Source: Terrabacter sp. Ter38
Lineage (GTDB): Bacteria; Actinomycetota; Actinomycetes; Actinomycetales; Dermatophilaceae
Assembly: GCF_024519435.1 (NCBI RefSeq)
Contig: NZ_JALJRZ010000010.1
Span: 1 to 64,000, forward strand
Direction: 5' to 3'
Length of the DNA stretch: 64,000 bases
Shown here: piece after piece, positions 1-64,000 of the stretch
Numbering within the stretch: the stretch's first letter is position 1
How the letters are laid out: the number at the start of each line of letters is the position of its first letter
Notes under the pieces: generated by a model
The model's database searches: none
Told to the model about the DNA's origin: nothing
The model's input: the letters and a program-made list of their open reading frames with translations, nothing else
Position numbers and translations under genes: made by a program

Positions 1-1246
1 TCTCAGGACATAGGAAACCCTCGAACCTACGGGTTCGGGGGTTTCCTGCTGTTCAGGGGCTGGTAGTGGCGTGTGGGATCGATGCTCAGCTCGGTCAGGA
101 GCTCGCCGGTGGTGGCGTCGATGATGGTGACGTCCAGGTCGTGGACGAGGAGCTTGATGCGGGTTCGGGCGTGGGTTCGCCCGACGGCGATGTGGAACAT
201 GGTTCCGTTGACGCGGAGGGTGACCTTGCCGGCTTTGTCGACGCGGTCGGTGCGGACCCGGGTCTGAGCTGCGGTGTCGGTGCCGGTGGGGCCGGCCTTG
301 GGGGTGGCGCGGTAGGCCGCGAGCGGGGTGCGGCGCTGCAGGGAGCGGTGTGGGCGCTGCACGTTGTACTCGGTGACGAACGCGTCGAGCAGCTGTTGTA
401 GGTCGTTGAGGCTGACGGGTCGAGGGCGGGCTGCGAGCCATCGTTTGAGGGTCTGGTGGAGGCGCTCGACCTTGCCGCAGGTCGTGGGGTGGTTGGGTCG
501 TGAGTTCTTCTGCTGCACGTTGAGCTGGCGCAGCTGGTGTTCGAAGGCGTTTCGACCGCCGCGGTGTCGGGCGGTGTACACCAGGCCGTTGTCGGTCAGC
601 GTGGACTGTGGGATGCCGTGCTTGGCGCAGGCCGCCAGGAAGGTTGCGACGACATCGGTGACGGTGACGGTGCGGTGACAGGTCAGCGACAGCAGGTACC
701 GGGAATGGTCATCGAGCCAGGCGAGGACCTCGACGTCCGCGCCTGCAGGGGTGTCGTTCTCGAGTCGTACGTGGGTGAAGTCGGACTGCCAGCACGCGTT
801 GGGTTGGTCGGCCTGGAACCGGATGTAGGAGCTCTTCGGCCGCTTGCGTGGCGCGGGAGTCACGAGCCCCGCCCGGGTCAGGATCCGGGCGATGGTGGAG
901 CGGGCCAGCCGGATCTGGTGTTCGCGGTGCAGGTGCCAGGCGATGGTCTCTGCGCCGGCGTCGAGCCCGGCCCCGACCAGACGCGCCCTGAGCCCGGTCA
1001 CCAGGGCCACCGTCGAGTCCGGGACCGCGTTCGGGTGGGTGTGTGGGGCCCGGGATCGTGGTTCGAAGGCTGCTTCGCCCTCGGCGCGGTACCGCGTGAC
1101 CAGTTTCGACACCCACCCCTTTGACACCCCGTAGCTGCGGGCTACCTCAGCCTGGGACCGGCCCTGCAGGACCACCGCGGTGATTACCAGACGCGCTTTC
1201 GACATGCACGCATCCGACAGGCTGACGGGTTTCCTATGTCCTGAGA
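1..1246 (-). mobile_element. IS481-family insertion sequence, intact
   Basis: Perfect 20-bp terminal inverted repeats (1-20 and 1227-1246) enclose a single transposase gene. The ~1.25 kb length and one-gene layout match the IS481 family. A second terminal-repeat-like stretch (1251-1268, core GTTTCCTATGTGCCTGA) lies just outside the right end, so the true boundary could be there. The left flank is outside the window, so a target duplication cannot be checked. A truncated copy, about 97% identical over 400 bp, sits in the same orientation at 16001. Confidence 0.9.
27..1205 (-). CDS. IS481-family DDE transposase
   Basis: Transposase of the surrounding insertion sequence, 392 aa. An N-terminal helix-turn-helix (about residues 10-50, QAEVARSYGVSKGWVSKLV) should bind the terminal repeats. 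The integrase-core domain carries the catalytic triad: D142 in WQSDFTHV, D205 in TLTDNGLVY and E247 in KVERLHQTL. Length and motif spacing are normal for IS481, there is no frameshift, and the protein looks functional. The ATG lies just inside the right terminal repeat. Confidence 0.93.
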   Translation of the reverse strand: MSKARLVITAVVLQGRSQAEVARSYGVSKGWVSKLVTRYRAEGEAAFEPRSRAPHTHPNAVPDSTVALVTGLRARLVGAGLDAGAETIAWHLHREHQIRLARSTIARILTRAGLVTPAPRKRPKSSYIRFQADQPNACWQSDFTHVRLENDTPAGADVEVLAWLDDHSRYLLSLTCHRTVTVTDVVATFLAACAKHGIPQSTLTDNGLVYTARHRGGRNAFEHQLRQLNVQQKNSRPNHPTTCGKVERLHQTLKRWLAARPRPVSLNDLQQLLDAFVTEYNVQRPHRSLQRRTPLAAYRATPKAGPTGTDTAAQTRVRTDRVDKAGKVTLRVNGTMFHIAVGRTHARTRIKLLVHDLDVTIIDATTGELLTELSIDPTRHYQPLNSRKPPNP

Positions 1247-1297
1247 CATGCGTTTCCTATGTGCCTGACCAGAACACCACCGCCACCGCCACGACAA

Positions 1298-1334
1298 CTC
1301 AGGACCCCGACATGCTTTTCGTCGGGGTCCTGAG
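1298..1334. terminator. Strong hairpin, probable terminator
   Basis: Perfect 14-bp inverted repeat (CTCAGGACCCCGAC and its complement) with a 9-nt loop, between the IS and the 3' end of the CMD-family gene on the minus strand. It probably terminates that gene. The outer CTCAGGAC resembles the start of the IS terminal repeat, so an IS-derived origin is possible. Confidence 0.6.
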
Positions 1335-1402
1335 TCATCGTGATAGGAAGCCACGGGATGTGGGAGGAGCGAGCGAGGCGCCGAGGGTTGAGGCGCCTGC
1401 CC

Positions 1403-1756
1403 TCAGCTCGGGTCCGCCGTGTCGGCCTCCGCCTCGGCGATGAGCGCCTGGATCTCCGCTTCCGCCACGGCAACCGCGAAGCCGAGCGCCCGGGTGATGC
1501 CCGCTGCGCCGGCCAGCACCCGGGGCGTCCCGACGATGGGGGCGACCGCCACCAGGACTCCTTGCACGTCCTCCACGGTGATGCCGACCTCGGCAGCCGC
1601 GGCGGCGTTCATCAGGTAGGACGCGTCTGGGGCACCGACCGAGACGAGGGCCGCAAGCCGGGCGAGCATGTGTTCGCGCGCGCCGAGTCCGCCCTCCACG
1701 AGAGAGACCGCGGTCATGTCGGCCAGGCAGTCAAGGACGGGTGTGTTCTCGGACAT
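1403..1756 (-). CDS. Carboxymuconolactone decarboxylase-fold (AhpD-like) protein
   Basis: 117 aa. The central segment (EHMLARLAALVSVGAPDASY, then VEDVQGVLVAVAPIVGTPRV) matches the all-alpha CMD/AhpD fold. The CxxC pair of peroxidase-type AhpD proteins is absent, so a thiol peroxidase role is unlikely and the substrate is unknown. Proteins of this kind are often paired with XRE-type regulators. The gene is divergent from an MmyB-like regulator across a 200-bp gap holding a direct repeat GGTGCCAC (1792-1808), a plausible control region. The Ala-rich acidic C-terminus (AEAEIQALIAEAEADTADPS) probably extends a helix. Confidence 0.75.
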   Translation of the reverse strand: MSENTPVLDCLADMTAVSLVEGGLGAREHMLARLAALVSVGAPDASYLMNAAAAAEVGITVEDVQGVLVAVAPIVGTPRVLAGAAGITRALGFAVAVAEAEIQALIAEAEADTADPS

Positions 1757-1957
1757 GTGTGTCTCCTGTACGGATGGCTATGGTGCGGCGGGGTGCCACG
1801 GGTGCCACTCTCGTCGTGGCCACCGCAGGCCGCATCACCCGGAACAGGTGAGGAACCCGTCGAATGCGAGGGGTGGCGGACCGGTTGCGGCAACCCGATC
1901 TGACTCTGCGCCACCGCCGGGCCGCGGCCGAGGCGGGCCACTGGCAGGATGAGCGCC

Positions 1958-2794
1958 ATGACCACGGACGTCCCGCTCAGCGTGCGCACCCCCTCCCCCC
2001 TGGGCGAGTTCCTTCGCGCGCGCCGGCACGAGCTGGCCCCGGAGGAGGTCGGCATCAAGCGGGCCAAGGGTCGTCGCCGGGTGGGTCTGAGCCGGACCGA
2101 GGTGGCCGAGCTCGCGAACATCTCCGTCGCGTACTACGACATCATCGAGCGCGGGCGCGATCTGCGCCCGAGCAAGAGCGTCATCGACGGTCTCGCCCGC
2201 GCGCTCAAGCTCAACGCCGACGGTCGGTCGCACCTGCACGCGCTCGCAACGGGCACGCCGTCGCGCCGGCCGCAGGCGCCGGAGGAGCTGAGCGAGGAGC
2301 TCGAGGAGCTGCTCGACTCGATCGACCCGAACCCGGCCTACGTCGTGGGCGCCCGCTGGGACGTCCTGGGCGCCAACCACACCGCCTGCCAGCTCTTCAC
2401 CGACTGGGAGAGCAAGCGGAGCAAGCGCGAGCGCAACCTGCTGTGGTTCTACTGCTGCGACCCGGCGGCGCGGAGCCTCTTCGTCGACTGGGAGCAGGAG
2501 GCGGCCGACCAGCTCGCGCTCTTCCGTGAGGCGTACGCGCGGCACCCCGACGACCCGTCCTTCAAGCGGATCCTCGACGAGATCTTCAAGACGAACCCGG
2601 ACACCGTCGAGTGGTGGGAGCGCCACGACAGCGACCCGACCCGGGGACGCACCAAGCGGATCCGTCTCGACACCGGGCAGGTCATCCAGCTGCGCCAGCT
2701 CGTCCTGCAGGTGCTCGACGAGCCGGACATCCGCGTCATCAGCTACTTCGCCGACGTCGACGGCGACCTCGACGACATCGAGTTCGACGCCTAG
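1958..2794 (+). CDS. XRE-family regulator with MmyB-like ligand-binding domain
   Basis: About 278 aa. The N-terminal HTH (about residues 10-80: LGEFLRARRHEL, GLSRTEVAELANISVAYYDI, ERGRDLRPS) is followed by the large MmyB-type domain, which begins at PNPAYVVGARWDVLGAN and contains WFYCCDPAARSLFVDWEQEA. In characterised actinobacterial relatives this domain binds fatty-acid-like ligands. The start at 1958 is preferred because an AGGATG Shine-Dalgarno lies 6 nt upstream; ATG 1949 is the alternative. The divergent CMD-fold gene is the likely target (inference from position). Confidence 0.85.
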   Translation: MTTDVPLSVRTPSPLGEFLRARRHELAPEEVGIKRAKGRRRVGLSRTEVAELANISVAYYDIIERGRDLRPSKSVIDGLARALKLNADGRSHLHALATGTPSRRPQAPEELSEELEELLDSIDPNPAYVVGARWDVLGANHTACQLFTDWESKRSKRERNLLWFYCCDPAARSLFVDWEQEAADQLALFREAYARHPDDPSFKRILDEIFKTNPDTVEWWERHDSDPTRGRTKRIRLDTGQVIQLRQLVLQVLDEPDIRVISYFADVDGDLDDIEFDA

Positions 2795-2820
2795 GGCGGG
2801 TCGCCGTCGACCGGCGTGGG

Positions 2821-2846
2821 TCGGCAGGCGTGGTCGGCAGGCGTGG
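2821..2846. repeat. 13-bp tandem duplication
   Basis: TCGGCAGGCGTGG is repeated twice head to tail in the 65-bp gap between the XRE gene and the convergent membrane-protein gene. No function is evident. Confidence 0.5.
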
Positions 2847-2859
2847 GTCGACCATCGCC

Positions 2860-3945
2860 TCAGAGTGGCTTCAGTGGACCCGGGAGTCCGGAGGGGCTCG
2901 TGACCTCGGGCAGCGCCGCCCACCGGGGAGGGATGAGCACCCGCAGACGAGGCTTCTCCTCGATGCTGCCGCTCAGCTGAGGCAGTGGTGCTCGACGTGC
3001 CTGCCACGTCGAGCCCTGGTCGAGGCTGACCACGAGCTGGGCCTGAGTGTCCGCGGTCGACTGGTAGTAGGCGACCTCGCACTCGGCGCCACCTTCTGCG
3101 AGCGACGTCGGCGACGAGTCGCCCGGGAGGTCGGCGGACGCGAAGGAGCCGTCGCGCTGCTGGATGACGAGGCGCAGGTCGCCGCCGGCACCGGTGAGGC
3201 CCCAGATGCCGCAGCCCTTCGAGGTCGGTGTGGCCCACCGCGTGCCGCTGCCGTCCACCGGCTCGGGCGCCGCCAGACGCTCCAGCGTCCGGGCGTTGAC
3301 GTCGAGCGTGCACAGACCGACACCGTCCGCGCACTCGACCGTGGACGTCCCGAAGGGCGGGCGTACCGGGTGGTCCATGACGGTCAGGGCCAGCGGTTGA
3401 CGCATCGTCGCCGAGAGCAGGTAGGGACCGGGTCCGCGGTGCGCCCAGTACCAGACACCCTCGCCGACCTCGCGGTACAGGCCCGGGCCGCCCATCGAGG
3501 GCTGCCCGCTCGACCCGGTGACGGCCCCTAGCACGAGGAGCCGGTCGTCGGTCCCGTCGACGACGGCGATGGCCTCCCGGCCGAGGCAGTCGTGGTCGGG
3601 GCGAGGGACGACGCAGCGCTTCCAGACCGTGAGCACGATCCGCCGGTCCGTGCGGGACTCGAGCTGGGCGGCGACGAAGGCGTCCGGGTGCCCTACGACC
3701 TCGTCGGCGGTCCAGTCGGGGACGCTCACCGACGTCTGGGTCGGAGCGGCCGGGAGGCGCTGAGCACCGAGGCGACCGAGCCCTGACACGGCGAACGCGA
3801 GCGCGAGGACGGCGGCGACGGCTGCGGCCGAGACCCACGCCACGCGACGGCGACGCGCCCGGCGCTGCCGCTCGAGCAGGGTGTCGAAGGGAGGCTGGGC
3901 CACGCGGCGTTCGGTGTCGCGGGCGAAGGTGGTCAGGTCAGACAT
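2860..3945 (-). CDS. Single-pass membrane protein paired with ECF sigma factor
   Basis: 361 aa. A basic cytoplasmic N-terminus (RQRRARRRR) precedes one transmembrane helix (about residues 36-56, VAWVSAAAVAAVLALAFAVSG). The large extracytoplasmic domain has six cysteines, for example WKRCVVPRPDHDCLG and VECADGVGLCTLD. The start overlaps the sigma gene stop by 8 nt, so the two are co-translated. That arrangement and the one-TM topology suggest an anti-sigma or sensor partner, but no ZAS zinc motif (HxxxCxxC) is visible, so classical anti-sigma function is not shown. Confidence 0.7.
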   Translation of the reverse strand: MSDLTTFARDTERRVAQPPFDTLLERQRRARRRRVAWVSAAAVAAVLALAFAVSGLGRLGAQRLPAAPTQTSVSVPDWTADEVVGHPDAFVAAQLESRTDRRIVLTVWKRCVVPRPDHDCLGREAIAVVDGTDDRLLVLGAVTGSSGQPSMGGPGLYREVGEGVWYWAHRGPGPYLLSATMRQPLALTVMDHPVRPPFGTSTVECADGVGLCTLDVNARTLERLAAPEPVDGSGTRWATPTSKGCGIWGLTGAGGDLRLVIQQRDGSFASADLPGDSSPTSLAEGGAECEVAYYQSTADTQAQLVVSLDQGSTWQARRAPLPQLSGSIEEKPRLRVLIPPRWAALPEVTSPSGLPGPLKPL

Positions 3946-4450
3946 GGTCCGCCTCCTCGCGGTCGATGAGGTGGTCGGCCATCTGGACCCGGGCTCGGGC
4001 GAGCCGCGCCTTGACCGTCCCTTCCGGCACCCCCAGCTCCGTCGCGACCTGCGCGACGCTGAGGTCGGCGATGTAGTGGAGCACGACGGTGATCCGCACC
4101 GGCAGGCTCAGCTGGCTCAACGCGAACACGATGGCGACGTGGTCCTCCGGGGTGCCGGGGCCGAGGTCGATGCTCAGCTCGGCGCGGAACTTCGGCAGGG
4201 CGCGGGCCGTGACCCGCGCGCGTCGCCACCGGTTCCGCAGCAGGTTGACGGCCACGGTGCGCAGCCACGCCTCCTTGTTGGAGACCTCGCCGAAGTCGCG
4301 CCGGTGCGTCATCGCCGTGACGAACGCCTCCTGCACGATGTCCTCGGCCTCGGGGAGGTTGCCGCACAGCGCCGCCAGCTGCGTCACGAGTCGCCGGTAC
4401 GAACGGTCGTACACGACCCGGACCGGGTCACCGTCGCTGCTCTCGTCCAT
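3938..4450 (-). CDS. ECF RNA polymerase sigma factor
   Basis: 170 aa. Region 2 (YDRSYRRLVTQLAALCGNLP, AEDIVQEAFVTAMTHRRDF, NKEAWLRTVAVNLLRNRWRR) and region 4 (LPVRITVVLHYIADLSVAQV, LGVPEGTVKARLARARVQM) are both present. Regions 1 and 3 are missing, as usual for ECF factors. The ATG at 4450 is chosen for its AGGTGG ribosome site; an in-frame ATG at 4546 would add 32 residues with no homology. It overlaps the downstream membrane-protein gene, the usual sigma/regulator layout. Confidence 0.9.
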   Translation of the reverse strand: MDESSDGDPVRVVYDRSYRRLVTQLAALCGNLPEAEDIVQEAFVTAMTHRRDFGEVSNKEAWLRTVAVNLLRNRWRRARVTARALPKFRAELSIDLGPGTPEDHVAIVFALSQLSLPVRITVVLHYIADLSVAQVATELGVPEGTVKARLARARVQMADHLIDREEADHV

Positions 4451-4566
4451 GAGCGTCCACCTGCCGTCCTCACGATGCTTCCACTTGGACGAGTCCCGGG
4501 TGGCCCGTTCGGTTGCATCGGACCGCTCGGCCGGCAGCTTTCTCATGGCCCGCGGCGGCACGCGAA

Positions 4567-4599
4567 GAGCGCCCCGACCCACGAACGGTCGAGGCGCTC
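4567..4599. terminator. Hairpin terminator after HerA-like ATPase gene
   Basis: 13-bp arms (GAGCGCCCCGACC / GGTCGAGGCGCTC) with one mismatch and a 7-nt loop, 19 bp beyond the ATPase stop on the minus strand. It separates the ATPase gene from the ECF sigma gene. Confidence 0.65.
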
Positions 4600-4617
4600 C
4601 GGCTCGGAGACTGGGGA

Positions 4618-6219
4618 TCAGCGTTTGCGGGTGCCGAAGATGCTGCGGGTGATCTCCCTGCCGAGGACCGTGCCGGCCGAGCGGAGCATCGACTTGAACG
4701 CCGTGCTGCCGGCGACCTGCGCGATGATGCTCGGCTCCTCCTTGGGGGCGCGCGTCGACGCGGGCGCAGGCGCAGGTCCCTGGGCGGCGGGTGCCGGAGC
4801 GGGGGCTGCCGGCGTCGCGGGAGCCGCAGCCTGCAACCGAGCGGTCAGCTTCTCGTAGGCCGACTCGCGGTCGACGACGTCGGCATACTTCGTCTTGAGC
4901 TGCGACGCTGCGATGACGGCGTCCATCGTCGCGGGCGACGAGGGGTCCATGAGGGAGTTCGGGGCCTTCATCCGGGTCCACGCGACGGGCGTCGGGACGC
5001 CCTTGTCCGACAGCACGGTGACGACGGCCTCGCCGATGCCGAGGCTCGTGAGGAGCTTCTCCATGTCGTAGGCCGTGTGCGGGTAGGTCGCGATCGCCTG
5101 CTTGAGCGCCTTGGCGTCGTCGGGGGTGAAGGCGCGCAGGGCGTGCTGGACGCGGTTGCCGAGCTGGGCGAGCACGCCCGACGGGACGTCCTTGGGCGAC
5201 TGCGTCACGAAGAAGACGCCGATGCCCTTGGAGCGGATGAGCCGGACCGTCTGCTCGATGGCCTGCAGGAACGCCTTGCTCGCGTCGTTGAACAGCAGGT
5301 GAGCCTCGTCGAAGAAGAAGACGAGCTTCGGCTTGTCGACGTCGCCCTCCTCGGGCAGGTCGTGGAAGAGGTCGGCGAGCATCCACATGAGGAAGGTCGA
5401 GAAGAGCTGCGGTCGGTCCTGCACCTGGGGCAGCTCGAGGCAGGAGATGATCCCCTTGCCGTCGGGTGCGGTGCGCAGCAGGTCGCTCGTCTCGAACTCG
5501 GGCTCGCCGAAGAAGGCCCCGGCGCCCTGGTCCTCGAAGGTGATGAGGTTGCGCAGGATGACGCCCGCCGTCGCGCTCGAGAGCCCGCCGAGGTCCTTGA
5601 GGTCGGCCTTGCCCTCGTCGGACGTCAGGTGGCTGATGACCGCGCGGAGGTCCTTGAGGTCGAGGAGCGCGAGACCGTTCTTGTCGGCGTAGTGGAAGAT
5701 CAGCCCGAGGCTGCTCTCCTGCGTGTCGTTGAGCCCGAGGACCTTGCTGAGCAGGGTCGGGCCGAAACCCGTGATCGTGGCGCGGATCGCGATGCCGTCA
5801 CCCTTGCCGCCGAGCGAGTAGAACTCGGTGGGGTATGCCGTCGCCGTCCACGGCATCCCGACGTCGGCCGCGCGGCTGGTGATCTTGTCGCCGCCCTCGC
5901 CGGGTGTCGCGAGACCCGACAGGTCACCCTTCATGTCGGCGAGGAAGACCGGGACGCCCTGGTCGGCCAGCTGTTCGGCCATGAGCTGGAGCGTCTTCGT
6001 CTTGCCGGTGCCGGTCGCGCCCGCGACGAGGCCGTGGCGGTTGAGGACGCTGAGCGGGATCTGCACCGGGGCGTCAGCGTGGGCCTGGCCGTCGACGACC
6101 GCGGCGCCGAGCTTGAGCACCCCGCCCTCGAACGCGTAGCCGGCCCGGATCTCGTCGATCTGGCTGGTGTCTCCCGTGCCACCCGTCTGAGGGGCTCCTG
6201 AGCCTGCAGTCTCGGTCAC
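4618..6219 (-). CDS. HerA/YjgR-type ATPase (DUF853)
   Basis: 533 aa from a GTG start. Residues 50-60 form the Walker A motif (GATGTGKTKT). LADMKGDLSGLA follows, and the Walker B is VFFFDEAHLLF. The arrangement matches the helicase HerA-like/DUF853 family of FtsK-HerA ATPases (E. coli YjgR), whose cellular role is not established. A Pro/Ala-rich linker (APATPAAPAPAPAAQGPAPA) precedes a basic tail conserved in the family (LRSAGTVLGREITRSIFGTR). The gene is monocistronic, with a hairpin downstream and a divergent gene upstream. Confidence 0.88.
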   Translation of the reverse strand: MTETAGSGAPQTGGTGDTSQIDEIRAGYAFEGGVLKLGAAVVDGQAHADAPVQIPLSVLNRHGLVAGATGTGKTKTLQLMAEQLADQGVPVFLADMKGDLSGLATPGEGGDKITSRAADVGMPWTATAYPTEFYSLGGKGDGIAIRATITGFGPTLLSKVLGLNDTQESSLGLIFHYADKNGLALLDLKDLRAVISHLTSDEGKADLKDLGGLSSATAGVILRNLITFEDQGAGAFFGEPEFETSDLLRTAPDGKGIISCLELPQVQDRPQLFSTFLMWMLADLFHDLPEEGDVDKPKLVFFFDEAHLLFNDASKAFLQAIEQTVRLIRSKGIGVFFVTQSPKDVPSGVLAQLGNRVQHALRAFTPDDAKALKQAIATYPHTAYDMEKLLTSLGIGEAVVTVLSDKGVPTPVAWTRMKAPNSLMDPSSPATMDAVIAASQLKTKYADVVDRESAYEKLTARLQAAAPATPAAPAPAPAAQGPAPAPASTRAPKEEPSIIAQVAGSTAFKSMLRSAGTVLGREITRSIFGTRKR

Positions 6220-6270
6220 GGTTCGAACTCTAGTGGCCGGTCGTCCACGTTCGACGCCTATGCTGACCCG

Positions 6271-6567
6271 GTGATTTTCAAGGCCGTCGGCGACTCGCGC
6301 CCGTACCCAGACCATGGACTCGAGACGACCAAGGACTGGTCGAACGTCCCGCCTCGGGTGGTGCAGCTCGGCGAGCTCATCACGACCAAGAGCACGCTCG
6401 ACCTGCGCGGCCTGCTCGCCGACGACTCGACGTTCTACGGGGACCTCTTCCCGCACTGCGTCGAGTGGGAGGGCGAGCTCTACCTCGAGGACGGGCTGCA
6501 CCGGGCACTGCGCGCCGCGCTGCAGCAACGTCCTGTCCTTCACGCCCGAGTCCTCGTACTCTCCTGA
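6271..6567 (+). CDS. Conserved actinobacterial protein (VapB-antitoxin-like annotation)
   Basis: 98 aa, GTG start. The sequence (MIFKAVGDSRPYPDHG, STFYGDLFPHCVEWEGELYL, EDGLHRALRAALQQRPVLHA) is typical of a small family that in Streptomyces and Mycobacterium sits directly upstream of a LytR_C protein, as here. Database entries often label it a VapB-family antitoxin, but no VapC toxin gene is next to it and no DNA-binding fold is obvious. The antitoxin label should be treated with caution. Conservation of the gene pair suggests a shared envelope-related role. Confidence 0.75.
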   Translation: MIFKAVGDSRPYPDHGLETTKDWSNVPPRVVQLGELITTKSTLDLRGLLADDSTFYGDLFPHCVEWEGELYLEDGLHRALRAALQQRPVLHARVLVLS

Positions 6568-6612
6568 CACGAGCCTGCCCGACCAGGGGCGACGACGGAC
6601 GAAGGAGCGGTG

Positions 6613-7149
6613 ATGTCGCAGGTCCTTGACAAGGACGACCGCACCTACCGGGTGCGGCGCCAGCGCCGGTCGACGATCGTGATCGCGGTCGTCCTGCTGA
6701 GCCTGGCGGGCGCGTTCTACTACGCCTCGACCTACTTCCGCGACACGACCCCCACACCGGGACCGTGCACGACGGAGGTGCCCGTCGCGCCGCTGCGTCC
6801 GGCCGACGTCAGCCTCAACGTCTACAACTCGACGACGCGCAAGGGGCTCGCTGCGGCGGTCGCCAAGGTCGCCGACACCCGTGGCTTCAAGGTCAAGGCC
6901 GTCGGCAACGACCCGAAGGACGCCGGCGTCAAGCAGGTCGCGCAGATCCGGTTCGGACCCGAGGGTGCGGCGTCGGCCCGTCTCGTGAAGACGCATGTGC
7001 CGCAGGCCGTCTACGTCAACGACAAGCGCAAGGGCGACACCGTCGACCTCGTCGTGGGCGCGGCCTGGAAGAACTTCGGGAAGGCGCCGGTCGTCGCGGT
7101 GCCCACCCAGACGCTGCGCCAGTGCCCGACGATCACCGTCCAGCCGTGA
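6613..7149 (+). CDS. LytR C-terminal-domain membrane protein
   Basis: 178 aa. An RRQRRSTIV stop-transfer region precedes one transmembrane helix (about residues 22-42, IVIAVVLLSLAGAFYYASTY). The extracytoplasmic part matches the LytR_C domain (SLNVYNSTTRKGLAAAVAKV, VKAVGNDP, AQIRFGPEGAASARLV). This domain occurs C-terminally in LytR-CpsA-Psr wall-polymer ligases; here it stands alone and lacks the LCP catalytic domain. The ATG at 6613 is preferred over GTG 6610 because GGAG lies 5 nt upstream. Confidence 0.85.
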   Translation: MSQVLDKDDRTYRVRRQRRSTIVIAVVLLSLAGAFYYASTYFRDTTPTPGPCTTEVPVAPLRPADVSLNVYNSTTRKGLAAAVAKVADTRGFKVKAVGNDPKDAGVKQVAQIRFGPEGAASARLVKTHVPQAVYVNDKRKGDTVDLVVGAAWKNFGKAPVVAVPTQTLRQCPTITVQP

Positions 7150-7157
7150 CACGAGCG

Positions 7158-7200
7158 TGAGTATGCCGTCCGGCGCGGTGTGCGCCGGACGGCATACTCA
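7158..7200. terminator. Bidirectional terminator built from paired GTATGCCGTC motifs
   Basis: Perfect 19-bp inverted repeat (TGAGTATGCCGTCCGGCGC and complement) with a GGTGT loop, between the convergent LytR_C and substrate-binding-protein genes. Each arm holds one GTATGCCGTC decamer. The whole hairpin, loop included, is identical to the one at 12576-12620. Confidence 0.85.
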
Positions 7201-7238
7201 GGGGCTCGGGGCTTGCCGGCCCCGCGCGGAGCGAGGGG

Positions 7239-8297
7239 TCAGCTGACCGGGGAGGCCGCCTCGACGAACTCGTTGGTGTAGGTCTTGGCCAGGTCGATGC
7301 TCTTGCCCTGGACCTTGGGGTTGAACTCGCCGAGCACGGCCAGACAGGTCTTGGGACCGTCCTGCGGCATGAGGCCGGTCGGGTTGAAGATCCCCTTCTC
7401 GCTGTCGAGCGCCTTGACGTAGGCGGCCTTGCCGACGCCCTTGTAGTAGGCGGCCGGCATCTTGTCGGCGATGGCCGCGCCGTCGTGCTGCTGGATCCAG
7501 GAGAGCGTCGAGACGTAGGCGTTGACGAGCTTCTGGACGGTCGCCTTGTTCTTGTCGACCCAGTCGGTCTGCATGTAGAGCGAGGTCGCCGGGTAGGTGC
7601 CCCCGAGTGCCGCCTTGGACCCGTCGGCCGTGCGCATGTCCATGAGAATGAACGCTGTGCCGTCCGAGACTGCCTGCGACACAGTCGGTTCCGTGGTCAT
7701 TCCGCAGTCGATGGCCTTCTGCTTCATGGCCGCGATGAAAGTCTGGCCCGCGCCGACGCCACGGCGAGTCTCCTGGGCGGGGTCGACGCCGTTCTTCCTG
7801 CTGAGGTACTGCGTCAGGAAGTCGGTCGAGGAGCCGGTGTCGGTGATGCCGAGCGAACGGCCCTTGAAGTCCGCGGGACTCTTGACGACACCCTTGAGGT
7901 CACTGCGACACAGCTCGACCTCGCCCGGGATCTGGAGCATCGAGACGACCGCCTCGGACGACTTGCCCTGAGCCTGCAGCGCGATGTTGTGGTCGTAGAA
8001 GCCGCCGACGCCCTGGACCTGGCCGGCGAGCATGTTCTGCGTCGCATCGCCGCCCGCGGGCTCGTCGACGAGGTCGACGTTGACGCCGATCTTGTCGTAG
8101 TAGCCCAGCTGCTTGGCCAGCATGAAGGGCAGGTAGATCTGCTTGCTCATGCCCCCGACCATGATGGTCACGGTCGGGGCGCTGGCGTCGACGGTGCCGG
8201 CGCTCGTCGGCGCGCCGGAGGCGTTGTTGGCGCAGGCCGCCATGGTGGTCGCGGCGAGGATGGCGGCGCCGGCGGCACCGATGCGCTTGGTGTTCAT
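7239..8297 (-). CDS. ABC transporter substrate-binding lipoprotein (NitT/TauT type)
   Basis: 352 aa. The signal peptide ends in a lipobox (TTMAAC, lipidated Cys about residue 21). The rest matches the NMT1/THI5-like SsuA/TauA fold (VGGMSKQIYLPFMLAKQLGY, GVNVDLVDEPAGGDATQNML, GVGAGQTFIAAMKQKAIDCG). It would capture the substrate outside the cell for the permease and ATPase encoded upstream in the same direction. Nitrate, sulfonate and thiamine-precursor systems share this fold, and no residue here settles the substrate. AAAGGAG precedes the chosen ATG. It is translated 57 bp after the permease gene. Confidence 0.9.
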   Translation of the reverse strand: MNTKRIGAAGAAILAATTMAACANNASGAPTSAGTVDASAPTVTIMVGGMSKQIYLPFMLAKQLGYYDKIGVNVDLVDEPAGGDATQNMLAGQVQGVGGFYDHNIALQAQGKSSEAVVSMLQIPGEVELCRSDLKGVVKSPADFKGRSLGITDTGSSTDFLTQYLSRKNGVDPAQETRRGVGAGQTFIAAMKQKAIDCGMTTEPTVSQAVSDGTAFILMDMRTADGSKAALGGTYPATSLYMQTDWVDKNKATVQKLVNAYVSTLSWIQQHDGAAIADKMPAAYYKGVGKAAYVKALDSEKGIFNPTGLMPQDGPKTCLAVLGEFNPKVQGKSIDLAKTYTNEFVEAASPVS

Positions 8298-8354
8298 GGA
8301 ACTCTCCTTTGAGTCTGGGTGCTGCAAGGTCGCGGGATGCGGTGGTCGTGCGGA

Positions 8355-9263
8355 CTACTCGACGGCGGCACCTCCGTGGGTCTGCGGGGGCCGCCAGCGC
8401 AGCAGGCGCCGCTCGAGCAGGGTGATGAGCGCCTCGGCCGCCAGGGCGATGACGGCGACGAGGACCATGCCGGCCAGCACGCCGTTCATGTCGAAGTTGT
8501 TCTGCGACGAGCGGATGAGCAGGCCGAGGCCCTGGTTGGCGCCGAGGATCTCGCCGACCAGCGCTCCGATGAGCGCGAATCCGAAGCTGATGTGCAGACT
8601 CGCGAGGATCCACGTGAACGCCGAGGGCAGCACGACGCCGCGGGTCACCTGCCACCGCGATGCCCCGAGCAGCCGGGCGTTGGCGATGAGGTTGCGGTCG
8701 ACCTCACGGGCGCCCTGGAAGGCGTTGAAGAAGACGCCGAAGAAGACGAGCACGACCGCGAGGATCACCTTGGACTGGATCCCGAAGCCGAAGGCGACGG
8801 TGAAGATCGAGCCGAGGATGATGCGGGGGATCGAGTTCGCTGCCTTGAGGAACGGGGCGAAGAGCTCGGAGAGGAGCCGGACGCGGCCGAGGGCGATGCC
8901 GCAGACGACGCCGAGGATCGAGCCGATGATGAAGCCGAGCACGGCCTCCTCGAGCGTGACGAGGATCTGGGCGCCGAGCGAGCCCTGGCTCGTTCCGACG
9001 GTGAACCAGTCGCGCAGGTCGGCCCAGACGCCCTCCGGCTCCCCCCAGAAGAAGGGGTCGACGATCTTGGCGTTGACGCAGGCCTGCCAGGTGGCGAGCA
9101 GGACGACGACGATGGCGAGCCTGGCCCCGGCAAGCACCGTGCGACGCCGGCGCGCGCGTGTCCGGGCCGACGGGGCCGAGGGGGTGGAGGAGGTGGCGCC
9201 ATCGACCGGGACGTCGGGACGCGGCGCCGCGACCGTCTGGGGCTGGGTGGGCGTGTCGATCAT
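8355..9263 (-). CDS. ABC transporter permease (NitT/TauT, SsuC-like)
   Basis: 302 aa. The cytoplasmic N-terminus ends in RARTRARRRR, followed by about six transmembrane helices. The binding-protein-dependent transport EAA loop is visible around VEGAREVDRNLIANARLLGA (as FNAFQGAREVDRNLIANARL), followed by ITRGVVLPSAFTWILASLH-like sequence. Its ATG overlaps the ATPase stop by 4 nt (ATGA), so the three transporter genes are one operon: ATPase, permease, binding protein. Confidence 0.92.
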   Translation of the reverse strand: MIDTPTQPQTVAAPRPDVPVDGATSSTPSAPSARTRARRRRTVLAGARLAIVVVLLATWQACVNAKIVDPFFWGEPEGVWADLRDWFTVGTSQGSLGAQILVTLEEAVLGFIIGSILGVVCGIALGRVRLLSELFAPFLKAANSIPRIILGSIFTVAFGFGIQSKVILAVVLVFFGVFFNAFQGAREVDRNLIANARLLGASRWQVTRGVVLPSAFTWILASLHISFGFALIGALVGEILGANQGLGLLIRSSQNNFDMNGVLAGMVLVAVIALAAEALITLLERRLLRWRPPQTHGGAAVE

Positions 9264-10069
9264 GACGCCACCTCCGTCGCCCCCGTCGTGCGGGCGTACG
9301 CCTCGGCGACCTCGGCGCGCAGCGCCTCCCAGATCTGCTCGTAGAGCTGGGTGAAGCGCGGGTCGAAGCGGATCTCCTGCACGATGCGGGGGCGTGGCAG
9401 GTCGATCTCGAACTCGGCCTTGACCGTGCCGGGACCGGCGGTGATGACGACGACCTTGTCGGCGAGGGCGATGGCCTCCTCGAGGTCGTGCGTGACGAAG
9501 ACGACGGCCGGCTTGGTCTGGTCCCAGAGGTTGAGCAGCTCGGTCGACATGATCGCCCGGGTCTGCACGTCGAGCGCGCTGAACGGCTCGTCCATGAGCA
9601 GGACGCGGGGCTGGTTGATGAGCGACTGCGCGAGGGCGACCCGCTTGCGCATGCCTCCCGAGAGCTGGTGGGGGTAGCGGTCCTCGAAGCCGCTGAGGCC
9701 GACGCGCCGCAGCCAGTCCCGGGCCAGGGCCGTGGCCTCGGAGCGGCTCGCCCCGCGGTAGACGGGTCCCGCCGCGACGTTGTCGAGGACGGAGCGCCAG
9801 GGGAAGACGGCGTCCTGCTGGAAGACGAATCCGGTGCTCGTGTCGATCCCGCGGACCTGCTCGCCGTGGACGAGAGCCTCTCCGCGAGAGGGGCGCTCGA
9901 GCCCCGAGATCAAGGTGAGTGTCGTGGACTTGCCGCAGCCGGTGGGTCCGACGACGGCGCAGAACTGACCGTCCTCGACCGTCAGTGACAGGTCCTCGAT
10001 GGCGGTGTAGGTGCCGCCGTCCGCCGTGGCGAACTTCTTGGTGACGTTGCGTAGCTCGATGGCAGTCAT
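9260..10069 (-). CDS. ABC transporter ATP-binding protein (NitT/TauT, SsuB-like)
   Basis: 269 aa. Walker A is GPTGCGKST (about residues 41-49), the signature is LSGGMRKRVALAQ, Walker B is RVLLMDEPFSALD, and the switch His is in VVFVTHDLEEAIALAD. The Q-loop sequence VFQQDAVFPWRSVLDNV is typical of SsuB/TauB proteins. The ATG at 10069 has GAGGAGAAAGGG upstream. It is divergent from a two-component system across about 210 bp, which suggests that system controls the operon. Confidence 0.93.
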   Translation of the reverse strand: MTAIELRNVTKKFATADGGTYTAIEDLSLTVEDGQFCAVVGPTGCGKSTTLTLISGLERPSRGEALVHGEQVRGIDTSTGFVFQQDAVFPWRSVLDNVAAGPVYRGASRSEATALARDWLRRVGLSGFEDRYPHQLSGGMRKRVALAQSLINQPRVLLMDEPFSALDVQTRAIMSTELLNLWDQTKPAVVFVTHDLEEAIALADKVVVITAGPGTVKAEFEIDLPRPRIVQEIRFDPRFTQLYEQIWEALRAEVAEAYARTTGATEVAS

Positions 10070-10279
10070 GTGGCCCCGCCCTTTCTCCTCGTTGAGTGGC
10101 GTCACCGTAGGAGCGGGGTGGGTCGCGCCGGAATGCTTGTGATCGTTGGTTCCGATAGCCGCGTTACCAGTGGTTTTGTGCAATCTGCTCAGCCATGCTG
10201 GGAAGGGCGCCGACGACGGCGTCGCCGGGCCGCCACCGGCCGTCGGGTGGGTGATGACCACGCAGAGCTGAGGAGTCGT

Positions 10280-11887
10280 ATGCCGCCTCTGGGCAGGACG
10301 CTTGCCGCGCGGATCCTCCTCGCCGTGCTGGGGATCGTCGTGGTGACCCTCGCCGTGGGCTTCGCCCTCTTCGCCCGGCTGACGTCCCAGACGGCCGACA
10401 CGCGCGCCATCGAGCAGGCGACCGGGATCGCGGTCACCCTCGGGCGGGTGCCCCAGATCGCAGAGGAGATCGTGAGGGGCGACCCGACCCACGTGCTTCC
10501 GGCCCTCGGGGCGCAGGTGAGGAGCGCGACGGGTGCCTCCTATGTCGTCATCATCGACCGCAGGGGCGTGCGCTACTCGCACCCCAACCCGGCGCTCATC
10601 GGACAGCGCATCGAGGAGCCCGTCGCCGCACTCGACGGCCAGGTGCACACCGGCATCGACGAGGGCAGCCTCGGGCGGTCGGCGAACGCCCGCGCCCCCA
10701 TCGTCGACGCCTCGGGGCGGAGCGTCGGCGAGGTGTCGGTCGGCATCCTCGAGTCCGAGGTCGGGGTGCGGCTCAACGCCGAGGTGCTCGACATCGCGCT
10801 CTACGCCGGCGTCGCCCTCGCCCTCGGGGTCGCGGCCTCGCTGCTGCTCGCCCGGGCGATCAAACGAGTGACCTTCGGGGTCGAGCCGGCCGAGATCGTC
10901 GCGCTGATGCAGGAGCGCGAGGCGATGCTGCACGGCATCCGCGAAGGGGTGCTCGCGGTGGACGCCAAGGGAGTCGTCAACGTGCTCAACGACGAGGCGC
11001 GGCGACTGCTCCGGATCGCGGGGACGGGGCTCGGCAGGCGCGTCGAGGACGTCGTCCCGGCCGGGCGACTTCGTCGCATCATCACGGGCGAGCTCGAGGG
11101 CACCGACCTCGTCGCCGTCACGGACGACAACCTCCTCGTGCTCAACCGGATGCCCGTGCTCGTCGCGGGTCGCAACACCGGGTGGGTCGTCACGATCCGC
11201 GACCGCACCGAGCTCGAGGCGCTCGTGCGCCAGCTCGACTCGATGGAGAGCCTGTCGACCGCCCTTCGGGCGCAGGAGCACGAGTTCTCCAACCGGCTGC
11301 ACGTGCTGTCGGTCCTGCTCGAGCTGGGCGAGGTGGAGGAGGCGACCCGCTACAGCCGCGAGCTGCAGGCAGAGACGGCCCTGGCCAGCGAGGAGATCCG
11401 GGCGCACGTCGGCTCACCGGTCATCGCCGCGCTGCTGCTCGCCAAGATGACCGTCGCGGCCGAGCGCGATGTCGTCGTGCGGCTCGACCCCACCAGCCGG
11501 CTCGCAGCCGGAGCCGACGGCGACCTGCCCGTCGTCACGGTCCTGGGCAACCTCATCGACAACGCCGTCGACGCGGTCGCCGACGACCCTGCCTCGGTCG
11601 GCCGTCACCCCCGCGGCGAGGTCGTCGTGCGGCTCGAGCGCACCGACGACGCCCTCCAGCTGACCGTCACCGACAGCGGGCCCGGCATCCCCGACGAACG
11701 CCTCGACGACGTCTTCCTCGACGGCTACTCGACCAAGGAACCGCGGGGCGCCATGCGCCGCGGAGTCGGGCTCGCTCTCGTGCACCGGCTCGTGACGCGC
11801 GCCGGTGGCACGATCGGGGCGAGCTCGCCGGGCGGCGCGAGGTTCGAGGTCCGTCTGCCGGTCCGGGTCCACGAAGGAGTCACATGA
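10280..11887 (+). CDS. CitA/DcuS-family sensor histidine kinase
   Basis: 535 aa. TM1 is at about residues 12-34 and TM2 at 180-200. They enclose an extracytoplasmic CACHE/PASC-type sensor with the conserved RYSHPNPALIGQ motif. A PAS domain (GIREGVLAVDAKGVVNVLND) follows, then the phosphoacceptor His in HEFSNRLHVLSVLLELG, which is characteristic of citrate/C4-dicarboxylate kinases, and an HATPase domain (NLIDNAVDAV, DSGPGIP, RGVGLALVHRLV). The AGGAG at 10271 supports the start, whose ATG lies inside a GTATGCCG motif. Its ligand is probably a small carboxylate or the transporter's substrate (inference). Confidence 0.92.
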   Translation: MPPLGRTLAARILLAVLGIVVVTLAVGFALFARLTSQTADTRAIEQATGIAVTLGRVPQIAEEIVRGDPTHVLPALGAQVRSATGASYVVIIDRRGVRYSHPNPALIGQRIEEPVAALDGQVHTGIDEGSLGRSANARAPIVDASGRSVGEVSVGILESEVGVRLNAEVLDIALYAGVALALGVAASLLLARAIKRVTFGVEPAEIVALMQEREAMLHGIREGVLAVDAKGVVNVLNDEARRLLRIAGTGLGRRVEDVVPAGRLRRIITGELEGTDLVAVTDDNLLVLNRMPVLVAGRNTGWVVTIRDRTELEALVRQLDSMESLSTALRAQEHEFSNRLHVLSVLLELGEVEEATRYSRELQAETALASEEIRAHVGSPVIAALLLAKMTVAAERDVVVRLDPTSRLAAGADGDLPVVTVLGNLIDNAVDAVADDPASVGRHPRGEVVVRLERTDDALQLTVTDSGPGIPDERLDDVFLDGYSTKEPRGAMRRGVGLALVHRLVTRAGGTIGASSPGGARFEVRLPVRVHEGVT

Positions 11888-12561
11888 TCCGCGTCCTCGT
11901 CGTCGACGACGACTACCACGTCGCGCACGCGCACGCGCTGAGCGTCGCGCGCGTGCCCGGCTTCGAGGTGGTGGGCGAGGCGCACACGGGGACCGAGGCG
12001 CGCTCGCTCGTCTCGTCGGTGGCGCCCGACCTGCTGCTCCTCGACATGTACCTGCCGGACTTCAGCGGGCTCGACCTCGTGCGCCAGGTCGCCGCGTCGG
12101 GCGAGCGGGTGCCGGACTTCCTGCTCGTCACCGCGGCGCGCGACATCGAGTCGGTGCGCACGGCCATGCAGCTCGGGGCGTTCTACTACCTCGTCAAGCC
12201 GTTCAGCTTCGCCGCCCTGCGCGAGCAGCTCGAGGGATACCGGGCGTGGGCCGAGCGCATCGACCGCGCCCCCGAGGCCGACCAGCACGTCGTCGACGCC
12301 CTCTACAGCCTGCGCGGCGCGCCACCGCGCCGGGCGGTCGCGACCCGGAGCCTGCAGCCGACGATGGCCCGCGTGCTCGAGATCGTCGTCGGCGCCCCAG
12401 CGCCGATCGGAGCAGCGGAGGTCGCCGAGATCCTCGGGGCCAGCCGCCCGACGGCGCAGCGCTACCTCGCCGGGCTGGTCGAGAAGCAGCTGCTCGAGCT
12501 GGATCTCACCTACGGCACCACCGGCCGGCCCGAACACCGCTACCTCCCGCGCCGCCGGTGA
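11884..12561 (+). CDS. CitB/DcuR-family response regulator
   Basis: 225 aa. The receiver domain has the acidic pocket VVDDDYHVA, phosphoacceptor Asp in LLLLDMYLPDFSGLDLV, and Thr and Lys in LLVTAARD and YYLVKPFSF. The C-terminal helix-turn-helix (EVAEILGASRPTAQRYLAGL) is the type found with CitA/DcuS kinases. The start overlaps the kinase stop (ATGA), so the two are translationally coupled. A terminator follows directly. The probable target is the divergent ABC importer operon. Confidence 0.92.
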   Translation: MIRVLVVDDDYHVAHAHALSVARVPGFEVVGEAHTGTEARSLVSSVAPDLLLLDMYLPDFSGLDLVRQVAASGERVPDFLLVTAARDIESVRTAMQLGAFYYLVKPFSFAALREQLEGYRAWAERIDRAPEADQHVVDALYSLRGAPPRRAVATRSLQPTMARVLEIVVGAPAPIGAAEVAEILGASRPTAQRYLAGLVEKQLLELDLTYGTTGRPEHRYLPRRR

Positions 12562-12575
12562 GCAGCGAACCAGGC

Positions 12576-12620
12576 GTGAGTATGCCGTCCGGCGCGGTGT
12601 GCGCCGGACGGCATACTCAC
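12576..12620. terminator. Bidirectional terminator built from paired GTATGCCGTC motifs
   Basis: Perfect 20-bp inverted repeat with GGTGT loop, identical to the hairpin at 7158-7200. It lies between the convergent response-regulator and phosphoesterase genes and carries one decamer per arm. Confidence 0.85.
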
Positions 12621-12643
12621 GCTGTGCTGCCCGTCCGGACGGC

Positions 12644-13675
12644 TCAGGGGGTGTAGGGCACGCGCTGCCACGACAGCACGTGCTCGGCGCCGGGACGGTT
12701 CACGGTGACCTCGAGGAAGTCCGTGTTGTTGCTCGACCCGTCGACCGTGACCCGGGTGAGGTTGTCGGCCGACCCCCGTACGCCGTAGAAGTCGAGCCAC
12801 CTCGATCCTGTCGCGAGCGGACGGTCGGAGTTGTAGACGTGGCTGTCGCCATTGAAGAGGTAGACCTCGCCGTCGAAGGTGTTCGACTGCTCGACGAGCT
12901 CGCGCACGAGGGGCTGGAAAGCAGAGTTGTCGGCCCACGTCACGGCATACGTGGGATCGAACATGTCGGCCTGGAGGAAGAGCGCGACGGCGCGGTCGTG
13001 GCGCTGCCGGGCTCCGGCGAAGGCCGAACGGACCTGTGCCACGGCGTTGTCCGTGCGAGCCTGCTCCTCGGCGACCTGCCGGGCCGTGGGTGAGGTGAAG
13101 CCCAGCTCGGGCCAGGGGAGCAGGCCGTTGTTGCTGCCGACGACGTGGAGGGTGGCGATGTCGACGCCCTGGCGTCGGAAGGAGACGTTCTCGGGGAAGC
13201 CGGCGGCCGCCTGCGACGCGACGGTCATGTCGGCCCCGAGTGTGTGGCCGGCTCGCGGGAAGAAGGTCGACCGGACAGCGGCGAGGCGCTCGAGCGGGTC
13301 GTAGGTGCCGTTGTTGGTGCGGTGGCAGTCGGTCCACTCGTTGTCGCCGGGCGTGTAGACGAGCGGCGTCGTGAAGCGGTCGAACTGCGTGCGGATCATG
13401 GAGAAGTACTCGTTCGTGCACGTCGACGAGCCGTTCTTGATGTCGCCGACGTGGATGGTGAAGGAGAGGTCGGGGGTCGCGTTGATCTGGCCGACCCACC
13501 TCGGGAAGGCCGCGACCTGCGCGTCTCCGTACGGCACGTCGCCGATGACGGCGAAGTGGTAGTGGCCGTCCTTGTCCTGGCCGGGGACATCGGCGGCGGA
13601 GGCCGCCGTGGCAGCAGGCAGGACGACGAGTGCGGCTGCGACGGCCGCCAGGGCTGGGGTGCGAGAGAGGTGCAT
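12644..13675 (-). CDS. Secreted metallophosphoesterase
   Basis: 343 aa with a Sec signal peptide (about residues 1-28, ending ATAASAADV). Calcineurin-like metal ligands are visible in order: FAVIGDVPYGD, IHVGDIKNGS, YTPGDNEWTDCH and LFNGDSHVYN. The last departs from the usual GHxH, so metal coordination at that end may differ. The substrate is unknown. The gene is monocistronic, sharing the downstream hairpin with the response-regulator gene. Confidence 0.85.
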   Translation of the reverse strand: MHLSRTPALAAVAAALVVLPAATAASAADVPGQDKDGHYHFAVIGDVPYGDAQVAAFPRWVGQINATPDLSFTIHVGDIKNGSSTCTNEYFSMIRTQFDRFTTPLVYTPGDNEWTDCHRTNNGTYDPLERLAAVRSTFFPRAGHTLGADMTVASQAAAGFPENVSFRRQGVDIATLHVVGSNNGLLPWPELGFTSPTARQVAEEQARTDNAVAQVRSAFAGARQRHDRAVALFLQADMFDPTYAVTWADNSAFQPLVRELVEQSNTFDGEVYLFNGDSHVYNSDRPLATGSRWLDFYGVRGSADNLTRVTVDGSSNNTDFLEVTVNRPGAEHVLSWQRVPYTP

Positions 13676-13769
13676 GACTGCAGTTCTCCCGCACCGCCGT
13701 CGAACGGCGCCACCACCAGAACGTGAACGTCAGGCGTCGCGAGGCTGGGAGGTCGCTGGGACCCCGCCG

Positions 13770-14777
13770 TCAGAGCTGGACGAGCGTGGCCACCATGAGC
13801 GCCTTGATGGTGTGCATCCGGTTCTCGGCCTGGTCGAAGACGACCGAAGCCTCGGACTCGAAGACGTCGTCGGTGACCTCGAGCTCCTTGAGGCCGAACT
13901 GCTCGTGCACGTCCGTGCCGACCTGCGTCTCGAGGTCGTGGAAGGCCGGGAGGCAGTGCATGAACTTGACCCGCGGATTGCCCGTCAGCGCAAGGAGGTC
14001 CGCATTGACCTGGTAGGGGCCGAGGAGCTCGATGCGCTCGGCCCACACCTCCTTGGGCTCGCCCATCGACACCCAGACGTCGGTGTGGACGAAGTCGACG
14101 CCGCGCACGCCCTCGGCCACGTCCTCGGTCAGCGTGACGCGCGCCCCGGTCTCGGCGGCATACCTCCTCGCGACGGCGACGACGGCGTCAGACGGCCACA
14201 GGGAGCGGGGCGCGACGATGCGCACGTCCATCCCGAGCAGGGCGCCCGTGACGAGCAGCGAGTTGCCCATGTTGAAACGGGCGTCACCGACGTAGGCGTA
14301 GGCGATCTCGTCGTCGGGCTTGTCCGCGTGCTCGCGCATCGTCAGCGCGTCGCAGAGGGACTGGGTCGGGTGCCAGTCGTCGGTGAGGCCGTTCCACACC
14401 GGCACTCCCGCGAAGGCGCCGAGCGTCTCGATGACGTCGTGGCGGGCACCGCGGTACTCGATGCCGTCGTAGAAGCGTCCGAGCACGCGTGCCGTGTCCT
14501 TGGCCGACTCCTTGTGGCCCATCTGCGAGCCGACCGGGTCGAGGTAGGTCGTGCTCGCGCCCTGGTCGGCGGCGGCCACCTCGAAGGCGCAACGGGTGCG
14601 GGTCGAGGTCTTCGCGAAGAGCAGCGCGACGTTCTTGCCGGTGAGACGTCGCTGCTCGCGGCCCTCGCGCTTGGCGGCCTTGAGCTCGGCGGCGAGGTCG
14701 AGCAGCGCCCGGAACTCGTCGGGCGTCAGGTCGATCTCCTTGAGCAGGTTGCGGCGGTGGAGTGCGGCGAGCGACAT
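13770..14777 (-). CDS. argF: Ornithine carbamoyltransferase
   Basis: 335 aa. It transfers carbamoyl from carbamoyl-phosphate to ornithine to give citrulline, or runs the reverse in the deiminase pathway. The carbamoyl-phosphate loop [19 protein letters not shown] and the ornithine-site MHCLPAFHD are intact. Length and the [17 protein letters not shown] segment resemble catabolic ArcB-type enzymes more than the ~310-aa anabolic actinobacterial ArgF. No arcA, arcC or other arginine gene is adjacent, so the physiological direction cannot be decided from context. Confidence 0.92.
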
Positions 14778-14821
14778 GCACGTGATGGTTTCAGGCGCGG
14801 TCGCCGCGCGGCAATCCAGTC

Positions 14822-15820
14822 TCAGGGAGCCGGTCGGCGGCGCAGCATGCCGAGCCGCCAGCGGACCTGCTCGACGAGCGCGCGCAGCTGGAGCGGGACG
14901 AGGACGCGGGGGCCCTCGCCGACGCAGAAGACGACGTCGTCGAAGCGGTGGATGCCGGGACGGTGCGCGACGGCGCGGAAGGCGTCGCGGACGCCGTGCA
15001 GCTGGGCCACGGTCATGAACGGTGACGGCTCGTCCGGCTGGTAGCGCGAGCCGAGCGGGTAGTCACGACCGGGGCGCCGGGTCATCTCGACGTGGCAGCC
15101 GAGGACGTGTGAGACGGTGCGCTCGTCGGCGAAGGTGACGAGACGATCGAGGGTGTCGAGGAGGGCGTTCGGGTCGTTGACGTAGATGCGGCCGGGATAG
15201 ACCGTGTCGCCCGTGTGGAGCAGGCCGGTCGTCCGGTCGTGGATCGCGATCGAGGCCGCGTGGTGACCCGGGATGCCGAAGACCTCGAGGGGGCGGCCAC
15301 CGAGGTCGAGCGTCACGACCTCGGTCGGCCACTCGCTGATGCCGAAGAAGGCGCACACGCTCGCGACGCCGTGGCCCACGACGGTCGTGCGGGGCCGGTC
15401 GGCGAAGGCGGCGTCGCCGGCGACATGGTCGCCGTGGCCGTGCGTGTGGGCGACGACGAGCTCGTACACAGCGGGGTCGTACGCGTGCGGCGGCGTCTGC
15501 GCGTCCCGCGGGGTCTGCGTGGCGGGGGTGTGCGCTGCCGGCGTCTGCGCGGCCAGGTGGTCCGAGATGAGGCGGTCCACCGTCTGTCGCAGGGTGGCGC
15601 CGTCCACCGCCCCGCTGTCGAGGAGCAGGGCTCGACGCTCGCCGAGGAGCAGCAGGATGAACGGCGCCTCGTAGGTGAGGTCCTTGCTCTGCCGGATCAG
15701 GACGGTGCCGGGGGCGAGGCGGTGCACCTGGAGTGGCGGGTCGTGTCGTCGTCGCGGGGACGGTGCGCCGTGGATCCAGGTGACGTCGGTATCGAGGGCG
15801 ACCGGCGTGGGAGGGGCCAT
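14822..15820 (-). CDS. MBL-fold metallo-hydrolase
   Basis: 332 aa. The metal-binding signature is HTHGHGDH, with further ligands in [25 protein letters not shown] and [14 protein letters not shown] low-complexity segment between the first strands ([20 protein letters not shown]) is unusual and probably a loop insertion. The ATG at 15820 is chosen; longer forms run into the upstream tRNA-Ser. The substrate is unknown. Confidence 0.85.
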
Positions 15821-15904
15821 GCGGTGATTGTCCACCGGGGTCGCGCGGGGTGCCCGGGGAGGCCGATTTCTTGTGCGGGGTCCGCCTCCGGTAACCTGCG
15901 CGAC

Positions 15905-15989
15905 GGAGGATTCGCATAGTGGCCTAGTGCGCACGATTGGAAATCGTGTTGGGATAAAACCCTCGGGGGTTCAAATCCCCCATCCTCCG
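15905..15989 (+). tRNA. tRNA-Ser (GGA)
   Basis: Cloverleaf with acceptor GGAGGAT/ATCCTCC, anticodon arm CGATT-GGA-AATCG, a long class II variable arm and the T-arm GGGGGTTCAAATCCCCC. The encoded tail is GCC, so CCA is completed post-transcriptionally. A truncated IS copy starts 12 bp downstream. A tRNA-Ser close to ffs and dnaX is common in actinobacteria. Confidence 0.95.
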
Positions 15990-16000
15990 CCCTTGTCCTA

Positions 16001-16402
16001 TCTCAGGACATAGGAAACCCTCGAACCTACGGGTTCGGGGGTTTCCTGCTGTTCAGGGGCTGGTAGCGGCGTGTGGGATCGATGCTCAGCTCGGTCAGGA
16101 GCTCGCCGGTGGTGGCGTCGATGATGGTGACGTCCAGGTCGCGGACGAGGAGCTTGATGCGGGTTCGGGCGTGGGTTCGCCCGACGGCGATGTGGAACCT
16201 GGTTCCGTTGACGCGAAGGGTGACCTTGCCGGCCTTGTCGACGCGGTCGGTGCGGACCCGGGTCCGAGCTGCGGTGTCGGTGCCGGTGGGCCGGCCCTGG
16301 GGGTGGCGCGGTAGGCCGCGAGCCGGGTGCGGCGCTGCAGGGAGCGGTGTGGGCGCTGCTCGATCTACTCGGTGACGAACGCGTCGAGCAGCTGTTGCAG
16401 GT
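16001..16402 (-). mobile_element. Truncated copy of the IS481-family element
   Basis: This segment matches positions 1-402 of the intact element with about a dozen substitutions, including the full left terminal repeat. Similarity stops near 16402, so about 840 bp, including the transposase N-terminus and the right end, are missing. It lies between tRNA-Ser and ffs, in the same orientation as the intact copy 16 kb away. Confidence 0.9.
16027..16402 (-). pseudogene. IS481 transposase remnant
   Basis: It retains only the transposase C-terminus, including the region just after the catalytic glutamate (PRPVSLNDL-equivalent onward is partly lost). A 1-nt deletion near 16289 (GGTGGG where the intact copy has GGTGGGG) shifts the frame. 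It lacks the HTH and all three catalytic residues and cannot be functional. Confidence 0.88.
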
Positions 16403-16574
16403 CGGCGGGTGGTCCTGCTCGCCGTCATCTCGCTCGTCGCCGAGCGTCGGTTGTCCCCGCACGTCAACGGAGTCCGAGAGGTCGAGCACCGCCGACCGCC
16501 AGCCCGGCCGGGAGCCCGGCCACGGCTGGAGGGGCGATTTCCGGCTGACGTCGGGGGCGGCATACACTTGCCGT

Positions 16575-16664
16575 CGGCACCCCGCGTGGTGGTACCTCTC
16601 CGAACTCCCCCAGGGCAGGAATGCAGCAAGGGTAGGAGAGCTCTTCCAGGTACGCGGGGTGTCC
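16575..16664 (+). ncRNA. ffs: Signal recognition particle RNA (4.5S, small bacterial type)
   Basis: Outer stem CACCCCGCGT/ACGCGGGGTG (16578-16587 with 16652-16661), inner stem CTCTCC/GGAGAG, and a conserved apical domain CCCAGGGCAGGAATGCAGCA, which binds Ffh. A T-run at 16666-16670 ends transcription. The segment TTCCGG-N18-TACACT (16539-16568) is a plausible promoter with the start a few bases before the RNA. Position between tRNA-Ser and dnaX is the usual actinobacterial site. End points are accurate to a few nucleotides. Confidence 0.9.
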
Positions 16665-16696
16665 CTTTTTCCTTCGCGCTCGGTGGCGGCCTCCGG

Positions 16697-17779
16697 TCAG
16701 GCCGGGGGAGCGGTGGTCGTGCCGACCCGCAGCTGCACCGGCTGGGTCACGCTCCGAGGCCGTGTGCCGTCGAGGCGCTTGCGCACGAGCGTGCCGAGGA
16801 TCCGGCCCTTCTCGCGGCCCTGCTGGTCCATCGTCGTGATCCGGTGCGGCAGCCATGGGAGGTCGACGCCGTCGAAGCCGGTGACGCTGAGGTCGTCGGG
16901 CACGCGCAGGCCGAGCTCCTCGGCGGCGACGATGACCCCGGCCGCGATGACGTCTGACTGGGTGACGATGGCTGTCGGGCGCTCGCGCTCCGGGACGTCG
17001 AGCAGCGACCGGCCTGCGATCCGCCCGCCCTCGAACGACGACCCGTCCCCGGTCTGGACCGCGGCGGCATCCGCGCCGAAGACGTCACGGAAGCCCAGCA
17101 GACGGCCCACGCTCGGCACGTTGGCCTCGCCCGGCCGCACCTCCGCGTCCGGGACCGGACCGGCCGTGCTCGTCGGCAGCATCGGCATGGCCACGTGGGC
17201 GACCCGGCGGTGCCCGAGCGAGCGCACGTGCTCGGCGATGGCGATGCCTGCGGCGCGCTCGTCGATGCGCACCTGGGTGATGCGTCGATCGCCCGGCACT
17301 CCGGTGCTGAACATCGGGACACCGCGGGCCGCGAGGTGCTCGACGGCCGGGTTCTCACCGGGCCCGCAGAGCGAGAAGACGACCGCGTCCAGCGCGAGAG
17401 GTGCGAGCTGTGGGACGACGGATTCGCCTGATCCAGAAGGTTGCCCGATCAGCAGCATACCGGTGGGTACGGTCTCGAGCACCTCGGCGAGGCCGTCGAG
17501 GACGGCGATGGCGAAGGGGTCGCGGAAGGCCATCCGCAGACGTCCTTCGACGAGGACGCCGATGGCCCCCGAGCGGCCCTGGCGCAGGGACGACGCGAGC
17601 GGGTTGGGCCCGGTGAAGCCGAGCTCGGTCGCGGCGGCACGGACGCGGTCGCCCGTGGCCACCGCGACCGGACCCTTGCCGCTGAAGACGAGGGAGGCCG
17701 TCGACACCGAGACGCCCGCGCGCTCGGCGACGTCACGCAGCGTCGGACGGGCTTGACCTCGGGTGACCATGGGAGGCAT
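16697..17779 (-). CDS. LacI-family transcriptional regulator
   Basis: 360 aa. The N-terminal HTH and hinge (LRDVAERAGVSVSTASLVFS, LGFTGPNPLASSLRQG) are followed by a periplasmic-binding-like effector domain (GAIGVLVEGRLRMAFRDPFA, VTGFDGVDLPWLPHRITTMD). Two palindromes a few bases upstream of the start are probable operators, giving autoregulation and control of the divergent MFS gene. The effector is unknown. The alternative start (MVTRG) is 9 nt further in, and neither has a clear ribosome site. Confidence 0.9.
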   Translation of the reverse strand: MPPMVTRGQARPTLRDVAERAGVSVSTASLVFSGKGPVAVATGDRVRAAATELGFTGPNPLASSLRQGRSGAIGVLVEGRLRMAFRDPFAIAVLDGLAEVLETVPTGMLLIGQPSGSGESVVPQLAPLALDAVVFSLCGPGENPAVEHLAARGVPMFSTGVPGDRRITQVRIDERAAGIAIAEHVRSLGHRRVAHVAMPMLPTSTAGPVPDAEVRPGEANVPSVGRLLGFRDVFGADAAAVQTGDGSSFEGGRIAGRSLLDVPERERPTAIVTQSDVIAAGVIVAAEELGLRVPDDLSVTGFDGVDLPWLPHRITTMDQQGREKGRILGTLVRKRLDGTRPRSVTQPVQLRVGTTTAPPA

Positions 17780-17784
17780 GCTAT

Positions 17785-17812
17785 CGAAACGTTTCGAGTC
17801 GAATCGATTCGA
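17785..17812. promoter_or_regulatory. Twin palindromic operators for LacI-family regulator
   Basis: Two perfect palindromes in tandem: CGAAACGTTTCG (17785-17796) and TCGAATCGATTCGA (17799-17812). Both have the central CG and A/T-rich flanks typical of LacI-family operators, in a region otherwise very GC-rich. They lie 5 bp from the regulator start and about 140 bp from the divergent transporter start. Confidence 0.8.
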
Positions 17813-17949
17813 AACCCTCGAGGGCTCGGTCTCACCACCCGAGCCTCGTCCCGAAAACCATCGCAGACCGCCGTCGAGGCGGTCGGCCGCACGGACGGCC
17901 GGCCCGCTTCAGCCGCCCCGCGTCGGTCGTCCCCTGAGAGGCTTGCTCC

Positions 17950-19194
17950 ATGTCCGCCGTCAGTGCCCCGCCGGCCGCCGTCGTCCGCACGGCCCGCACC
18001 GCCGTCTTCACGGCCTTCGCGATCAACGGAGCCGCCTTCGCGGCCTTCGCCTCCCGCGTGCCGGACATCAAGCACGAGCTCGGGCTCTCGGCGGGACAGC
18101 TGGGCCTCACCCTGCTCGCCGCCTCGCTCGGCTCGGTCATCGGCCTCCCGCTGTCGGGCTGGATCGTGCATCGCCTCGGCGCCGCCCGCACCCTCATGGG
18201 TGCCGCGGTCGTCCAGAGCGTCGGGTTGCTCGGCGTCGGCCTCGGTGTCGACGTCGCCCACAACCGGGCCGTCGTCATGGCGGGCCTCGTGCTCGTCGGT
18301 ATCGGCACCGGGGTCTTCGACGTGGCGATGAACCTCGAGGGTGCCGAGGTCGAGCGCTTCCTCGGCCGCGCGATCATGCCGCACTTCCACGCGGCCTTCA
18401 GCGGTGGCACGGTCGTGAGCGCCCTCATCGGTGCGGGGCTGTCGTTCCTCCACGTCCCGGTCGCCGTGCACCTCGCCGGCGTCGTCGTGCTGCTGCTCGC
18501 CGTGACCCCGTGGTTCCTGCGTGCCTTCCTGCCCCGCTCGGTCGAGACGGACGAGACCGGAGCCGAGGTGCGCTCGGAGGCGGGGATCGGTGCGGCCTGG
18601 CGCGAGCCGCGCACCCTGCTCATCGGCGTCGTCGTCCTCGCCGCCGCGTTCACCGAGGGGACGGCCAACGACTGGGTCGCGGTGGCGCTCTCGGACGGCT
18701 ACGGCCTCGAGCGCTGGGTGGGCGTCGTCGGCTTCGCGGTCTTCCTCACGGCGATGACCGCCGGCCGGCTGCTCGGCACGCGCGTGCTCGACGAGCGTGG
18801 CCGTGTGCCCGTGCTCCGCGTCCTCTTCGTGTCGGCCGTCGTCGGCTGCCTTCTCGTCGTCTACGGCGGTCCGGTGCTCGCCTTCGTCGGCGCCGCGATC
18901 TGGGGCGTCGGGGCCAGCCTCGGCTTCCCCGTCGGCATGAGCGCCGCGGCCGACGACCCCAGGCGTGCCGCCGCCCGGATGAGCGTCGTCTCGACGATCG
19001 GCTACACCGCGTTCCTCGCCGGACCGCCGCTCCTGGGCTTCCTCGGCGACCACGTCGGCGTGCTGCACTCGCTCCTCGTCGTCGGCGCCATGGCGGTCGT
19101 CGCCCTCGTGGCCATCCCCGCCGTCCGCGAGCCCGACCGTGCCACCACTACCACCGCGACCACCTCGGCGACCACATCGGCGACCACCGACTGA
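17950..19194 (+). CDS. MFS transporter (YbjJ-like)
   Basis: 414 aa with about 12 hydrophobic helices. Features of the Fucose-permease/YbjJ branch are visible: ASRVPDIKHELGLSAGQLGL, the loop SGWIVHRLGAARTLM, and FDVAMNLEGAEVER with MPHFHAAFSGGTV. The C-terminus is a Thr-rich repeat (TTTTATTSATTSATTD) encoded by short tandem repeats. Divergence from the LacI-type regulator with shared operators suggests uptake or export of the regulator's effector, perhaps a sugar (inference). Confidence 0.87.
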   Translation: MSAVSAPPAAVVRTARTAVFTAFAINGAAFAAFASRVPDIKHELGLSAGQLGLTLLAASLGSVIGLPLSGWIVHRLGAARTLMGAAVVQSVGLLGVGLGVDVAHNRAVVMAGLVLVGIGTGVFDVAMNLEGAEVERFLGRAIMPHFHAAFSGGTVVSALIGAGLSFLHVPVAVHLAGVVVLLLAVTPWFLRAFLPRSVETDETGAEVRSEAGIGAAWREPRTLLIGVVVLAAAFTEGTANDWVAVALSDGYGLERWVGVVGFAVFLTAMTAGRLLGTRVLDERGRVPVLRVLFVSAVVGCLLVVYGGPVLAFVGAAIWGVGASLGFPVGMSAAADDPRRAAARMSVVSTIGYTAFLAGPPLLGFLGDHVGVLHSLLVVGAMAVVALVAIPAVREPDRATTTTATTSATTSATTD

Positions 19195-19314
19195 CACCGG
19201 GTCTCGACCACCGACTCTCACCCGGCTTCCACGCTCGAGTGACCGCGTGGCCCGCAGACATCTCACCGTCCCGGTCCCGGGTACGACGGGGCCACTCGAC
19301 CGGGAGGGCCGCTG

Positions 19315-20541
19315 TCAGAAGTACTCGGTGATGAAGGGCTGGCAGGCGAAGACGGCATCGAGGGCGGTGTCACCGTCGGGGGTGCCGCCGCTCGCGAGGG
19401 CGGCCTGGCGCAGGCGCGACACGGACCAGCCGCACCACAAGGCCGCCAGCCCGCGCGCCTCGACCCGCAGCGCGTTCGAGGTGATCGCGTCAGCCGCGTC
19501 GGTGCCGGCATCACCTCGAGCCGGGGCGTCGTCGGTGCGCGTCGCGGTGCCACGCCCGTTGCGGACCGACAGGCTCCACCGACCACTGTTGGCTGGGGCC
19601 TCGGCGTCGTCGACGACCAGGTCGGCGGCGACCGAGAGGTGCCCGCCGAAGCCTCGCCCGGCGAAGGCCGCCTCCAGGTCGATCACCCGGGCCATCCACG
19701 GGATCTGCTGGACCTCCACCGTCGGCAGCCCGCCCAGCGCTAGCGTCACCGGGTCGCGCGGGTCGAGGAAGGTGTGCACCGTCGGCGCGGCGGACGAGCC
19801 CGATCCGACGACGCCCCACAGCGTCACGGCTGCCTCGGGGGTCGTCGCGACGAGATCCTCGACCGTGACGGCCTGCCCGGACAGGTCGTAGACGACGAAG
19901 CCGCCGTCGACGACGTAGGCGATGAGCTCGTCGCGCTCGAGCATCCCGGTGAGTGCCGGCACCGACCGCACCATCGGTCCGCTGGCCCCGTGTCGGGCGC
20001 TCGAGGCGCGGGCGAGGTCGTGCATCTGTTGCGCGTCACCCGGCACCGCGGGGCGCAGGCCGGTCGACCCAGCCCGCCCGGCACGCGTGGCGCCGAGGTC
20101 GCGGAGGTGGTGGGCGGCATACGTCATCCGGGTCTGCACGCCCCCGATCTCGTAGCCGGAGCGGCGGTACAGGGTCGCCGTGGTCGGGAAGAGGCACGAC
20201 ACGACGTCGCCGAGCTCGCCCATCCTCGTGATGAGGGCGCGGGTCAGGGTCGTCGCGACACCCCGGCCGCGGGCGCTCGGCTCGACGTAGACGCCGGCGA
20301 CGCCGCCCATCCGCAGGTGCTGTCCGCCCCACGCCTGCTCGTAGGGTCGGATGCGGCCGGCGCCGAGGACCTGGTCGGACTCGTCGACGACCGCGATCAT
20401 CCGGCCACCGAGGGTCTCGGCCGAGACGCGCTGCCACCACACGTCGCCGCCGGTGCCGAGCGGACCGAACGACCGGTTGCGGATCGCCAGGACGGCGGGG
20501 AGGTCGGCGTCGACGACGTCACGCGTGCGTAGCTCGCTCAT
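19315..20541 (-). CDS. Eis-like GNAT N-acetyltransferase
   Basis: 408 aa. The N-terminal GNAT domain has the acetyl-CoA loop VEPSARGRGVATTLTRALI, followed by YRRSGYEIGG. A second GNAT-like region and a C-terminal SCP2-like segment complete the three-part Eis architecture, and the protein ends in a carboxyl-terminal aromatic (ITEYF) as Eis proteins do. M. tuberculosis Eis acetylates aminoglycosides; the substrate of this protein is not shown by sequence. Confidence 0.87.
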   Translation of the reverse strand: MSELRTRDVVDADLPAVLAIRNRSFGPLGTGGDVWWQRVSAETLGGRMIAVVDESDQVLGAGRIRPYEQAWGGQHLRMGGVAGVYVEPSARGRGVATTLTRALITRMGELGDVVSCLFPTTATLYRRSGYEIGGVQTRMTYAAHHLRDLGATRAGRAGSTGLRPAVPGDAQQMHDLARASSARHGASGPMVRSVPALTGMLERDELIAYVVDGGFVVYDLSGQAVTVEDLVATTPEAAVTLWGVVGSGSSAAPTVHTFLDPRDPVTLALGGLPTVEVQQIPWMARVIDLEAAFAGRGFGGHLSVAADLVVDDAEAPANSGRWSLSVRNGRGTATRTDDAPARGDAGTDAADAITSNALRVEARGLAALWCGWSVSRLRQAALASGGTPDGDTALDAVFACQPFITEYF

Positions 20542-20590
20542 GGCCCCGAACCTAACGAGTGGTCACCGCCGACCGCGAACGGGTTGTCAC

Positions 20591-22141
20591 TCAGGCGCGG
20601 TGCAGGTAGGTGAGCCGGCGCACCTTCGAGACCGCCCAGGCGAGCACGGCGTAGATGAGCCAGCTCACGACCGAGAGCCACGTGTAGTTCGAGGCCTTGG
20701 TCAGCACCGCGACGAGCGAGCCGAGCACGACGACCGTGAGGGCCGGCACGGCGTACCAGGCGACGACCATCTGGGGACGCAGCATGAAGGTGGGGGAGCC
20801 GCGGAAGGCCGCCAGCACGTTGCCGGCGACGACGAGCACGAGGATCAGCCACAGCGACAGGGGCGCACTGGCCGGCAGCGACCCGAAGGCGCCGGCGACG
20901 GCGACCCAGCCGCCGAGCACGAGCACCGTCAGCGCGGTCGGGACCGTCACGTGGGCGACGGCCTCGGTCAGCTCGCCGGTGCCGAGCAGGGAGGGAGTGC
21001 CGACGTTGTCGGCCTGCAGGCGCAGGCCCTCCGCCCACGCGCCGAAACCGAGGTACAGCGGCAGCAGGCCGATCGTCGCTGCGATGCTCGGCGCCGCCGG
21101 CTGCGTGAACGCCCACGTGACGATCGCGCCGCCCAGGACCGTGAGGCCGAGGCCCGAGAGGAACGCGCCCGGTGTGCGCCGCAGGCCGATGACGTCGCGG
21201 CGGACGAGCACGCCGAAGGGGCGGCCGGGGCGAAGGCGGGCGGAGCGTCCGTGCCGGACGGGACGGGTCAGGGCGAGCCGCGCCGTGCGGAGGTTGCCCG
21301 TGAGGGCGGACCCGGCCATGGTCGAGGTGTTGGCGGAGTGGGCCCGCAGCGACTCGGCGTGCAGCTCCCGCAGGGCGTCGGGGACGCGCCAGAGCAGGCT
21401 GAGGCCGCGGTCGGGCCCGGGCCAGGACCGCACCTGCGACCAGAGCCAGAGGCGGGTCGCGAGGACCCCGAGCGCGGTGCCGACGAGCGTGGTGACGATG
21501 ACCGTCATGACCCCGGCGAGGTGCGCGAAGGCGAGACCGCCGCCGACGGTGAGGCCGCTGAGCGCCCCGACGAAGATCCCGCCGACGGCGGCGTAGCGCC
21601 ACCACCGGCGGAGTGCGAGAGCGCGGTCGAGCGGCACCGGGAGCACGAGGTCGATCCACGGCATGGGCGGCACGACCGGCCCGCGGAAGCGGCCGGCGAA
21701 GACGACGGCGCCGAGCAGAGCCGCCACCGACGCGACGAGCAGAGCGATCGCCTCCGGGGAGCTGAGCTGGTCACCCAGCGACGAGGCGTCGGACGTGCGG
21801 AACACCGCCTGGACGATCGGCAGGCCGTAGACGAGGGCACCGAGGAAGAGGACGTAGCCGGCATACAGCCCCTGCTGCCTCGCCTTGCGCGCGGGCTCGC
21901 CGCCGATGACCCAGTCGGCCTGGCCGAGGAGCTCGTGGTCGTCGTAGTCGACCTCGGTCGGTGCCGTGAGGTCGCGTGCCGAGCCGTCGTATGCCGTCTC
22001 GCCGGGCGTCCGGGTCGCCGGCGGCGCCGGCGTCGGCTCGGGGACCGTGGGCTCGGGGGCCGTGGGTTCGAGGGTCGTGGGTTCGGGGGTCGTCGGTGCG
22101 GGAGCGGCCTTTCTGCGGGCCGGCTGCTTGCGCTTGCTCAT
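20591..22141 (-). CDS. Multi-pass membrane protein, probable ABC exporter permease
   Basis: 516 aa. A disordered N-terminus carries PEPT-type repeats (TTPEPTTLEPTAPEPTVPEP), then about ten transmembrane helices separated by an Arg-rich cytoplasmic loop (RHGRSARLRPGRPFGVLVRR). It has no recognisable catalytic motif. It lies 14 bp downstream of an ABC ATPase gene on the same strand, so it is likely the membrane half of that transporter. A GTATGCCGTC motif is embedded as codons for Thr-Ala-Tyr (ACG GCA TAC). Confidence 0.75.
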   Translation of the reverse strand: MSKRKQPARRKAAPAPTTPEPTTLEPTAPEPTVPEPTPAPPATRTPGETAYDGSARDLTAPTEVDYDDHELLGQADWVIGGEPARKARQQGLYAGYVLFLGALVYGLPIVQAVFRTSDASSLGDQLSSPEAIALLVASVAALLGAVVFAGRFRGPVVPPMPWIDLVLPVPLDRALALRRWWRYAAVGGIFVGALSGLTVGGGLAFAHLAGVMTVIVTTLVGTALGVLATRLWLWSQVRSWPGPDRGLSLLWRVPDALRELHAESLRAHSANTSTMAGSALTGNLRTARLALTRPVRHGRSARLRPGRPFGVLVRRDVIGLRRTPGAFLSGLGLTVLGGAIVTWAFTQPAAPSIAATIGLLPLYLGFGAWAEGLRLQADNVGTPSLLGTGELTEAVAHVTVPTALTVLVLGGWVAVAGAFGSLPASAPLSLWLILVLVVAGNVLAAFRGSPTFMLRPQMVVAWYAVPALTVVVLGSLVAVLTKASNYTWLSVVSWLIYAVLAWAVSKVRRLTYLHRA

Positions 22142-22154
22142 CGTCGGTGCGCGC

Positions 22155-22811
22155 TCAGCGCGCCGGGACGATGTCGACGACGCGGGTCGCGAGGGTGGCG
22201 GTCAGCTCGGGGTCGTGGCAGGCCATGACGACCGTGCCGCCGGACTCGGTGCGCTCGCGGATCAGCTCGGCGACGACCTGGCGCTTGCCGGTGTCGAGCC
22301 GCTGCTCGGGCTCGTCGAGGAGCACGACGCTGGCGGGGCGCGAGAAGGTCAGCGCGAGCCGGAAGAGCTGCTCCTGACCCGACGACAGCTCGTGTGGGAA
22401 ACGGTCGTCGAGGTGGGCGATGCCGAGGCGGTCGAGGAGGGCGAGGCTCCGGTCGTCGGACGTGGCCGGGTCACCGCCCCACGTCGAGTCGATGAGGACG
22501 AGGTGGTCGACGAGAGTCAGGTCGCGGTAGGTCGTCGGCGCGCCGAGCAGGGCCGCAACGGCGGCGCGGACCGTCCGGTCGCGCTCGTCGGCCTCGCGAC
22601 CTCCGATGGTCGCGGTCCCCGTACTGGGAACGAGCAGACCGCCGATGATCCGCAGCAGGGTCGTCTTGCCCGAGCCGTTGGGACCCCGGAGCACGATGCA
22701 CTCGCCGGGATCGGCGCTGACGTCGGTCGGCAGCAGCAGGGTCGTCTCGTCGATCGTCTTGCCGACGCCCTCCGCACGGACCTCACCGGTCAGCACTGCG
22801 ACCGCACCCAT
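22155..22811 (-). CDS. ABC transporter ATP-binding protein
   Basis: 218 aa. Walker A is GPNGSGKTT, the signature is the degenerate HELSSGQEQLFRLAL, Walker B is SVVLLDEPEQRLD, and the switch is VVMACHDPEL. The ATG at 22811 is chosen for an AAGGGA site; ATG 22856 would add 15 residues. It is short for the family and lacks an accessory domain. With the membrane gene downstream it forms a two-gene transporter of unknown cargo. Confidence 0.87.
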   Translation of the reverse strand: MGAVAVLTGEVRAEGVGKTIDETTLLLPTDVSADPGECIVLRGPNGSGKTTLLRIIGGLLVPSTGTATIGGREADERDRTVRAAVAALLGAPTTYRDLTLVDHLVLIDSTWGGDPATSDDRSLALLDRLGIAHLDDRFPHELSSGQEQLFRLALTFSRPASVVLLDEPEQRLDTGKRQVVAELIRERTESGGTVVMACHDPELTATLATRVVDIVPAR

Positions 22812-22934
22812 CTGCGTCCATCCCTTCGTCGACCCTGTCGAGCTGTCGGAAGCCACCGTATGCCGCCCGGCTCGGAATGCCCTGACCGGGAGGAGATGTC
22901 CACGGCCGTGAGGGAGCGACGTCGAGGCGTCGGG

Positions 22935-23396
22935 TCAGCCCTGGGTGCCGACGGGCGGGCCCAGGAGCAGGGCGACACCGGTCAGCGCGAGCACGGCGAC
23001 GACGCCGACACCCACGGCGACGAGCGGGCGGGCGAGCAGCGCGGCGACGAGGCGTTCTGCCGGGGTGGACGGGGTGTCGCCGCCGCGGCCGAGGCGCCAG
23101 CCGCCGTCGAGGCGCCCGCGACGCTCGAGGCGTCGCTCCCACCACACGGTGAGGAACGGCGGCACCGCGCTGAGCAGGCCGAGCAGCCCCTCGCGGGCGG
23201 TCCAGCGCTGGTTGACCCAGAGCAGGAGCGTCACGAGGCAGAACGCGATGAACACGACGCCGTGCACGAGTCCGAAGACCCTGACCCCCACCTCGGTCGT
23301 GCGGGTCACGTACTTGAGGAACATCCCGAGCAGCAGCAGCGCCCACGTCACCACCTCCGCGAGGGCGATCCGGCGGTAGAGGGAACGAGGGGTCAT
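22935..23396 (-). CDS. DUF3817 membrane protein
   Basis: 153 aa with about four helices. The N-terminal part (YRRIALAEVVTWALLLLGM, FLKYVTRT, VRVFGLVHGVVFIAF) is the DUF3817 signature of an actinobacterial family of unknown function. A variable basic loop (ERRGRLDGGWRLGRGG) and a C-terminal hydrophobic helix follow. The longer upstream reading has no homology, and the ATG at 23396 starts exactly at the conserved region. Confidence 0.85.
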   Translation of the reverse strand: MTPRSLYRRIALAEVVTWALLLLGMFLKYVTRTTEVGVRVFGLVHGVVFIAFCLVTLLLWVNQRWTAREGLLGLLSAVPPFLTVWWERRLERRGRLDGGWRLGRGGDTPSTPAERLVAALLARPLVAVGVGVVAVLALTGVALLLGPPVGTQG

Positions 23397-23502
23397 GCGG
23401 AGATCTCCTACGTCGTGTCGTACTGGAGCGCCCAGTGTGCCAAACGGCCGGAAGGCAGCCGCAGGCACCCCGACGGGTGACCCCCACGCACGCCGGCACA
23501 GG

Positions 23503-23536
23503 GGTATGCCGTCGCGGCGGCGTGCGACGGCATACC
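23503..23536. terminator. Hairpin of paired GTATGCCGTC motifs
   Basis: Perfect 13-bp arms (GGTATGCCGTCGC and complement) around an 8-nt loop, 16 bp beyond the stop of the minus-strand membrane-protein gene that begins at 24280. It is probably that gene's terminator. Confidence 0.75.
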
Positions 23537-23551
23537 TCGGGTGGCGCGTCG

Positions 23552-24280
23552 TCAGCGCCGCGCCACCTTCGCGGACCGGACGACGCGGACGCTCGTGCCG
23601 ATGATCCACACGTCGATGAGGGTCTGTGCGGCGAAGAGGTTGGAGACCTGCGGGTTGCCCGTGACGGCCAGCAGCGGGGCGGCGACCGCGAAACCGAGGC
23701 CCCCGACGACAGCAAGGACGGCGAGGATCCGGGCGGGCCACGTCGGTGTCGCCCGTGCGACCGCGACGGCGAGCAGAGCCACAGACACGCCGACGAGCGG
23801 GGTCGTGAGAGGCGAGAGCGCCAGATGGGTGTCGACCATCGGGGTCGCGCCGCCGGCCTCCAGCGCGTCGTGCTCGCCGCCGGCGAGCAGGTGCGGCACG
23901 AACTCCGGTGTGGCGACGGCCCAGGCGACGATGGTCCCGGTGAGCCACGGCCGGACCCGGGCCGGGAAGGTGTCGTGGCGCCGGAGCAGGACGAGGCCGA
24001 CCAGCGCCGTCAGCATGCCAGCGAGGAGCACGGCGTGCGCGGGCAGCCAGACCGGAGACCCGATGAGGGCGAGGAGGCTCTCGTGCATCGAACCCGACGT
24101 CTCGTGCGGGTGCATCGTCCCGCCGACGGCGAGCAGTGCCCCACCGACGCCGAAGACCACGGCGGCCCGACGGGCGAGGCGTGACGGGGCGGACGGGCGT
24201 GCCGACCCGGGCGCGGTGATGGTCCCGGCTGCGCGGCCCGCGAGCGCCTCGCCGACCGTCCCGCCCACGAGGGCGCTCAT
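23552..24280 (-). CDS. Hypothetical multi-pass membrane protein
   Basis: 242 aa with about six hydrophobic helices and an Ala/Gly-rich N-terminus. Histidines cluster in the predicted outer loop (GGTMHPHETSGSMHESLLA). I do not recognise a family. Its start overlaps the stop of the SnoaL-fold gene (ATGA), so the two are co-translated and probably share control by the divergent TetR regulator. Confidence 0.7.
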   Translation of the reverse strand: MSALVGGTVGEALAGRAAGTITAPGSARPSAPSRLARRAAVVFGVGGALLAVGGTMHPHETSGSMHESLLALIGSPVWLPAHAVLLAGMLTALVGLVLLRRHDTFPARVRPWLTGTIVAWAVATPEFVPHLLAGGEHDALEAGGATPMVDTHLALSPLTTPLVGVSVALLAVAVARATPTWPARILAVLAVVGGLGFAVAAPLLAVTGNPQVSNLFAAQTLIDVWIIGTSVRVVRSAKVARR

Positions 24281-24729
24281 CGCGTGGCCTCGAGGGTGTT
24301 GTGGGTGACGGAGATCTGCCAGGTGTCGCCGACGCGGACGACGACCGAGGTCGAGGTGGCGGTGTGCAGGCCGGCCAACGGACCGCTCGGGACGTCCAGC
24401 GAGTTGCGCGACGTCGCGACGATGACGTCGTCGGCGAGGTGGCGTGCGTCCACGAGCTCCATCCGGTTCGTGCTGCCGGCGTAGATGGTCGCGAAGATCC
24501 CCGCGTGCCCGCCGGCGATGGCGTCGCGTCCTCGGTGGTGCTCGCCGCGGATGTCCACGAAGGTCGCGTCCGCGGCATAGGGCGCGCCGAAGCGCTGGCC
24601 GTCACCGGCGTTCCAGGCCGACTCGAGGCGCCGCAGGACGGCGGCGGCCGTGTCGCGTGCGGCCCCGTCCGTGGCGGCGGTGTGCGGCGCGGCTTCGGCG
24701 GCCGACGGGTCCAGCTGGGTCGTGCTCAT
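24277..24729 (-). CDS. SnoaL/NTF2-fold protein (SgcJ/EcaC type)
   Basis: 150 aa. The cone-shaped NTF2-like fold is indicated by AAAVLRRLESAWNAGDGQRF, ADATFVDIRGEHHRGRDAI and VVRVGDTWQISVTHNTLE, the pattern of the SgcJ/EcaC oxidoreductase-associated family. The reaction is unknown. An Ala-rich N-terminal tail precedes the domain. It is the first gene of a two-gene unit divergent from a TetR regulator. Confidence 0.85.
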   Translation of the reverse strand: MSTTQLDPSAAEAAPHTAATDGAARDTAAAVLRRLESAWNAGDGQRFGAPYAADATFVDIRGEHHRGRDAIAGGHAGIFATIYAGSTNRMELVDARHLADDVIVATSRNSLDVPSGPLAGLHTATSTSVVVRVGDTWQISVTHNTLEATR

Positions 24730-24749
24730 GGTGCTCTCCTTTGAGTGAG

Positions 24750-24771
24750 TTGCTCATGATTGATTGAGCAA
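24750..24771. promoter_or_regulatory. Probable TetR operator region
   Basis: Inverted repeat TTGCTCA-N8-TGAGCAA in an unusually AT-rich intergenic segment between the SnoaL-fold and TetR genes. A separate direct repeat ACTCAGTC (24773-24780 and 24792-24799) lies closer to the TetR start. Both are candidates for binding by the regulator and for autoregulation. Confidence 0.65.
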
Positions 24772-24818
24772 TACTCAGTCAATATAGAACCACTCAGTCG
24801 ACCTGTACAGTGGTTGTC

Positions 24819-25448
24819 GTGAAAAGCTCCGAGCCCGCCCCGCGCGCCTACCGCTCCGCCCTCCGCGAGGAGCAGGCCGAGCAGACGAAGGAACGCATCG
24901 CCCGGGCCGCCCGGCAGCGCTTCATCGAGTCGGGGTGGGCCGGCACGAGCGTGCGCTCGGTCGCGGCGGATGCCGGAGTCTCCGAGGCCACGGTCTACGC
25001 GGTCTACGGCACCAAGGCGGGGCTCGCGGCCTCCCTCGTCGAGAGCGGCGAGCTGGATGCCGGGGTCGAGCAGGTGGCCCGCGAGATCGAGGCGGCGCAG
25101 GGCGACCCCGCAGGGCAGCTCGCCGCGTTCATCCGGTTCGACCGGCGACTCTTCGAGCGGGGTGGTGACGGCCTCCGGCTCACGGTCGAAGGCGGGCGCA
25201 ACGAACCCGCGCTCGCCGCGGCGTACGAGCATGGCCGGGCCCGCGGCGACGCGAACCGTCGCCGGATGTTCGCCTCGTGGCCGAGCGGGACGCTGCGCGA
25301 CGGACTCGCGCTGGACCGGGCGCTGGATGTCTACGCGACGGTGTGCTCGATCCAGACCTTCGACATCGCGACGAGGGAGCGCGGCTGGTCCGTCGACGAG
25401 GTCGAGCAGTGGTGGGTCGAGACGCTCACCGAACTGCTGCTCGCATGA
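24819..25448 (+). CDS. TetR-family transcriptional regulator
   Basis: 209 aa. The N-terminal HTH is typical (TKERIARAARQRFIESGWAG, TSVRSVAADAGVSEATVYAV, YGTKAGLAASLVE). The C-terminal ligand domain is not assignable. The GTG at 24819 is chosen; GTG 24810 is 9 nt upstream, and neither has a Shine-Dalgarno, so a leaderless transcript is possible. The divergent SnoaL-fold/membrane-protein pair is the likely target. Confidence 0.9.
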   Translation: MKSSEPAPRAYRSALREEQAEQTKERIARAARQRFIESGWAGTSVRSVAADAGVSEATVYAVYGTKAGLAASLVESGELDAGVEQVAREIEAAQGDPAGQLAAFIRFDRRLFERGGDGLRLTVEGGRNEPALAAAYEHGRARGDANRRRMFASWPSGTLRDGLALDRALDVYATVCSIQTFDIATRERGWSVDEVEQWWVETLTELLLA

Positions 25449-25475
25449 CCCGCGCCGCTGTCGGGAGCGCCCCGG

Positions 25476-26456
25476 TCAGCCGTCCCGTCGGGCGAGGGTC
25501 AGGGCGAAGTCGCCGTCGTCGTCGGTCCAGGTGCGCTCGACCGTGAAGCCCGCCGCGCCCAGCTCGTCGCGCAGGCTCTCGCGGCGGAACTTCGTCGAGA
25601 TCTCGACGCGGATCTCCTCGCCGTGCGCCAGCTCGAACGTCAGGTCGGCCCCGGGGATGACCACCCGCTGCGGCATGTCTGCGCGCAGCCGGAGGTCCAT
25701 CCGCTCCTGACGCGGGTCCCAGAACGGGACGTACGAGAAGGCCTCGATGTCGAAGTCGGCGCCGAGCTCGCGGTTGAGCACGCGCAGGCAGTTCGTGACG
25801 AACCGCGCCGTGACTCCGCGGCTGTCGTCGTAGGCGGCGATGAGCCGGTCGGTGCTCTTGACGAGGTCGGTGCCGAGCAGGAACCAGTCACCCGGCTCGA
25901 GGCTGTCGTGCAGGGCCCCGAGGAAGGCGGCCCGCTCCTCGACGTAGAAGTTGCCGATGGTCCCGCCGAGGAAGGCGACGAGCCGCCTCCCGCCCCGCGG
26001 CAGGTGCCCGAGGTGCAGCGTGAAGTCACCGACGAGGGCCTCGACGCGCAGCGACGGGTAGCGCTCGGAGAGCATCGCCGCCGCGTCGCGCAGCGTCTGC
26101 TCGGACACGTCGACCGGGACGAAACGCTCGAGGCTCCCGCGCGCGGCGAACGCGTCGAGGAGGGTGCGGGTCTTGTCGCTCGTGCCGCTGCCGAGCTCGA
26201 CGACGGTCGTCGCATCGCACGCCGCGACGATGTCGGCTGCATGGCCGCGCAGGATCGCCCGCTCGCACTCGGTCGGGTAGTACTCCGGGAGTCGCGTGAT
26301 CTCGTCGAAGAGGTCGGAGCCGACGTCGTCGTAGAGCCACTTCGGCGGGAGCGTGCGCGGTTGCGACCCGAGCCCACGGCGTACGTCGTCGACGAGCGCT
26401 CCCGACGCCCAGGCGGGGTCGAGCGCGACGGTGACGACCGGCTCGCGGGCGCTCAC
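25476..26456 (-). CDS. egtD: L-histidine N-alpha-methyltransferase
   Basis: 326 aa, the normal length. It trimethylates histidine with S-adenosylmethionine to give hercynine, the first step of ergothioneine synthesis. The SAM site ELGSGTSDKTRTLLDAF, the early motif PPKWLYDDVGSDLFDEITRL, YYPTECERAIL and GGTIGNF are characteristic. The start overlaps the egtB stop by 4 nt (ATGA). Confidence 0.95.
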   Translation of the reverse strand: MSAREPVVTVALDPAWASGALVDDVRRGLGSQPRTLPPKWLYDDVGSDLFDEITRLPEYYPTECERAILRGHAADIVAACDATTVVELGSGTSDKTRTLLDAFAARGSLERFVPVDVSEQTLRDAAAMLSERYPSLRVEALVGDFTLHLGHLPRGGRRLVAFLGGTIGNFYVEERAAFLGALHDSLEPGDWFLLGTDLVKSTDRLIAAYDDSRGVTARFVTNCLRVLNRELGADFDIEAFSYVPFWDPRQERMDLRLRADMPQRVVIPGADLTFELAHGEEIRVEISTKFRRESLRDELGAAGFTVERTWTDDDGDFALTLARRDG

Positions 26457-27742
26457 CGGCGCTCACCCCCGTCGGCGAGGCGGACTCCGGACAGCGCCCA
26501 GCGTGAGGCCGCCGGGAAGAAGTTGCGGTAGGTCGCCCGGGCGTGACCGGGCGGGGTCAGGGCGCACCCGCCGCGCAGGACCATCTGGCCCGACATGAAC
26601 TTGCCGTTGTACTCGCCGATGGCGCCGGCCGGCGGGTGGTATCCCGGGTAGGCGAGGTAGGCCGAGCTCGTCCACTCCCAGCAGTCGCCGTAGACCTGGC
26701 GCAGGTGGCCGGTGCTCGGGCCGGCCGGGCGCGGGTGGAACGTCTCGGTGTCGGCGAGGTTGGCGCCGGTGGCCGGCGGCTCGGACTGGCCGTCGGCGAC
26801 GACGGCGTGCTCCCACTCGCCCTCGGTGGGGAGCCGCTTGCCCGCCCACGTGGCGTACGCGTCGGCCTCGTAGTGGCTGACGTGGCTCACCGGGAGCCCC
26901 GGGTCGACGGGGCGGGTGCCGCTCAGCGTGTGCTCGAACCACACCCCGTCGACCTCCGCCCAGTAGAAGGGCGCTCGCCACCCCTCGGCGCGCACCTTCC
27001 CCCAGCCGTCGGAGAGCCACAGCTCGTGGCGCTCGTAGCCGCGGTCGGCCATGAAGGCGAGCCACTCGCCATTGGTGACGAGGCGGTCGGCGAGGCGGTA
27101 GGGCTCGAGCCACTGCTGGTGCAGCGGCAGCTCGTTGTCGAAGCTGAACCCGCCACCACGGTGACCCACCTCGACGAGGCCGCCCTCGACGTCGACCCAG
27201 CCCAACGGGTCTGGAGCCGACGGCGCGAGGGGACTGCCGGCATACGTCGGCTGGAGGGGGTTGACCGACAGCACGTGCTTGATGTCCATGAGGAGCAGCT
27301 CCTGGTGCTGCTGCTCGTGGTGGAAGCCGAGCTCGATGGTGGACGTGAGCTTCTCGAGCGAACCGCCGTCGAGGGTCGTGACGAGGTCGCGCATCCGGGA
27401 GTCGACGTCGGCGCGGTAGAGGCCGACGTCGTGGGCGCCCGGGCGGGTGATGAACCCTCGCTCGGCGCGGGCATAGCGGGGCCCGACACCTTCGTAGTAG
27501 CTGTTGAAGAGGAACCAGTAGCGGTCCTGGTAGGGCTTGAACGACGGCTCGTGGTCGGCGAGCACGAAGGTCTCGAAGAACCACGTGACGTGCGCGCGGT
27601 GCCACTTCGTCGGCGACACGTCGGGCATCGTCTGGACGGTCTGGTCCTCGGGGGACAGCGGGGCGGCGAGCGTCTCGGTGTGGGCTCGCACCTCGTCGTA
27701 GCGGGCGACGAGCGTGCCGGCGTCCCAGGTCGGGTCGGGCAT
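26453..27742 (-). CDS. egtB: Ergothioneine sulfoxide synthase EgtB
   Basis: 429 aa. It joins hercynine to a cysteinyl thiol donor using iron and oxygen. The N-terminal DinB-like domain carries the iron-binding histidines (WHRAHVTWFFET and FHHEQQHQE). The C-terminal formylglycine-generating-enzyme-like domain includes RLPTEGEWEHAVVADG, YGDCWEWTSSAY and VLRGGCALT. The ATG at 27742 has GGAGGAGG upstream. Only egtB and egtD are present here; egtA, egtC and egtE are not adjacent. Confidence 0.95.
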   Translation of the reverse strand: MPDPTWDAGTLVARYDEVRAHTETLAAPLSPEDQTVQTMPDVSPTKWHRAHVTWFFETFVLADHEPSFKPYQDRYWFLFNSYYEGVGPRYARAERGFITRPGAHDVGLYRADVDSRMRDLVTTLDGGSLEKLTSTIELGFHHEQQHQELLLMDIKHVLSVNPLQPTYAGSPLAPSAPDPLGWVDVEGGLVEVGHRGGGFSFDNELPLHQQWLEPYRLADRLVTNGEWLAFMADRGYERHELWLSDGWGKVRAEGWRAPFYWAEVDGVWFEHTLSGTRPVDPGLPVSHVSHYEADAYATWAGKRLPTEGEWEHAVVADGQSEPPATGANLADTETFHPRPAGPSTGHLRQVYGDCWEWTSSAYLAYPGYHPPAGAIGEYNGKFMSGQMVLRGGCALTPPGHARATYRNFFPAASRWALSGVRLADGGERR

Positions 27743-27951
27743 GGGTGACCTCCTCCGTCGGCCGCTGGTGCACCGTGCGCCGCGGACCGGTGCATCGACC
27801 CTAGGCACACCCGGTGACAGTCGCGCGTCCGACCGACGGTCCGTCAGGAGGTGTTCACCCTCTCGACGGCCCGGATCGGCCGGACGGTGCGCCGCCAACG
27901 GCTCCTCGGTCGGCGTTCCCGGCGTCGGTCGTGGCCGTTAGGGTTTCGGGC

Positions 27952-30603
27952 ATGGCCACCGCCCTGTACCGCCGCTACCGGCCCGAGAGCTTCGCCGACG
28001 TCATCGGCCAGGAGCACGTGACGGAGCCGCTCATGCAGGCGCTGCGCACGGGTCGGGTCAACCACGCCTACCTCTTCAGCGGCCCGCGCGGCTGCGGCAA
28101 GACGACGAGCGCGCGCATCCTCGCGCGCTGCCTCAACTGCGAGCAGGGTCCGACGCCGATCCCGTGCGGCACGTGCGACTCGTGCGTGGCGCTCGCGCGC
28201 GGTGGCTCCGGCTCGGTCGACGTCATCGAGATCGACGCCGCGAGCCACGGTGGTGTCGACGACGCCCGCGACCTGCGCGAACGGGCCAGCTACGGCCCGG
28301 CGCAGAGCCGCTTCAAGATCTACATCATCGACGAGGCGCACATGGTGACGCCGCAGGGCTTCAACGCGCTGCTCAAGATCGTCGAGGAGCCGCCGGAGCA
28401 CGTGAAGTTCGTCTTCGCGACGACCGAGCCCGAGAAGGTCATCGGCACGATCCGGTCGCGCACGCACCACTACCCCTTCCGCCTCGTCCCGCCGGCCAAG
28501 CTGTCGACCTACATGGAGCGGCTCCTCGAGTCCGAGCACGTCGCGGTCCAGCCGGGCGTGCTCAGCTTCGTGACGCGCGCCGGCGGCGGCTCGGTGCGTG
28601 ACTCGCTGTCCGTCCTCGACCAGCTCATCGCCGGCTCGGGTCCGGAGGGGCTCACCTACGACGGCGCCGTGTCGCTGCTCGGCTTCACCGACGGCGAGCT
28701 GCTCGACAGCACCGTCGACGCGATGGCTGCCGGCGACGGTGCGGCGACCTTCCGCCAGATCGACCGGGTCATCGAGTCGGGCCACGACCCGCGACGGTTC
28801 GTCGAGGACCTCCTCGAGCGGCTGCGCGACCTCATCATCGTCGCGGCCATCCCCGAGGGCGTCTCGCAGGTGCTGCGCGGCGTCCCCGAGGACCAGCTCG
28901 AGCGCATGCGGGTGCAGCAGGCGGCGTTCGGCCCGGGCGCGCTGTCGCGCGCGGCCGACATCGTCAACACCGGCCTCACCGAGATGACCGGTGCCACTGC
29001 GCCTCGGCTCCAGCTCGAGCTCATCTGTGCCCGCATCCTCCTGCCGGCCGCCTCCGGGGAGCAGGGGTATGCCGCTCGCCTCGACCGTCTCGAGCGGCGC
29101 CTCGACGTGGGTGGGGTCCCGACCGCTGCCCGTGCCGACGTCCCGCCCGTGGGGGCGTCGATGAGCGCGCCGTCCGCGACACCGTCTGCCGCGTCCGCCT
29201 CCGCCCCGTCGGCCTCCGGGTCCTCGGCCGTGTCTGCCCCGCCGCGCACCGTCTCCGACTACACACCTCCGTCGAGCGGCGGTGGGTCAGGTCCCTCGCA
29301 CGCCGCCGGTGGCATGGGTGGGGGCGGTCGCAGCGCCGGCGCCGACACCGGAACGGCTGCGGTCGCGTCAGCTGGTCCGTCGGGTCCGGGTGGTGCGGGC
29401 CGCGTCGACGCCGTGCGCGCCGAGGTCGGCTCCCCGCCGGTCATGACGCCGGACGAGTCCGTCGGCGGCCCGTCGTCCGTCGACGAGGCGCACACCGGCG
29501 GCCGGCACCTCGCCGGCGCCTCCGACGAGGTCACGACCGAGGTCGGGCCCCCGTCCGCGTCGGTCACGACGCCTGCGCCGGCGGCGCCCACCGACGACGC
29601 GGCCGCCGCTGCGCCGAGCGGCTCCGGCGGCGGCATGGACACCGACGCCATCCGGCGGGCCTGGCCCAACGTGCTCGGCCGCATCTTCACGATGCGGCGC
29701 ATCACCTGGACCTTCGTGTCGCAGAACGCCCAGGTCACCGCCTTCGACGGCAAGAAGCTGACCCTCGGCATCGCGACGGCCGGCCTGACGCAGACCTTCC
29801 GCGCGGGCAACCACGCCGACATCGTCCGGCAGGCCCTCATCGACGAGCTCGGCGTCGACGCCATCGTCGACGGCGTCCACGTCGACGCGGTCTCGCAGCA
29901 GGCCCCCGTCGCACCGCCCCCCGGAGCGGTCCCTCCCGGCCTGCCGGACCCTCCCAGCAAGGGCGCGCCCGGCGGTCTGGACGCCGGTCAGCCCTCGGGC
30001 CAGGGTGATGGCGGCGGAGGCCGTCCGTCGTGGGGTGATGCCGGCGCGGGGCATGAGTCCGCCGGCTCCCGAGACAGCGCTCCGAGCGGGGCCGGCGGAT
30101 TCGGAGGATCGTCCCCGTCCGGAGGCAGCGCCTCGTCGCCTGCGGGCGCGCGCGGCACGACGGCCCTCGCTGATGCCGGGCTGAGCCCGGTCTCCGGCCG
30201 CTCGCTCGAGGACAACGCCGGCTGGGGTTCGGCGACCGGGCCCGCCCCCGACTGGGCCACCGCCCCCGCCGGGGAGTCGCCGGCGTCCGGTGCATCGGGT
30301 GGGGCTGCTCAGACGGCAGCCCCCGCCGTCGGGGTCCCGGCAGCAGCGGGCGGGTCCGCCGGGGCAGAGGTGCCCACCGACTCCGCCGTGCGCGGGGCGA
30401 GTGCCGTCCGACAGTCGTTCGCCCAGGCCAGGTCGCGTGCCGGAGGCTCTCGCGTGACCGACGACGACCAGCCGCCGCAGCCGGTCACCGACGACTCGGC
30501 GGTCAGCGACGACGACGAGGACATCGAGCAGTCCGGGGACGTCGGACGCTCCGTCATCGAGAAGGTGCTCGGCGGTCGGGTCGTCCAGGAGCTCGAGAAC
30601 TGA
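27952..30603 (+). CDS. dnaX: DNA polymerase III subunits gamma and tau
   Basis: 883 aa. Clamp-loader ATPase with Walker A GPRGCGKTT (residues 44-52), zinc-binding cysteines C60, C63, C72, C75 and C78, Walker B IYIIDEAH and sensor 1 FVFATTEPEKV. Beyond the collar domain (to about 375) the protein is a long Gly/Ser/Pro/Ala-rich tail with one ordered island (ITWTFVSQNAQVTAFDGKKL, about residues 580-640), which probably corresponds to the tau C-terminal domain. That makes it longer than most homologues. It lies downstream of ffs, as expected. Confidence 0.95.
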   Translation: MATALYRRYRPESFADVIGQEHVTEPLMQALRTGRVNHAYLFSGPRGCGKTTSARILARCLNCEQGPTPIPCGTCDSCVALARGGSGSVDVIEIDAASHGGVDDARDLRERASYGPAQSRFKIYIIDEAHMVTPQGFNALLKIVEEPPEHVKFVFATTEPEKVIGTIRSRTHHYPFRLVPPAKLSTYMERLLESEHVAVQPGVLSFVTRAGGGSVRDSLSVLDQLIAGSGPEGLTYDGAVSLLGFTDGELLDSTVDAMAAGDGAATFRQIDRVIESGHDPRRFVEDLLERLRDLIIVAAIPEGVSQVLRGVPEDQLERMRVQQAAFGPGALSRAADIVNTGLTEMTGATAPRLQLELICARILLPAASGEQGYAARLDRLERRLDVGGVPTAARADVPPVGASMSAPSATPSAASASAPSASGSSAVSAPPRTVSDYTPPSSGGGSGPSHAAGGMGGGGRSAGADTGTAAVASAGPSGPGGAGRVDAVRAEVGSPPVMTPDESVGGPSSVDEAHTGGRHLAGASDEVTTEVGPPSASVTTPAPAAPTDDAAAAAPSGSGGGMDTDAIRRAWPNVLGRIFTMRRITWTFVSQNAQVTAFDGKKLTLGIATAGLTQTFRAGNHADIVRQALIDELGVDAIVDGVHVDAVSQQAPVAPPPGAVPPGLPDPPSKGAPGGLDAGQPSGQGDGGGGRPSWGDAGAGHESAGSRDSAPSGAGGFGGSSPSGGSASSPAGARGTTALADAGLSPVSGRSLEDNAGWGSATGPAPDWATAPAGESPASGASGGAAQTAAPAVGVPAAAGGSAGAEVPTDSAVRGASAVRQSFAQARSRAGGSRVTDDDQPPQPVTDDSAVSDDDEDIEQSGDVGRSVIEKVLGGRVVQELEN

Positions 30604-30793
30604 CGTCGCGCGCTGTGTCGAGCCGCTCCGGTCCCGTCAGCGGCGCCCGGCGAGGCCGCGGGTGCCGACACGTGGGCGACGCCAGGGCGTGGCAGTCGTC
30701 GCGACCGGGAACGCCTGCGGCAGCTGCTGACCCACGGTTGGGAGAATGTTCATTCACGGGTGGGCGTACGCCTCTCGGGAGTAGCGTCACAAG

Positions 30794-31552
30794 GTGACCT
30801 TCGAGGTTGCGGCGGACGCCTACAACCGCTTCATGGGGCGTTACTCAGGGCCGCTCGCCACACGATTTGCCGACTGGTCCGGTGTTGCGGGACCGGGTCG
30901 GGCCATCGACGTGGGCTGCGGGACGGGCGCCCTGACCCGGGTGCTCATCGACCGGTTGGGGGTCGACGGAGTCTCGGCGGTCGACCCGTCGCAACAGCTG
31001 CTCGCGGCGCTGCGCCAGTCGTTCCCGACCTTGGACGTGCAGACGGGAACGGCCGAGGCGCTGCCCTTTCCCGACGACCTCTTCGACCACGCGCTCGCCC
31101 AGCTCGTCGTCAGCTTCATGGCCGACCCGGTGCTCGGCCTGCACGAGATGGCTCGGGTCACGCGGCCGGGCGGGACCGTCTCGGCGTGCGTGTGGGACCT
31201 CGCCGGTGGGGGAGCTCCGCTCACGGTCTTCTGGCAGGCGGTCCGCGACCTCGACCCAGGCGTCGACGACGAGTCGGGGATGAGCGGGGTCCGCGAGGGC
31301 GAGCTGGCGCACCTCGTCGACCGGGCCGGACTCAACCAGATCGAGGACACCGCCCTCACGGTGACGGTGCGGCACCCGACCTTCGAGGACTGGTGGGACC
31401 CCTACACCCTCGGAGTCGGCCCGGCGGGGGCACACGTGCAGAGCCTCGACGAGGTCGGACGCGTACGGCTGCGCGAGCACTGCCGCGAGCTGCTGCCCGA
31501 GCCGCCCTTCTACATCATGGCCACCGCCTGGGCCGTCCGCGCCCGCGCCTGA
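30794..31552 (+). CDS. Class I SAM-dependent methyltransferase
   Basis: 252 aa, GTG start. A Methyltransferase_11 domain with motif I AIDVGCGTGALTRVL, acidic motif GVSAVDPSQ, motif II ALAQLVVSFM and motif III VTRPGGTVSACVWD resembles the UbiE/small-molecule branch. The acceptor is unknown. It occupies the position after dnaX where most actinobacteria carry ybaB. Confidence 0.85.
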   Translation: MTFEVAADAYNRFMGRYSGPLATRFADWSGVAGPGRAIDVGCGTGALTRVLIDRLGVDGVSAVDPSQQLLAALRQSFPTLDVQTGTAEALPFPDDLFDHALAQLVVSFMADPVLGLHEMARVTRPGGTVSACVWDLAGGGAPLTVFWQAVRDLDPGVDDESGMSGVREGELAHLVDRAGLNQIEDTALTVTVRHPTFEDWWDPYTLGVGPAGAHVQSLDEVGRVRLREHCRELLPEPPFYIMATAWAVRARA

Positions 31553-31602
31553 CGCCTCGTCCACCCGCGTCTGGCGCCTCGTCCACCCGCGTCTGGCGCC
31601 TC
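31553..31602. repeat. 22-bp tandem repeat, 2.3 copies
   Basis: The unit CGCCTCGTCCACCCGCGTCTGG is present twice exactly (31553-31574, 31575-31596), followed by the first six bases of a third copy, directly after the methyltransferase stop. No hairpin is formed. The function is unknown. Confidence 0.7.
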
Positions 31603-31713
31603 CGCGCCCGCCGCGCTCCGGCCCGCCACCCGGCATACCAAGGCGTGAACACAGCGCCGCTGCGACGCACACCCCACACCGGACGGCGCGCCAACGGCCC
31701 TAGGCTGTGGCCC

Positions 31714-32388
31714 ATGTTCTACAGCCTCGGGCGCAACCTCCTGTACCCGCTGTCCCATGCGCTGTACCGGCCCACCATCGAGGGCAAGGAGAACATCCCG
31801 CGCGAGGGTGGCGTGGTCGTGGCGAGCAACCACCGGTCGTTCATCGACTCCTTCGCGATCCCGCTCGCTTCGCCGCGGCAGGTGCGCTTCCTCGCCAAGG
31901 AGGAGTACTGGACGGGCACGGGCGTCGGCGGCTTCGTGCGCAAGGGCTTTTTCAGCGCCGTCGGGATGGTGCCGGTGAACCGGCACTCGCCGACCGCCGC
32001 GCAGGAGAGCCTCGACGCGGCACTGGAGGTGCTCAAGGCGGGCGACGCGTTCGGCATCTACCCGGAGGGCACCCGCTCGCGGGACGGCCGGCTCTACCGT
32101 GGGCGCACGGGCGTGGCGTGGCTCGCGCTCACCGCGCAGGTCCCCGTCGTGCCGGTCGGGCTCATCGGGACCGAGGACATCCAACCCGTCGGGGCGAGGT
32201 TCCCTCGGCTCGCCAAGGTCACGGTGCGCTTCGGTGAGCCGATCGGGATCGAGGAGTACGCCGGCATGCCGGCGGGCAAGGCACGGCGCCTGCTGACCGA
32301 CCGGGTCATGGAGGCCATCGCCGAGCTGAGCGGCCAGGAGCGCGTCGACACCTACAACGAGGTGCCGGGCGGCGAGCCCGCGATCTGA
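31714..32388 (+). CDS. Lysophospholipid acyltransferase (PlsC family)
   Basis: 224 aa. It should transfer an acyl chain to lysophosphatidic acid or a related lysolipid at the membrane. Catalytic HxxxxD block: SNHRSFIDSFAI. Further blocks are KGFFSAVGMVPVNR, FGIYPEGTRSRDGRLYRG and VVPVGLIGTEDI. The N-terminal LGRNLLYPLSHAL is a likely membrane anchor. The length is typical of the bacterial 1-acyl-glycerol-3-phosphate acyltransferases. Confidence 0.9.
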   Translation: MFYSLGRNLLYPLSHALYRPTIEGKENIPREGGVVVASNHRSFIDSFAIPLASPRQVRFLAKEEYWTGTGVGGFVRKGFFSAVGMVPVNRHSPTAAQESLDAALEVLKAGDAFGIYPEGTRSRDGRLYRGRTGVAWLALTAQVPVVPVGLIGTEDIQPVGARFPRLAKVTVRFGEPIGIEEYAGMPAGKARRLLTDRVMEAIAELSGQERVDTYNEVPGGEPAI

Positions 32389-32401
32389 GGCCCGGCGTTG
32401 C

Positions 32402-32422
32402 AGATGCGACCCAGTCGCATCT
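32402..32422. promoter_or_regulatory. Palindrome before nickel transporter gene
   Basis: Perfect 9-bp arms AGATGCGAC and GTCGCATCT with a 3-nt spacer, ending 11 bp before the transporter GTG. The position suits an operator for a metal-responsive repressor. It does not match the NikR consensus I know, and the cognate regulator is not in the window. Confidence 0.55.
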
Positions 32423-32433
32423 AGCGTGGAGCC

Positions 32434-33546
32434 GTGACCCTGACGTCCCCACGCCCGAGCTCGGGCCCCCGCTCGGCGGTGCGTCCGCGGCTCTCCCGGG
32501 ACGAGCGACGCAGCCTCGTCGGGATGGCGGCGTTCGTGGCCGTGCTGCACGTCGTCGGCTGGGGACTGCTCCTCCTCGTCGTGGCACCGGCGGAGTACCG
32601 CGTCGGCGGCCAGGTCTTCGGTGTCGGGCTCGGCGTCACGGCCTACACCCTCGGGATGCGCCACGCCTTCGACGCCGACCACATCGCCGCCATCGACAAC
32701 ACGACCCGCAAGCTGCTCGCCGACGGCCGGCCGGCGATGAGCGTGGGCTTCTGGTTCAGCCTGGGGCACTCGTCGGTCGTCTTCGTCATGGTCATGCTCG
32801 TGGCCCTGGGCATCCGGGCCCTCGCCGGCGCCCTCGAGGACGACGGTTCGGCGCTGCAGCAGGCGACCGGCGTCTGGGGCACGACGGTCTCGGGCGTCTT
32901 CCTCGTGCTCATCGGCCTCATCAACCTCGCGGCGCTCGTCGGCATCCTCAAGGTCTTCCGCCGGATGCGCTCGGGGCACTACGACGAGGCCGAGCTCGAG
33001 CGGCAGCTCGACAAGCGCGGCTTCCTCAACCGCGTCCTCGGACGCGTCACGCGGGCCGTGCGCACGCCGTGGCACATGTACCCGGTGGGGCTGCTCTTCG
33101 GCCTCGGTTTCGACACGGTGACGGAGGTGGGCCTGCTCGTCATCGCCGGCGGCGCTGCCGCGGCCGCCCTGCCCTGGTATGCCGTCCTCACCCTCCCCGT
33201 GCTCTTCGCCGCAGGCATGTCCCTCCTGGACAGCCTCGACGGGTCGTTCATGAGCGTCGCCTACGGCTGGGCGTTCAACCGGCCGGTCCGCAAGATCTTC
33301 TACAACATCACCGTCACGTCGCTGTCGGTGGCCGTCGCCCTCCTCATCGGCGTCATCGAGCTCGTCGGGCTGCTCGCCGAAAAGCTCGACGTCACGACCG
33401 GTCCGGTCGCCTGGGTCGCCTCGATCGACCTCGCCGACGTCGGTTTCTGGATCGTCGGGCTCTTCGTCCTCACCTGGGTCGTGGCGCTCGCCGTGTGGCG
33501 GCTCGGGCGCATCGAGGAGCGGTGGTCGGCGACGCTCGCCGACTGA
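32434..33546 (+). CDS. NiCoT-family nickel/cobalt permease
   Basis: 370 aa, GTG start, about eight helices. The family signature RHAFDADHIAAIDN (HX4DH) is intact in the second helix, followed by FWFSLGHSSVVFVMV and LGFDTVTEVGLL. These motifs define high-affinity HoxN/NixA-type importers. Nickel or cobalt preference cannot be read from sequence. No urease or hydrogenase genes are in the window. Confidence 0.92.
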   Translation: MTLTSPRPSSGPRSAVRPRLSRDERRSLVGMAAFVAVLHVVGWGLLLLVVAPAEYRVGGQVFGVGLGVTAYTLGMRHAFDADHIAAIDNTTRKLLADGRPAMSVGFWFSLGHSSVVFVMVMLVALGIRALAGALEDDGSALQQATGVWGTTVSGVFLVLIGLINLAALVGILKVFRRMRSGHYDEAELERQLDKRGFLNRVLGRVTRAVRTPWHMYPVGLLFGLGFDTVTEVGLLVIAGGAAAAALPWYAVLTLPVLFAAGMSLLDSLDGSFMSVAYGWAFNRPVRKIFYNITVTSLSVAVALLIGVIELVGLLAEKLDVTTGPVAWVASIDLADVGFWIVGLFVLTWVVALAVWRLGRIEERWSATLAD

Positions 33547-33571
33547 TCGTGACGCGAGCCGCGCGCGCTGG

Positions 33572-34786
33572 TCAGGTGCGGACGGCCTCGAACGCGTCGC
33601 GGAAGTGCGGCAGGGCAGCCTCGACCGACTGAGCCGTCGCGGTCAGGCAGATCCGGAACCAGCCCGGCGTCTCGAAGAGGGTGCCGGGCATGACGAGGAC
33701 GCCGCGCCTCGAGAGGTCGTCGACGAACGCCTCGTCGTCGGGGGCGGGCGAGCGCGGCCAGAGGTAGAACGTGCCGTCCGGGGACGTGACCTCGTAGCCG
33801 AATCCCCGCAGCGCGTCGACGAGGCGGTCGCGCTTCGTCTCGAGCCCCGTGACGTCGTGCGAGAGTTCCTCGAGCCGGGGCGTCGCGTGCTGCATGACGG
33901 CGTTCGGGAAGAGCCATCCGGCCGCGATCTGCATCATCTCGATGGCCTCGAGCAGTGACGAGCGGTCCTCGAGGGCCGGCGGCACGGCGAGGTAGCCGAG
34001 GCGCTGGCCGGGAGCGAGCAGCGTCTTGCCGTAGGAGTAACAGATCAGGGTGTGGGGGTAGAACTCGGCCGGGCTGTGGAACTCGCTGCGGGAGAAGACA
34101 ATCCGGTTGTAGGGCTCGTCCGAGACGATCCAGATCCGTGAGCCGTGGCGCGCCGAGGCCTCGTCGAGCAGCTCGGCAAGGCGGCGCAGCAGGTCGGGTG
34201 GGTAGATCCGGCCCGACGGGTTGTTGGGGGTGTTGACGACGACGATGCGCGTGCGCGGCGTGATGGCCGCGGCGATGGCGTCGAGGTCCAGGTCGAAGGC
34301 CGGCTGGAGGGCCGGGACCTTGACGGGCACGAGCCCGGCCTCGAGGGCGAGCGGCTCGTAGAGGAACCACGGGGGCAGCGTGTAGACGACCTCCTCGCCG
34401 GGGTCGGCGAGGACCTTCATCGCCACGGTGATGGCTCCGAACCCACCGGTCGTCATGCGGACGTCGTCGACGCCCCAGCCGAGGGGCACGACCCGTTCGA
34501 GCGAGGCCGCGGCCGCTGCCTGTGCCGCGACCTCGCTCTGCTTGTAGGCGAACCACAGCTCGTCGCGGGGCAGCGCGGCCTCGCGGAGGGCGTCGACGTA
34601 GGCCGGCACCTGCAGCTCGTGGGGGTCGCCGAACGTGAAGTCGAGGACTCCCGGCTCGAGACGGCGCTCGGCGTAGCCGGAGTGCATCCGGAAGCCGAAC
34701 ATCGTCCGGAAGGGCACGGCGCCCAGGATGCGTTCGCTGCGCCGGGACACCGTCCGGTCGTCCATCTGGTCACCCACTCCCGACAC
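33572..34786 (-). CDS. PLP-dependent class I/II aminotransferase
   Basis: 404 aa. The PLP lysine lies in ICYSYGKTLLAPGQRLGY. VVVNTPNNPSGRIY, IVSDEPYNRIVF and the C-terminal Arg in GWFRICLTA complete the fold-type I aspartate-aminotransferase pattern. The amino donor is unknown. It is convergent with the nickel-permease gene and divergent from recR. An in-frame ATG 21 nt downstream is an alternative start. Confidence 0.88.
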   Translation of the reverse strand: MSGVGDQMDDRTVSRRSERILGAVPFRTMFGFRMHSGYAERRLEPGVLDFTFGDPHELQVPAYVDALREAALPRDELWFAYKQSEVAAQAAAAASLERVVPLGWGVDDVRMTTGGFGAITVAMKVLADPGEEVVYTLPPWFLYEPLALEAGLVPVKVPALQPAFDLDLDAIAAAITPRTRIVVVNTPNNPSGRIYPPDLLRRLAELLDEASARHGSRIWIVSDEPYNRIVFSRSEFHSPAEFYPHTLICYSYGKTLLAPGQRLGYLAVPPALEDRSSLLEAIEMMQIAAGWLFPNAVMQHATPRLEELSHDVTGLETKRDRLVDALRGFGYEVTSPDGTFYLWPRSPAPDDEAFVDDLSRRGVLVMPGTLFETPGWFRICLTATAQSVEAALPHFRDAFEAVRT

Positions 34787-34878
34787 CCCGCTCGACCCGT
34801 CGCCCCCTGACGTTGCTTCGTCACGCTAGTCCGGTGCGGCGGTGCGCAGCAGGTGATTGCGGGGCTTAGTGTTGCGGT

Positions 34879-35478
34879 GTGTACGAAGGCGCGGTGCAGG
34901 ACCTGATCGACGAGCTCGGACGACTCCCCGGAGTCGGTCCCAAGAGCGCCCAGCGCATCGCCTTCCACCTGCTCCAGACCGACTCCGACGACGTGACCCG
35001 GCTCGTCACGGCGCTCACCGAGGTCAAGGCCCGGGTCCGCTTCTGCGAGCAGTGCGGCAACGTCGCCGAGGCCGAGCGGTGCCGCATCTGCGCCGACCCG
35101 CGTCGCGACCAGACGGCGATCTGCGTCGTCGAGGAGCCCAAGGACGTCGTCGCCATCGAGCGCACCCGCGAGTTCCGTGGCACCTACCACGTGCTCGGCG
35201 GTGCGATCAGCCCCATCGACGGCATCGGTCCCGACGACCTGCGGGTGCGTGAGCTCATGGTGCGCCTGGCCTCCGGCGAGGTGCAGGAGGTCATCATCGC
35301 GACCGACCCCAACCTCGAGGGCGAGGCCACGGCCACCTACCTCAGCCGGCTTCTGCGCGACGTCGGCCTCACCGTGACCCGCCTCGCGTCGGGCCTGCCC
35401 GTCGGCGGCGACCTCGAGTACGCCGACGAGGTGACCCTCGGGCGGGCCTTCGAGGGCCGCCGCCGCGTCGACGCCTGA
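34879..35478 (+). CDS. recR: Recombination mediator RecR
   Basis: 199 aa, normal length, GTG start. The N-terminal HhH ([20 protein letters not shown]), four-Cys zinc finger ([19 protein letters not shown]) and Toprim domain ([29 protein letters not shown]) are all present. It works with RecO/RecF in RecA loading at gaps. The usual partner ybaB is absent upstream, and 4.3 kb of unrelated genes separate it from dnaX. Confidence 0.95.
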
Positions 35479-35507
35479 CCGACCCGGTCGAACGACCGGA
35501 CGAGGAC

Positions 35508-35601
35508 GTATGCCGTCCCGCTCACTCGAGTGGACGAGGGTGGGAGCTGGCGGCCCGGGGTCACCGGGGTCCACCGAGCGCGACCGGGGGACACGGCATA
35601 C
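35508..35601. repeat. Imperfect inverted pair of GTATGCCG motifs
   Basis: GTATGCCGTC at 35508-35517 and its reverse complement CGGCATAC at 35594-35601 lie 76 bp apart, in the gap between recR and the DUF5063 gene. The arms are short and the spacer long, so a terminator is less certain here than at the tight pairs. Confidence 0.55.
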
Positions 35602-35616
35602 GGCATGCTGGGGACC

Positions 35617-36204
35617 ATGACTGACGAGCCGCAGGACGAGGGCCGCCCGGATCAGGTCGACGACCTGTCGGGCCTGGCCGACCTGACCGCCGCGGAGGCG
35701 AGCGCCTTCCTCACCTCCGTCACGGAGGTCGCGTCAGGCAGCTCCCCCGAGACCGCGCTCCCGCTGATGACCCTCGCCCTGTCGCAGGTGCTCGTCGCCG
35801 GGGCGCGGCTCGGCGCCATCCAAGACGTCGTGCCCGAGGAGCGCTTCGAGCCGGATGCGGCCGACGACGACGCGGACCCGCTGCGCACGGGCCTCGCCAA
35901 CGTCTTCGTCGGCATCGACGACTACGTCTACGTCATCGACCCGATCACCTCCTCCGACCGCGCCGACGGGTCGATCACCAACGACCTCGTCGACGTGGCG
36001 GTGTCGCTGAGCCATGGGCTCAAGCACTACGCCGCCGGTCGGAGGCTCGAGGCGCTGTGGTGGTGGCAGTTCGGCTACCTGTCCAACTGGGGCGACCGGG
36101 GGATGACGGCGCTCCGGTCACTCCACTCGATCCTCGCCCACCTGCGGCTCGACGCCGACGAGGAGGCCGTGGGCGAGGCGGAGTTCGACGCGCTGCACCC
36201 GTAG
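35617..36204 (+). CDS. DUF5063 family protein
   Basis: 195 aa, acidic and soluble. SSPETALPLMTLALSQVLVA, IDDYVYVIDPI, SLSHGLKHYAAGRRLEALWW and WQFGYLSNWGDRGMTALRSL are the family's conserved stretches. The gene is regularly found between recR and lysC in actinobacteria, as here. The function is unknown. ATG 35605 is an alternative start. Confidence 0.87.
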   Translation: MTDEPQDEGRPDQVDDLSGLADLTAAEASAFLTSVTEVASGSSPETALPLMTLALSQVLVAGARLGAIQDVVPEERFEPDAADDDADPLRTGLANVFVGIDDYVYVIDPITSSDRADGSITNDLVDVAVSLSHGLKHYAAGRRLEALWWWQFGYLSNWGDRGMTALRSLHSILAHLRLDADEEAVGEAEFDALHP

Positions 36205-36334
36205 CCCGCGCAAGAACGTTCGGGGCACGGGACGAATCGGCGCACATCTCACCATCGCGACGGCCCGCTGGACGTCCTGCGAGCCCGCCTAGACTCGGAG
36301 CCGCCGCAGACCACCGAGGAGATCCGGAGCCAGT

Positions 36335-37606
<1,272 letters not shown>

Positions 37607-37645
37607 GCGCGCCGACGGGCCCGATCGCGGCTAGTTTCGGGAGGC

Positions 37646-38749
37646 ATGAGACTCCCGACGCGATCCGTCCTGCTCGCAGCCGCCACCACCGCGCTCGTCG
37701 CCTCCGCGACCACTGCGTATGCCGTGTCGCCCGGTGCCGTGGGACGTGACGCTCCCACGAAGGCCGGGGCGACGGCATACGGCTGGACGGTCACGCCCAC
37801 CGGAACGACCGAGCGCTTGCGCGGCCTGGCGCCCGTCTCACGCGACGTGGCGTGGGTGAGCGGCTCGAACGGCACCGTGCTGCGCACCACCGACGGCGGC
37901 AGGACGTGGACCGACGTCAGCCCGCAGGGACTGGGCACCGCGGTGCTGCAGTTCCGCGACATCGAGGCCTTCGACGCGCGGCACGCCGTCATCCTCTCGA
38001 TCGGGGAGGGTGAGGACTCGCGCATCCTCGTCACCGACGACGGCGGCGCGACCTGGACCGAGAGCTTCCGCAACACCGACCCGGCCGCCTTCTACGACTG
38101 CATGGCGTTCAGCTCGCCGCGCCGCGGTCTCGCGATGAGCGACCCGGTCGACGGGAGGTTCCGGCTCGTCGAGACCTCCGACGGCGGCCGTTCGTGGACG
38201 CCCGTCGAGGCGGCCGGGATGCTGGCCGCGCAGACGGGCGAGTTCGCCTTCGCGGCGTCGGGGACCTGCCTCGCGGCGGGCGTCGGCGGTCGCACCTACC
38301 TCGTGAGCGGCGGGGTCCACCCGGCGCGCGTCTTCACCTCCGCAGACCACGGACACACGTGGACCGTCGCCGACAGCCCGGTGGCCGGTGGCGCGTCGGC
38401 CGGCATCTTCTCCGTGAGCTTCCGGGACGCCCGGCGCGGCGTCATCGTCGGCGGCGACTTCGCCGCCCCGACCGGCGCCGTCGACAACGCGGCGTGGACC
38501 TCCGACGGCGGCCGCACGTGGACGAAGTCGTCGACCAATCCGTCGGGCTACCGGTCAGGGTCGGCGTGGGTGCCGCACACGGCACGCACCGTGCTGGCGG
38601 TGGGCCCGTCGGGCTCCGACGTCTCGACCGACGGTGGCCGCACGTGGTCGACGTTCGACACCGGCAGCTTCGACTCCGTCGAGTGCACGCACGACGGCGC
38701 CTGCTGGGCGTCCGGCGAGCAGGGCCGGGTCGGCGTCCTCACCCGCTGA
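37646..38749 (+). CDS. Secreted BNR/Asp-box beta-propeller protein
   Basis: 367 aa with a Sec signal peptide (about residues 1-26, ending TTAYAVS). At least six Asp-box repeats (RTTDGGRTWTDV, VTDDGGATWTES, ETSDGGRSWTPV, TSADHGHTWTVA, WTSDGGRTWTKS, VSTDGGRTWSTF) predict a beta-propeller like the Ycf48/HCF136 or sialidase folds. No sialidase active-site arginine triad is recognisable, so hydrolase activity is not supported. Two GTATGCCG motifs lie within the first 50 codons. Confidence 0.85.
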   Translation: MRLPTRSVLLAAATTALVASATTAYAVSPGAVGRDAPTKAGATAYGWTVTPTGTTERLRGLAPVSRDVAWVSGSNGTVLRTTDGGRTWTDVSPQGLGTAVLQFRDIEAFDARHAVILSIGEGEDSRILVTDDGGATWTESFRNTDPAAFYDCMAFSSPRRGLAMSDPVDGRFRLVETSDGGRSWTPVEAAGMLAAQTGEFAFAASGTCLAAGVGGRTYLVSGGVHPARVFTSADHGHTWTVADSPVAGGASAGIFSVSFRDARRGVIVGGDFAAPTGAVDNAAWTSDGGRTWTKSSTNPSGYRSGSAWVPHTARTVLAVGPSGSDVSTDGGRTWSTFDTGSFDSVECTHDGACWASGEQGRVGVLTR

Positions 38750-38891
38750 CGCAGCGCGCGCCGGGCCATCGCGTGGGTCTGGTCGGTGGTCCGGCGGCCC
38801 GGGCGGCGCCGAAAGGCACAGGTTCGCGTCAGGGACCCGTGGGTATGGTCGAAGAGGTAGCGCGACAACCACCTACTCGGGGCGATAGGTA

Positions 38892-39113
38892 ATGACTGAC
38901 GTGACCCCTCACGAATCACATCTGCAGAGCGACGGCTCGGTCTTCCCGCCCGTCACGCCCGACCCCCCTCCGCCGCCCGGTCACGCGGAGATCAAGGTGC
39001 CCGACATCGTGCCGGTCGCCTCCCCGGACGGTCCCGACACCGAGGTGTCGAGCCGCGAGACGACGGACGCGACCTCCGAGGTCGCGGGCGTGCGGCCCGA
39101 CCCCGCGGACTGA
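38892..39113 (+). CDS. Small proline-rich hypothetical protein
   Basis: 73 aa, acidic and probably disordered, with a polyproline run (TPDPPPPPGHAEIKVPDIVP). No family is recognised and there is no clear Shine-Dalgarno. It is kept because it fills an otherwise empty gap with codon usage like its neighbours, but it may not be expressed. Confidence 0.45.
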   Translation: MTDVTPHESHLQSDGSVFPPVTPDPPPPPGHAEIKVPDIVPVASPDGPDTEVSSRETTDATSEVAGVRPDPAD

Positions 39114-39212
39114 GCAGCACCCGTCCGCCCACCACGCCGAGCCGCGCAGCACTGCGGCGCGGCGTGGTGGGGGTGCGGTTGGGGCTCGACCCGGTGCGGG
39201 TATCTCCTCGGT

Positions 39213-40247
39213 GTGAGACTGCGCCGGAGCACCATGGACAAGCCCGGGATCCGTCGCGTGCGACGGGGCAAGGGCTTCAGCTACGTCGACGCCGACGGCA
39301 GGGCCGTCGACCCCGAGACGCGCGAACGGGTCACCGCACTCGTCATCCCACCTGCCTGGCAGGACGTCTGGATCAGCCCGCACCCGAACGGCCACATCCA
39401 GGCCGTCGGCACCGACGACGCGGGGCGGCGTCAGTACCTCTACCACGACGCCTGGCACGAGGCGCGCGGCCGCGAGAAGCACGACCGCGTCATCGTGCTC
39501 GCCCGCAAGCTGCCGGCAGCCCGCAAGCAGATCGCCGCCGACCTGCGCACCAACGGCCTGACGAGGAAGCGTGTCACCGCTGCCGGCCTGCGGATGCTCG
39601 ACGCCGGGCTCTTCCGCAGCGGCGGAGAGGAGTACGAGGCCGAGCACGGCTCGCACGGCGTCGCGACGCTGCTCCGCTCCCATGTCACGGTGAGCGGTGA
39701 GGACGTCACCTTCGAGTTCCCGGCAAAGTCCGGCGTCACCCGCGAGGCCGTCATGACCGACCAGCTGTTGGCACGGATCGTGTTGTCCCTCAAGCGAAGT
39801 GGCTATCCGGGTGAGCGCCTGCTGGCCTACCGCGACACGAACGGCTGGCACGAGCTGCGCTCGAGCGACCTCAACGTCGCGTTCAAGGAGCTCGTCGGTG
39901 AGGAGTACACCGTCAAGGACCTCCGCACCTGGGCGGCCACGGTGACGGCCGCCGTCGCACTCGCACGGACCGGCCCCGTCGACTCCGAGCGCGAGCTCAA
40001 GCGCGCCGAGAAGGACGCGATGAAGGTCGTCTCCGAACACCTCGGCAACACACCCGCGGTCGCCCGCAGCTCGTATGTCGACCCCCGCGTCCTCGACGAG
40101 TACGCCGTCGGCCGCACCATCGCACGCAGCCTCTCGCGCCTGACCAAGGCCGACCGCACGCGCCTCGAGCGCGGCGAGCTCGTGCGGGTGCGCGACCGCG
40201 ACGCGCTCGAGCGGGCCGTCATGCGGCTCGTCAAGGGCGCTGCCTGA
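39213..40247 (+). CDS. Type IB DNA topoisomerase
   Basis: 344 aa, GTG start; ATG 39234 is an alternative. It belongs to the poxvirus-like bacterial branch. GIRRVRRGKGFSYVDADGR and IPPAWQDVWISPHPNGHIQA are the N-terminal DNA clamp. The catalytic domain holds KDLRTWAATVTAA (Arg) and the nucleophilic tyrosine in NTPAVARSSYVDP. It relaxes supercoils through a 3'-phosphotyrosine. Such genes are scattered among actinobacteria. A strong terminator follows. Confidence 0.92.
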   Translation: MRLRRSTMDKPGIRRVRRGKGFSYVDADGRAVDPETRERVTALVIPPAWQDVWISPHPNGHIQAVGTDDAGRRQYLYHDAWHEARGREKHDRVIVLARKLPAARKQIAADLRTNGLTRKRVTAAGLRMLDAGLFRSGGEEYEAEHGSHGVATLLRSHVTVSGEDVTFEFPAKSGVTREAVMTDQLLARIVLSLKRSGYPGERLLAYRDTNGWHELRSSDLNVAFKELVGEEYTVKDLRTWAATVTAAVALARTGPVDSERELKRAEKDAMKVVSEHLGNTPAVARSSYVDPRVLDEYAVGRTIARSLSRLTKADRTRLERGELVRVRDRDALERAVMRLVKGAA

Positions 40248-40273
40248 GGCTGCTTGAGGCAGGTCCGAAAGCA

Positions 40274-40322
40274 CGTATGCCGTCGGGTTCCCTTCAATGC
40301 GAAGGGAACCCGACGGCATACG
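40274..40322. terminator. Bidirectional terminator built from paired GTATGCCGTC motifs
   Basis: Perfect 22-bp inverted repeat with an AATGC loop, the longest hairpin in the window. The outer ten bases of each arm are the decamer; the inner part (GGGTTCCCTTC) differs from the other hairpins. It sits between the convergent topoisomerase and PNPOx-like genes. Confidence 0.88.
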
Positions 40323-40336
40323 ACCGTCTCAGGCGG

Positions 40337-40825
40337 TCAGAGGTCGACGACCTCGTTGTCGCCCTCGATGCGCTCGCCGGTCACCTTCGCCTTGACGAAG
40401 TTGGCGATCTGCGTGACCTTGGCGCCGGGGGAGTCCCAGTACTCGGCCGAGTCCGCGCTCACCTTGATGATGATGTTGTTGGGGTTCTCCGGCCCGCCCT
40501 CGAGCCAGGCTCCCGTGAAGGAGTTCCACAGCTCGGCGAGCTTGGCGCTGTCGTCGACGATGGTCGCCGTGCCGGACAGCGACACCCACGAGCTGTTCGA
40601 GCTGTAGGCGACGTTGACGCGCGCCGGGGACTGCGTGGCGATGTCGCGCGCCTTGTGGCTGTCGCGCTCGGCGACGAAGAGCACGTCACCGTCGAACTCG
40701 ACCTCCTGCGTCGCCATCGGGTGGCTCACGAGGACCCCGTTGGAGTCCGCGTGCGTCAGCATCGCGATCCGGATGTCCTTGATCAGGTCGGCGACCTTCC
40801 GGGTGCCGTCGTCGTGCTCGCTCAT
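40337..40825 (-). CDS. PNPOx-fold general stress protein
   Basis: 162 aa. Split-barrel flavin-binding fold of the general-stress-protein-26 type: VADLIKDIRIAMLTHADSNG, LVSHPMATQEVEFDGDVLFV, NVAYSSNSSWVSLSGTATIV. F420- or FMN-linked activity is possible, but no cofactor-specific residue is clear. A run of ATGA-like overlap with other genes is absent; the gene stands alone. Confidence 0.85.
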   Translation of the reverse strand: MSEHDDGTRKVADLIKDIRIAMLTHADSNGVLVSHPMATQEVEFDGDVLFVAERDSHKARDIATQSPARVNVAYSSNSSWVSLSGTATIVDDSAKLAELWNSFTGAWLEGGPENPNNIIIKVSADSAEYWDSPGAKVTQIANFVKAKVTGERIEGDNEVVDL

Positions 40826-40931
40826 CGCGTTCTCCTCGTCGTCGGGGTCTGTGACGCTGTCCCTGGCGACGTACCCGATGCCCTCGAGCCCTACTCGTCC
40901 TGTCGAGGGTTGGCCGGACGGTGGCCAGGGC

Positions 40932-42401
40932 TCAGGCCGTGGAGGGCTCCGTCTGGGCGACGTCGGCGGACTCGGCGTCCGACGAGCCGCCGTGGGCGAC
41001 GTCCTCGGCCCGTGTGTGGGGCATGAGCAGTCCGGCCGCGACGGTGACGAGAGCGACCACCACGACGGCGAGGAAGACGGCCGTCGAGCCGGCCTGCACC
41101 GCCTCGCTCGACGCCTCGCCACCATGGGAGGCGATGACGGCGTTCGCGATGGCGCCGAAGATCGCGACGCCCACGGCGCTGCCGACCGATCGCATGAACA
41201 TGTTCGTCCCCGTGACGACGGCACGCTCGTTCCACGGCACCGAGGCCTGCGCCGCGATGAGCGTCGGCGTGGCGACGAGACCGAGGCCGAAGCCCACGAC
41301 GAGGCACGAGGCGGCCGTGGCCCAGACGTTCGGGGTGGCCGAGGTGAGCCACAGGGCGAGGGCGCCCAGGGTCGCGATGACGAGGCCGATGAGGGCCGTC
41401 GGGCGGAAGCCGATGCGCATGTAGAGCCGACCCGACTGCGAGGCCGAGATCGGCCAGCCGATGGTGAGGGCGGCGACGGCGAGTCCGGCCACGATGGGGG
41501 TGGCCCCGGTCGAGCGCTCGAGGAAGGTCGGCACGTAGGAGGTCAGCCCGACGAGCACTGCGCCGACGCCGATGCCGATGAGGCACGTCGCGACGATGAG
41601 CCGACGGGTCAGCACCTCCAGCGGCAGGATCGGCTCCGCCGCCTGCCGCTCGATGAGACCGAAGACGAGGAGGAGCACCGCGCCGAGGGCGAAGGAGCCG
41701 ACGCTCTGCCACGAGCTCCACGCCCAGGCTTGACCGCCCTCGAGGACGGCGAGGATGAGCAGGGTCAGGGCGACCGTGAGGACGGCGGCCCCGGCGTAGT
41801 CGATGCGGTGCCGGCGACGCTCGACGGACTCGTGGTAGGTGCGCCAGATCATGCCGGCGGCGAGCAGGCAGAACGGGATGTTGACGAAGAAGATCCAGCG
41901 CCACGAGGCGAACTGGGAGAAGACGCCACCGAGCGTCGGGCCGACGACGGACGACACGGCCCAGACGCTCGCGATGTAGCCCTGCGTCTTGGCCCGCTCG
42001 GCCACGGTGTAGATGTCAGCGGCGATCGTCGTCGTCATCGGCAGGACCGCTCCGGCGCCGAGCCCCTGCAGTGCTCGCATGACGATGAGTGAACCCATGT
42101 CCCAGGCGAACCCGCAGAGGATGCTGCCGATCAGGAAGAGACCGATGCCGACGAGGATGACCGGCTTGCGCCCGACCGTGTCGGCGAGCTTGGCGTACAC
42201 CGGGACCGACACCGCCTGCGCCAGCAGGTAGACGGAGAACAGCCACGGGAACTGGGTCAGCCCGCCGAGGTCCGCGACGATGGAGGGGACCGCCGTGGCC
42301 AGGATCGTGGAGTCGAGCGCGATGAGCGACGTCGACAGCATGAGGGCGATGAGGACGGGCCCGCGTTCCGAGCGAAATCCGAGGGTGGACGAGGTCGACA
42401 C
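40932..42401 (-). CDS. DHA2-type MFS multidrug exporter
   Basis: 489 aa, about 14 helices. Motif D1 is STSLIALDSTILATAVPSIV, motif A is AKLADTVGRKPVILVGIGLF, and motif C is AVSSVVGPTLGGVFSQFASW. This is the antiporter subfamily that exports drugs with protons. The GTG at 42401 is chosen for its CAGGAG site; longer readings add an unconserved Arg-rich stretch. The acidic C-terminal tail (GGSSDAESADVAQTEPSTA) is cytoplasmic. Confidence 0.9.
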   Translation of the reverse strand: MSTSSTLGFRSERGPVLIALMLSTSLIALDSTILATAVPSIVADLGGLTQFPWLFSVYLLAQAVSVPVYAKLADTVGRKPVILVGIGLFLIGSILCGFAWDMGSLIVMRALQGLGAGAVLPMTTTIAADIYTVAERAKTQGYIASVWAVSSVVGPTLGGVFSQFASWRWIFFVNIPFCLLAAGMIWRTYHESVERRRHRIDYAGAAVLTVALTLLILAVLEGGQAWAWSSWQSVGSFALGAVLLLVFGLIERQAAEPILPLEVLTRRLIVATCLIGIGVGAVLVGLTSYVPTFLERSTGATPIVAGLAVAALTIGWPISASQSGRLYMRIGFRPTALIGLVIATLGALALWLTSATPNVWATAASCLVVGFGLGLVATPTLIAAQASVPWNERAVVTGTNMFMRSVGSAVGVAIFGAIANAVIASHGGEASSEAVQAGSTAVFLAVVVVALVTVAAGLLMPHTRAEDVAHGGSSDAESADVAQTEPSTA

Positions 42402-42536
42402 GATGCTCCTGCCGGTTGGGGCGACAAAGATGGACAACGCACACGACCTCCGTTCATTCCCCGGGTCCGGCATCCGGGCCCCTCCGCGCGTGCGTCGGGC
42501 GACGCTCCGCCACACTGGTGACGCGGAGCAACGGGC

Positions 42537-42600
42537 GTATGCCGTCCGGTGCGGTCGGCGTCACCCGGCGTCATGAGCGGTTCCGGGCGACACGGCATAC
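42537..42600. repeat. Imperfect inverted pair of GTATGCCG motifs
   Basis: GTATGCCGTC (42537-42546) and CGGCATAC (42593-42600) flank 46 bp in the 230-bp gap between the divergent MFS and ligase genes. As the genes diverge, a terminator would be unexpected; the pair may serve another purpose. Confidence 0.55.
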
Positions 42601-42632
42601 GTCCTCGGTCGGGCTTCGGAAGGAGTGCCACG

Positions 42633-43751
42633 GTGCGGACCCTCGGTGTCGAGGAGGAGATGCTGCTCGTCGACGTCCATGACGGTCGCCCCCGGTCGGT
42701 CTCGGGGCAGCTGCTCGTGCATGCCGCGAGACGGCATGCCGAGGAGGCGGTCGACGGTGTGCACGGTGCCGTCGAGGGGGAGTTCCAGCAGCAGCAGATC
42801 GAGACGCACACGCCACCCACCGCCGACCTCGACACGCTGCGCCGGGAGGTGCGGCACTGGCGTGCAGAAGCCGGCGCAGCGGCCAACGGGACCGGCTCGA
42901 GCGTGGCCGCGCTCGCCACCTCGCCGCTGCCGGTCCGCCCGGTCCCCGTCGTGTCGCGGAGGTATGCGTGGCTCCAGGAGCGCTACCGGCTGACCGCCCG
43001 TGAGCACCTGGTCTGCGGCTGCCACGTGCACGTGTCGGTCGCCGGCGACGAGGAGGGTGTGGGCGTCCTCGACCGCATCCGCGTCTGGCTGCCCGCCCTG
43101 CTCGCGCTCAGCGCCAACTCGCCCTACTGGAACGGCCAGGACTCGGGCTTCGCGAGCTACCGGAGCCAGGCTCTGGCGCGGTGGCCGTCGTGGGGTCCGA
43201 CCGGGCGCTTCGGATCGGCGGACGCCTACCACCGGCTCGTGCGCGACATGGTGCTGTCGACCGTGGTCCTCGACGAGGGGATGGTCTACTTCGTCGCCCG
43301 TCTCGCCCAGCACTACCCGACGGTGGAGGTCCGGGCCGCCGACGTGTGCTTCACCGTCGAGCAGGCCGTCGTCGTCGCGGCGCTGTGCCGGGGCCTCGTC
43401 GAGACGGCGGCGCAGGACTGGGCGCTGGACCGGCCGGCGCCGGACGTGGCGACGCCGATGCTCCGGCTCGCGACGTGGCAGGCTGGGCGTGAGGGCCTCG
43501 AGGGACGCCTGCTCGACTGGCGCACCGGTCTGCCCGTGCCGTGCTGGACGGCGCTCGAGTCGCTGCTCGACCACGTCGGCCCAGCGCTGGAGGCAGCGGG
43601 CGACCTCGCCGTCGTGCAGGAGGGACTCGCACGAGTGCGGGAGGAGGGCAACGGGGCCGTCCGGCAGCGGGCGACGCTCGCGCGCACGGGTCGGCTCGCC
43701 GACGTCGTCGCCGAGGCGGTCCGCGAGACGGCCCTGGACGACGTCCCGTGA
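42633..43751 (+). CDS. YbdK-family carboxylate-amine ligase (glutamate-cysteine ligase type 2)
   Basis: 372 aa, GTG start with GGAAGGAG upstream. The fold signature opens with RTLGVEEEMLLVD. VCGCHVHVSV, LLALSANSPYWNGQDSGFAS, YRSQALARWP and EVRAADVCFTVEQAV follow. YbdK shows weak glutamate-cysteine ligase activity in vitro; the true substrate is unsettled. It could supply gamma-glutamyl-cysteine for the EgtB reaction 15 kb away, but that is speculation. Confidence 0.87.
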   Translation: MRTLGVEEEMLLVDVHDGRPRSVSGQLLVHAARRHAEEAVDGVHGAVEGEFQQQQIETHTPPTADLDTLRREVRHWRAEAGAAANGTGSSVAALATSPLPVRPVPVVSRRYAWLQERYRLTAREHLVCGCHVHVSVAGDEEGVGVLDRIRVWLPALLALSANSPYWNGQDSGFASYRSQALARWPSWGPTGRFGSADAYHRLVRDMVLSTVVLDEGMVYFVARLAQHYPTVEVRAADVCFTVEQAVVVAALCRGLVETAAQDWALDRPAPDVATPMLRLATWQAGREGLEGRLLDWRTGLPVPCWTALESLLDHVGPALEAAGDLAVVQEGLARVREEGNGAVRQRATLARTGRLADVVAEAVRETALDDVP

Positions 43752-43789
43752 CGCTCCCGTCGGGCGTCGGTCGGGTGTCGGAGCCGAGG

Positions 43790-44239
43790 TCAGTCGGGCG
43801 TCGGGAAGCGCTCGTCGTCGTCCGGCCCCGCGAAGACCCGACGTTCGATCGCCAGGTGGACGACCACGTAGCCGACGCCGGACAGCGTCCCGACGACGGC
43901 GACGACTGCGGTGATGCCACCGACGATGTCGGCGACCAGTGCGCCCAGGGTGCCGGCCACGATTCCGTTGACGACCATGAGGAAGAACGCGGTGCTGCCG
44001 ATGACGTGCAGCACGAGGTGGCGTCGGTGGCCCCGCGAGTACGTCTGAAGGAGCCCGCGGGTGTCGTCGTGGACCGAGGCCGTCAGGTAGGGCGCGAGCT
44101 CGGGGCCAGGACGACGAGGAAGGCCGACACGACAGTGAGGTAGATCGTGATCCGGCTCATGATCTCCGACCACGTCATGGAGCGGGTGCCGAGCAGGCTC
44201 CAGTGCTCTGTCGACAGGTAGACGGGGAGGCCGGGTGTC
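43790..44239 (-). pseudogene. Decayed membrane-protein gene
   Basis: Two reading frames belong to one ancestral gene. Near 44230 to 44105 one frame reads VYLSTEHWSLLGTRSMTWSE and then ITIYLTVVSAFLVVLA. From about 44105 the other frame continues with ELAPYLTASVHDDTRGLLQT and two further hydrophobic segments to the stop. The junction shifts frame and appears to lack several helices found in intact relatives. No in-frame start remains. It is interpreted as an internal deletion. Confidence 0.7.
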
Positions 44240-44285
44240 GTCGAGTCGCGCAGGCGGCGTGGGGGTTGGCTGTCAGGATGTCTGG

Positions 44286-44801
44286 ATGACGTGGACCGCC
44301 CCTGAGGTGTCGTTGCCGAGGTTCGAGCCGGTGGGCGACGAGCGGACCCTGCTCGAGGCCCGGCTCGCCTGGCGTCGCGCCCTGCTGCTCGACAAGTGCG
44401 CCGGTCTGACCGGAGAGCAGCTCGCTCAGCGCTCGGTCCCGCCGTCGAACCTGTCGTTGCTCGGGCTGGTCCGGCACATGGCCAAGGTCGAGCGCGGGTG
44501 GTTCCGCGAGTTCATCGGCGGGGAGGACCTCGAGCCGATGTACGACCCCGCGCTCGGGCACGACGCCGACTTCGAGGACCTCGACCCCGCACGGGCGCAG
44601 ACCGACTACGAGCGGCTGGTGGCGGAGTGCCGGCTCGCAGAGGCGGCGCTCGCGACGGTCTCCCTTGACGACGTCTTCACCGCCGAGGGGGTGACGTGGT
44701 CCGTGCGGGCGGTCGTGGGTCACATGATCTCGGAGTACGCCCAGCACAACGGACACGCCGACCTGCTGCGCGAGTGCATCGACGGCCGGACGAACCGGTA
44801 G
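44286..44801 (+). CDS. DinB-fold protein (DUF664)
   Basis: 171 aa. The four-helix DinB/YfiT-like fold is shown by LLLDKCAGLTGEQLAQRSVP, SLLGLVRHMAKVERGWFREF and SVRAVVGHMISEYAQHNGHA. Three histidines at the usual metal positions (RHM, GHM, GHA) are intact. Many such proteins are thiol-dependent (mycothiol or bacillithiol) transferases; the substrate here is unknown. Its 3' third is duplicated 0.57 kb downstream. Confidence 0.88.
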   Translation: MTWTAPEVSLPRFEPVGDERTLLEARLAWRRALLLDKCAGLTGEQLAQRSVPPSNLSLLGLVRHMAKVERGWFREFIGGEDLEPMYDPALGHDADFEDLDPARAQTDYERLVAECRLAEAALATVSLDDVFTAEGVTWSVRAVVGHMISEYAQHNGHADLLRECIDGRTNR

Positions 44802-44889
44802 AGGTCGACACCGCTCACGACTCACCCTTGACGCCCCCCTGGATGGCTGGAGGAGGATTCGGGTGAACCGTCCGGTCCCAGGAGGAGAA

Positions 44890-45141
44890 ATGTCCGATCA
44901 CACGATCGCGTCCGACCACGAGCACGTTCCTGACGACGGCTGCGAGACCGTCGAGCACGGAGACCACCTCGACCACGTCCACGGCACCGAACGTCACGCC
45001 GAGCAGGCGGTCCACACCGACCATGGCCACGTCCACGCCGAGGGTGACGGTTGCGAGACGGTCCAGCATGGCAACCACGTGGATCACCTGCACGATGGGC
45101 ATCGCCACTACCAGCACGGCGCCCACGTCGTCGAACACTGA
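44890..45141 (+). CDS. Small histidine-rich, probable metal-binding protein
   Basis: 83 aa with about 20 histidines and many acidic residues. It has two internal repeats: DDGCETVEHGDHLDHVHG and EGDGCETVQHGNHVDHLHDG, each with one Cys. A strong AGGAGG site precedes the ATG. Related small actinobacterial proteins are sometimes annotated as zinc-transporter permeases, but there is no membrane segment here, so storage or chaperoning of zinc or nickel is more plausible. It lies between the DinB gene and a broken copy of that gene's 3' end. Confidence 0.8.
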   Translation: MSDHTIASDHEHVPDDGCETVEHGDHLDHVHGTERHAEQAVHTDHGHVHAEGDGCETVQHGNHVDHLHDGHRHYQHGAHVVEH

Positions 45142-45154
45142 GACCCCACATCTG

Positions 45155-45362
45155 CCGCACAGGCGCAGACCGACTACGAGCGGCTGGTGGCGGAGTGCCG
45201 GTTCGCAGAGGCGGCGCTCGCGACGGTCTCCCTGGACGACATCATCACCACCGAGGGCGGGACGTGCGGGCCGTGGTGGGCCACATGATCTCGGAGCACG
45301 CCCAGCACAGCGGGCACGCTGACCTCCTGCGCGAGTGCCTCGACGGCCGGACGGGCCGGTAA
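45155..45362 (+). pseudogene. Duplicated 3' fragment of the DinB-fold gene
   Basis: This is nearly identical to 44587-44801 of the upstream DinB gene, from the QTDYERLVAECR segment to the end. A 7-bp deletion (TGGTCCG missing near 45264) breaks the frame, and no start or N-terminal half exists. The duplication brackets the His-rich gene as a direct repeat. Confidence 0.85.
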
Positions 45363-45403
45363 GGGCTCGACGGCGGCCGGAGTGGACCCGGTTCTCCTGG
45401 GCC

Positions 45404-45430
45404 TGTCACAGATCCGGGGGCTGTCCGGTC
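45404..45430 (+). promoter_or_regulatory. ECF41-type promoter
   Basis: TGTCACA, then 16 nt, then GGTC. The published ECF41 promoter consensus is TGTCACA-N16-CGTC, so this has one mismatch in the -10 element. It lies 46 bp before the oxidoreductase start, which is followed by the ECF41 sigma gene, the classic arrangement for this group. Confidence 0.8.
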
Positions 45431-45475
45431 TTCTCTGTCGGAGGCGCCACCGGGGCGCCCGACAGGAGGACTCCC

Positions 45476-46216
45476 ATGAAGATCGTGGTCATCGGCGGCA
45501 CCGGACTCATCGGCTCGAAACTCGTGCGCAGGTTCGAGGCACACGGGCACGAGGCCCTGGCGGCCTCGCCAGCGACCGGTGTCAACACCCTCACCGGTGA
45601 GGGACTGGCCCAGGCGCTCGCCGGCGCGTCGGTCGTCGTCGACGTGGCGAACTCGCCCTCGTTCGAGCGGGACGCGGTGCTCGACTTCTTCGAGACCTCG
45701 ACCGGCAACCTGCTCGAGGTGGAGAAGGCGGCAGGCGTCGCCCACCACGTCGGCCTCTCGATCGTCGGCACCGACCGGCTCCCCGGGAACGACTACTTCC
45801 GGGCCAAGATCGCCCAGGAACGGCTCATCGAGAGCTCCGGCATCCCGTGGTCGATCCTGCACGCGACCCAGTTCTTCGAGTTCGTGCCCGCCATCGCCGA
45901 CACGGCTGAGGTCGACGGGCAGGTGCGTATGCCGTCCGCCGCGTTCCAGCCCGTCGCCGGTGACGACGTGGCCGATGCGCTGGCCCGCGTCGCCACGGGT
46001 GCCCCGCTGGGTGGTCGCCTCGAGATCGCCGGCCCCGACCGAGCCCCCATGGACGACTTCTTCCGCGCGGCGCTCGCGGCCCTGGGTGACCCTCGCCCGG
46101 TCGTCACCGACCCGGACGCTCCCTACTTCGGGTCCGTGCTCGAGGCCGACAGCCTCGTGCCCGTCGGTCCCGCCCAGCTCGGCCGGCTCCACTACGCCGA
46201 CTGGCACCGCTCGTGA
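45476..46216 (+). CDS. NAD(P)-binding SDR/epimerase-like oxidoreductase (ECF41 target)
   Basis: 246 aa. An atypical extended SDR with the nucleotide-binding GGTGLIGSKLVRRFE at the N-terminus, then VVVDVANSPSFERDAVLDFF and GIPWSILHATQFFEFVPAIA, as in NmrA-like NAD(P)H-binding proteins. Carboxymuconolactone decarboxylases, oxidoreductases and epimerases (COE proteins) are the usual partners and targets of ECF41 sigma factors; this is the oxidoreductase case. GACAGGAGG precedes the ATG. Confidence 0.9.
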   Translation: MKIVVIGGTGLIGSKLVRRFEAHGHEALAASPATGVNTLTGEGLAQALAGASVVVDVANSPSFERDAVLDFFETSTGNLLEVEKAAGVAHHVGLSIVGTDRLPGNDYFRAKIAQERLIESSGIPWSILHATQFFEFVPAIADTAEVDGQVRMPSAAFQPVAGDDVADALARVATGAPLGGRLEIAGPDRAPMDDFFRAALAALGDPRPVVTDPDAPYFGSVLEADSLVPVGPAQLGRLHYADWHRS

Positions 46217-46488
46217 CCGGGTGGCTCGGGGTCGGCGGCCGGCGCGACGACGGCCTCGACGGTCTCGACGGTCTGGACGGTCTGGACGGTCTCGACCGGC
46301 TCGTGGCGCTCGAGGCGGAGGTCCGGGTCGAGCTGGCCGTGGCGGATGCGAGCCCCGCCATCGGCGCCTTCGCGACGCCCGAGAGCGAGTGGCTCGTCGA
46401 CCCGGCCGAGGTCCAGATCGAGCAGACTGGGCTGCGCAGCCTGCTCGGTGCCGTCCAGGCCCTCGAGGCGGGCCGGGACCCACGGTGA
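46213..46488 (+). CDS. Small hypothetical protein with DGL repeats
   Basis: 91 aa, GTG start overlapping the preceding stop (GTGA). The N-terminus carries five near-perfect Asp-Gly-Leu repeats (DDGLDGLDGLDGLDGLDRL) from a 9-bp tandem DNA repeat. An acidic helix-prone segment follows (EAEVRVELAVADASPAIG). No family is recognised. Translational coupling and its place between the COE gene and the sigma gene support a real gene in the ECF41 operon, but the evidence is modest. Confidence 0.5.
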   Translation: MTGWLGVGGRRDDGLDGLDGLDGLDGLDRLVALEAEVRVELAVADASPAIGAFATPESEWLVDPAEVQIEQTGLRSLLGAVQALEAGRDPR

Positions 46489-46528
46489 CGAGGCAGGTCG
46501 GTGCGGTCCATGACCTGAGGAGACGGCT

Positions 46529-47410
46529 GTGACGACGGAGGTGCCGGACCCCGGACTCGACGACGCCGTGCGGACCTTCGCCGAGCTGCGTCCCCGTCTC
46601 TTCGGCATCGCGTACCGCATGCTCGGCAGTGCGACCGAGGCGGAGGACCTGGTCCAGGACGTCTGGGTGCGCTGGCAGAGCGCGCCCCGCGACCTCGTGG
46701 ACAACCCGTCCGCCTACCTCGCCACGGCCACGACCCGCCTCGCCATCAACGCGCTCCAGTCCGCGCGGGCCCGGCGGGAGACGTACGTCGGCCCGTGGCT
46801 CCCCGAGCCGGTCGACACGAGCGCAGACCCCTACCTCGGAGCCGAGCGTGGGGAAGCCCTGGAGTTCGCCGTCCTGACCCTGCTCGAGCGGCTGACGGCG
46901 AACGAGCGGGCTGCCTATGTGCTGCGCGAGGCGTTCGACTACCCCTACGCCCAGATCGCCGACGTGCTCCAGCTCAAGGAGCCCGCCGTCCGGCAGCTCG
47001 TCAGCCGGGCGCGCCGGCGCATCGCGGGTCAGCGTCGCATGAGCGTCAGCCGTCGGGACCAGCAGCAGCTGCTCGTCGCCTTCGTCGACGCGGCGAGGTC
47101 GGGCGACCTGGCCGCACTCGAGGACCTCTTCGCCGCAGACGTGACGAGCACGTCCGACGGAGGAGGCGTCGTACGGGCCTCGCGCTTCGCCGTGCACGGG
47201 TCCACGCGGGTGGCGAGGTACCTCCGCGCCTTCCACGACCGGTTCTGGGTCGGGATGGAGGTCGAGGTCGCCGCGGCGAACGGCCGGCCGGCCGCGTTGC
47301 TGCGCCGCGACGGCGTGCTCGAGGTCGTCTTGGTCGTCGACGCGTCGGAGGAGGGGATCGACCAGATCAGCTGGGTGATGAACCCGCACAAGCTCGCAGC
47401 GCTGGCGTGA
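46529..47410 (+). CDS. ECF41-family sigma factor (SigJ-like) with SnoaL-type C-terminus
   Basis: 293 aa, GTG start. Region 2 (about residues 15-80: LFGIAYRMLGSATEAEDLVQ), the WLPEP linker (90-94) and region 4 (115-165: LTANERAAYVLREAFDYPYA) are followed by a C-terminal NTF2/SnoaL-like domain. That domain has the group-specific DGGG (210-213) and NPHKL (about 286-290). In ECF41 factors it takes the place of an anti-sigma factor and tunes activity. The putative target promoter lies upstream of the oxidoreductase gene. No membrane anti-sigma gene is adjacent. Confidence 0.95.
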   Translation: MTTEVPDPGLDDAVRTFAELRPRLFGIAYRMLGSATEAEDLVQDVWVRWQSAPRDLVDNPSAYLATATTRLAINALQSARARRETYVGPWLPEPVDTSADPYLGAERGEALEFAVLTLLERLTANERAAYVLREAFDYPYAQIADVLQLKEPAVRQLVSRARRRIAGQRRMSVSRRDQQQLLVAFVDAARSGDLAALEDLFAADVTSTSDGGGVVRASRFAVHGSTRVARYLRAFHDRFWVGMEVEVAAANGRPAALLRRDGVLEVVLVVDASEEGIDQISWVMNPHKLAALA

Positions 47411-47757
47411 GCACCGACCGTTGGGCCGATGTGCTCGCGGGCGGTGATGTCGACGCGCTGACGGCCACGCTGCACCGAGACGTCGTGCTCGTCAGTGACG
47501 GCGGCGGCCGGGTGGTGACGCCGCTCCGGCCGGTTCGAGGCGCAGCATCCGTGGCCCGGGTGGTGTCGACGGCAGTCGGTGGCGCCCAAGGTCGGACCCT
47601 CACGGTCGAGCAGGCCAATGGCCGGCGGGCCGTCGTCGTCCGCCGCTCCGGGAGGGCCTGCGCGGTGATCATCACGGACGGCGACGACGCCCTCGTCGCG
47701 CGGGTGTGGCTCGTGCTGAACCCGGACAAGCTGGTCCGCTGGCACGCGCCTCGATGA
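47407..47757 (+). CDS. Free-standing ECF41 C-terminal-like (SnoaL-type) domain protein
   Basis: 116 aa, GTG start overlapping the sigma stop (GTGA). It aligns along its whole length with the C-terminal domain of the adjacent sigma factor: GDVDALTATLHRDVVLVSDG versus GDLAALEDLFAADVTSTSDG, DGGG at 31-34, and LVLNPDKL near the end versus WVMNPHKL. It has no sigma regions. It probably arose by duplication of, or descent from, the regulatory domain. It may act in trans on the sigma factor or bind the same ligand (inference). Confidence 0.85.
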   Translation: MSTDRWADVLAGGDVDALTATLHRDVVLVSDGGGRVVTPLRPVRGAASVARVVSTAVGGAQGRTLTVEQANGRRAVVVRRSGRACAVIITDGDDALVARVWLVLNPDKLVRWHAPR

Positions 47758-47776
47758 GCCCGGGTGACAGGACGCC

Positions 47777-47820
47777 GAAGGGCCTGCTGGAACGACGTCG
47801 TCGTTTCCAGCAGGCCCTTC
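47777..47820. terminator. Strong hairpin terminator after ECF41 operon
   Basis: Perfect 16-bp arms (GAAGGGCCTGCTGGAA and complement) with a 12-nt loop, between the ECF41 operon and the convergent tRNA-Pro. It is probably bidirectional. Confidence 0.85.
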
Positions 47821-47825
47821 GCGGA

Positions 47826-47902
<77 letters not shown>

Positions 47903-48015
47903 GTGCTGCATCTACCCCTGATCCGTGGACCGGAGGCAGCAAGCAGAGATGCTAGCGCAGCCCCCTGCCCATCTCCGAATCGGGCTCGTCGACCGCCGCT
48001 GGGGACCGCGCCGGC

Positions 48016-48954
48016 TCAGCCCTGTGAGCGGGGGACGAGCGTCAGGAGGGTCGCCTCGGGACGGCAGGCAAGGCGTACTGGGGCCGTGGGCGACGTCCCC
48101 AGACCGGCGGACACCTCGAGCCACGCGGCGCCCTCAGGCGCGTGTGACGACGGCGTGGAGCCGGCTCCCGGCCACCAACGCGACAAGCCCTTGGCGCGGC
48201 CCGTGTCGAGGTCGCAGTTCGTCACGAGCGCACCGTAGCCGGGCACGCAGACCTGGCCGCCGTGCGTGTGTCCGGCGACGATGAGCTCGGCGCCGTCCGA
48301 GGCGTACGCGTCGAGCACCCGCTGGTAGGGCGCGTGCGTCACGCCGAGCGTCAGGCCGGCCTCGGGCGACGCCGGCCCGCGCACGACGTCGAGGCGGTCG
48401 TAGCCGAGGTGCGGGTCGTCGACGCCGCGCACGTCGATCCGCAGGCCACGCACGGTGAGCGAGTCCCGACGGTTCGTCAGGTCGACCCAGCCACGGGAAC
48501 CGAGACCGCGCACGAGGTCGGCAGTGGGCAGCCGCTGGGTCGTGCCCACGCCCTTGGCGAAGTTGCTGGTCAGGTAGCCGAGAGGGTTCTTCAGCTTCGC
48601 GGCGAAGTAGTCGTTGGACCCGAGGACGAAGACCCCGGGGACACCCAGGAGCGAGTCGTACGCGTCGAGCAGCGCGGGCACGGCGTCGGGGGCCGCGATG
48701 TTGTCGCCCGTCGTGATGACGAGGTCGGGGTCGAGCGAGGCGAGGCTGTGCACCCAGGACCGCTTCGCGCGCTGGCGCGGCAGCAGGTGCAGGTCGGACA
48801 GGTGCAGCACCCGCAGCGGCTCCGCGCCCTCGGGCAGCACCGGCACGTCGAATCGACGCAGCACGAAGGCATTGCGCTCGACGAGCGAGGCCCAGCCGAG
48901 CACCCCGGTGCCGGCGATCCCCAGGCCCAGGACGGTCTTGGTCACGGCACGCAT
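48016..48954 (-). CDS. Membrane-anchored metallophosphoesterase (YkuE-like)
   Basis: 312 aa. An N-terminal hydrophobic helix (TVLGLGIAGTGVLGWASLV) anchors a calcineurin-like domain with all metal motifs: HLSDLHLLPRQ, VITTGDNIAA, LGSNDYFAAK (N in place of the usual GNH) and AGHTHGGQVCVPG. This is the pattern of YkuE/UDP-2,3-diacylglucosamine-hydrolase-like phosphoesterases. Two ATGs 9 nt apart can start it. Confidence 0.9.
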   Translation of the reverse strand: MRAVTKTVLGLGIAGTGVLGWASLVERNAFVLRRFDVPVLPEGAEPLRVLHLSDLHLLPRQRAKRSWVHSLASLDPDLVITTGDNIAAPDAVPALLDAYDSLLGVPGVFVLGSNDYFAAKLKNPLGYLTSNFAKGVGTTQRLPTADLVRGLGSRGWVDLTNRRDSLTVRGLRIDVRGVDDPHLGYDRLDVVRGPASPEAGLTLGVTHAPYQRVLDAYASDGAELIVAGHTHGGQVCVPGYGALVTNCDLDTGRAKGLSRWWPGAGSTPSSHAPEGAAWLEVSAGLGTSPTAPVRLACRPEATLLTLVPRSQG

Positions 48955-49035
48955 GGGGCCCATCCTCGCATCCCGGGCACGCGCGCCCCGAGGAACCCGT
49001 GGGGACCCGCGTGGCCGACCTGACAGACTGGCGAC

Positions 49036-49491
49036 ATGAGCACCCTCAAGGAGCAGCTGAAGTCCGATCTCACCGCCGCGATGCGCGAGCGAGACCAGGT
49101 CCGGACCGGCTCGTTGCGGATGGCCCTCACCGCCGTCACCACCGAGGAGGTCGCCGGCACCGAGCAGCGCGAGCTGACGGATGACGACGTCCTCAAGGTC
49201 CTCACCAGGGAAGCCAAGAAGCGTCGTGAGGCCGCGACGGCATACGTCGGCGCCGGACGCCCGGAGCTCGCGGCCAAGGAGGAGGCGGAGCTCGCCGTCC
49301 TCGAGGCCTACCTCCCGCGGCAGCTCGGCGACGACGAGCTCGAGGTGATCGTCCGCGAGGCGGTCACCGCCTCCGGCGCCACGGGTATGCCGCAGATGGG
49401 CCTCGCGATGAAGGCCGCCAACGCTGCCGTGGCCGGGCGCGCCGAGGGTGGTCGGGTCGCCGGCATCGTGCGCCGGGTCCTCGCGGGCTGA
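49036..49491 (+). CDS. GatB/YqeY-domain protein
   Basis: 151 aa, full length. STLKEQLKSDLTAAMRERDQ, LRMALTAVTTEEVAGTEQRE, LTREAKKRREAATAYVGAGR and YLPRQLGDDELEVIVREAVT are typical of YqeY, which shares the tRNA-binding tail domain of GatB. Its role is unknown, though involvement with tRNA is suspected. A GTATGCCGTC motif encodes Thr-Ala-Tyr in it. Confidence 0.93.
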   Translation: MSTLKEQLKSDLTAAMRERDQVRTGSLRMALTAVTTEEVAGTEQRELTDDDVLKVLTREAKKRREAATAYVGAGRPELAAKEEAELAVLEAYLPRQLGDDELEVIVREAVTASGATGMPQMGLAMKAANAAVAGRAEGGRVAGIVRRVLAG

Positions 49492-49516
49492 GGCCCCACA
49501 CACGTCGCTCACCGAC

Positions 49517-49553
49517 GACGAAGGCCCGACGCGGATCGCGTCGGGCCTTCGTC
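49517..49553. terminator. Bidirectional hairpin terminator
   Basis: Perfect 17-bp arms (GACGAAGGCCCGACGCG and complement) around GAT, between the convergent yqeY and penicillin-binding-protein genes. Unlike several other terminators here, it lacks the GTATGCCG motif. Confidence 0.88.
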
Positions 49554-49562
49554 ATCGCTGGG

Positions 49563-52046
49563 TCAGCCGCGCCCTGGCGGCTTGGGCGGCTTGGGCGGCT
49601 TGGTCGGCTTGGTCGGCTTGGTCGGCTTGCCGCCCCCGTTGCCGTTCCCACCGCCACCACCACCGCCACCGCCGGTGCCGCCGGGGTTGACGAAGGTGGT
49701 CTGGGGAGCGGGTGGTGGCTGTCGGAACCCGCCACGCGAGGTGTAGATCGTGATCATGCTGCCGGGCGGCGGCGACTGGTAGGGCGAGATACCGGCGACG
49801 AGGCCCTGCGCCACCTGCGAGGACATCGTCCCGCCGACCTGCGTCTGGAAGCCCGCAGCCTGGAGCAGGGACTCGGCCTCGGAGACCGACCGACCAACGA
49901 CGGCGGGGAGCTGGCCAGGGGTCACGTTCTGGTTGCCGGGGTCGGCGCCGAGGTACTTGGCGGCTGGTTCGCCGAACTTCACCTCGGGCTGGCCGTCGAG
50001 GACCCGGTTCATGATCCCCTTCCAGATGGGTGCGGCGATCGCGGCGCCGTGCATCACGGGGTAGAACTGACCGCCGACCGTGACGTCCTTCATGATGCGC
50101 TTGTTGCCGTCGTCGGGCGTGCCGACCCAGACCGCGGTGGAGATCTGCGGGGTGTAGCCGGCGAACCACGACTCGTTGTTGCCGTTGGCCGTACCGGTCT
50201 TGCCGGCCGACTCGCGCTTGCCGTCGTCGAGCTGGTTCCGGATGCCGGAGCCGTGCGTCATGTTGTACTCGAGGAACTTGTCGGTCGCCCGCGTCACGTC
50301 GGGATCGACGACCTGCTGGCACTTCGTGGAAGGAAGCGGGATGGCCTTGCCGCCGCGGGTGATCTTGGTGATCGCGAGGACCGGGCAGCGCTTGCCACCC
50401 GACGCGAGTGTCGCGTAGGCGTCGGCGAGAGCCTGGGGCGAGACCTCGTTGGCGCCGAGGATGACCGCGGCCGGGTCGATGGAGATGGCCTTGCCGTTGC
50501 CCTGGTGCAGACCGATCCGGTTCATGGTGTCGCGGATCTTGCAGATGCCGATCTGCTGCGCGAGGCCGACGAACGCGGTGTTGGTCGAGAGCGCCGTGGC
50601 CTCCATGAGCGTCATCTTGCCGCCCTTGAACGGGGTGTCGTTGAGGACGTTCCAGGTCTCGAAGCTCGAGGAGCAGGCGTCCTTCGGGAAGTCGGACGGG
50701 CTGTACTTCGCGCTCGTGTTCCCTCCGGCGGCCTTGGCGTCCACACTGGACTTGGTGGTCAGCCCGGACTCCATGGCGGCGACCAGAGCAAACGCCTTGG
50801 CCGTCGAGCCGTACTGGAACCCGCCGGAACCGCCGTACTGCTTGTCCAGGGCCCAGTTGACGCTCGTCTCACCGAGCTTCTTGGCGGAGACCGTGTAGGT
50901 CGTGTTCTGGGCGAAGGCGAGCACCCGGCCCGTGCCGGGCTCGGTGACGTACGCGGCCGCGCCCACCTTCGACTTGTCGCCGATGGGCACCTTCTTCGTG
51001 ATCTCGCGCTGGACGATCTCCTGGACGCGCGGGTCGAGGGTCGTCGTGATCGTGACGCCACCGCGGTAGAGGGTGCGCTTGCGCTCCTCGACGGTCTTGC
51101 CGAGCTGCGGCATCGTCAGGGCGTAGTTGACGATGAAGTCGCACCAGTAGGGGTACGGCGACGACAGGCACGTGCTCTTCGGCTGCGTCACGCGCATGTC
51201 CTGCTTGAGCGTGCGCTTCTTGGCGGCCTGCCACTGCTTGTCGGTGATGCGGCCGAGTTCGTGCATGCGGTCGAGCACGACGTTCCGGCGGGCCAGGGCC
51301 TTCTTCGGGAAGTTCACCGGGTCGGTGGTGCCGGGGTTCTGCGTCAGGCCGGCGAGGAGGGCGGCCTGCGACAGGGAGAGCTTGTCGGCGTGGACGCTGA
51401 AGTAGTGCTGGGCGGCGGCCTCGACGCCATACGCGCGGTCGCCGTAGTAGACGAGGTTGAGGTAGCCCTCGAGGATCTCGTCCTTCGTCAGCTTCTTCTC
51501 CAGCGTGATGGCGTACTTCAGCTCCTTGAGCTTGCGCAGGTAGTCCTTCTTGACGGCCTCGGCGGCCGCCTCCTCGTTGCCGGAGCTGAGGGCGGAGTAC
51601 TGGAGCGAGATCTTGACGTACTGCTGGGTGAGCGACGAGGCACCGACCGAGGAGCCGTTGCGCAGGTTGGAGATGACGGCGCGGGCCGTGCCCTGGATGT
51701 CGATGCCACCGTGGTCGTAGAAGCGGTGGTCCTCGATCGCGACCTGGGCCTCACGCATGATCGGCGCGATCTTGTTCAGCGGCACGATGGTGCGGTTCTG
51801 CTCCTGCGGCGTCGCGATGACGGTGCCGTCAGCGGCCAGGATACGGGAGGTCTGGGCCAGCGGGTCGGTCGTGAACTCGCTCGGGAGCTCGTTGAAGACG
51901 TCGACTCCGCTGCGCGCGAGCGCCCCCGTTGCGCCCACCGCGGGCATCACCAGGCCGGCGGCGAGCAGCCCGAGCACGAGCGCGGACGCGAGGAACGCGC
52001 CGAGCAGGCTGATGACGCCGCCGATCGACGTAGTGCGTGAAGACAT
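49563..52046 (-). CDS. ponA: Bifunctional class A penicillin-binding protein with PASTA domain
   Basis: 827 aa. One N-terminal membrane helix (about residues 8-35). The GT51 glycosyltransferase has the motif VAIEDHRFYDHGGIDIQGTA. The transpeptidase SxxK lies in QYGSTAKAFALVAAM, with SxN in STNTAFVGL and KTGTAN. A PASTA domain follows (PGQLPAVVGRSVSEAESLLQ), then a Gly run and a Lys-Pro-Thr/Pro repeat tail (GGKPTKPTKPTKPPKPPKPP). It corresponds by position and domains to M. tuberculosis PonA2 (Rv3682). It is divergent from whiB4. Confidence 0.94.
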   Translation of the reverse strand: MSSRTTSIGGVISLLGAFLASALVLGLLAAGLVMPAVGATGALARSGVDVFNELPSEFTTDPLAQTSRILAADGTVIATPQEQNRTIVPLNKIAPIMREAQVAIEDHRFYDHGGIDIQGTARAVISNLRNGSSVGASSLTQQYVKISLQYSALSSGNEEAAAEAVKKDYLRKLKELKYAITLEKKLTKDEILEGYLNLVYYGDRAYGVEAAAQHYFSVHADKLSLSQAALLAGLTQNPGTTDPVNFPKKALARRNVVLDRMHELGRITDKQWQAAKKRTLKQDMRVTQPKSTCLSSPYPYWCDFIVNYALTMPQLGKTVEERKRTLYRGGVTITTTLDPRVQEIVQREITKKVPIGDKSKVGAAAYVTEPGTGRVLAFAQNTTYTVSAKKLGETSVNWALDKQYGGSGGFQYGSTAKAFALVAAMESGLTTKSSVDAKAAGGNTSAKYSPSDFPKDACSSSFETWNVLNDTPFKGGKMTLMEATALSTNTAFVGLAQQIGICKIRDTMNRIGLHQGNGKAISIDPAAVILGANEVSPQALADAYATLASGGKRCPVLAITKITRGGKAIPLPSTKCQQVVDPDVTRATDKFLEYNMTHGSGIRNQLDDGKRESAGKTGTANGNNESWFAGYTPQISTAVWVGTPDDGNKRIMKDVTVGGQFYPVMHGAAIAAPIWKGIMNRVLDGQPEVKFGEPAAKYLGADPGNQNVTPGQLPAVVGRSVSEAESLLQAAGFQTQVGGTMSSQVAQGLVAGISPYQSPPPGSMITIYTSRGGFRQPPPAPQTTFVNPGGTGGGGGGGGGNGNGGGKPTKPTKPTKPPKPPKPPGRG

Positions 52047-52160
52047 GGGCCCAAGGGTAACCGCTCACCCCATGGCCACCCGATTTGTGCCGTCCCGCGG
52101 GTCCGGGGATGTCTCAGAATGCCTTACCGCGCCTCGGAATGACCAGGGGGTCCGAGTCCA

Positions 52161-52204
52161 GGTGACTAGTCACCCCCTCCACTAAATGGTCCATAGAGGC
52201 TATG
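52161..52204. promoter_or_regulatory. Palindromes in the ponA-whiB4 intergenic region
   Basis: The 285-bp gap between the divergent genes contains a perfect 14-bp palindrome GGTGACTAGTCACC (52161-52174) and a short inverted repeat CATAG-AGG-CTATG (52192-52204). The stretch is richer in A/T than its surroundings. These are candidate regulator sites for one or both genes, perhaps WhiB4 or Crp autoregulation, but neither consensus is matched convincingly. Confidence 0.5.
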
Positions 52205-52331
52205 TCCGAGTCGGCCTCACGCTCGTAATGTCTCGTTTGGGCCTTAGGGGGGTCCATTTGACCAAGACCGGTGGGACGGTCCACGGTCAGTCCGGATGTC
52301 ATGGGAGGCGCCGGGCGGGGAGGGGTAGGAA

Positions 52332-52637
52332 ATGAGTGCTGTCATCATCGTGGATCCGTGGGTGGAGGAGTGGGCCAGTCAGGCCAGCTGTTCCGGCGCG
52401 GACCCGGATGCATTGTTCGTCCGAGGCAAGGCCCAGCACGACGCGAAGGCCGTCTGCAAGACGTGTCCTGTTCTCGCGCAGTGCCTGGCCGAGGCTCTCG
52501 ACAACCGGACCGAGTTCGGCGTCTGGGGAGGCATGACCGAGCGCGAGCGCCGGGCCCTGCTCCGCAAGCGTCCGGACATCACGTCCTGGAAGTCGGCTCT
52601 GCGTGCGGGGATGGCCTCGCAGGTCAAGCACGACTGA
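52332..52637 (+). CDS. whiB4: WhiB4/WblA-type iron-sulfur regulator
   Basis: 101 aa. Four cluster cysteines C20, C42, C45 and C51 (CX2C is CKTC), the GVWGG turn and a basic C-terminus (MTERERRALLRKR) define a Wbl protein. Position between a PonA2-like gene and two Get3-like ATPase genes is that of M. tuberculosis whiB4 (Rv3681c) and suggests orthology with WhiB4/WblA, a redox-sensitive regulator. A purine-rich GGGAGGGGTAGGAA precedes the ATG. Confidence 0.9.
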   Translation: MSAVIIVDPWVEEWASQASCSGADPDALFVRGKAQHDAKAVCKTCPVLAQCLAEALDNRTEFGVWGGMTERERRALLRKRPDITSWKSALRAGMASQVKHD

Positions 52638-52710
52638 GTCGGCGCCACACCGACCGGTCCCCGGTCGGTCCACGTCACACGTGGGCGGGGCCGTGGCCAC
52701 CCGAGGTGGG

Positions 52711-53886
52711 TCACGACCCCGCTAACGCATGCCCGATCTCACGCAGGCCGTCGAGGTCGTGGACATCGCGGCCCAGCGCCGGCACCTGCACCACGGGTAT
52801 GCCGGGGTGTGACCGTGAGAAGCGGTCGGCGAGCTCGCGCTGCCGCTCGGCCGTGCGCACCAGTGATGCGTGCAGCCGCAGCAGCCCCGCGGCGTTCGAC
52901 GCCGACTTCGGTCCGCCGCTCTCCTCGAGCGACTCCGCGGCGGCCAAGGCGCGGGACGGTGTGACACCCGTCGCCGAGACGCGACCGATGCGGTTGACGA
53001 CGAGCCCGGCGAGCGGCATACCGTCTGCTTCGAGGCGGTCGACGAAGAAGGACGCCTCGCGGAGGGCGTCGCGCTCGGGGGCGGCGACGACGAGGAAGGC
53101 CGTGCCGTCCTCGGAGAGCAGGCGGTAGGTCTCGTCGGCACGCTCGCGGAAGCCGCCGAACATCGTGTCGAGCGCGTTGACGAACGTCTGGACGTCGCTG
53201 AGCATCTGGCCACCCAGGACCTTCGTCATCGTGGAGGTCACGATCTGCACCCCGACCCCGAAGACCTTGAGTCCGGCGCGCCCGCCCGCCTTGGCCGGGG
53301 CCGTGAGCAGGCGGATGAAGCGCCCGTCGAGAAAGCTGCCGAGGCGGTTCGGTGCGTCGAGGAAGTCGAGGGCCGAGCGGGACGGTGGGGTGTCGACGAC
53401 GATGAGGTCCCACGGGGCGTCCTCGGTGCCGGCGCCCGCCTTGAGCTGGCCGAGCTTCTCCATCGCCATGTACTCCTGCGTGCCGGCGAAGGAGCTGCTG
53501 ACGGCCTGGTAGAAGGGGTTGGCGAGGATCTGCTCGGCCTTGCCCGGCTCGGAGTGGGCGATGACGACCTCGTCGAAGGTCCGCTTCATGTCGAGCATCA
53601 TCGCGTGCAGGCTGCCGCCGGCCGAGGCATCGATGTCGGTGACCGGCCGAGGGGTGTTGTCGAGCTCGGTGAGACCGAGCGACTGCGCCAGGCGGCGGGC
53701 GGGGTCGATCGTCAGGACGACGACCTTGCGCCCCGACTCGGCAGCGCGGAGGCCGAGGGCGGCCGCGGTCGTGGTCTTGCCGACGCCGCCGGAGCCGCAG
53801 CACACGACGATCTGGGTCGCCGGGTCGTCGATGAGGGCGTCGACGTTGAGCAGGGGCGGCTCGGTCGAGACGGGTCCGGGGCTCAT
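52711..53886 (-). CDS. bagB: Get3/ArsA-like ATPase, second of pair (Rv3680/BagB-like)
   Basis: 391 aa. Deviant Walker A VCCGSGGVGKTTTAAALGLR with the signature Lys, the switch I region LTIDPARRLAQSLGL, and switch II-type VDTPPSRSALDFLDAP. It lacks the C-terminal CxxC of eukaryotic Get3. It corresponds to M. tuberculosis Rv3680, which with Rv3679 forms a Get3-like complex linked to glycerol and nitric-oxide stress tolerance. Its start overlaps the upstream partner's stop (ATGA), which implies equal expression. Confidence 0.9.
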   Translation of the reverse strand: MSPGPVSTEPPLLNVDALIDDPATQIVVCCGSGGVGKTTTAAALGLRAAESGRKVVVLTIDPARRLAQSLGLTELDNTPRPVTDIDASAGGSLHAMMLDMKRTFDEVVIAHSEPGKAEQILANPFYQAVSSSFAGTQEYMAMEKLGQLKAGAGTEDAPWDLIVVDTPPSRSALDFLDAPNRLGSFLDGRFIRLLTAPAKAGGRAGLKVFGVGVQIVTSTMTKVLGGQMLSDVQTFVNALDTMFGGFRERADETYRLLSEDGTAFLVVAAPERDALREASFFVDRLEADGMPLAGLVVNRIGRVSATGVTPSRALAAAESLEESGGPKSASNAAGLLRLHASLVRTAERQRELADRFSRSHPGIPVVQVPALGRDVHDLDGLREIGHALAGS

Positions 53887-54935
53887 GCGCGGACCCGTCC
53901 GGAGCCGGGCCCGACGCCGGCGTGGCGGACGAAGAGCGGCACGAGGAGGTCGGCGAGCTCGCGGACCGACCCCGAGTCGACGCCGCCCGGGAGCGCGGGC
54001 AGCTGGACGATGGGCAGGCCGGTGGCCTCGAGGAGGGCGAGCTGCTCGCGCTCGAGGTCGATCCGCTGCGCGTGGTCGCGGGCCTCCTCGAGCAGGCCGT
54101 CGACGAGCTCCGGTGTGGCCTTGACGCCGGCCTCGCCGAGCTGGGTGCGGATCGACGGCTTGTGCAGCCGGCCCTCGCGAGCCTGCTCGAGCGCCGTGTC
54201 GTCAAGGAGCGGCTCGCGCACCATGTTGACGATGATCGCGCCGGGGTGCAGGCCCTTGGCGCGCAGGTCGTCGATGGCCTCGAGGGTCTCCTGCACGGGC
54301 ATCTCCTCGAGCAGGGTCACGAGGTGGACGACGGTCTGCTCGGACTCGAGCAGGCGGGTGATCGAGCTCGCCTGCGAGGCGATCGGGCCGACGCGGGCCA
54401 GGTCGGCCACCTCGGCGTTGACCGAGAGGAAACGTCCGATGCGTCCGGTCGGCGGCGCGTCGAGGACGATGCCGTCGTAGACGTGGGGTGCGTCGCCCTT
54501 GTGCTTGCCGTCCCGGCGGCGGCGGTTGGCCTCGTAGATCTTGCCGATGAGCAGGACGTCCCGGACGCCGGGGGCGATGGTCGTCGCGAAGTCGATGGCG
54601 CCGAACTTCTCGAGGAGCTTGCCGGCGCGCCCGAGCTTGTAGAAGAGCTGGAGGTACTCGAGGAGCGCGGCCTTGGGCTCGATGGCCAGGCCGACGACCT
54701 CGCCGCCCCCGGGGAGGCGCACGACGCGGGTCTCGTCGGTGCCGAGCGGTGGGACGTCGAAGGTCTGGCTGATGCCCTGCCGACCCTCGACCTCGGTGAG
54801 CAGCACGTGGGCGGGGGTCGACGCGAGGGCCAGCGCGATGGCCGATGCGACCGTGGTCTTGCCCGTCCCGCCCTTGCCGGTGACGACGTGCAGCCGCGCT
54901 CGCGCCCAAGAGGGGTCGGTGGGGCCGGTCGTCAC
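53883..54935 (-). CDS. bagA: Get3/ArsA-like ATPase, first of pair (Rv3679/BagA-like)
   Basis: 350 aa. VVTGKGGTGKTTVASAIALA is the deviant Walker A. VLLTEVEGRQGISQTFDVPP lies at switch I, and IVLDAPPTGRIGRFLSVNAE at switch II. Homologue of M. tuberculosis Rv3679, the first gene of the same pair. The segment LGRAGKLLEKFGAIDFATTI is probably part of the client-binding helices. It is translated together with its partner. Confidence 0.9.
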   Translation of the reverse strand: MTTGPTDPSWARARLHVVTGKGGTGKTTVASAIALALASTPAHVLLTEVEGRQGISQTFDVPPLGTDETRVVRLPGGGEVVGLAIEPKAALLEYLQLFYKLGRAGKLLEKFGAIDFATTIAPGVRDVLLIGKIYEANRRRRDGKHKGDAPHVYDGIVLDAPPTGRIGRFLSVNAEVADLARVGPIASQASSITRLLESEQTVVHLVTLLEEMPVQETLEAIDDLRAKGLHPGAIIVNMVREPLLDDTALEQAREGRLHKPSIRTQLGEAGVKATPELVDGLLEEARDHAQRIDLEREQLALLEATGLPIVQLPALPGGVDSGSVRELADLLVPLFVRHAGVGPGSGRVRA

Positions 54936-54992
54936 GCGTCCACTCTAGGACCCGCCCCACCCCACCCTCGTCCGAGGTGACCGACCCGCGGC

Positions 54993-55102
54993 TCGAGGTG
55001 ATCCCAGTAGCCCGTCGGTGTCGACATCACCTCGACCCCCGTCAACCGACCCGCCGTTCGAGGTGATCCCGGTGGCCGCGTGGCAGTCGAGATCACCTCG
55101 AA
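54993..55102. repeat. Two tandem palindromic repeats (CGAGGTGATC type)
   Basis: Two successive hairpins share a ~60-bp framework. The first has arms TCGAGGTGAT (54993-55002) and ATCACCTCGA (55026-55035). The second has arms TTCGAGGTGATC (55057-55068) and GATCACCTCGAA (55091-55102). Both are preceded by ACCGACCCGC. They lie downstream of the minus-strand pseudogene and may have been its terminator. Diverged relatives occur at 55763-55806 and 59736-59778. Confidence 0.75.
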
Positions 55103-55130
55103 CCGGAGGGTGACGCTCGCGGGCCGCGTG

Positions 55131-55660
55131 TCAGGCAGCCGGGTGCTCGAGCTGGGCGTGGCCCTGGGCCACTTGGCTCATGAACTCGTCGGTGAAGACG
55201 CGCAGCCCGACGAGGTCGATGCGCAGCGCGCGGTCGCCCTTGAGGACGCGCGCGTGGGTGCGGAGGTTGTCCGCCGAGACGGCCAGAGAGCGCCGGTGCT
55301 GCACGCCGTCGATCTCGACCACGAGCCCGTTGCGCCAGCGGACGTCGAGATAGACCCGCCCTCGATCCGTGTGGACGACCACCTGCCGGTCCGGCTCCGG
55401 GAGGAGGCGCTCGCGCCGTCGAGGGCTGCGACAGTAGGCCCCACCTCCCACACGGCACGCCATAGGTTCTCCTCACGGCTCAGCGGCCGGGTGTGCACGG
55501 CCACCGTGACGTCGCCGTGCACGACCCACCGTTCCGAACGGGCTTCGTATGCCACGTGCCGTCGCTCGATGCCGGCGGACCGCAGCATCGCTCGTGACAC
55601 GACACCGCCGTGTCGCTCGGCCAACGCGCGGGCGATGCGTCGTCGTTCTGAACCGTTCAT
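55131..55660 (-). pseudogene. Decayed DUF559/Vsr-like protein gene
   Basis: The N-terminal part (MNGSERRRIARALAERHGGV through GPTVAALDGAS) and the C-terminal part (LPEPDRQVVVHTDRGRVYLD, VRWRNGLVVEIDGVQHRRSL) of a common actinobacterial family are in different frames, joined near 55410. Intact relatives, as I recall them, have over 100 additional residues between these parts. The C-terminal segment is the DUF559/Vsr-like nuclease-fold region. An internal deletion with frameshift is the simplest reading. Confidence 0.75.
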
Positions 55661-55849
55661 GGGTCCGACCGTCGCGGGGTCTAAAGCGGAGGGCGAGCGG
55701 CATACGCCCGTCTGTGGACGAGCCGCCAGCGACGGGTGGGGCTGTGGACACCCGACGCGGAGTCGAAGTGATGGCGGCACCGAAGGGGTTGCCGGGGTCA
55801 CCTCGAACCGGGGAAGGAGGGGGAGGGGAGCGAGGGCTGCGGGTTTACC

Positions 55850-56695
55850 TCAACCGGATGGGAGGAGGGAGCTCACGGCTGCAAGGACCGGCCTGAAGGC
55901 TTCTGACTGGGGGTCGATGACGGCGAAGTGGTCGGCTCCCGGCACGACCTGCTCGGTCACGTCGCCGCCGGCCGCCTTCGCCTTCGAGACGTAGTCGTCG
56001 GCGACGCCCAGCGGCACGGTGTCGTCGTCGGCGCCGTTGACGAGCCGCACCGGCACCTTCGGCGGCAGGGTCGACATCGGGTCGGCCGAGGTCCACGCCG
56101 CCGTGCCGGGTCCGGACCCGACGAAGTCCCGCGTGGCGTCGGACCCGAGGTGCAGCCGGTCCGCGGCTCCGAGGTCGACGACCCCGGCCAGCGACACGAC
56201 TCCCGCGATCCCGCGCTCGCGGGCCCAGGTCTGGCCGGCGGCCCACGCGACGAGGTGTCCCCCGGCGGAGTGGCCGACGAGGACGAGCGGCTTGGGCAGG
56301 TCGGGCTGCGACGCGATCGACGCGACGAGGTCGCGCATGTCGTCGAGGGTCCCGGGGACGCCACCACCCGGCATACCGACTCGGCGGTACTCCGCGAGCA
56401 CCACGTGGTAGCCCGCCCCCGCGAAGGCGCGAGCCTCGGGGAGCGCGTGCTCGCGGTCGTACTGCGCCCGCCAGAAGCCGCCGTGGACGACGACGACCGT
56501 GCCGTTCGCGGCCGGGGCGCCGGCGGCCGGCGGGATGACGTCGTAGACCTGCGCGGGGTCGCTGCCGTAGGAGCGCGTCGAGGCGCTCGCGGGGGACGTC
56601 GTCGAGGGGCTGCTCGTCATGGGCGTCATGGTGCCACCCGCGTCACCGACGCACCCCGAGAGAGCCGTGGTGCCACTGAGTAGGGTGATGGCCAT
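55850..56695 (-). CDS. Alpha/beta hydrolase, probable lipoprotein
   Basis: 281 aa. HGG oxyanion motif VVVVHGGFWRAQYD, nucleophile elbow VLVGHSAGGHL, Asp in NGADDDTVPLG and His in PGADHFAVIDP form a full catalytic triad of the kynurenine-formamidase/HSL-like esterase type. From ATG 56695 the N-terminus has a lipobox (TALSGC), but it lacks the usual positive charges. ATG 56639 would give a cytoplasmic form. If 56695 is used, it overlaps the start of the divergent DUF4177 gene. Confidence 0.8.
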   Translation of the reverse strand: MAITLLSGTTALSGCVGDAGGTMTPMTSSPSTTSPASASTRSYGSDPAQVYDVIPPAAGAPAANGTVVVVHGGFWRAQYDREHALPEARAFAGAGYHVVLAEYRRVGMPGGGVPGTLDDMRDLVASIASQPDLPKPLVLVGHSAGGHLVAWAAGQTWARERGIAGVVSLAGVVDLGAADRLHLGSDATRDFVGSGPGTAAWTSADPMSTLPPKVPVRLVNGADDDTVPLGVADDYVSKAKAAGGDVTEQVVPGADHFAVIDPQSEAFRPVLAAVSSLLPSG

Positions 56696-56849
56696 GACCC
56701 AGTGGGAATACCTCACCGCACCGCTTCTGATCCACAACACCAAGCAGATCCTCGACAACTTCGGGGCGGACGGGTGGGAGCTCGTCCAGATCGTCAACGG
56801 TCCCGACGGCACGAGCCTCGTCGCCTACTTTAAGCGCCCGAAGTCCTGA
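56694..56849 (+). CDS. DUF4177 small protein
   Basis: 51 aa. QWEYLTAPLLIHNTKQILDN and FGADGWELVQIVNGPDGTSL are the DUF4177 pattern. It corresponds to M. tuberculosis Rv3678A by position, just before the RidA gene. ATG 56688 is an alternative start. The start codon lies inside a CATG shared with the possible start of the divergent hydrolase. Confidence 0.85.
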   Translation: MTQWEYLTAPLLIHNTKQILDNFGADGWELVQIVNGPDGTSLVAYFKRPKS

Positions 56850-56863
56850 GGAGTCAGCGCACC

Positions 56864-57328
56864 ATGTCTGCAGTCGAAGACCGCCTGTCCGAGCTCGGCC
56901 TCACCGTGCCCGAGGTCGTGCCGCCCGTCGCCGCCTACGTCCCCGTCGTCCGTGAGGGCGACCTCGTCTTCACCTCGGGTCAGCTGCCGATGGTCGACGG
57001 TTCCCTCGCCGCGACCGGCAAGGTCGGCGCCGAGGTGGACGCCGAGACCGCCAAGTCCCTCGCCGAGACGTGTGCCCTCAACGCGATCGCGGCCATCAAG
57101 TCCGAGATCGGCGACCTCGACACGGTGACCCGTGTCGTCAAGGTCGTCGGTTTCGTCGCCTCCGACCCGGGCTTCACCGGCCAGCCCGGGGTCATCAACG
57201 GCGCGAGCGAGCTGCTCGTCAAAGCGTTTGGTGACAAGGGGATCCATGCTCGTTCGGCCGTCGGTGTCGCTGCGCTCCCGTTGGACGCACCCGTCGAGGT
57301 CGAGGTCATCGTCTCCGTCGCCCGGTGA
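56864..57328 (+). CDS. RidA/YjgF-family protein
   Basis: 154 aa. LVFTSGQLPMVDGSLAATGK, CALNAIAAIKSEIGDLDTVT and ARSAVGVAALPLDAPVEVEV define the family. RidA deaminates reactive enamine/imine intermediates. The catalytic Arg of archetypal RidA (usually in RxxV near the end) appears as R in HARSAVGVAALP. It corresponds to Rv3678c. It overlaps the next gene by GTGA. Confidence 0.92.
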   Translation: MSAVEDRLSELGLTVPEVVPPVAAYVPVVREGDLVFTSGQLPMVDGSLAATGKVGAEVDAETAKSLAETCALNAIAAIKSEIGDLDTVTRVVKVVGFVASDPGFTGQPGVINGASELLVKAFGDKGIHARSAVGVAALPLDAPVEVEVIVSVAR

Positions 57329-58227
57329 GTGCAGGGGACGGCACGATGACGGCAGGTGACCGTCAGGTGCCCGGCACCGCGGGTCGCCGGTTCCCCCTGA
57401 CCACGACGCCCGGCATCTCCGACACGGCCACCCGCTGGCTCGCCGGGGAGCGCTGGGACGAGGCGGAGCCCCGCCGCGCCAGCACCGTGATGCTCGTGCG
57501 CGACGGTGTCGGCGGCGTCGACGGCGTCGACGGACCCGAGGTCTTCATGCTGCGGCGCGTCTCCGAGATGGAGTTCGCGCCGAGCATGATGGTCTTCCCC
57601 GGCGGTTCCGTCGACGAGCGCGACGGCGAGATCGGCCTGCCGTGGGCGGGTCCTTCCCCGTCCGAGTGGGCCGACCGGCTCGGCTGCTCGCCCTCGGTGG
57701 CGCAGATGTACGTCGCGGCCGCGATCCGCGAGGTCTTCGAGGAGTGCGGAGTGCTCCTCGCGAGCCCGTCGGCGAGCGGACCGCTCGCCATGGTCGAAGG
57801 CCCCGAGTGGCTCGACGTCCGCCTCGCGCTCGTCGACCGCCGGCTCTCACTGGCCGACGTGCTCCGGGACGAGGGCCTCGTCCTGCGTTCCGACCTCATC
57901 GTCGCCAAGGCCCACTGGCTGACCCCGGTCTTCGAGCCTCGCCGCTACGACACGTGGTTCTTCGCCGCGCTCATGCCGCCCTTCCAGGTGGCCGACGGCG
58001 AGACCACCGAGGCCGACGAGGCGACGTGGGTCGTGCCCTCCGAGCTGCTGAGGGCGTATGCCGCCGGGTCGGCCCTCATGCTGCCCCCGACGGTCGTGTG
58101 CGTGGAGGAGATCCGCGACGCGCCTTCTGCCGCAGACGTGGTCGTGCACAGTGAGCACCTTCCGCTCATCATGCCGGAGGTCGTCGACGGCCCCGGCGGG
58201 CCGGCCATGGAGATCGTCGAACGATGA
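57325..58227 (+). CDS. NUDIX hydrolase
   Basis: 300 aa, GTG start overlapping the ridA stop; ATG 57346 is an alternative. A NUDIX-like segment reads FPGGSVDERDGEIGLP, then AAIREVFEECGVLL. The box is interrupted by about 45 residues between the GG and REXXEE parts, as in the NUDT19/CoA-type mitochondrial relatives. The substrate is unknown. A tandem Gly-Val-Asp stretch (GVGGVDGVDGPE) is in the N-terminal part. It forms an operon with ridA and the MBL hydrolase. Confidence 0.87.
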   Translation: MSAGDGTMTAGDRQVPGTAGRRFPLTTTPGISDTATRWLAGERWDEAEPRRASTVMLVRDGVGGVDGVDGPEVFMLRRVSEMEFAPSMMVFPGGSVDERDGEIGLPWAGPSPSEWADRLGCSPSVAQMYVAAAIREVFEECGVLLASPSASGPLAMVEGPEWLDVRLALVDRRLSLADVLRDEGLVLRSDLIVAKAHWLTPVFEPRRYDTWFFAALMPPFQVADGETTEADEATWVVPSELLRAYAAGSALMLPPTVVCVEEIRDAPSAADVVVHSEHLPLIMPEVVDGPGGPAMEIVER

Positions 58228-58267
58228 GCCCGGTGACGCCGTCGGGCCGGCCCCAGGAGGTGGCGCG

Positions 58268-59065
58268 GTGATCGGGACCGCGGCCGACCCGGGCTGGCAC
58301 GGCGGTGTCACGAGCGAGCGCGCCGAGTGCGTGCTCTGCCCCAACCCGTCGCCGATGACCCTCGACGGCACGAACACGTGGCTGCTCGCCGAGCCGGGCT
58401 CTGACGAGGTCGTCGTCGTCGACCCGGGCCCGCTCGACGAAGGTCATCTGCAGCACGTGCTGGCGCGGGTGGCCGAGACCGGGCGCCGGGTCGCGCTGAC
58501 CCTGCTCACCCATGGGCACGACGACCACGCCGAGAGCGCCGACCGGTTCCACGAGCTGACCGGTGCGCCGGTGCGCGCCTTCGGGCGCGGCCACGACGAC
58601 GTCTGGGCCGGCGAGACCATGACGGTCGGGGGGCTCGAGATCCTCGCCGTCGAGACGCCCGGCCACACGAGCGACTCCTTCTCGTTCGTCCTGCCCGCCG
58701 ACAACACCCTCCTCACCGGCGACACGATCCTCGGGCGCGGCACGACCGTCGTCGCCTGGCCCGACGGAAGCCTCGAGTCCTACCTCGCCTCGCTCGACCG
58801 CATCGAGGCCCTGACCCGGGCCGGTGACGTGACGAGTCTGCTCCCGGGCCACGGGCCGTTCGTCCCCGATGCGGCCGCCACGGTGACCTTCTACCTCAGG
58901 CACCGCGCCGAACGGCTGGACCAGGTGCGCGACGCGGTCGCCCGGGGTGCGCAGACGGCATACGCCGTCGTCGAGGACGTCTACGCCGACGTGCCGCGGA
59001 GCGTGTGGCCTGCGGCGGAGCTGTCCGTGCAGGCGCAGCTCGAGTACCTCCGCACCCACCCGTGA
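58268..59065 (+). CDS. MBL-fold hydrolase (Rv3677c-like)
   Basis: 265 aa, GTG start with AGGAGG upstream. THGHDDHAESADRF is the metal motif; ETPGHTSDSFSF, LLTGDTILGRG and LLPGHGPFVPDA supply the rest. It is of the LACTB2/glyoxalase II-like type. It corresponds to M. tuberculosis Rv3677c in the crp neighbourhood. A GTATGCCGTC motif encodes Thr-Ala-Tyr near its C-terminus. Confidence 0.92.
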   Translation: MIGTAADPGWHGGVTSERAECVLCPNPSPMTLDGTNTWLLAEPGSDEVVVVDPGPLDEGHLQHVLARVAETGRRVALTLLTHGHDDHAESADRFHELTGAPVRAFGRGHDDVWAGETMTVGGLEILAVETPGHTSDSFSFVLPADNTLLTGDTILGRGTTVVAWPDGSLESYLASLDRIEALTRAGDVTSLLPGHGPFVPDAAATVTFYLRHRAERLDQVRDAVARGAQTAYAVVEDVYADVPRSVWPAAELSVQAQLEYLRTHP

Positions 59066-59739
59066 GGGAGTGGGAGGCTCCGACGGTGCACGGCATGGAC
59101 GAGCTCGCGGCTGCGGCGATCGGCCTCGTCGGTGACCGCAGGCGGGTCGTGCTCGGCATCGCCGGGGCGCCGGGGGCGGGCAAGTCGACTCTCGCGGAGG
59201 CGCTGCTCGAGGCCGTCGCGGCCCGCGCGGGTGCGGACTGGGTCGCCCACGTGCCGATGGACGGCTTCCACCTCGCTGACGTCCAGCTCGACCGGCTCGG
59301 CTCGCGGTCGCGCAAGGGTGCGCCGGACACCTTCGACGCCGACGGGTATGCCGCCCTGTTGCGTCGTCTCGTGGAGTGGCCCGACGCGTGGGTCTACGCG
59401 CCCGGTTTCGAGCGGACGCTCGAGCAGCCGATCGCGGCGGCCGTGGTCGTGCCCCCGGCCGCCCGCCTCGTCGTGACCGAGGGCAACTACCTGCTGCTGC
59501 CCGAGGAGCGGTGGGAGCGGGCCAGGGCCCAGATGGCCGAGGTCTGGTTCGTGTCGGGGGACGACGGCCTGCGGCGGTCGCGGCTCGTCGAGCGACACGT
59601 CCGGTTCGGCAAGGCGCCGGCCGAGGCCGAGGCCTGGGTGGCCCGCAACGACGACGTCAACGCGGCGCTCGTCCTGGCCACCGGCGGCGCCGACCGCCTC
59701 GTGCGCAACGGCCCGGACGGCTGGACCTTCAGCGTTTGA
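59062..59739 (+). CDS. Nucleoside/pantothenate-kinase-like P-loop kinase
   Basis: 225 aa, GTG start overlapping the preceding stop; ATG 59095 is a plausible alternative. Walker A is GIAGAPGAGKSTLAEALLEA. HVPMDGFHLADVQLDRLGSR and VVTEGNYLLL are typical of the uridine kinase/PanK-like family of fructose-transport-system kinases (FrcK/YggC). The phosphate acceptor is unknown. It is absent from the mycobacterial version of this cluster as I know it. Confidence 0.88.
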   Translation: MREWEAPTVHGMDELAAAAIGLVGDRRRVVLGIAGAPGAGKSTLAEALLEAVAARAGADWVAHVPMDGFHLADVQLDRLGSRSRKGAPDTFDADGYAALLRRLVEWPDAWVYAPGFERTLEQPIAAAVVVPPAARLVVTEGNYLLLPEERWERARAQMAEVWFVSGDDGLRRSRLVERHVRFGKAPAEAEAWVARNDDVNAALVLATGGADRLVRNGPDGWTFSV

Positions 59740-59801
59740 GGTGTTCGGCGGGGGGTTCTGCCCGCGTGTCCACCTCAACCGGGTGGGAGGCGGAGCGGGG
59801 T

Positions 59802-60479
59802 TCAGCGAGCGCGGCGCTTGAGCCGCTCGACGTCCTGCAGGAGCACGGCGCGTGCCTCGAGACGCAGCCAGCCGCGCGTCGCGAAGTCCGCGAGGGCCTT
59901 GTTGACCGTCTCGCGGGAGGCGCCGACGAGCTGTGCGAGCTCCTCCTGGGTGAGGTCGTGGGAGACCATGATGCCGCCCTCGACCGGGCGGCCGAAGCGC
60001 TCGGACAGGTCGAGCAGCGCCTTGGCGACGCGACCGGGGACGTCGGTGAAGACGAGGTCGGCGAGGTGGGCGTTGGTGCGGCGCAGGCGCTGTGCGAGCG
60101 CCGCGAGCAGGGCCTTGGAGACCTCGGGGCGGCCGGTGAGGACCGCCGTGAGCGAGTCGTTGCCGAGGCCGAGGAGCTGCGTCTCGGCGACGGCTGTGGC
60201 CGTCATGGTGCGCGGGCCCGGGTCGAAGAGGCTGAGCTCGCCGAACATCTCGCCCGGGCCGAGGATGGCCACGAGGTTCTCGCGGCCGTCGGGGCTCGTG
60301 CGGCCGAGCTTGATCTTGCCCTCGGCGATGACGTAGAGCGTGTCGCCCCGGTCACCCTCGTGGAAGAGCACGTCGCCGCGCTCCATGTGCGACCGGCTCA
60401 TCTCCGACTGCAGCGCGGAGGCCGCCTCGTCGTCCAGAGCCTTGAACAGGGGCGCACGCCTCACCACGTCGAGATCCAC
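59802..60479 (-). CDS. crp: Crp/Fnr-family global regulator
   Basis: 225 aa, the length of M. tuberculosis Crp (Rv3676) and GlxR. The cyclic-nucleotide domain has GEMFGELSLFDPGPRTMTAT, with the E and R/T pocket residues for cAMP. The C-terminal HTH is LTQEELAQLVGASRETVNKA. It is probably a cAMP-responsive activator of many genes. It is read convergently to the RidA-NUDIX-MBL-kinase operon. Confidence 0.94.
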   Translation of the reverse strand: MDLDVVRRAPLFKALDDEAASALQSEMSRSHMERGDVLFHEGDRGDTLYVIAEGKIKLGRTSPDGRENLVAILGPGEMFGELSLFDPGPRTMTATAVAETQLLGLGNDSLTAVLTGRPEVSKALLAALAQRLRRTNAHLADLVFTDVPGRVAKALLDLSERFGRPVEGGIMVSHDLTQEELAQLVGASRETVNKALADFATRGWLRLEARAVLLQDVERLKRRAR

Positions 60480-60544
60480 GGGGTCAGTGTGCCACGTCGC
60501 CTCGGCCGCCGCCCTGCCACCACAGGGGTTTCGGGCGGTGCGTC

Positions 60545-61228
60545 TCAGTCGTCGACGCGGTAGTCGATCGGCTTGCAGACTCCGTTGTTGGACTTCTCGG
60601 CCGAGCAGGCGGTCAGGCCGACGACGAGGTCGGCCTCGGCACGCAGCACGAAGCGGTCACCCGCCTTCGAGGTCGGCGGGTCGATGTGCAGCTCGCCGTC
60701 GCGCTCGTTCCACACGTTCATGAAGATGTTGAGCGTCGTCGAGATGCGGTCGGGCTCGACGCCGAAGGCCGCCATGTTCGTCGCGAGGTTCTCGAAGCAG
60801 CTCGGGTGGTAGGCGCCGTCGAACTCGGGGTAGAGCAGGTCGAAGGTCTGCTGCGAGCACGGCGTCAGCAGGATGTCGTGGTGTCCGCACGTGTCCTCGA
60901 CGACGGTCGCCATCGGCCTGCTCCGGTTGCTGTAGAGCACGCTGCCGGTCGTCACGGCGGTCGAGTTGGCGTAGTCGATGGTGCGGCCCGAGCTGAACCA
61001 CTCGTCGCGGTCGTCGTCCATGACGGCGAAGAAGTCGCTGACCTGCTCGCCGGTCGGGTCGACGACAGTCAGACGCTGCCCTGCGTGGAGCAGGAAGGCG
61101 GTGCCGGTCTGTGGGGCGAGCCGCGTCAGGTCCATGCCGTCACGGTAGCCGCCGGTCGGTTGCAGCACGGGGCCTCCGGGGCCGAAGAGGCGGTCGCTCA
61201 TGAGCCGTGCGTCCTGCGAGATCGTCAT
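60545..61228 (-). CDS. DUF1989 (urea carboxylase-associated) protein
   Basis: 227 aa. RLAPQTGTAFLLHAGQRLTV, EQVSDFFAVM, TCGHHDILLTPCSQQTF, HPSCFENLATNM and LNIFMNVW are the DUF1989 motifs, with the conserved Cys and His. Two characterised DUF1989 members form carboxyguanidine deiminase (CgdAB) in guanidine breakdown; others accompany urea carboxylase. Neither urea carboxylase nor allophanate hydrolase is in the window. It is 43 bp downstream of the YqcI/YcgG gene, so the two form one operon. Confidence 0.9.
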   Translation of the reverse strand: MTISQDARLMSDRLFGPGGPVLQPTGGYRDGMDLTRLAPQTGTAFLLHAGQRLTVVDPTGEQVSDFFAVMDDDRDEWFSSGRTIDYANSTAVTTGSVLYSNRSRPMATVVEDTCGHHDILLTPCSQQTFDLLYPEFDGAYHPSCFENLATNMAAFGVEPDRISTTLNIFMNVWNERDGELHIDPPTSKAGDRFVLRAEADLVVGLTACSAEKSNNGVCKPIDYRVDD

Positions 61229-61271
61229 CCTTGCTCCCCTGGTGGTCGGTGGTGTGTCGGGTCGTGCGCAT

Positions 61272-62048
61272 CTAGTCGGCGTCGTGGACGTCGAGGGGCG
61301 GCTCCCACCCTGTCGGGTGCTGCCGTCCGGAGTACTGCCTGGCCTCGCTGCTGTCGCCGTGGTCGGCGACCATCGGGTTGATGAAGCCCTGGAGGTCCTC
61401 GTCGCGCCGTCGGATGGTCGTGCGCATCCCGTCGAAGCGGCCCTCGGTACGCAGCTCCTCGAACTGCGCGTGGGGGTTGAAGACGAGGGTGGGCAGCGGC
61501 GCGCGGCGGGCCACCCGGGAGGCGGCCGGGTGCAGCCCGACGATGAAGTACGCCGTGCCGCCGGCGGAAAAGGCGAAGTGGGGGTCGTTGGGGTCGGAGC
61601 CCACCCCGTCGGCCCATGAACGGTCGTCGGCGTCGTGGAGTCTCTGTAGCAGGCCGAAGAGAGAGGACTCGAAGTCGGACTCGTCGGTCGGCACGGGCCC
61701 GCGGAACGTCGCGATGAAGGAGTGGAAGCCGCTCTCGCCCTCGATGGCCCGGGCGAAGCCCTCGAGGCGCTCCAGCAGCTGTCCCGGGACGTCGGGGTCG
61801 GTCATGTCGTCGAGGACGGCGTGCGCCACGCTGCCGCGGCGGAAGACGGACTTGGCCCCGAGGCAGGGGAACTCGGCGTGGGTGACCATCAGCTCGAGGG
61901 CCCGGACGACGTCGGCGTCGGATGCGTGGGCCAGGTCCATGTCCGAGAGCATGGCGAGAGTGGTCTCGAGCCCGTGCCGCTCGTCGGGGACCTGCAGACC
62001 TGACCCCGTCATGGGCTCAGGGGCTTCGGTGCGCCTATTCGTTGACAT
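61272..62048 (-). CDS. YqcI/YcgG-family heme-dependent N-oxygenase-like protein
   Basis: 258 aa. [46 protein letters not shown]-equivalent [20 protein letters not shown] and [15 protein letters not shown] match the YqcI/YcgG family. Studied members (RohS, GntA) are heme enzymes that N-hydroxylate guanidino groups of free amino acids. GGGAGGAG precedes the ATG. It is encoded with a DUF1989 protein, which suggests processing of a nitrogen-rich small molecule (inference). Confidence 0.85.
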
Positions 62049-62219
62049 GTCGGACTCCTCCCGAGTGCAGGCATGACGTACCCACCTCGGGTTCGCCGTG
62101 CGCGCAACCTTGGACACGCCCGGGACGGACCCGCACCGAAACCTGGACGATCCCGACCCGACCGACCGACCCACGGAGGCGGACAGCGGGTGACAGCGCG
62201 GCGGCATACAGTGTCGTCC

Positions 62220-62945
62220 GTGTCCCCCCGAGCCCTCGTGATCGACGACGAGACCCCCGTGGCGCGGACCCGGCGTGCCCGGAAGATGTACCGCTCCCTC
62301 CATGAGCGCTACCCGTACGCCCACTGCGAGCTCGACTTCACCACGCCGCTCGAGCTGCTCGTCGCGACGATCCTGTCGGCGCAGACGACCGACGTCGGGG
62401 TCAACAAGGTGACGCCGATCGTCTTCGCGAAGTACCCGACGGCTGCCGACTACGCGAACGCCGACCGCGCCGAGCTCGAGACGATCATCCAGCCGACCGG
62501 CTTCTACCGCGCCAAGACCGACTCGCTCATCAAGCTCGGGATCGCCCTCGTCGAGCGTTTCGACGGCGAGGTGCCGCCGCGCCTCAAGGACCTCGTGACG
62601 CTCCCGGGCGTGGGCCGCAAGACGGCCAACGTCGTGCTCGGCAACGCCTTCGGCGTCCCCGGCATCACCGTCGACACCCACTTCGGCCGCCTGGCCCGCC
62701 GCTTCGGTTGGACCGAGGAGGAGGACCCGGTCAAGGTCGAGCACGAGGTCGGCGCGCTCTTCATGCGCAAGGACTGGACGATGCTCAGCCACGTCGTCAT
62801 CTTCCACGGCCGCCGCACGTGCCACGCGAAGAAGCCGGCCTGCGGGGCGTGCCCGGTCGCGCGCTGGTGCCCCAGCTACGGCGCCGGCGAGACCGACCCC
62901 GAGAAGGCGGCGAAGCTCCTGAAGTACGAGCTGGCGCCGAAGTGA
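62220..62945 (+). CDS. nth: Endonuclease III
   Basis: 241 aa. A DNA glycosylase/AP lyase for oxidised pyrimidines. HhH motif [17 protein letters not shown] with the catalytic Lys, catalytic Asp in [11 protein letters not shown], and the iron-sulfur loop [17 protein letters not shown] (C-X6-C-X2-C-X5-C). The GTG at 62220 is chosen by homology; GTG 62211 and 62190 are alternatives. It corresponds to Rv3674c. It overlaps the next gene by GTGA. Confidence 0.95.
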
Positions 62946-63685
62946 CCCACACGCTCAGCCGGATCGCGTATGCCGGCCGGTCGGGTTCCATCGACCCCTC
63001 CCCGACGCACGGGGCCGGGGCCGTGCCGCGCCCGGCCTGGATGGACGAGCTCGCGGTGCGGCTCGAGGAGGTCGCGCCGGAGTGGTTCTCCCGTTTCCTG
63101 CCACCGGAGGAGGGTGGCCGCGAGTCGGCGGTCCTCATCCTCTTCGGCCCCCCGCCCGCCGGCGCCGGCGACGACGGCGAGCACGTCGTGCTCATCGAGC
63201 GCTCCCACACCATGCGCACCCAGCCGGCCCAGATCGCGTTCCCGGGCGGCTCCCGCGACCCCGACGACGACGACCTCGTCGCCACCGCGCTGCGCGAGGC
63301 CGAGGAGGAGACGGGCGTCGACCCGGCGGGTGTCGACGTCGTCGCCCAGCTGCCCTCGCTCTTCCTCGCGCCGGCCCAGTTCGTCGTCGCGCCGGTGCTC
63401 GGCTGGTGGGCGCAGCCGTCGCCGATCGGGGTCCGCGACCCGGCCGAGGTGCACGACGTGCTCTCGGTGCCGGTCTCGCACCTCATCGACCCGGCCACCC
63501 GCTTCTCGGTGACCCACCCCTCGGGCTACGTCGGACCGGGCTTCGACCTCGACCATCTACTCCTGTGGGGCTTCACCGCCGGGCTGATCAGCAGCGTCCT
63601 GGAGCTCGGCGGACTCTCCCGGCCGTGGGACCCTGAGATCACGCGTGAGCTTCCCGAGCGCTACCTCGGAGGGAGGCGCTCATGA
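62942..63685 (+). CDS. NUDIX hydrolase (CoA diphosphatase-like)
   Basis: 247 aa, GTG start. [20 protein letters not shown] precedes a standard NUDIX box ([20 protein letters not shown] then EETGV). The former sequence resembles the NuCoA motif of NudL/CoA pyrophosphatases. It corresponds to Rv3672c. It is coupled to nth upstream and to the MarP gene downstream by 4-nt overlaps. Confidence 0.92.
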
Positions 63686-64000
63686 CCGGCAGCGTCGTGC
63701 TCGACATCGCCCTGGTCCTGCTCCTGCTCGCCTACGCCTACTCCGGCTACCGGCAGGGGCTGATCCAGAGTGTCTTCTCGCTCGTCGGCTTCTTCGCGTT
63801 CGCGATGTTCGCGGTGTGGCAGCTGCCCGAGATGCTGGCGAGGTGGCCGGCGGTCACCGACGACGACCGCACCCGGGTGCTCGTGCTCATCCTCGGCGTC
63901 GTCGCGTTCGGGTGGCTCGGCCAGTACCTCGGCAGCCTCCTCGGGGCGCGGATCCGGCGTCGCGTCGGCCAGACCCCGCTGCGGCAGGTCGACTCGGTCC
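63682..64000 (+). CDS. marP: MarP-family serine protease, N-terminal part (cut by window end)
   Basis: Only the first 106 residues are visible. They form a CvpA-like membrane domain: SVVLDIALVLLLLAYAYSGY, RQGLIQSVFSLVGFFAFAMF and VLVLILGVVAFGWLGQYLGS, followed by a basic loop. By position after nth and NUDIX this is the orthologue of M. tuberculosis MarP (Rv3671c), whose periplasmic protease domain would follow outside the window. The ATG overlaps the NUDIX stop (ATGA). Confidence 0.85.
   Translation, partial: MTGSVVLDIALVLLLLAYAYSGYRQGLIQSVFSLVGFFAFAMFAVWQLPEMLARWPAVTDDDRTRVLVLILGVVAFGWLGQYLGSLLGARIRRRVGQTPLRQVDSV

Follow-up and report, generated by a model that had tools for sequence, protein, structure and literature searches.

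A non-palindromic octamer iterated through the genome of Terrabacter sp. Ter38 as a probable DNA uptake sequence

The window analyzed here, a 64,000-nt stretch of the Terrabacter sp. Ter38 genome with a GC content of 71.3%, contains numerous copies of the octamer GTATGCCG, some of them within the decamer GTATGCCGTC. Which process could accumulate and keep such a word in an actinobacterial chromosome? A reading made from the sequence only had proposed a DNA-uptake-type signal and listed 17 exact GTATGCCGTC decamers and about 40 GTATGCCG octamers. All 17 decamers are found where it placed them (shuffle mean 0.06, largest 2), and the octamer count is 40 (shuffle mean 0.71, largest 3). The proposed balance of orientations is observed as well, GTATGCCG being present in 19 copies on one strand and 21 on the other.

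According to a simple gene caller of our own, 22 of the 40 octamers are genic, rather than about 27 as estimated earlier, and 18 lie between genes. Genic decamers occupy positions 5833–5842, 21989–21998, 33177–33186 and 45927–45936 (forward strand) and 37771–37780, 49236–49245 and 58954–58963 (reverse strand). The other genic octamers are located at 29067–29074 (inside a dnaX-like gene), 37717–37724, 49385–49392, 52797–52804, 58056–58063, 59346–59353 and 62968–62975 on the forward strand, and at 4881–4888, 12943–12950, 14156–14163, 20115–20122, 21859–21866, 27238–27245, 53014–53021 and 56369–56376 on the reverse strand. Intergenic single copies comprise the decamer at 35508–35517 (+) and the octamers at 10278–10285 (+), 16558–16565 (−, directly ahead of the SRP RNA), 22858–22865 (+), 31631–31638 (−), 35594–35601 (−), 55698–55705 (−) and 62202–62209 (−). 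The octamers at 20115, 22858, 29067 and 33177 are retained in all six aligned same-genus genomes.

The four tight inverted pairs (GTATGCCGTC...GACGGCATAC) described in the window do exist and are predicted to form highly stable hairpins. Convergent genes, as delimited by the same gene caller, flank three of them: 7161–7197 (decamer starts 7161 and 7188; perfect hairpin), 12580–12616 (starts 12580 and 12607; a 37-bp hairpin identical to that at 7161–7197) and 40275–40321 (starts 40275 and 40312; perfect hairpin with a 21-bp stem). The fourth, at 23504–23535 (starts 23504 and 23526), separates tandem genes. A looser intergenic inverted pair of GTATGCCG spans 42537–42600 (42537, a decamer start, on the forward strand; 42593 on the reverse strand). 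The terminator function ascribed to the tight pairs is plausible at most, since no T run follows the stems on the 3' side and a simple terminator scan of positions 6800–24000 missed the three hairpins inside that range.

The abundance of the word extends to the whole genome, where more than 1000 copies and the rank of top outlier had been predicted. The genome contains 2,069 copies of GTATGCCG vs. 210 of the control, the same word read backwards, and 640 copies of GTATGCCGTC vs. 22; this type of control is imperfect, GGATGCCG and GTACGCCG (see below) exceeding it 2–5-fold even in many genomes where neither serves as main word. GTATGCCG is the top octamer of a 464-kb sample, which represents about 10% of the genome and is 88% coding, against synonymous-codon and intergenic null models, although codon-pair-like words reach z of about 16 under these imperfect nulls. 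Sense copies number 107 vs. 5.8 expected, antisense copies 40 vs. 2.9 and intergenic copies 57 vs. 1.06; the excess of sense over antisense copies is a point against the uptake reading. A codon-usage artefact was rejected, since synonymous shuffles yield the 5.8 sense copies instead of the 107 observed. The word is sharp: each of its one-mismatch neighbours occurs at most 8 times in intergenic DNA, as compared with 59 exact copies. Depletion of near-misses is weak in genes (33 vs. 49.9 expected, sense) and reversed in intergenic DNA (9 vs. 3.2), likewise points against that reading. In its favour, three further GTATGCCG genomes have few genic sense copies of GTACGCCG, which is one change away from GTATGCCG (1 vs. 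7.9, 2 vs. 10.7 and 2 vs. 6.2).

In the same sample, 147 copies are genic and 61 are intergenic or straddling, so that density between genes is about three times that within genes; convergent regions carry 1.73 copies per kb vs. 0.97–0.98 elsewhere. Genic sites are maintained at synonymous positions. Across six same-genus genomes, which are not independent of one another, TAT codons within the motif were retained in 48 of 52 cases, as compared with 9 of 36 for TAT codons outside it. TAT is a rare codon. For all A/T-ending codons in the same six non-independent genomes, the corresponding values are 77 of 86 and 1386 of 3921. As judged by these alignments, GTATGCCG sites are kept beyond protein constraint.

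The lineage restriction expected of an uptake signal was confirmed in a sample of 297 genomes from the order. More than 600 copies of GTATGCCG occur in 15 of the 25 sampled genomes of its own family, and none of the 272 genomes of the other families exceeds 177. Several genera of the family without GTATGCCG possess other non-palindromic words in similar copy numbers. GGATGCCG characterizes genera g51, g9 and g15 (7 of 7 genomes, 2,099–4,480 copies), and GTACGCCG genera g35, g3, g7 and g5 (7 genomes with 2,111–4,185 copies). CGAAGGGG is the dialect of all 19 genomes of genera g27 and g36 and of 0 of 167 others, with some 1,200–3,200 copies per genome. Dialect calls with z of 10–12 rest mainly on whole-genome counts because of the imperfect null. 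GTATGCCG, GGATGCCG and GTACGCCG share G.A.GCCG, which CGAAGGGG lacks. Genus g27 is probably Janibacter, an assignment made through a locus labelled Janibacter indicus that contains CGAAGGGGG and not through whole-genome comparison. No clear word was detected in 100-kb samples of genera g47, g38 and g11 and of the sampled g5 genome G011. Similar samples of g53 and g39 yielded no more than weak signals of the ACGCGT type, which may represent missed dialects.

The machinery that could use such a word is present. The sequence-only reading had suggested a search for ComEC, ComEA and pilus genes, and Pfam matches to ComEA, ComEC, Flp, TadE, TadG-like, CpaB, TadA and TadB were obtained in the Ter38 genome. 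ComEC is encoded by 179 of the 184 family genomes. PilM, the sole type IVa pilus marker searched, was detected in 7 of the 184, Ter38 not among them. Machinery and word are not simply coupled, because ComEC and TadA also occur in g47, g38, g11 and g39, genera that lack a clear word; neither protein distinguishes word-bearing from word-less genera. By its ComEC, the host is closest to Terrabacter. In the ComEC tree, 10 of 34 inner branches are weak, and genome G052 was left out (its comEC lies outside the extracted stretch). Candidates for a receptor are ComEA and two products of the second tad locus, a TadE-like (L012:361-729) and a TadF-like (L012:726-1211) ORF, both named by place and look.

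Could the word serve chromosome maintenance instead of DNA uptake? Chi words, read as recombination hotspots by end-processing enzymes of the RecBCD/AdnAB type, are short, asymmetric, lineage-specific and abundant. The overrepresented words of this family are likewise asymmetric and genus-specific, as if Chi differed by genus. Known Chi words are, however, strongly co-oriented with replication, whereas the 2,069 copies of GTATGCCG are divided 1,036/1,033, and chi-square tests per 20-kb segment revealed no polarity either here (p = 0.98) or in the other nine genome/word sets (p 0.15–0.97). Chi and KOPS elements were rejected on this lack of polarity. A Chi-like hotspot would also leave unexplained the intergenic excess and the 34 close inverted pairs of GTATGCCG (vs. 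0 for the control), and is considered improbable. Slightly more improbable still is recognition by an abundant intracellular protein, be it nucleoid-associated, chromosome-organising or regulatory, the specificity of which diverged between genera. A double-stranded site needs no polarity, and both the intergenic excess and the fairly regular gaps agree with a structural role: gap lengths have a CV of 0.75 vs. 0.93 in simulations (0.15% of 2,000 simulations as low), although copies counted in 4-kb bins show no significant evenness beyond random expectation (variance/mean 0.82, a value reached or undercut in 20% of simulations). The regularity of the gaps speaks for the uptake reading too, and the bin counts against it. 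To our knowledge, sites in some 2,000 copies, mostly genic and requiring all eight bases, are unusual for nucleoid or regulatory proteins, as is retention at synonymous positions, and an unrelated word in some 1,200–3,200 copies would be hard to explain without drive through DNA transfer.

Iterated words could also be kept by DNA methylation or repair biology, as supposed for a HIP1-like element of the cyanobacterial kind. HIP1 is a highly iterated octamer too, and many copies in genic and intergenic DNA with a limited lineage distribution are what such an element would produce. But HIP1 is a palindrome and GTATGCCG, GGATGCCG, GTACGCCG and CGAAGGGG are all non-palindromic; a palindromic element of this type was rejected, and the explanation as a whole is very improbable. 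The least credible source, with a practically negligible probability, is a mobile REP/MITE-like repeat family. It could account for the 37-bp hairpin found twice in identical form (7161 and 12580), and a few others of the 34 pairs resemble one another. Most of these pairs differ in both stems and loops, the flanks of single copies show no homology past the octamer, only weak preferences of up to about 0.5 bits per column, and the majority of copies are genic. The comparison of flanks and inverted pairs led to the rejection of a mobile repeat. Of the findings named beforehand as contrary to an uptake signal, lack of genome-wide enrichment, polarity and a single mobile repeat family were looked for, and none of these three was made.

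GTATGCCG is regarded, with good confidence, as the probable DNA uptake sequence of a natural-transformation system, new to the phylum. The checks made at the sequence level support this uptake-type reading, in which the function is predicted, and it is further supported by the genus-level dialects, the synonymous-site retention and the many mostly different hairpins built on one word. The data establish that the word is abundant, balanced and sharp, that it is retained at synonymous positions, that dialects exist and that the machinery is encoded; an effect on uptake, the identity of the reading protein and upkeep of the sites by drive are inferred. Competent cells would bind octamer-bearing double-stranded DNA via a receptor on the outside of the cell that belongs to the Tad/Flp pilus, or via ComEA; the pilus would deliver DNA to ComEA, after which ComEC would let a single strand enter for recombination. 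Word-bearing DNA would be taken up more often, so that sites could accumulate and persist chromosome-wide in both orientations (molecular drive). Should receptor specificity drift or be swapped, the genome would slowly be rewritten into a new dialect. A more specific version has roughly even chances of being correct: an uptake system of independent origin in a monoderm actinobacterial family, with at least four dialects, read by a Tad/Flp minor pilin or ComEA and not by a type IVa minor pilin, in which the unrelated CGAAGGGG of two genera would imply an outright replacement of receptor specificity and the rewriting of some 1,200–3,200 sites per genome.

In the literature surveyed, self-specific DNA uptake sequences are described only in Neisseriaceae and Pasteurellaceae, and none of the papers listed reports one in actinobacteria. 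Among the matches listed for literature containing the octamer letters, none has a title or abstract that deals with an uptake sequence, and literature searches brought up no experiment on DNA uptake or transformation in these species. If the uptake reading is true, sequence-coded recognition of 'self' DNA evolved independently in high-GC Gram-positives with a different pilus, and members of the family are commonly transformed by natural means to this day. Many natural dialect switches, some inside one genus as in g15, g33 and g5, would then allow the joint change of thousands of sites and their receptor to be studied, and the right octamer on donor DNA may ease transformation of these soil and sludge bacteria.

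The closest actinobacterial parallel is Micrococcus luteus, which is transformed through Flp pili with ComEA and ComEC (PMC4322843, in the parts consulted). Much like Ter38, it possesses ComEA, ComEC and two tad clusters and no type IV pili, and the term 'uptake sequence' does not occur in the main text of either paper (PMC4322843, PMC8467076). From the consulted parts of PMC12616744, Pasteurellaceae USS resemble the present words in that dialects track phylogeny and the motif occurs in hairpins, which act there as terminators; the USS is a 9-bp word with a GCGG core and an A/T-rich extension, the latter absent here. According to the same material, known DUS/USS dialects retain an inner core, whereas CGAAGGGG has no obvious core in common with the other words of its family (PMC12616744). 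Neisseriaceae genomes contain about 900–6,000 DUS copies in dialects one or a few bases apart that follow lineages, one genome having two dialects and five members no obvious DUS (PMC3630211, in the parts consulted). Copy number, lineage-following dialects and family members without an obvious word are common to both systems; the word is an octamer here and a 10–12-mer there (PMC3630211, same parts). Other differences from the Neisseriaceae DUS are that GTATGCCG lacks the 5'-CTG-3' core and has no conserved flanks, that the host is a high-GC monoderm with Tad/Flp loci and without a PilM match in the Ter38 genome, and that the sequence of the CGAAGGGG dialect has no relation to the others, the uptake role here being predicted. 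The Terrabacter decamer has ATGCCGTC in common with what we take to be the Neisseria AT-DUS, where TGAA comes next. TGAA is not conserved after ATGCCGTC here, and the likeness looks like a coincidence.

All 17 exact copies of the decamer GTATGCCGTC that the sequence-only reading had placed in the window are present (shuffle mean 0.06), and its estimate of about 40 copies of the core octamer GTATGCCG ("the word") agrees with a count of 40 (shuffle mean 0.71). More than 1000 copies genome-wide had been predicted; the window's own genome (G000; 4.83 Mb in 54 contigs) contains GTATGCCG 2,069 times and GTATGCCGTC 640 times, against 210 and 22 for a control with the same letters read backwards. In a 464-kb sample of this genome (the window plus 400 kb), GTATGCCG and the words overlapping it head the overrepresentation lists under a second-order Markov model, as expected of a top outlier; with a fourth-order model they lead almost every list. 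A stricter null is provided by synonymous-codon shuffling inside genes and a first-order model between them; it is imperfect, a codon-pair-like word reaching z 16 in the same list. Under this null GTATGCCG is the top octamer (z 51.6), with 107 sense, 40 antisense and 57 intergenic copies versus 5.8, 2.9 and 1.06 expected.

The unit is the octamer, and GTATGCCGTC is its commonest extension. Exact GTATGCCG occurs 59 times in intergenic DNA, each single-base neighbour at most 8 times, and flank preferences are weak (at most about 0.5 bits per column), chiefly T or C, then C, 3' of the core. Its two orientations number 1,036 and 1,033 in the genome and are even per 20 kb (chi-square 11.5, 23 df, p=0.98), which bears out the strand balance noticed earlier. 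The sample is 88% coding and holds 147 genic copies and 61 that are intergenic or span a gene edge, so that intergenic density is about three times genic density. Sense genic copies read NNG-TAT-GCC-G in 96 of 107 cases; the rare TAT codon is thus their cost. The preponderance of sense over antisense copies in the genes of G000 does not recur consistently in relatives. Inter-site gaps are rather more regular than random (CV 0.75 versus 0.93 simulated; 0.15% of 2,000 simulations as low), but the evenness of counts in 4-kb bins is not significant (variance/mean 0.82; 20% of simulations as low). One copy (window 16558-16565) directly precedes the bacterial small SRP RNA gene (16573-16671).

Facing pairs of GTATGCCG spaced by 5-35 bp occur 34 times in the genome versus none for the control. 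Inner stems differ among most pairs, which are therefore not copies of one element. The exceptions are a few mutually similar pairs and a perfect 37-bp hairpin, GTATGCCGTCCGGCGC-GGTGT-GCGCCGGACGGCATAC, found in identical form at window positions 7161-7197 and 12580-12616, both between convergent genes. The window's four hairpins have folding z-scores of -5.9 to -9.4, and three of them sit between convergent genes; word density per kb is 1.73 in convergent, 0.98 in tandem and 0.97 in divergent intergenic regions. Judged by sequence, transcription termination by these hairpins is only possible, because all four lack a T run and a terminator pattern scan of 6800-24000 did not pick up the three located there.

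All nine genomes of the genus examined, G000 included, carry 454-713 copies of GTATGCCGTC. By ComEC, the nearest match to G000 is Terrabacter sp. Root85 (88% identity). Among 186 genomes of the family, from 53 genera, many genera are rich in the decamer and others nearly devoid of it. The anticipated lineage restriction is evident among 297 sampled genomes of the order: 15 of the 25 from the own family have more than 600 copies of GTATGCCG (G041 among them at just 2.5-fold its control); the 272 from other families all have at most 177 and, bar one with 3 versus 0, no more than four times their own control. By ComEC placement, other word-bearing genomes are or group with Arsenicicoccus, Ornithinimicrobium, Knoellia, Humibacillus and Phycicoccus elongatus.

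Blind word scans of 16 relatives, at 100 kb per genome, followed by pattern counts in all 186 family genomes, give top words that differ between genera. CGAAGGGG reaches 1,198-2,588 copies in all 16 genomes of genus g27 and 2,589-3,180 in all three of g36, with at most 396 in the remaining 167; the same 19 genomes hold just 0-5 copies of GTATGCCGTC. Genus g27 is probably Janibacter, since a named Janibacter indicus locus contains five copies of CGAAGGGGG within 12 kb. GGATGCCG amounts to 3,949 copies in g51, 3,816 and 3,838 in g9 and 2,099-4,480 in all four g15 genomes (at most 1,336 in the remaining 179), and GTACGCCG to 2,111-4,185 in seven genomes (g35, g3, g5, g7) and 1,011-1,463 in four others. 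The GTACGCCG excess of G090 (g35) persists under the synonymous null (29 versus 7.3, 41 versus 7.6, intergenic 13 versus 0.95); the g3 signal (z 11.7) is no stronger than codon-pair words in other genomes, and the case there is made by 2,366 and 2,618 copies versus controls of about 155-161. Three dialect words are one or two bases apart from each other; CGAAGGGG is unrelated. Genomes within g15, g33 and g5 differ in dialect or word mixture, apparently dialect switches in progress.

No clear word is obtained from the 100-kb scans of g47, g38, g11 and the sampled g5 genome, and only weak words from g53 and g39, possibly undetected dialects or something else. These are an excess of GGACGCGT in G184 (g53, loci L193-L197) and of CGACGCGT and palindromic GACGCGTC in G099 (g39, L223-L227), both genera being without the usual word. 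CTACTCGA of G090 (L039-L043) is a separate intergenic repeat (intergenic 13 versus 0.25 expected, genic 2). The top word of G014 (g6, L218-L222), GGCGTACG (intergenic 16 versus 0.8), accompanied by GACGTACG, overlaps the GTACGCCG dialect but apparently has a different core.

Maintenance of the word is seen when the window is aligned to the syntenic regions of six genomes from its genus; the alignments cover 44-81% of the window at 83-94% identity. At positions with a conserved amino acid, TAT codons remain TAT in 48 of 52 cases inside the word versus 9 of 36 elsewhere, and all A/T-ending codons are retained in 77 of 86 versus 1,386 of 3,921. The Fisher values (p 4.7e-11 and 5.4e-25, respectively) overstate independence, the same sites recurring over six genomes; the higher retention holds in every one of the six. 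Sense GTACGCCG, one synonymous change from GTATGCCG, is below expectation in genes of GTATGCCG-dialect genomes (G117 1 versus 7.9, G141 2 versus 10.7, G079 2 versus 6.2, G009 6 versus 9.6, G000 33 versus 49.9), as if such sites were converted to GTATGCCG; intergenic GTACGCCG in G000 is not scarce (9 versus 3.2 expected).

Some 2,000 unpolarised copies of one short, asymmetric word, both genic and intergenic, hairpin pairs that mostly differ, synonymous retention, family limits and genus dialects, with some members lacking the word, form the sequence signature of the known uptake sequences of Neisseriaceae (DUS) and Pasteurellaceae (USS). The DUS survey of Frye et al. (PMC3630211) offers a close parallel in copy numbers, dialects and word-less members: each genome carries 943 to 5,918 copies, eight dialects exist, one genome combines two of them, and five family members show none obvious. 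On this signature and this parallel, GTATGCCG and the other dialect words are judged likely to be DNA uptake sequences. A Chi site is disfavoured by the absence of orientation polarity, the four dialect words being unpolarised wherever orientation was tested, and an iterated word of the HIP1 type by the fact that none of the four is palindromic. Copy number, sharpness of the word and wholesale dialect replacement speak against a nucleoid-protein site, and the unrelated flanks of the copies against a mobile repeat. Among the matches listed in the open-access literature, no title or abstract start describes an actinobacterial uptake sequence, and the phrase "uptake sequence" is absent from the main text of two Micrococcus luteus transformation papers, PMC4322843 and PMC8467076.

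If the words are uptake sequences, word-bearing DNA would be taken up preferentially, molecular drive would operate, and the receptor, judged from ComP, could be TadE, TadF or ComEA. The ComEC, ComEA and pilus genes that the sequence-only reading had proposed to look for exist in G000: ComEA (over the Pfam cut-off, under that of NCBIfam) adjoins ComEC, and Tad/Flp loci are present. The first encodes two Flp pilins, TadE, TadG-like, CpaB, CpaE-like, TadA, TadB and TadC-like proteins (one Flp and all others save TadC-like in the Pfam scan). The second, a typical actinobacterial tad locus, encodes TadZ/Ssd-like (under cut-off) and TadA (TIGR03819, over cut-off) proteins, with ORFs that position and appearance mark as TadE-like, TadF-like and a Flp-like pilin. 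Of 184 family genomes, word-less genera included, 179 have ComEC and 182 a TadA-family protein (167 above the curated cut-off); PilM occurs in 7 of the 184 and is not found in G000. According to PMC4322843, M. luteus transforms via tad-cluster Flp pili and ComEA/ComEC, a combination called frequent in actinobacteria. Four TadA-type ATPase loci lie in G000, at C1:94900 (L010), C1:120915 (L011), C3:109083 (L228) and C11:55965 (L229), and both on contig C1 are complete-looking tad clusters.
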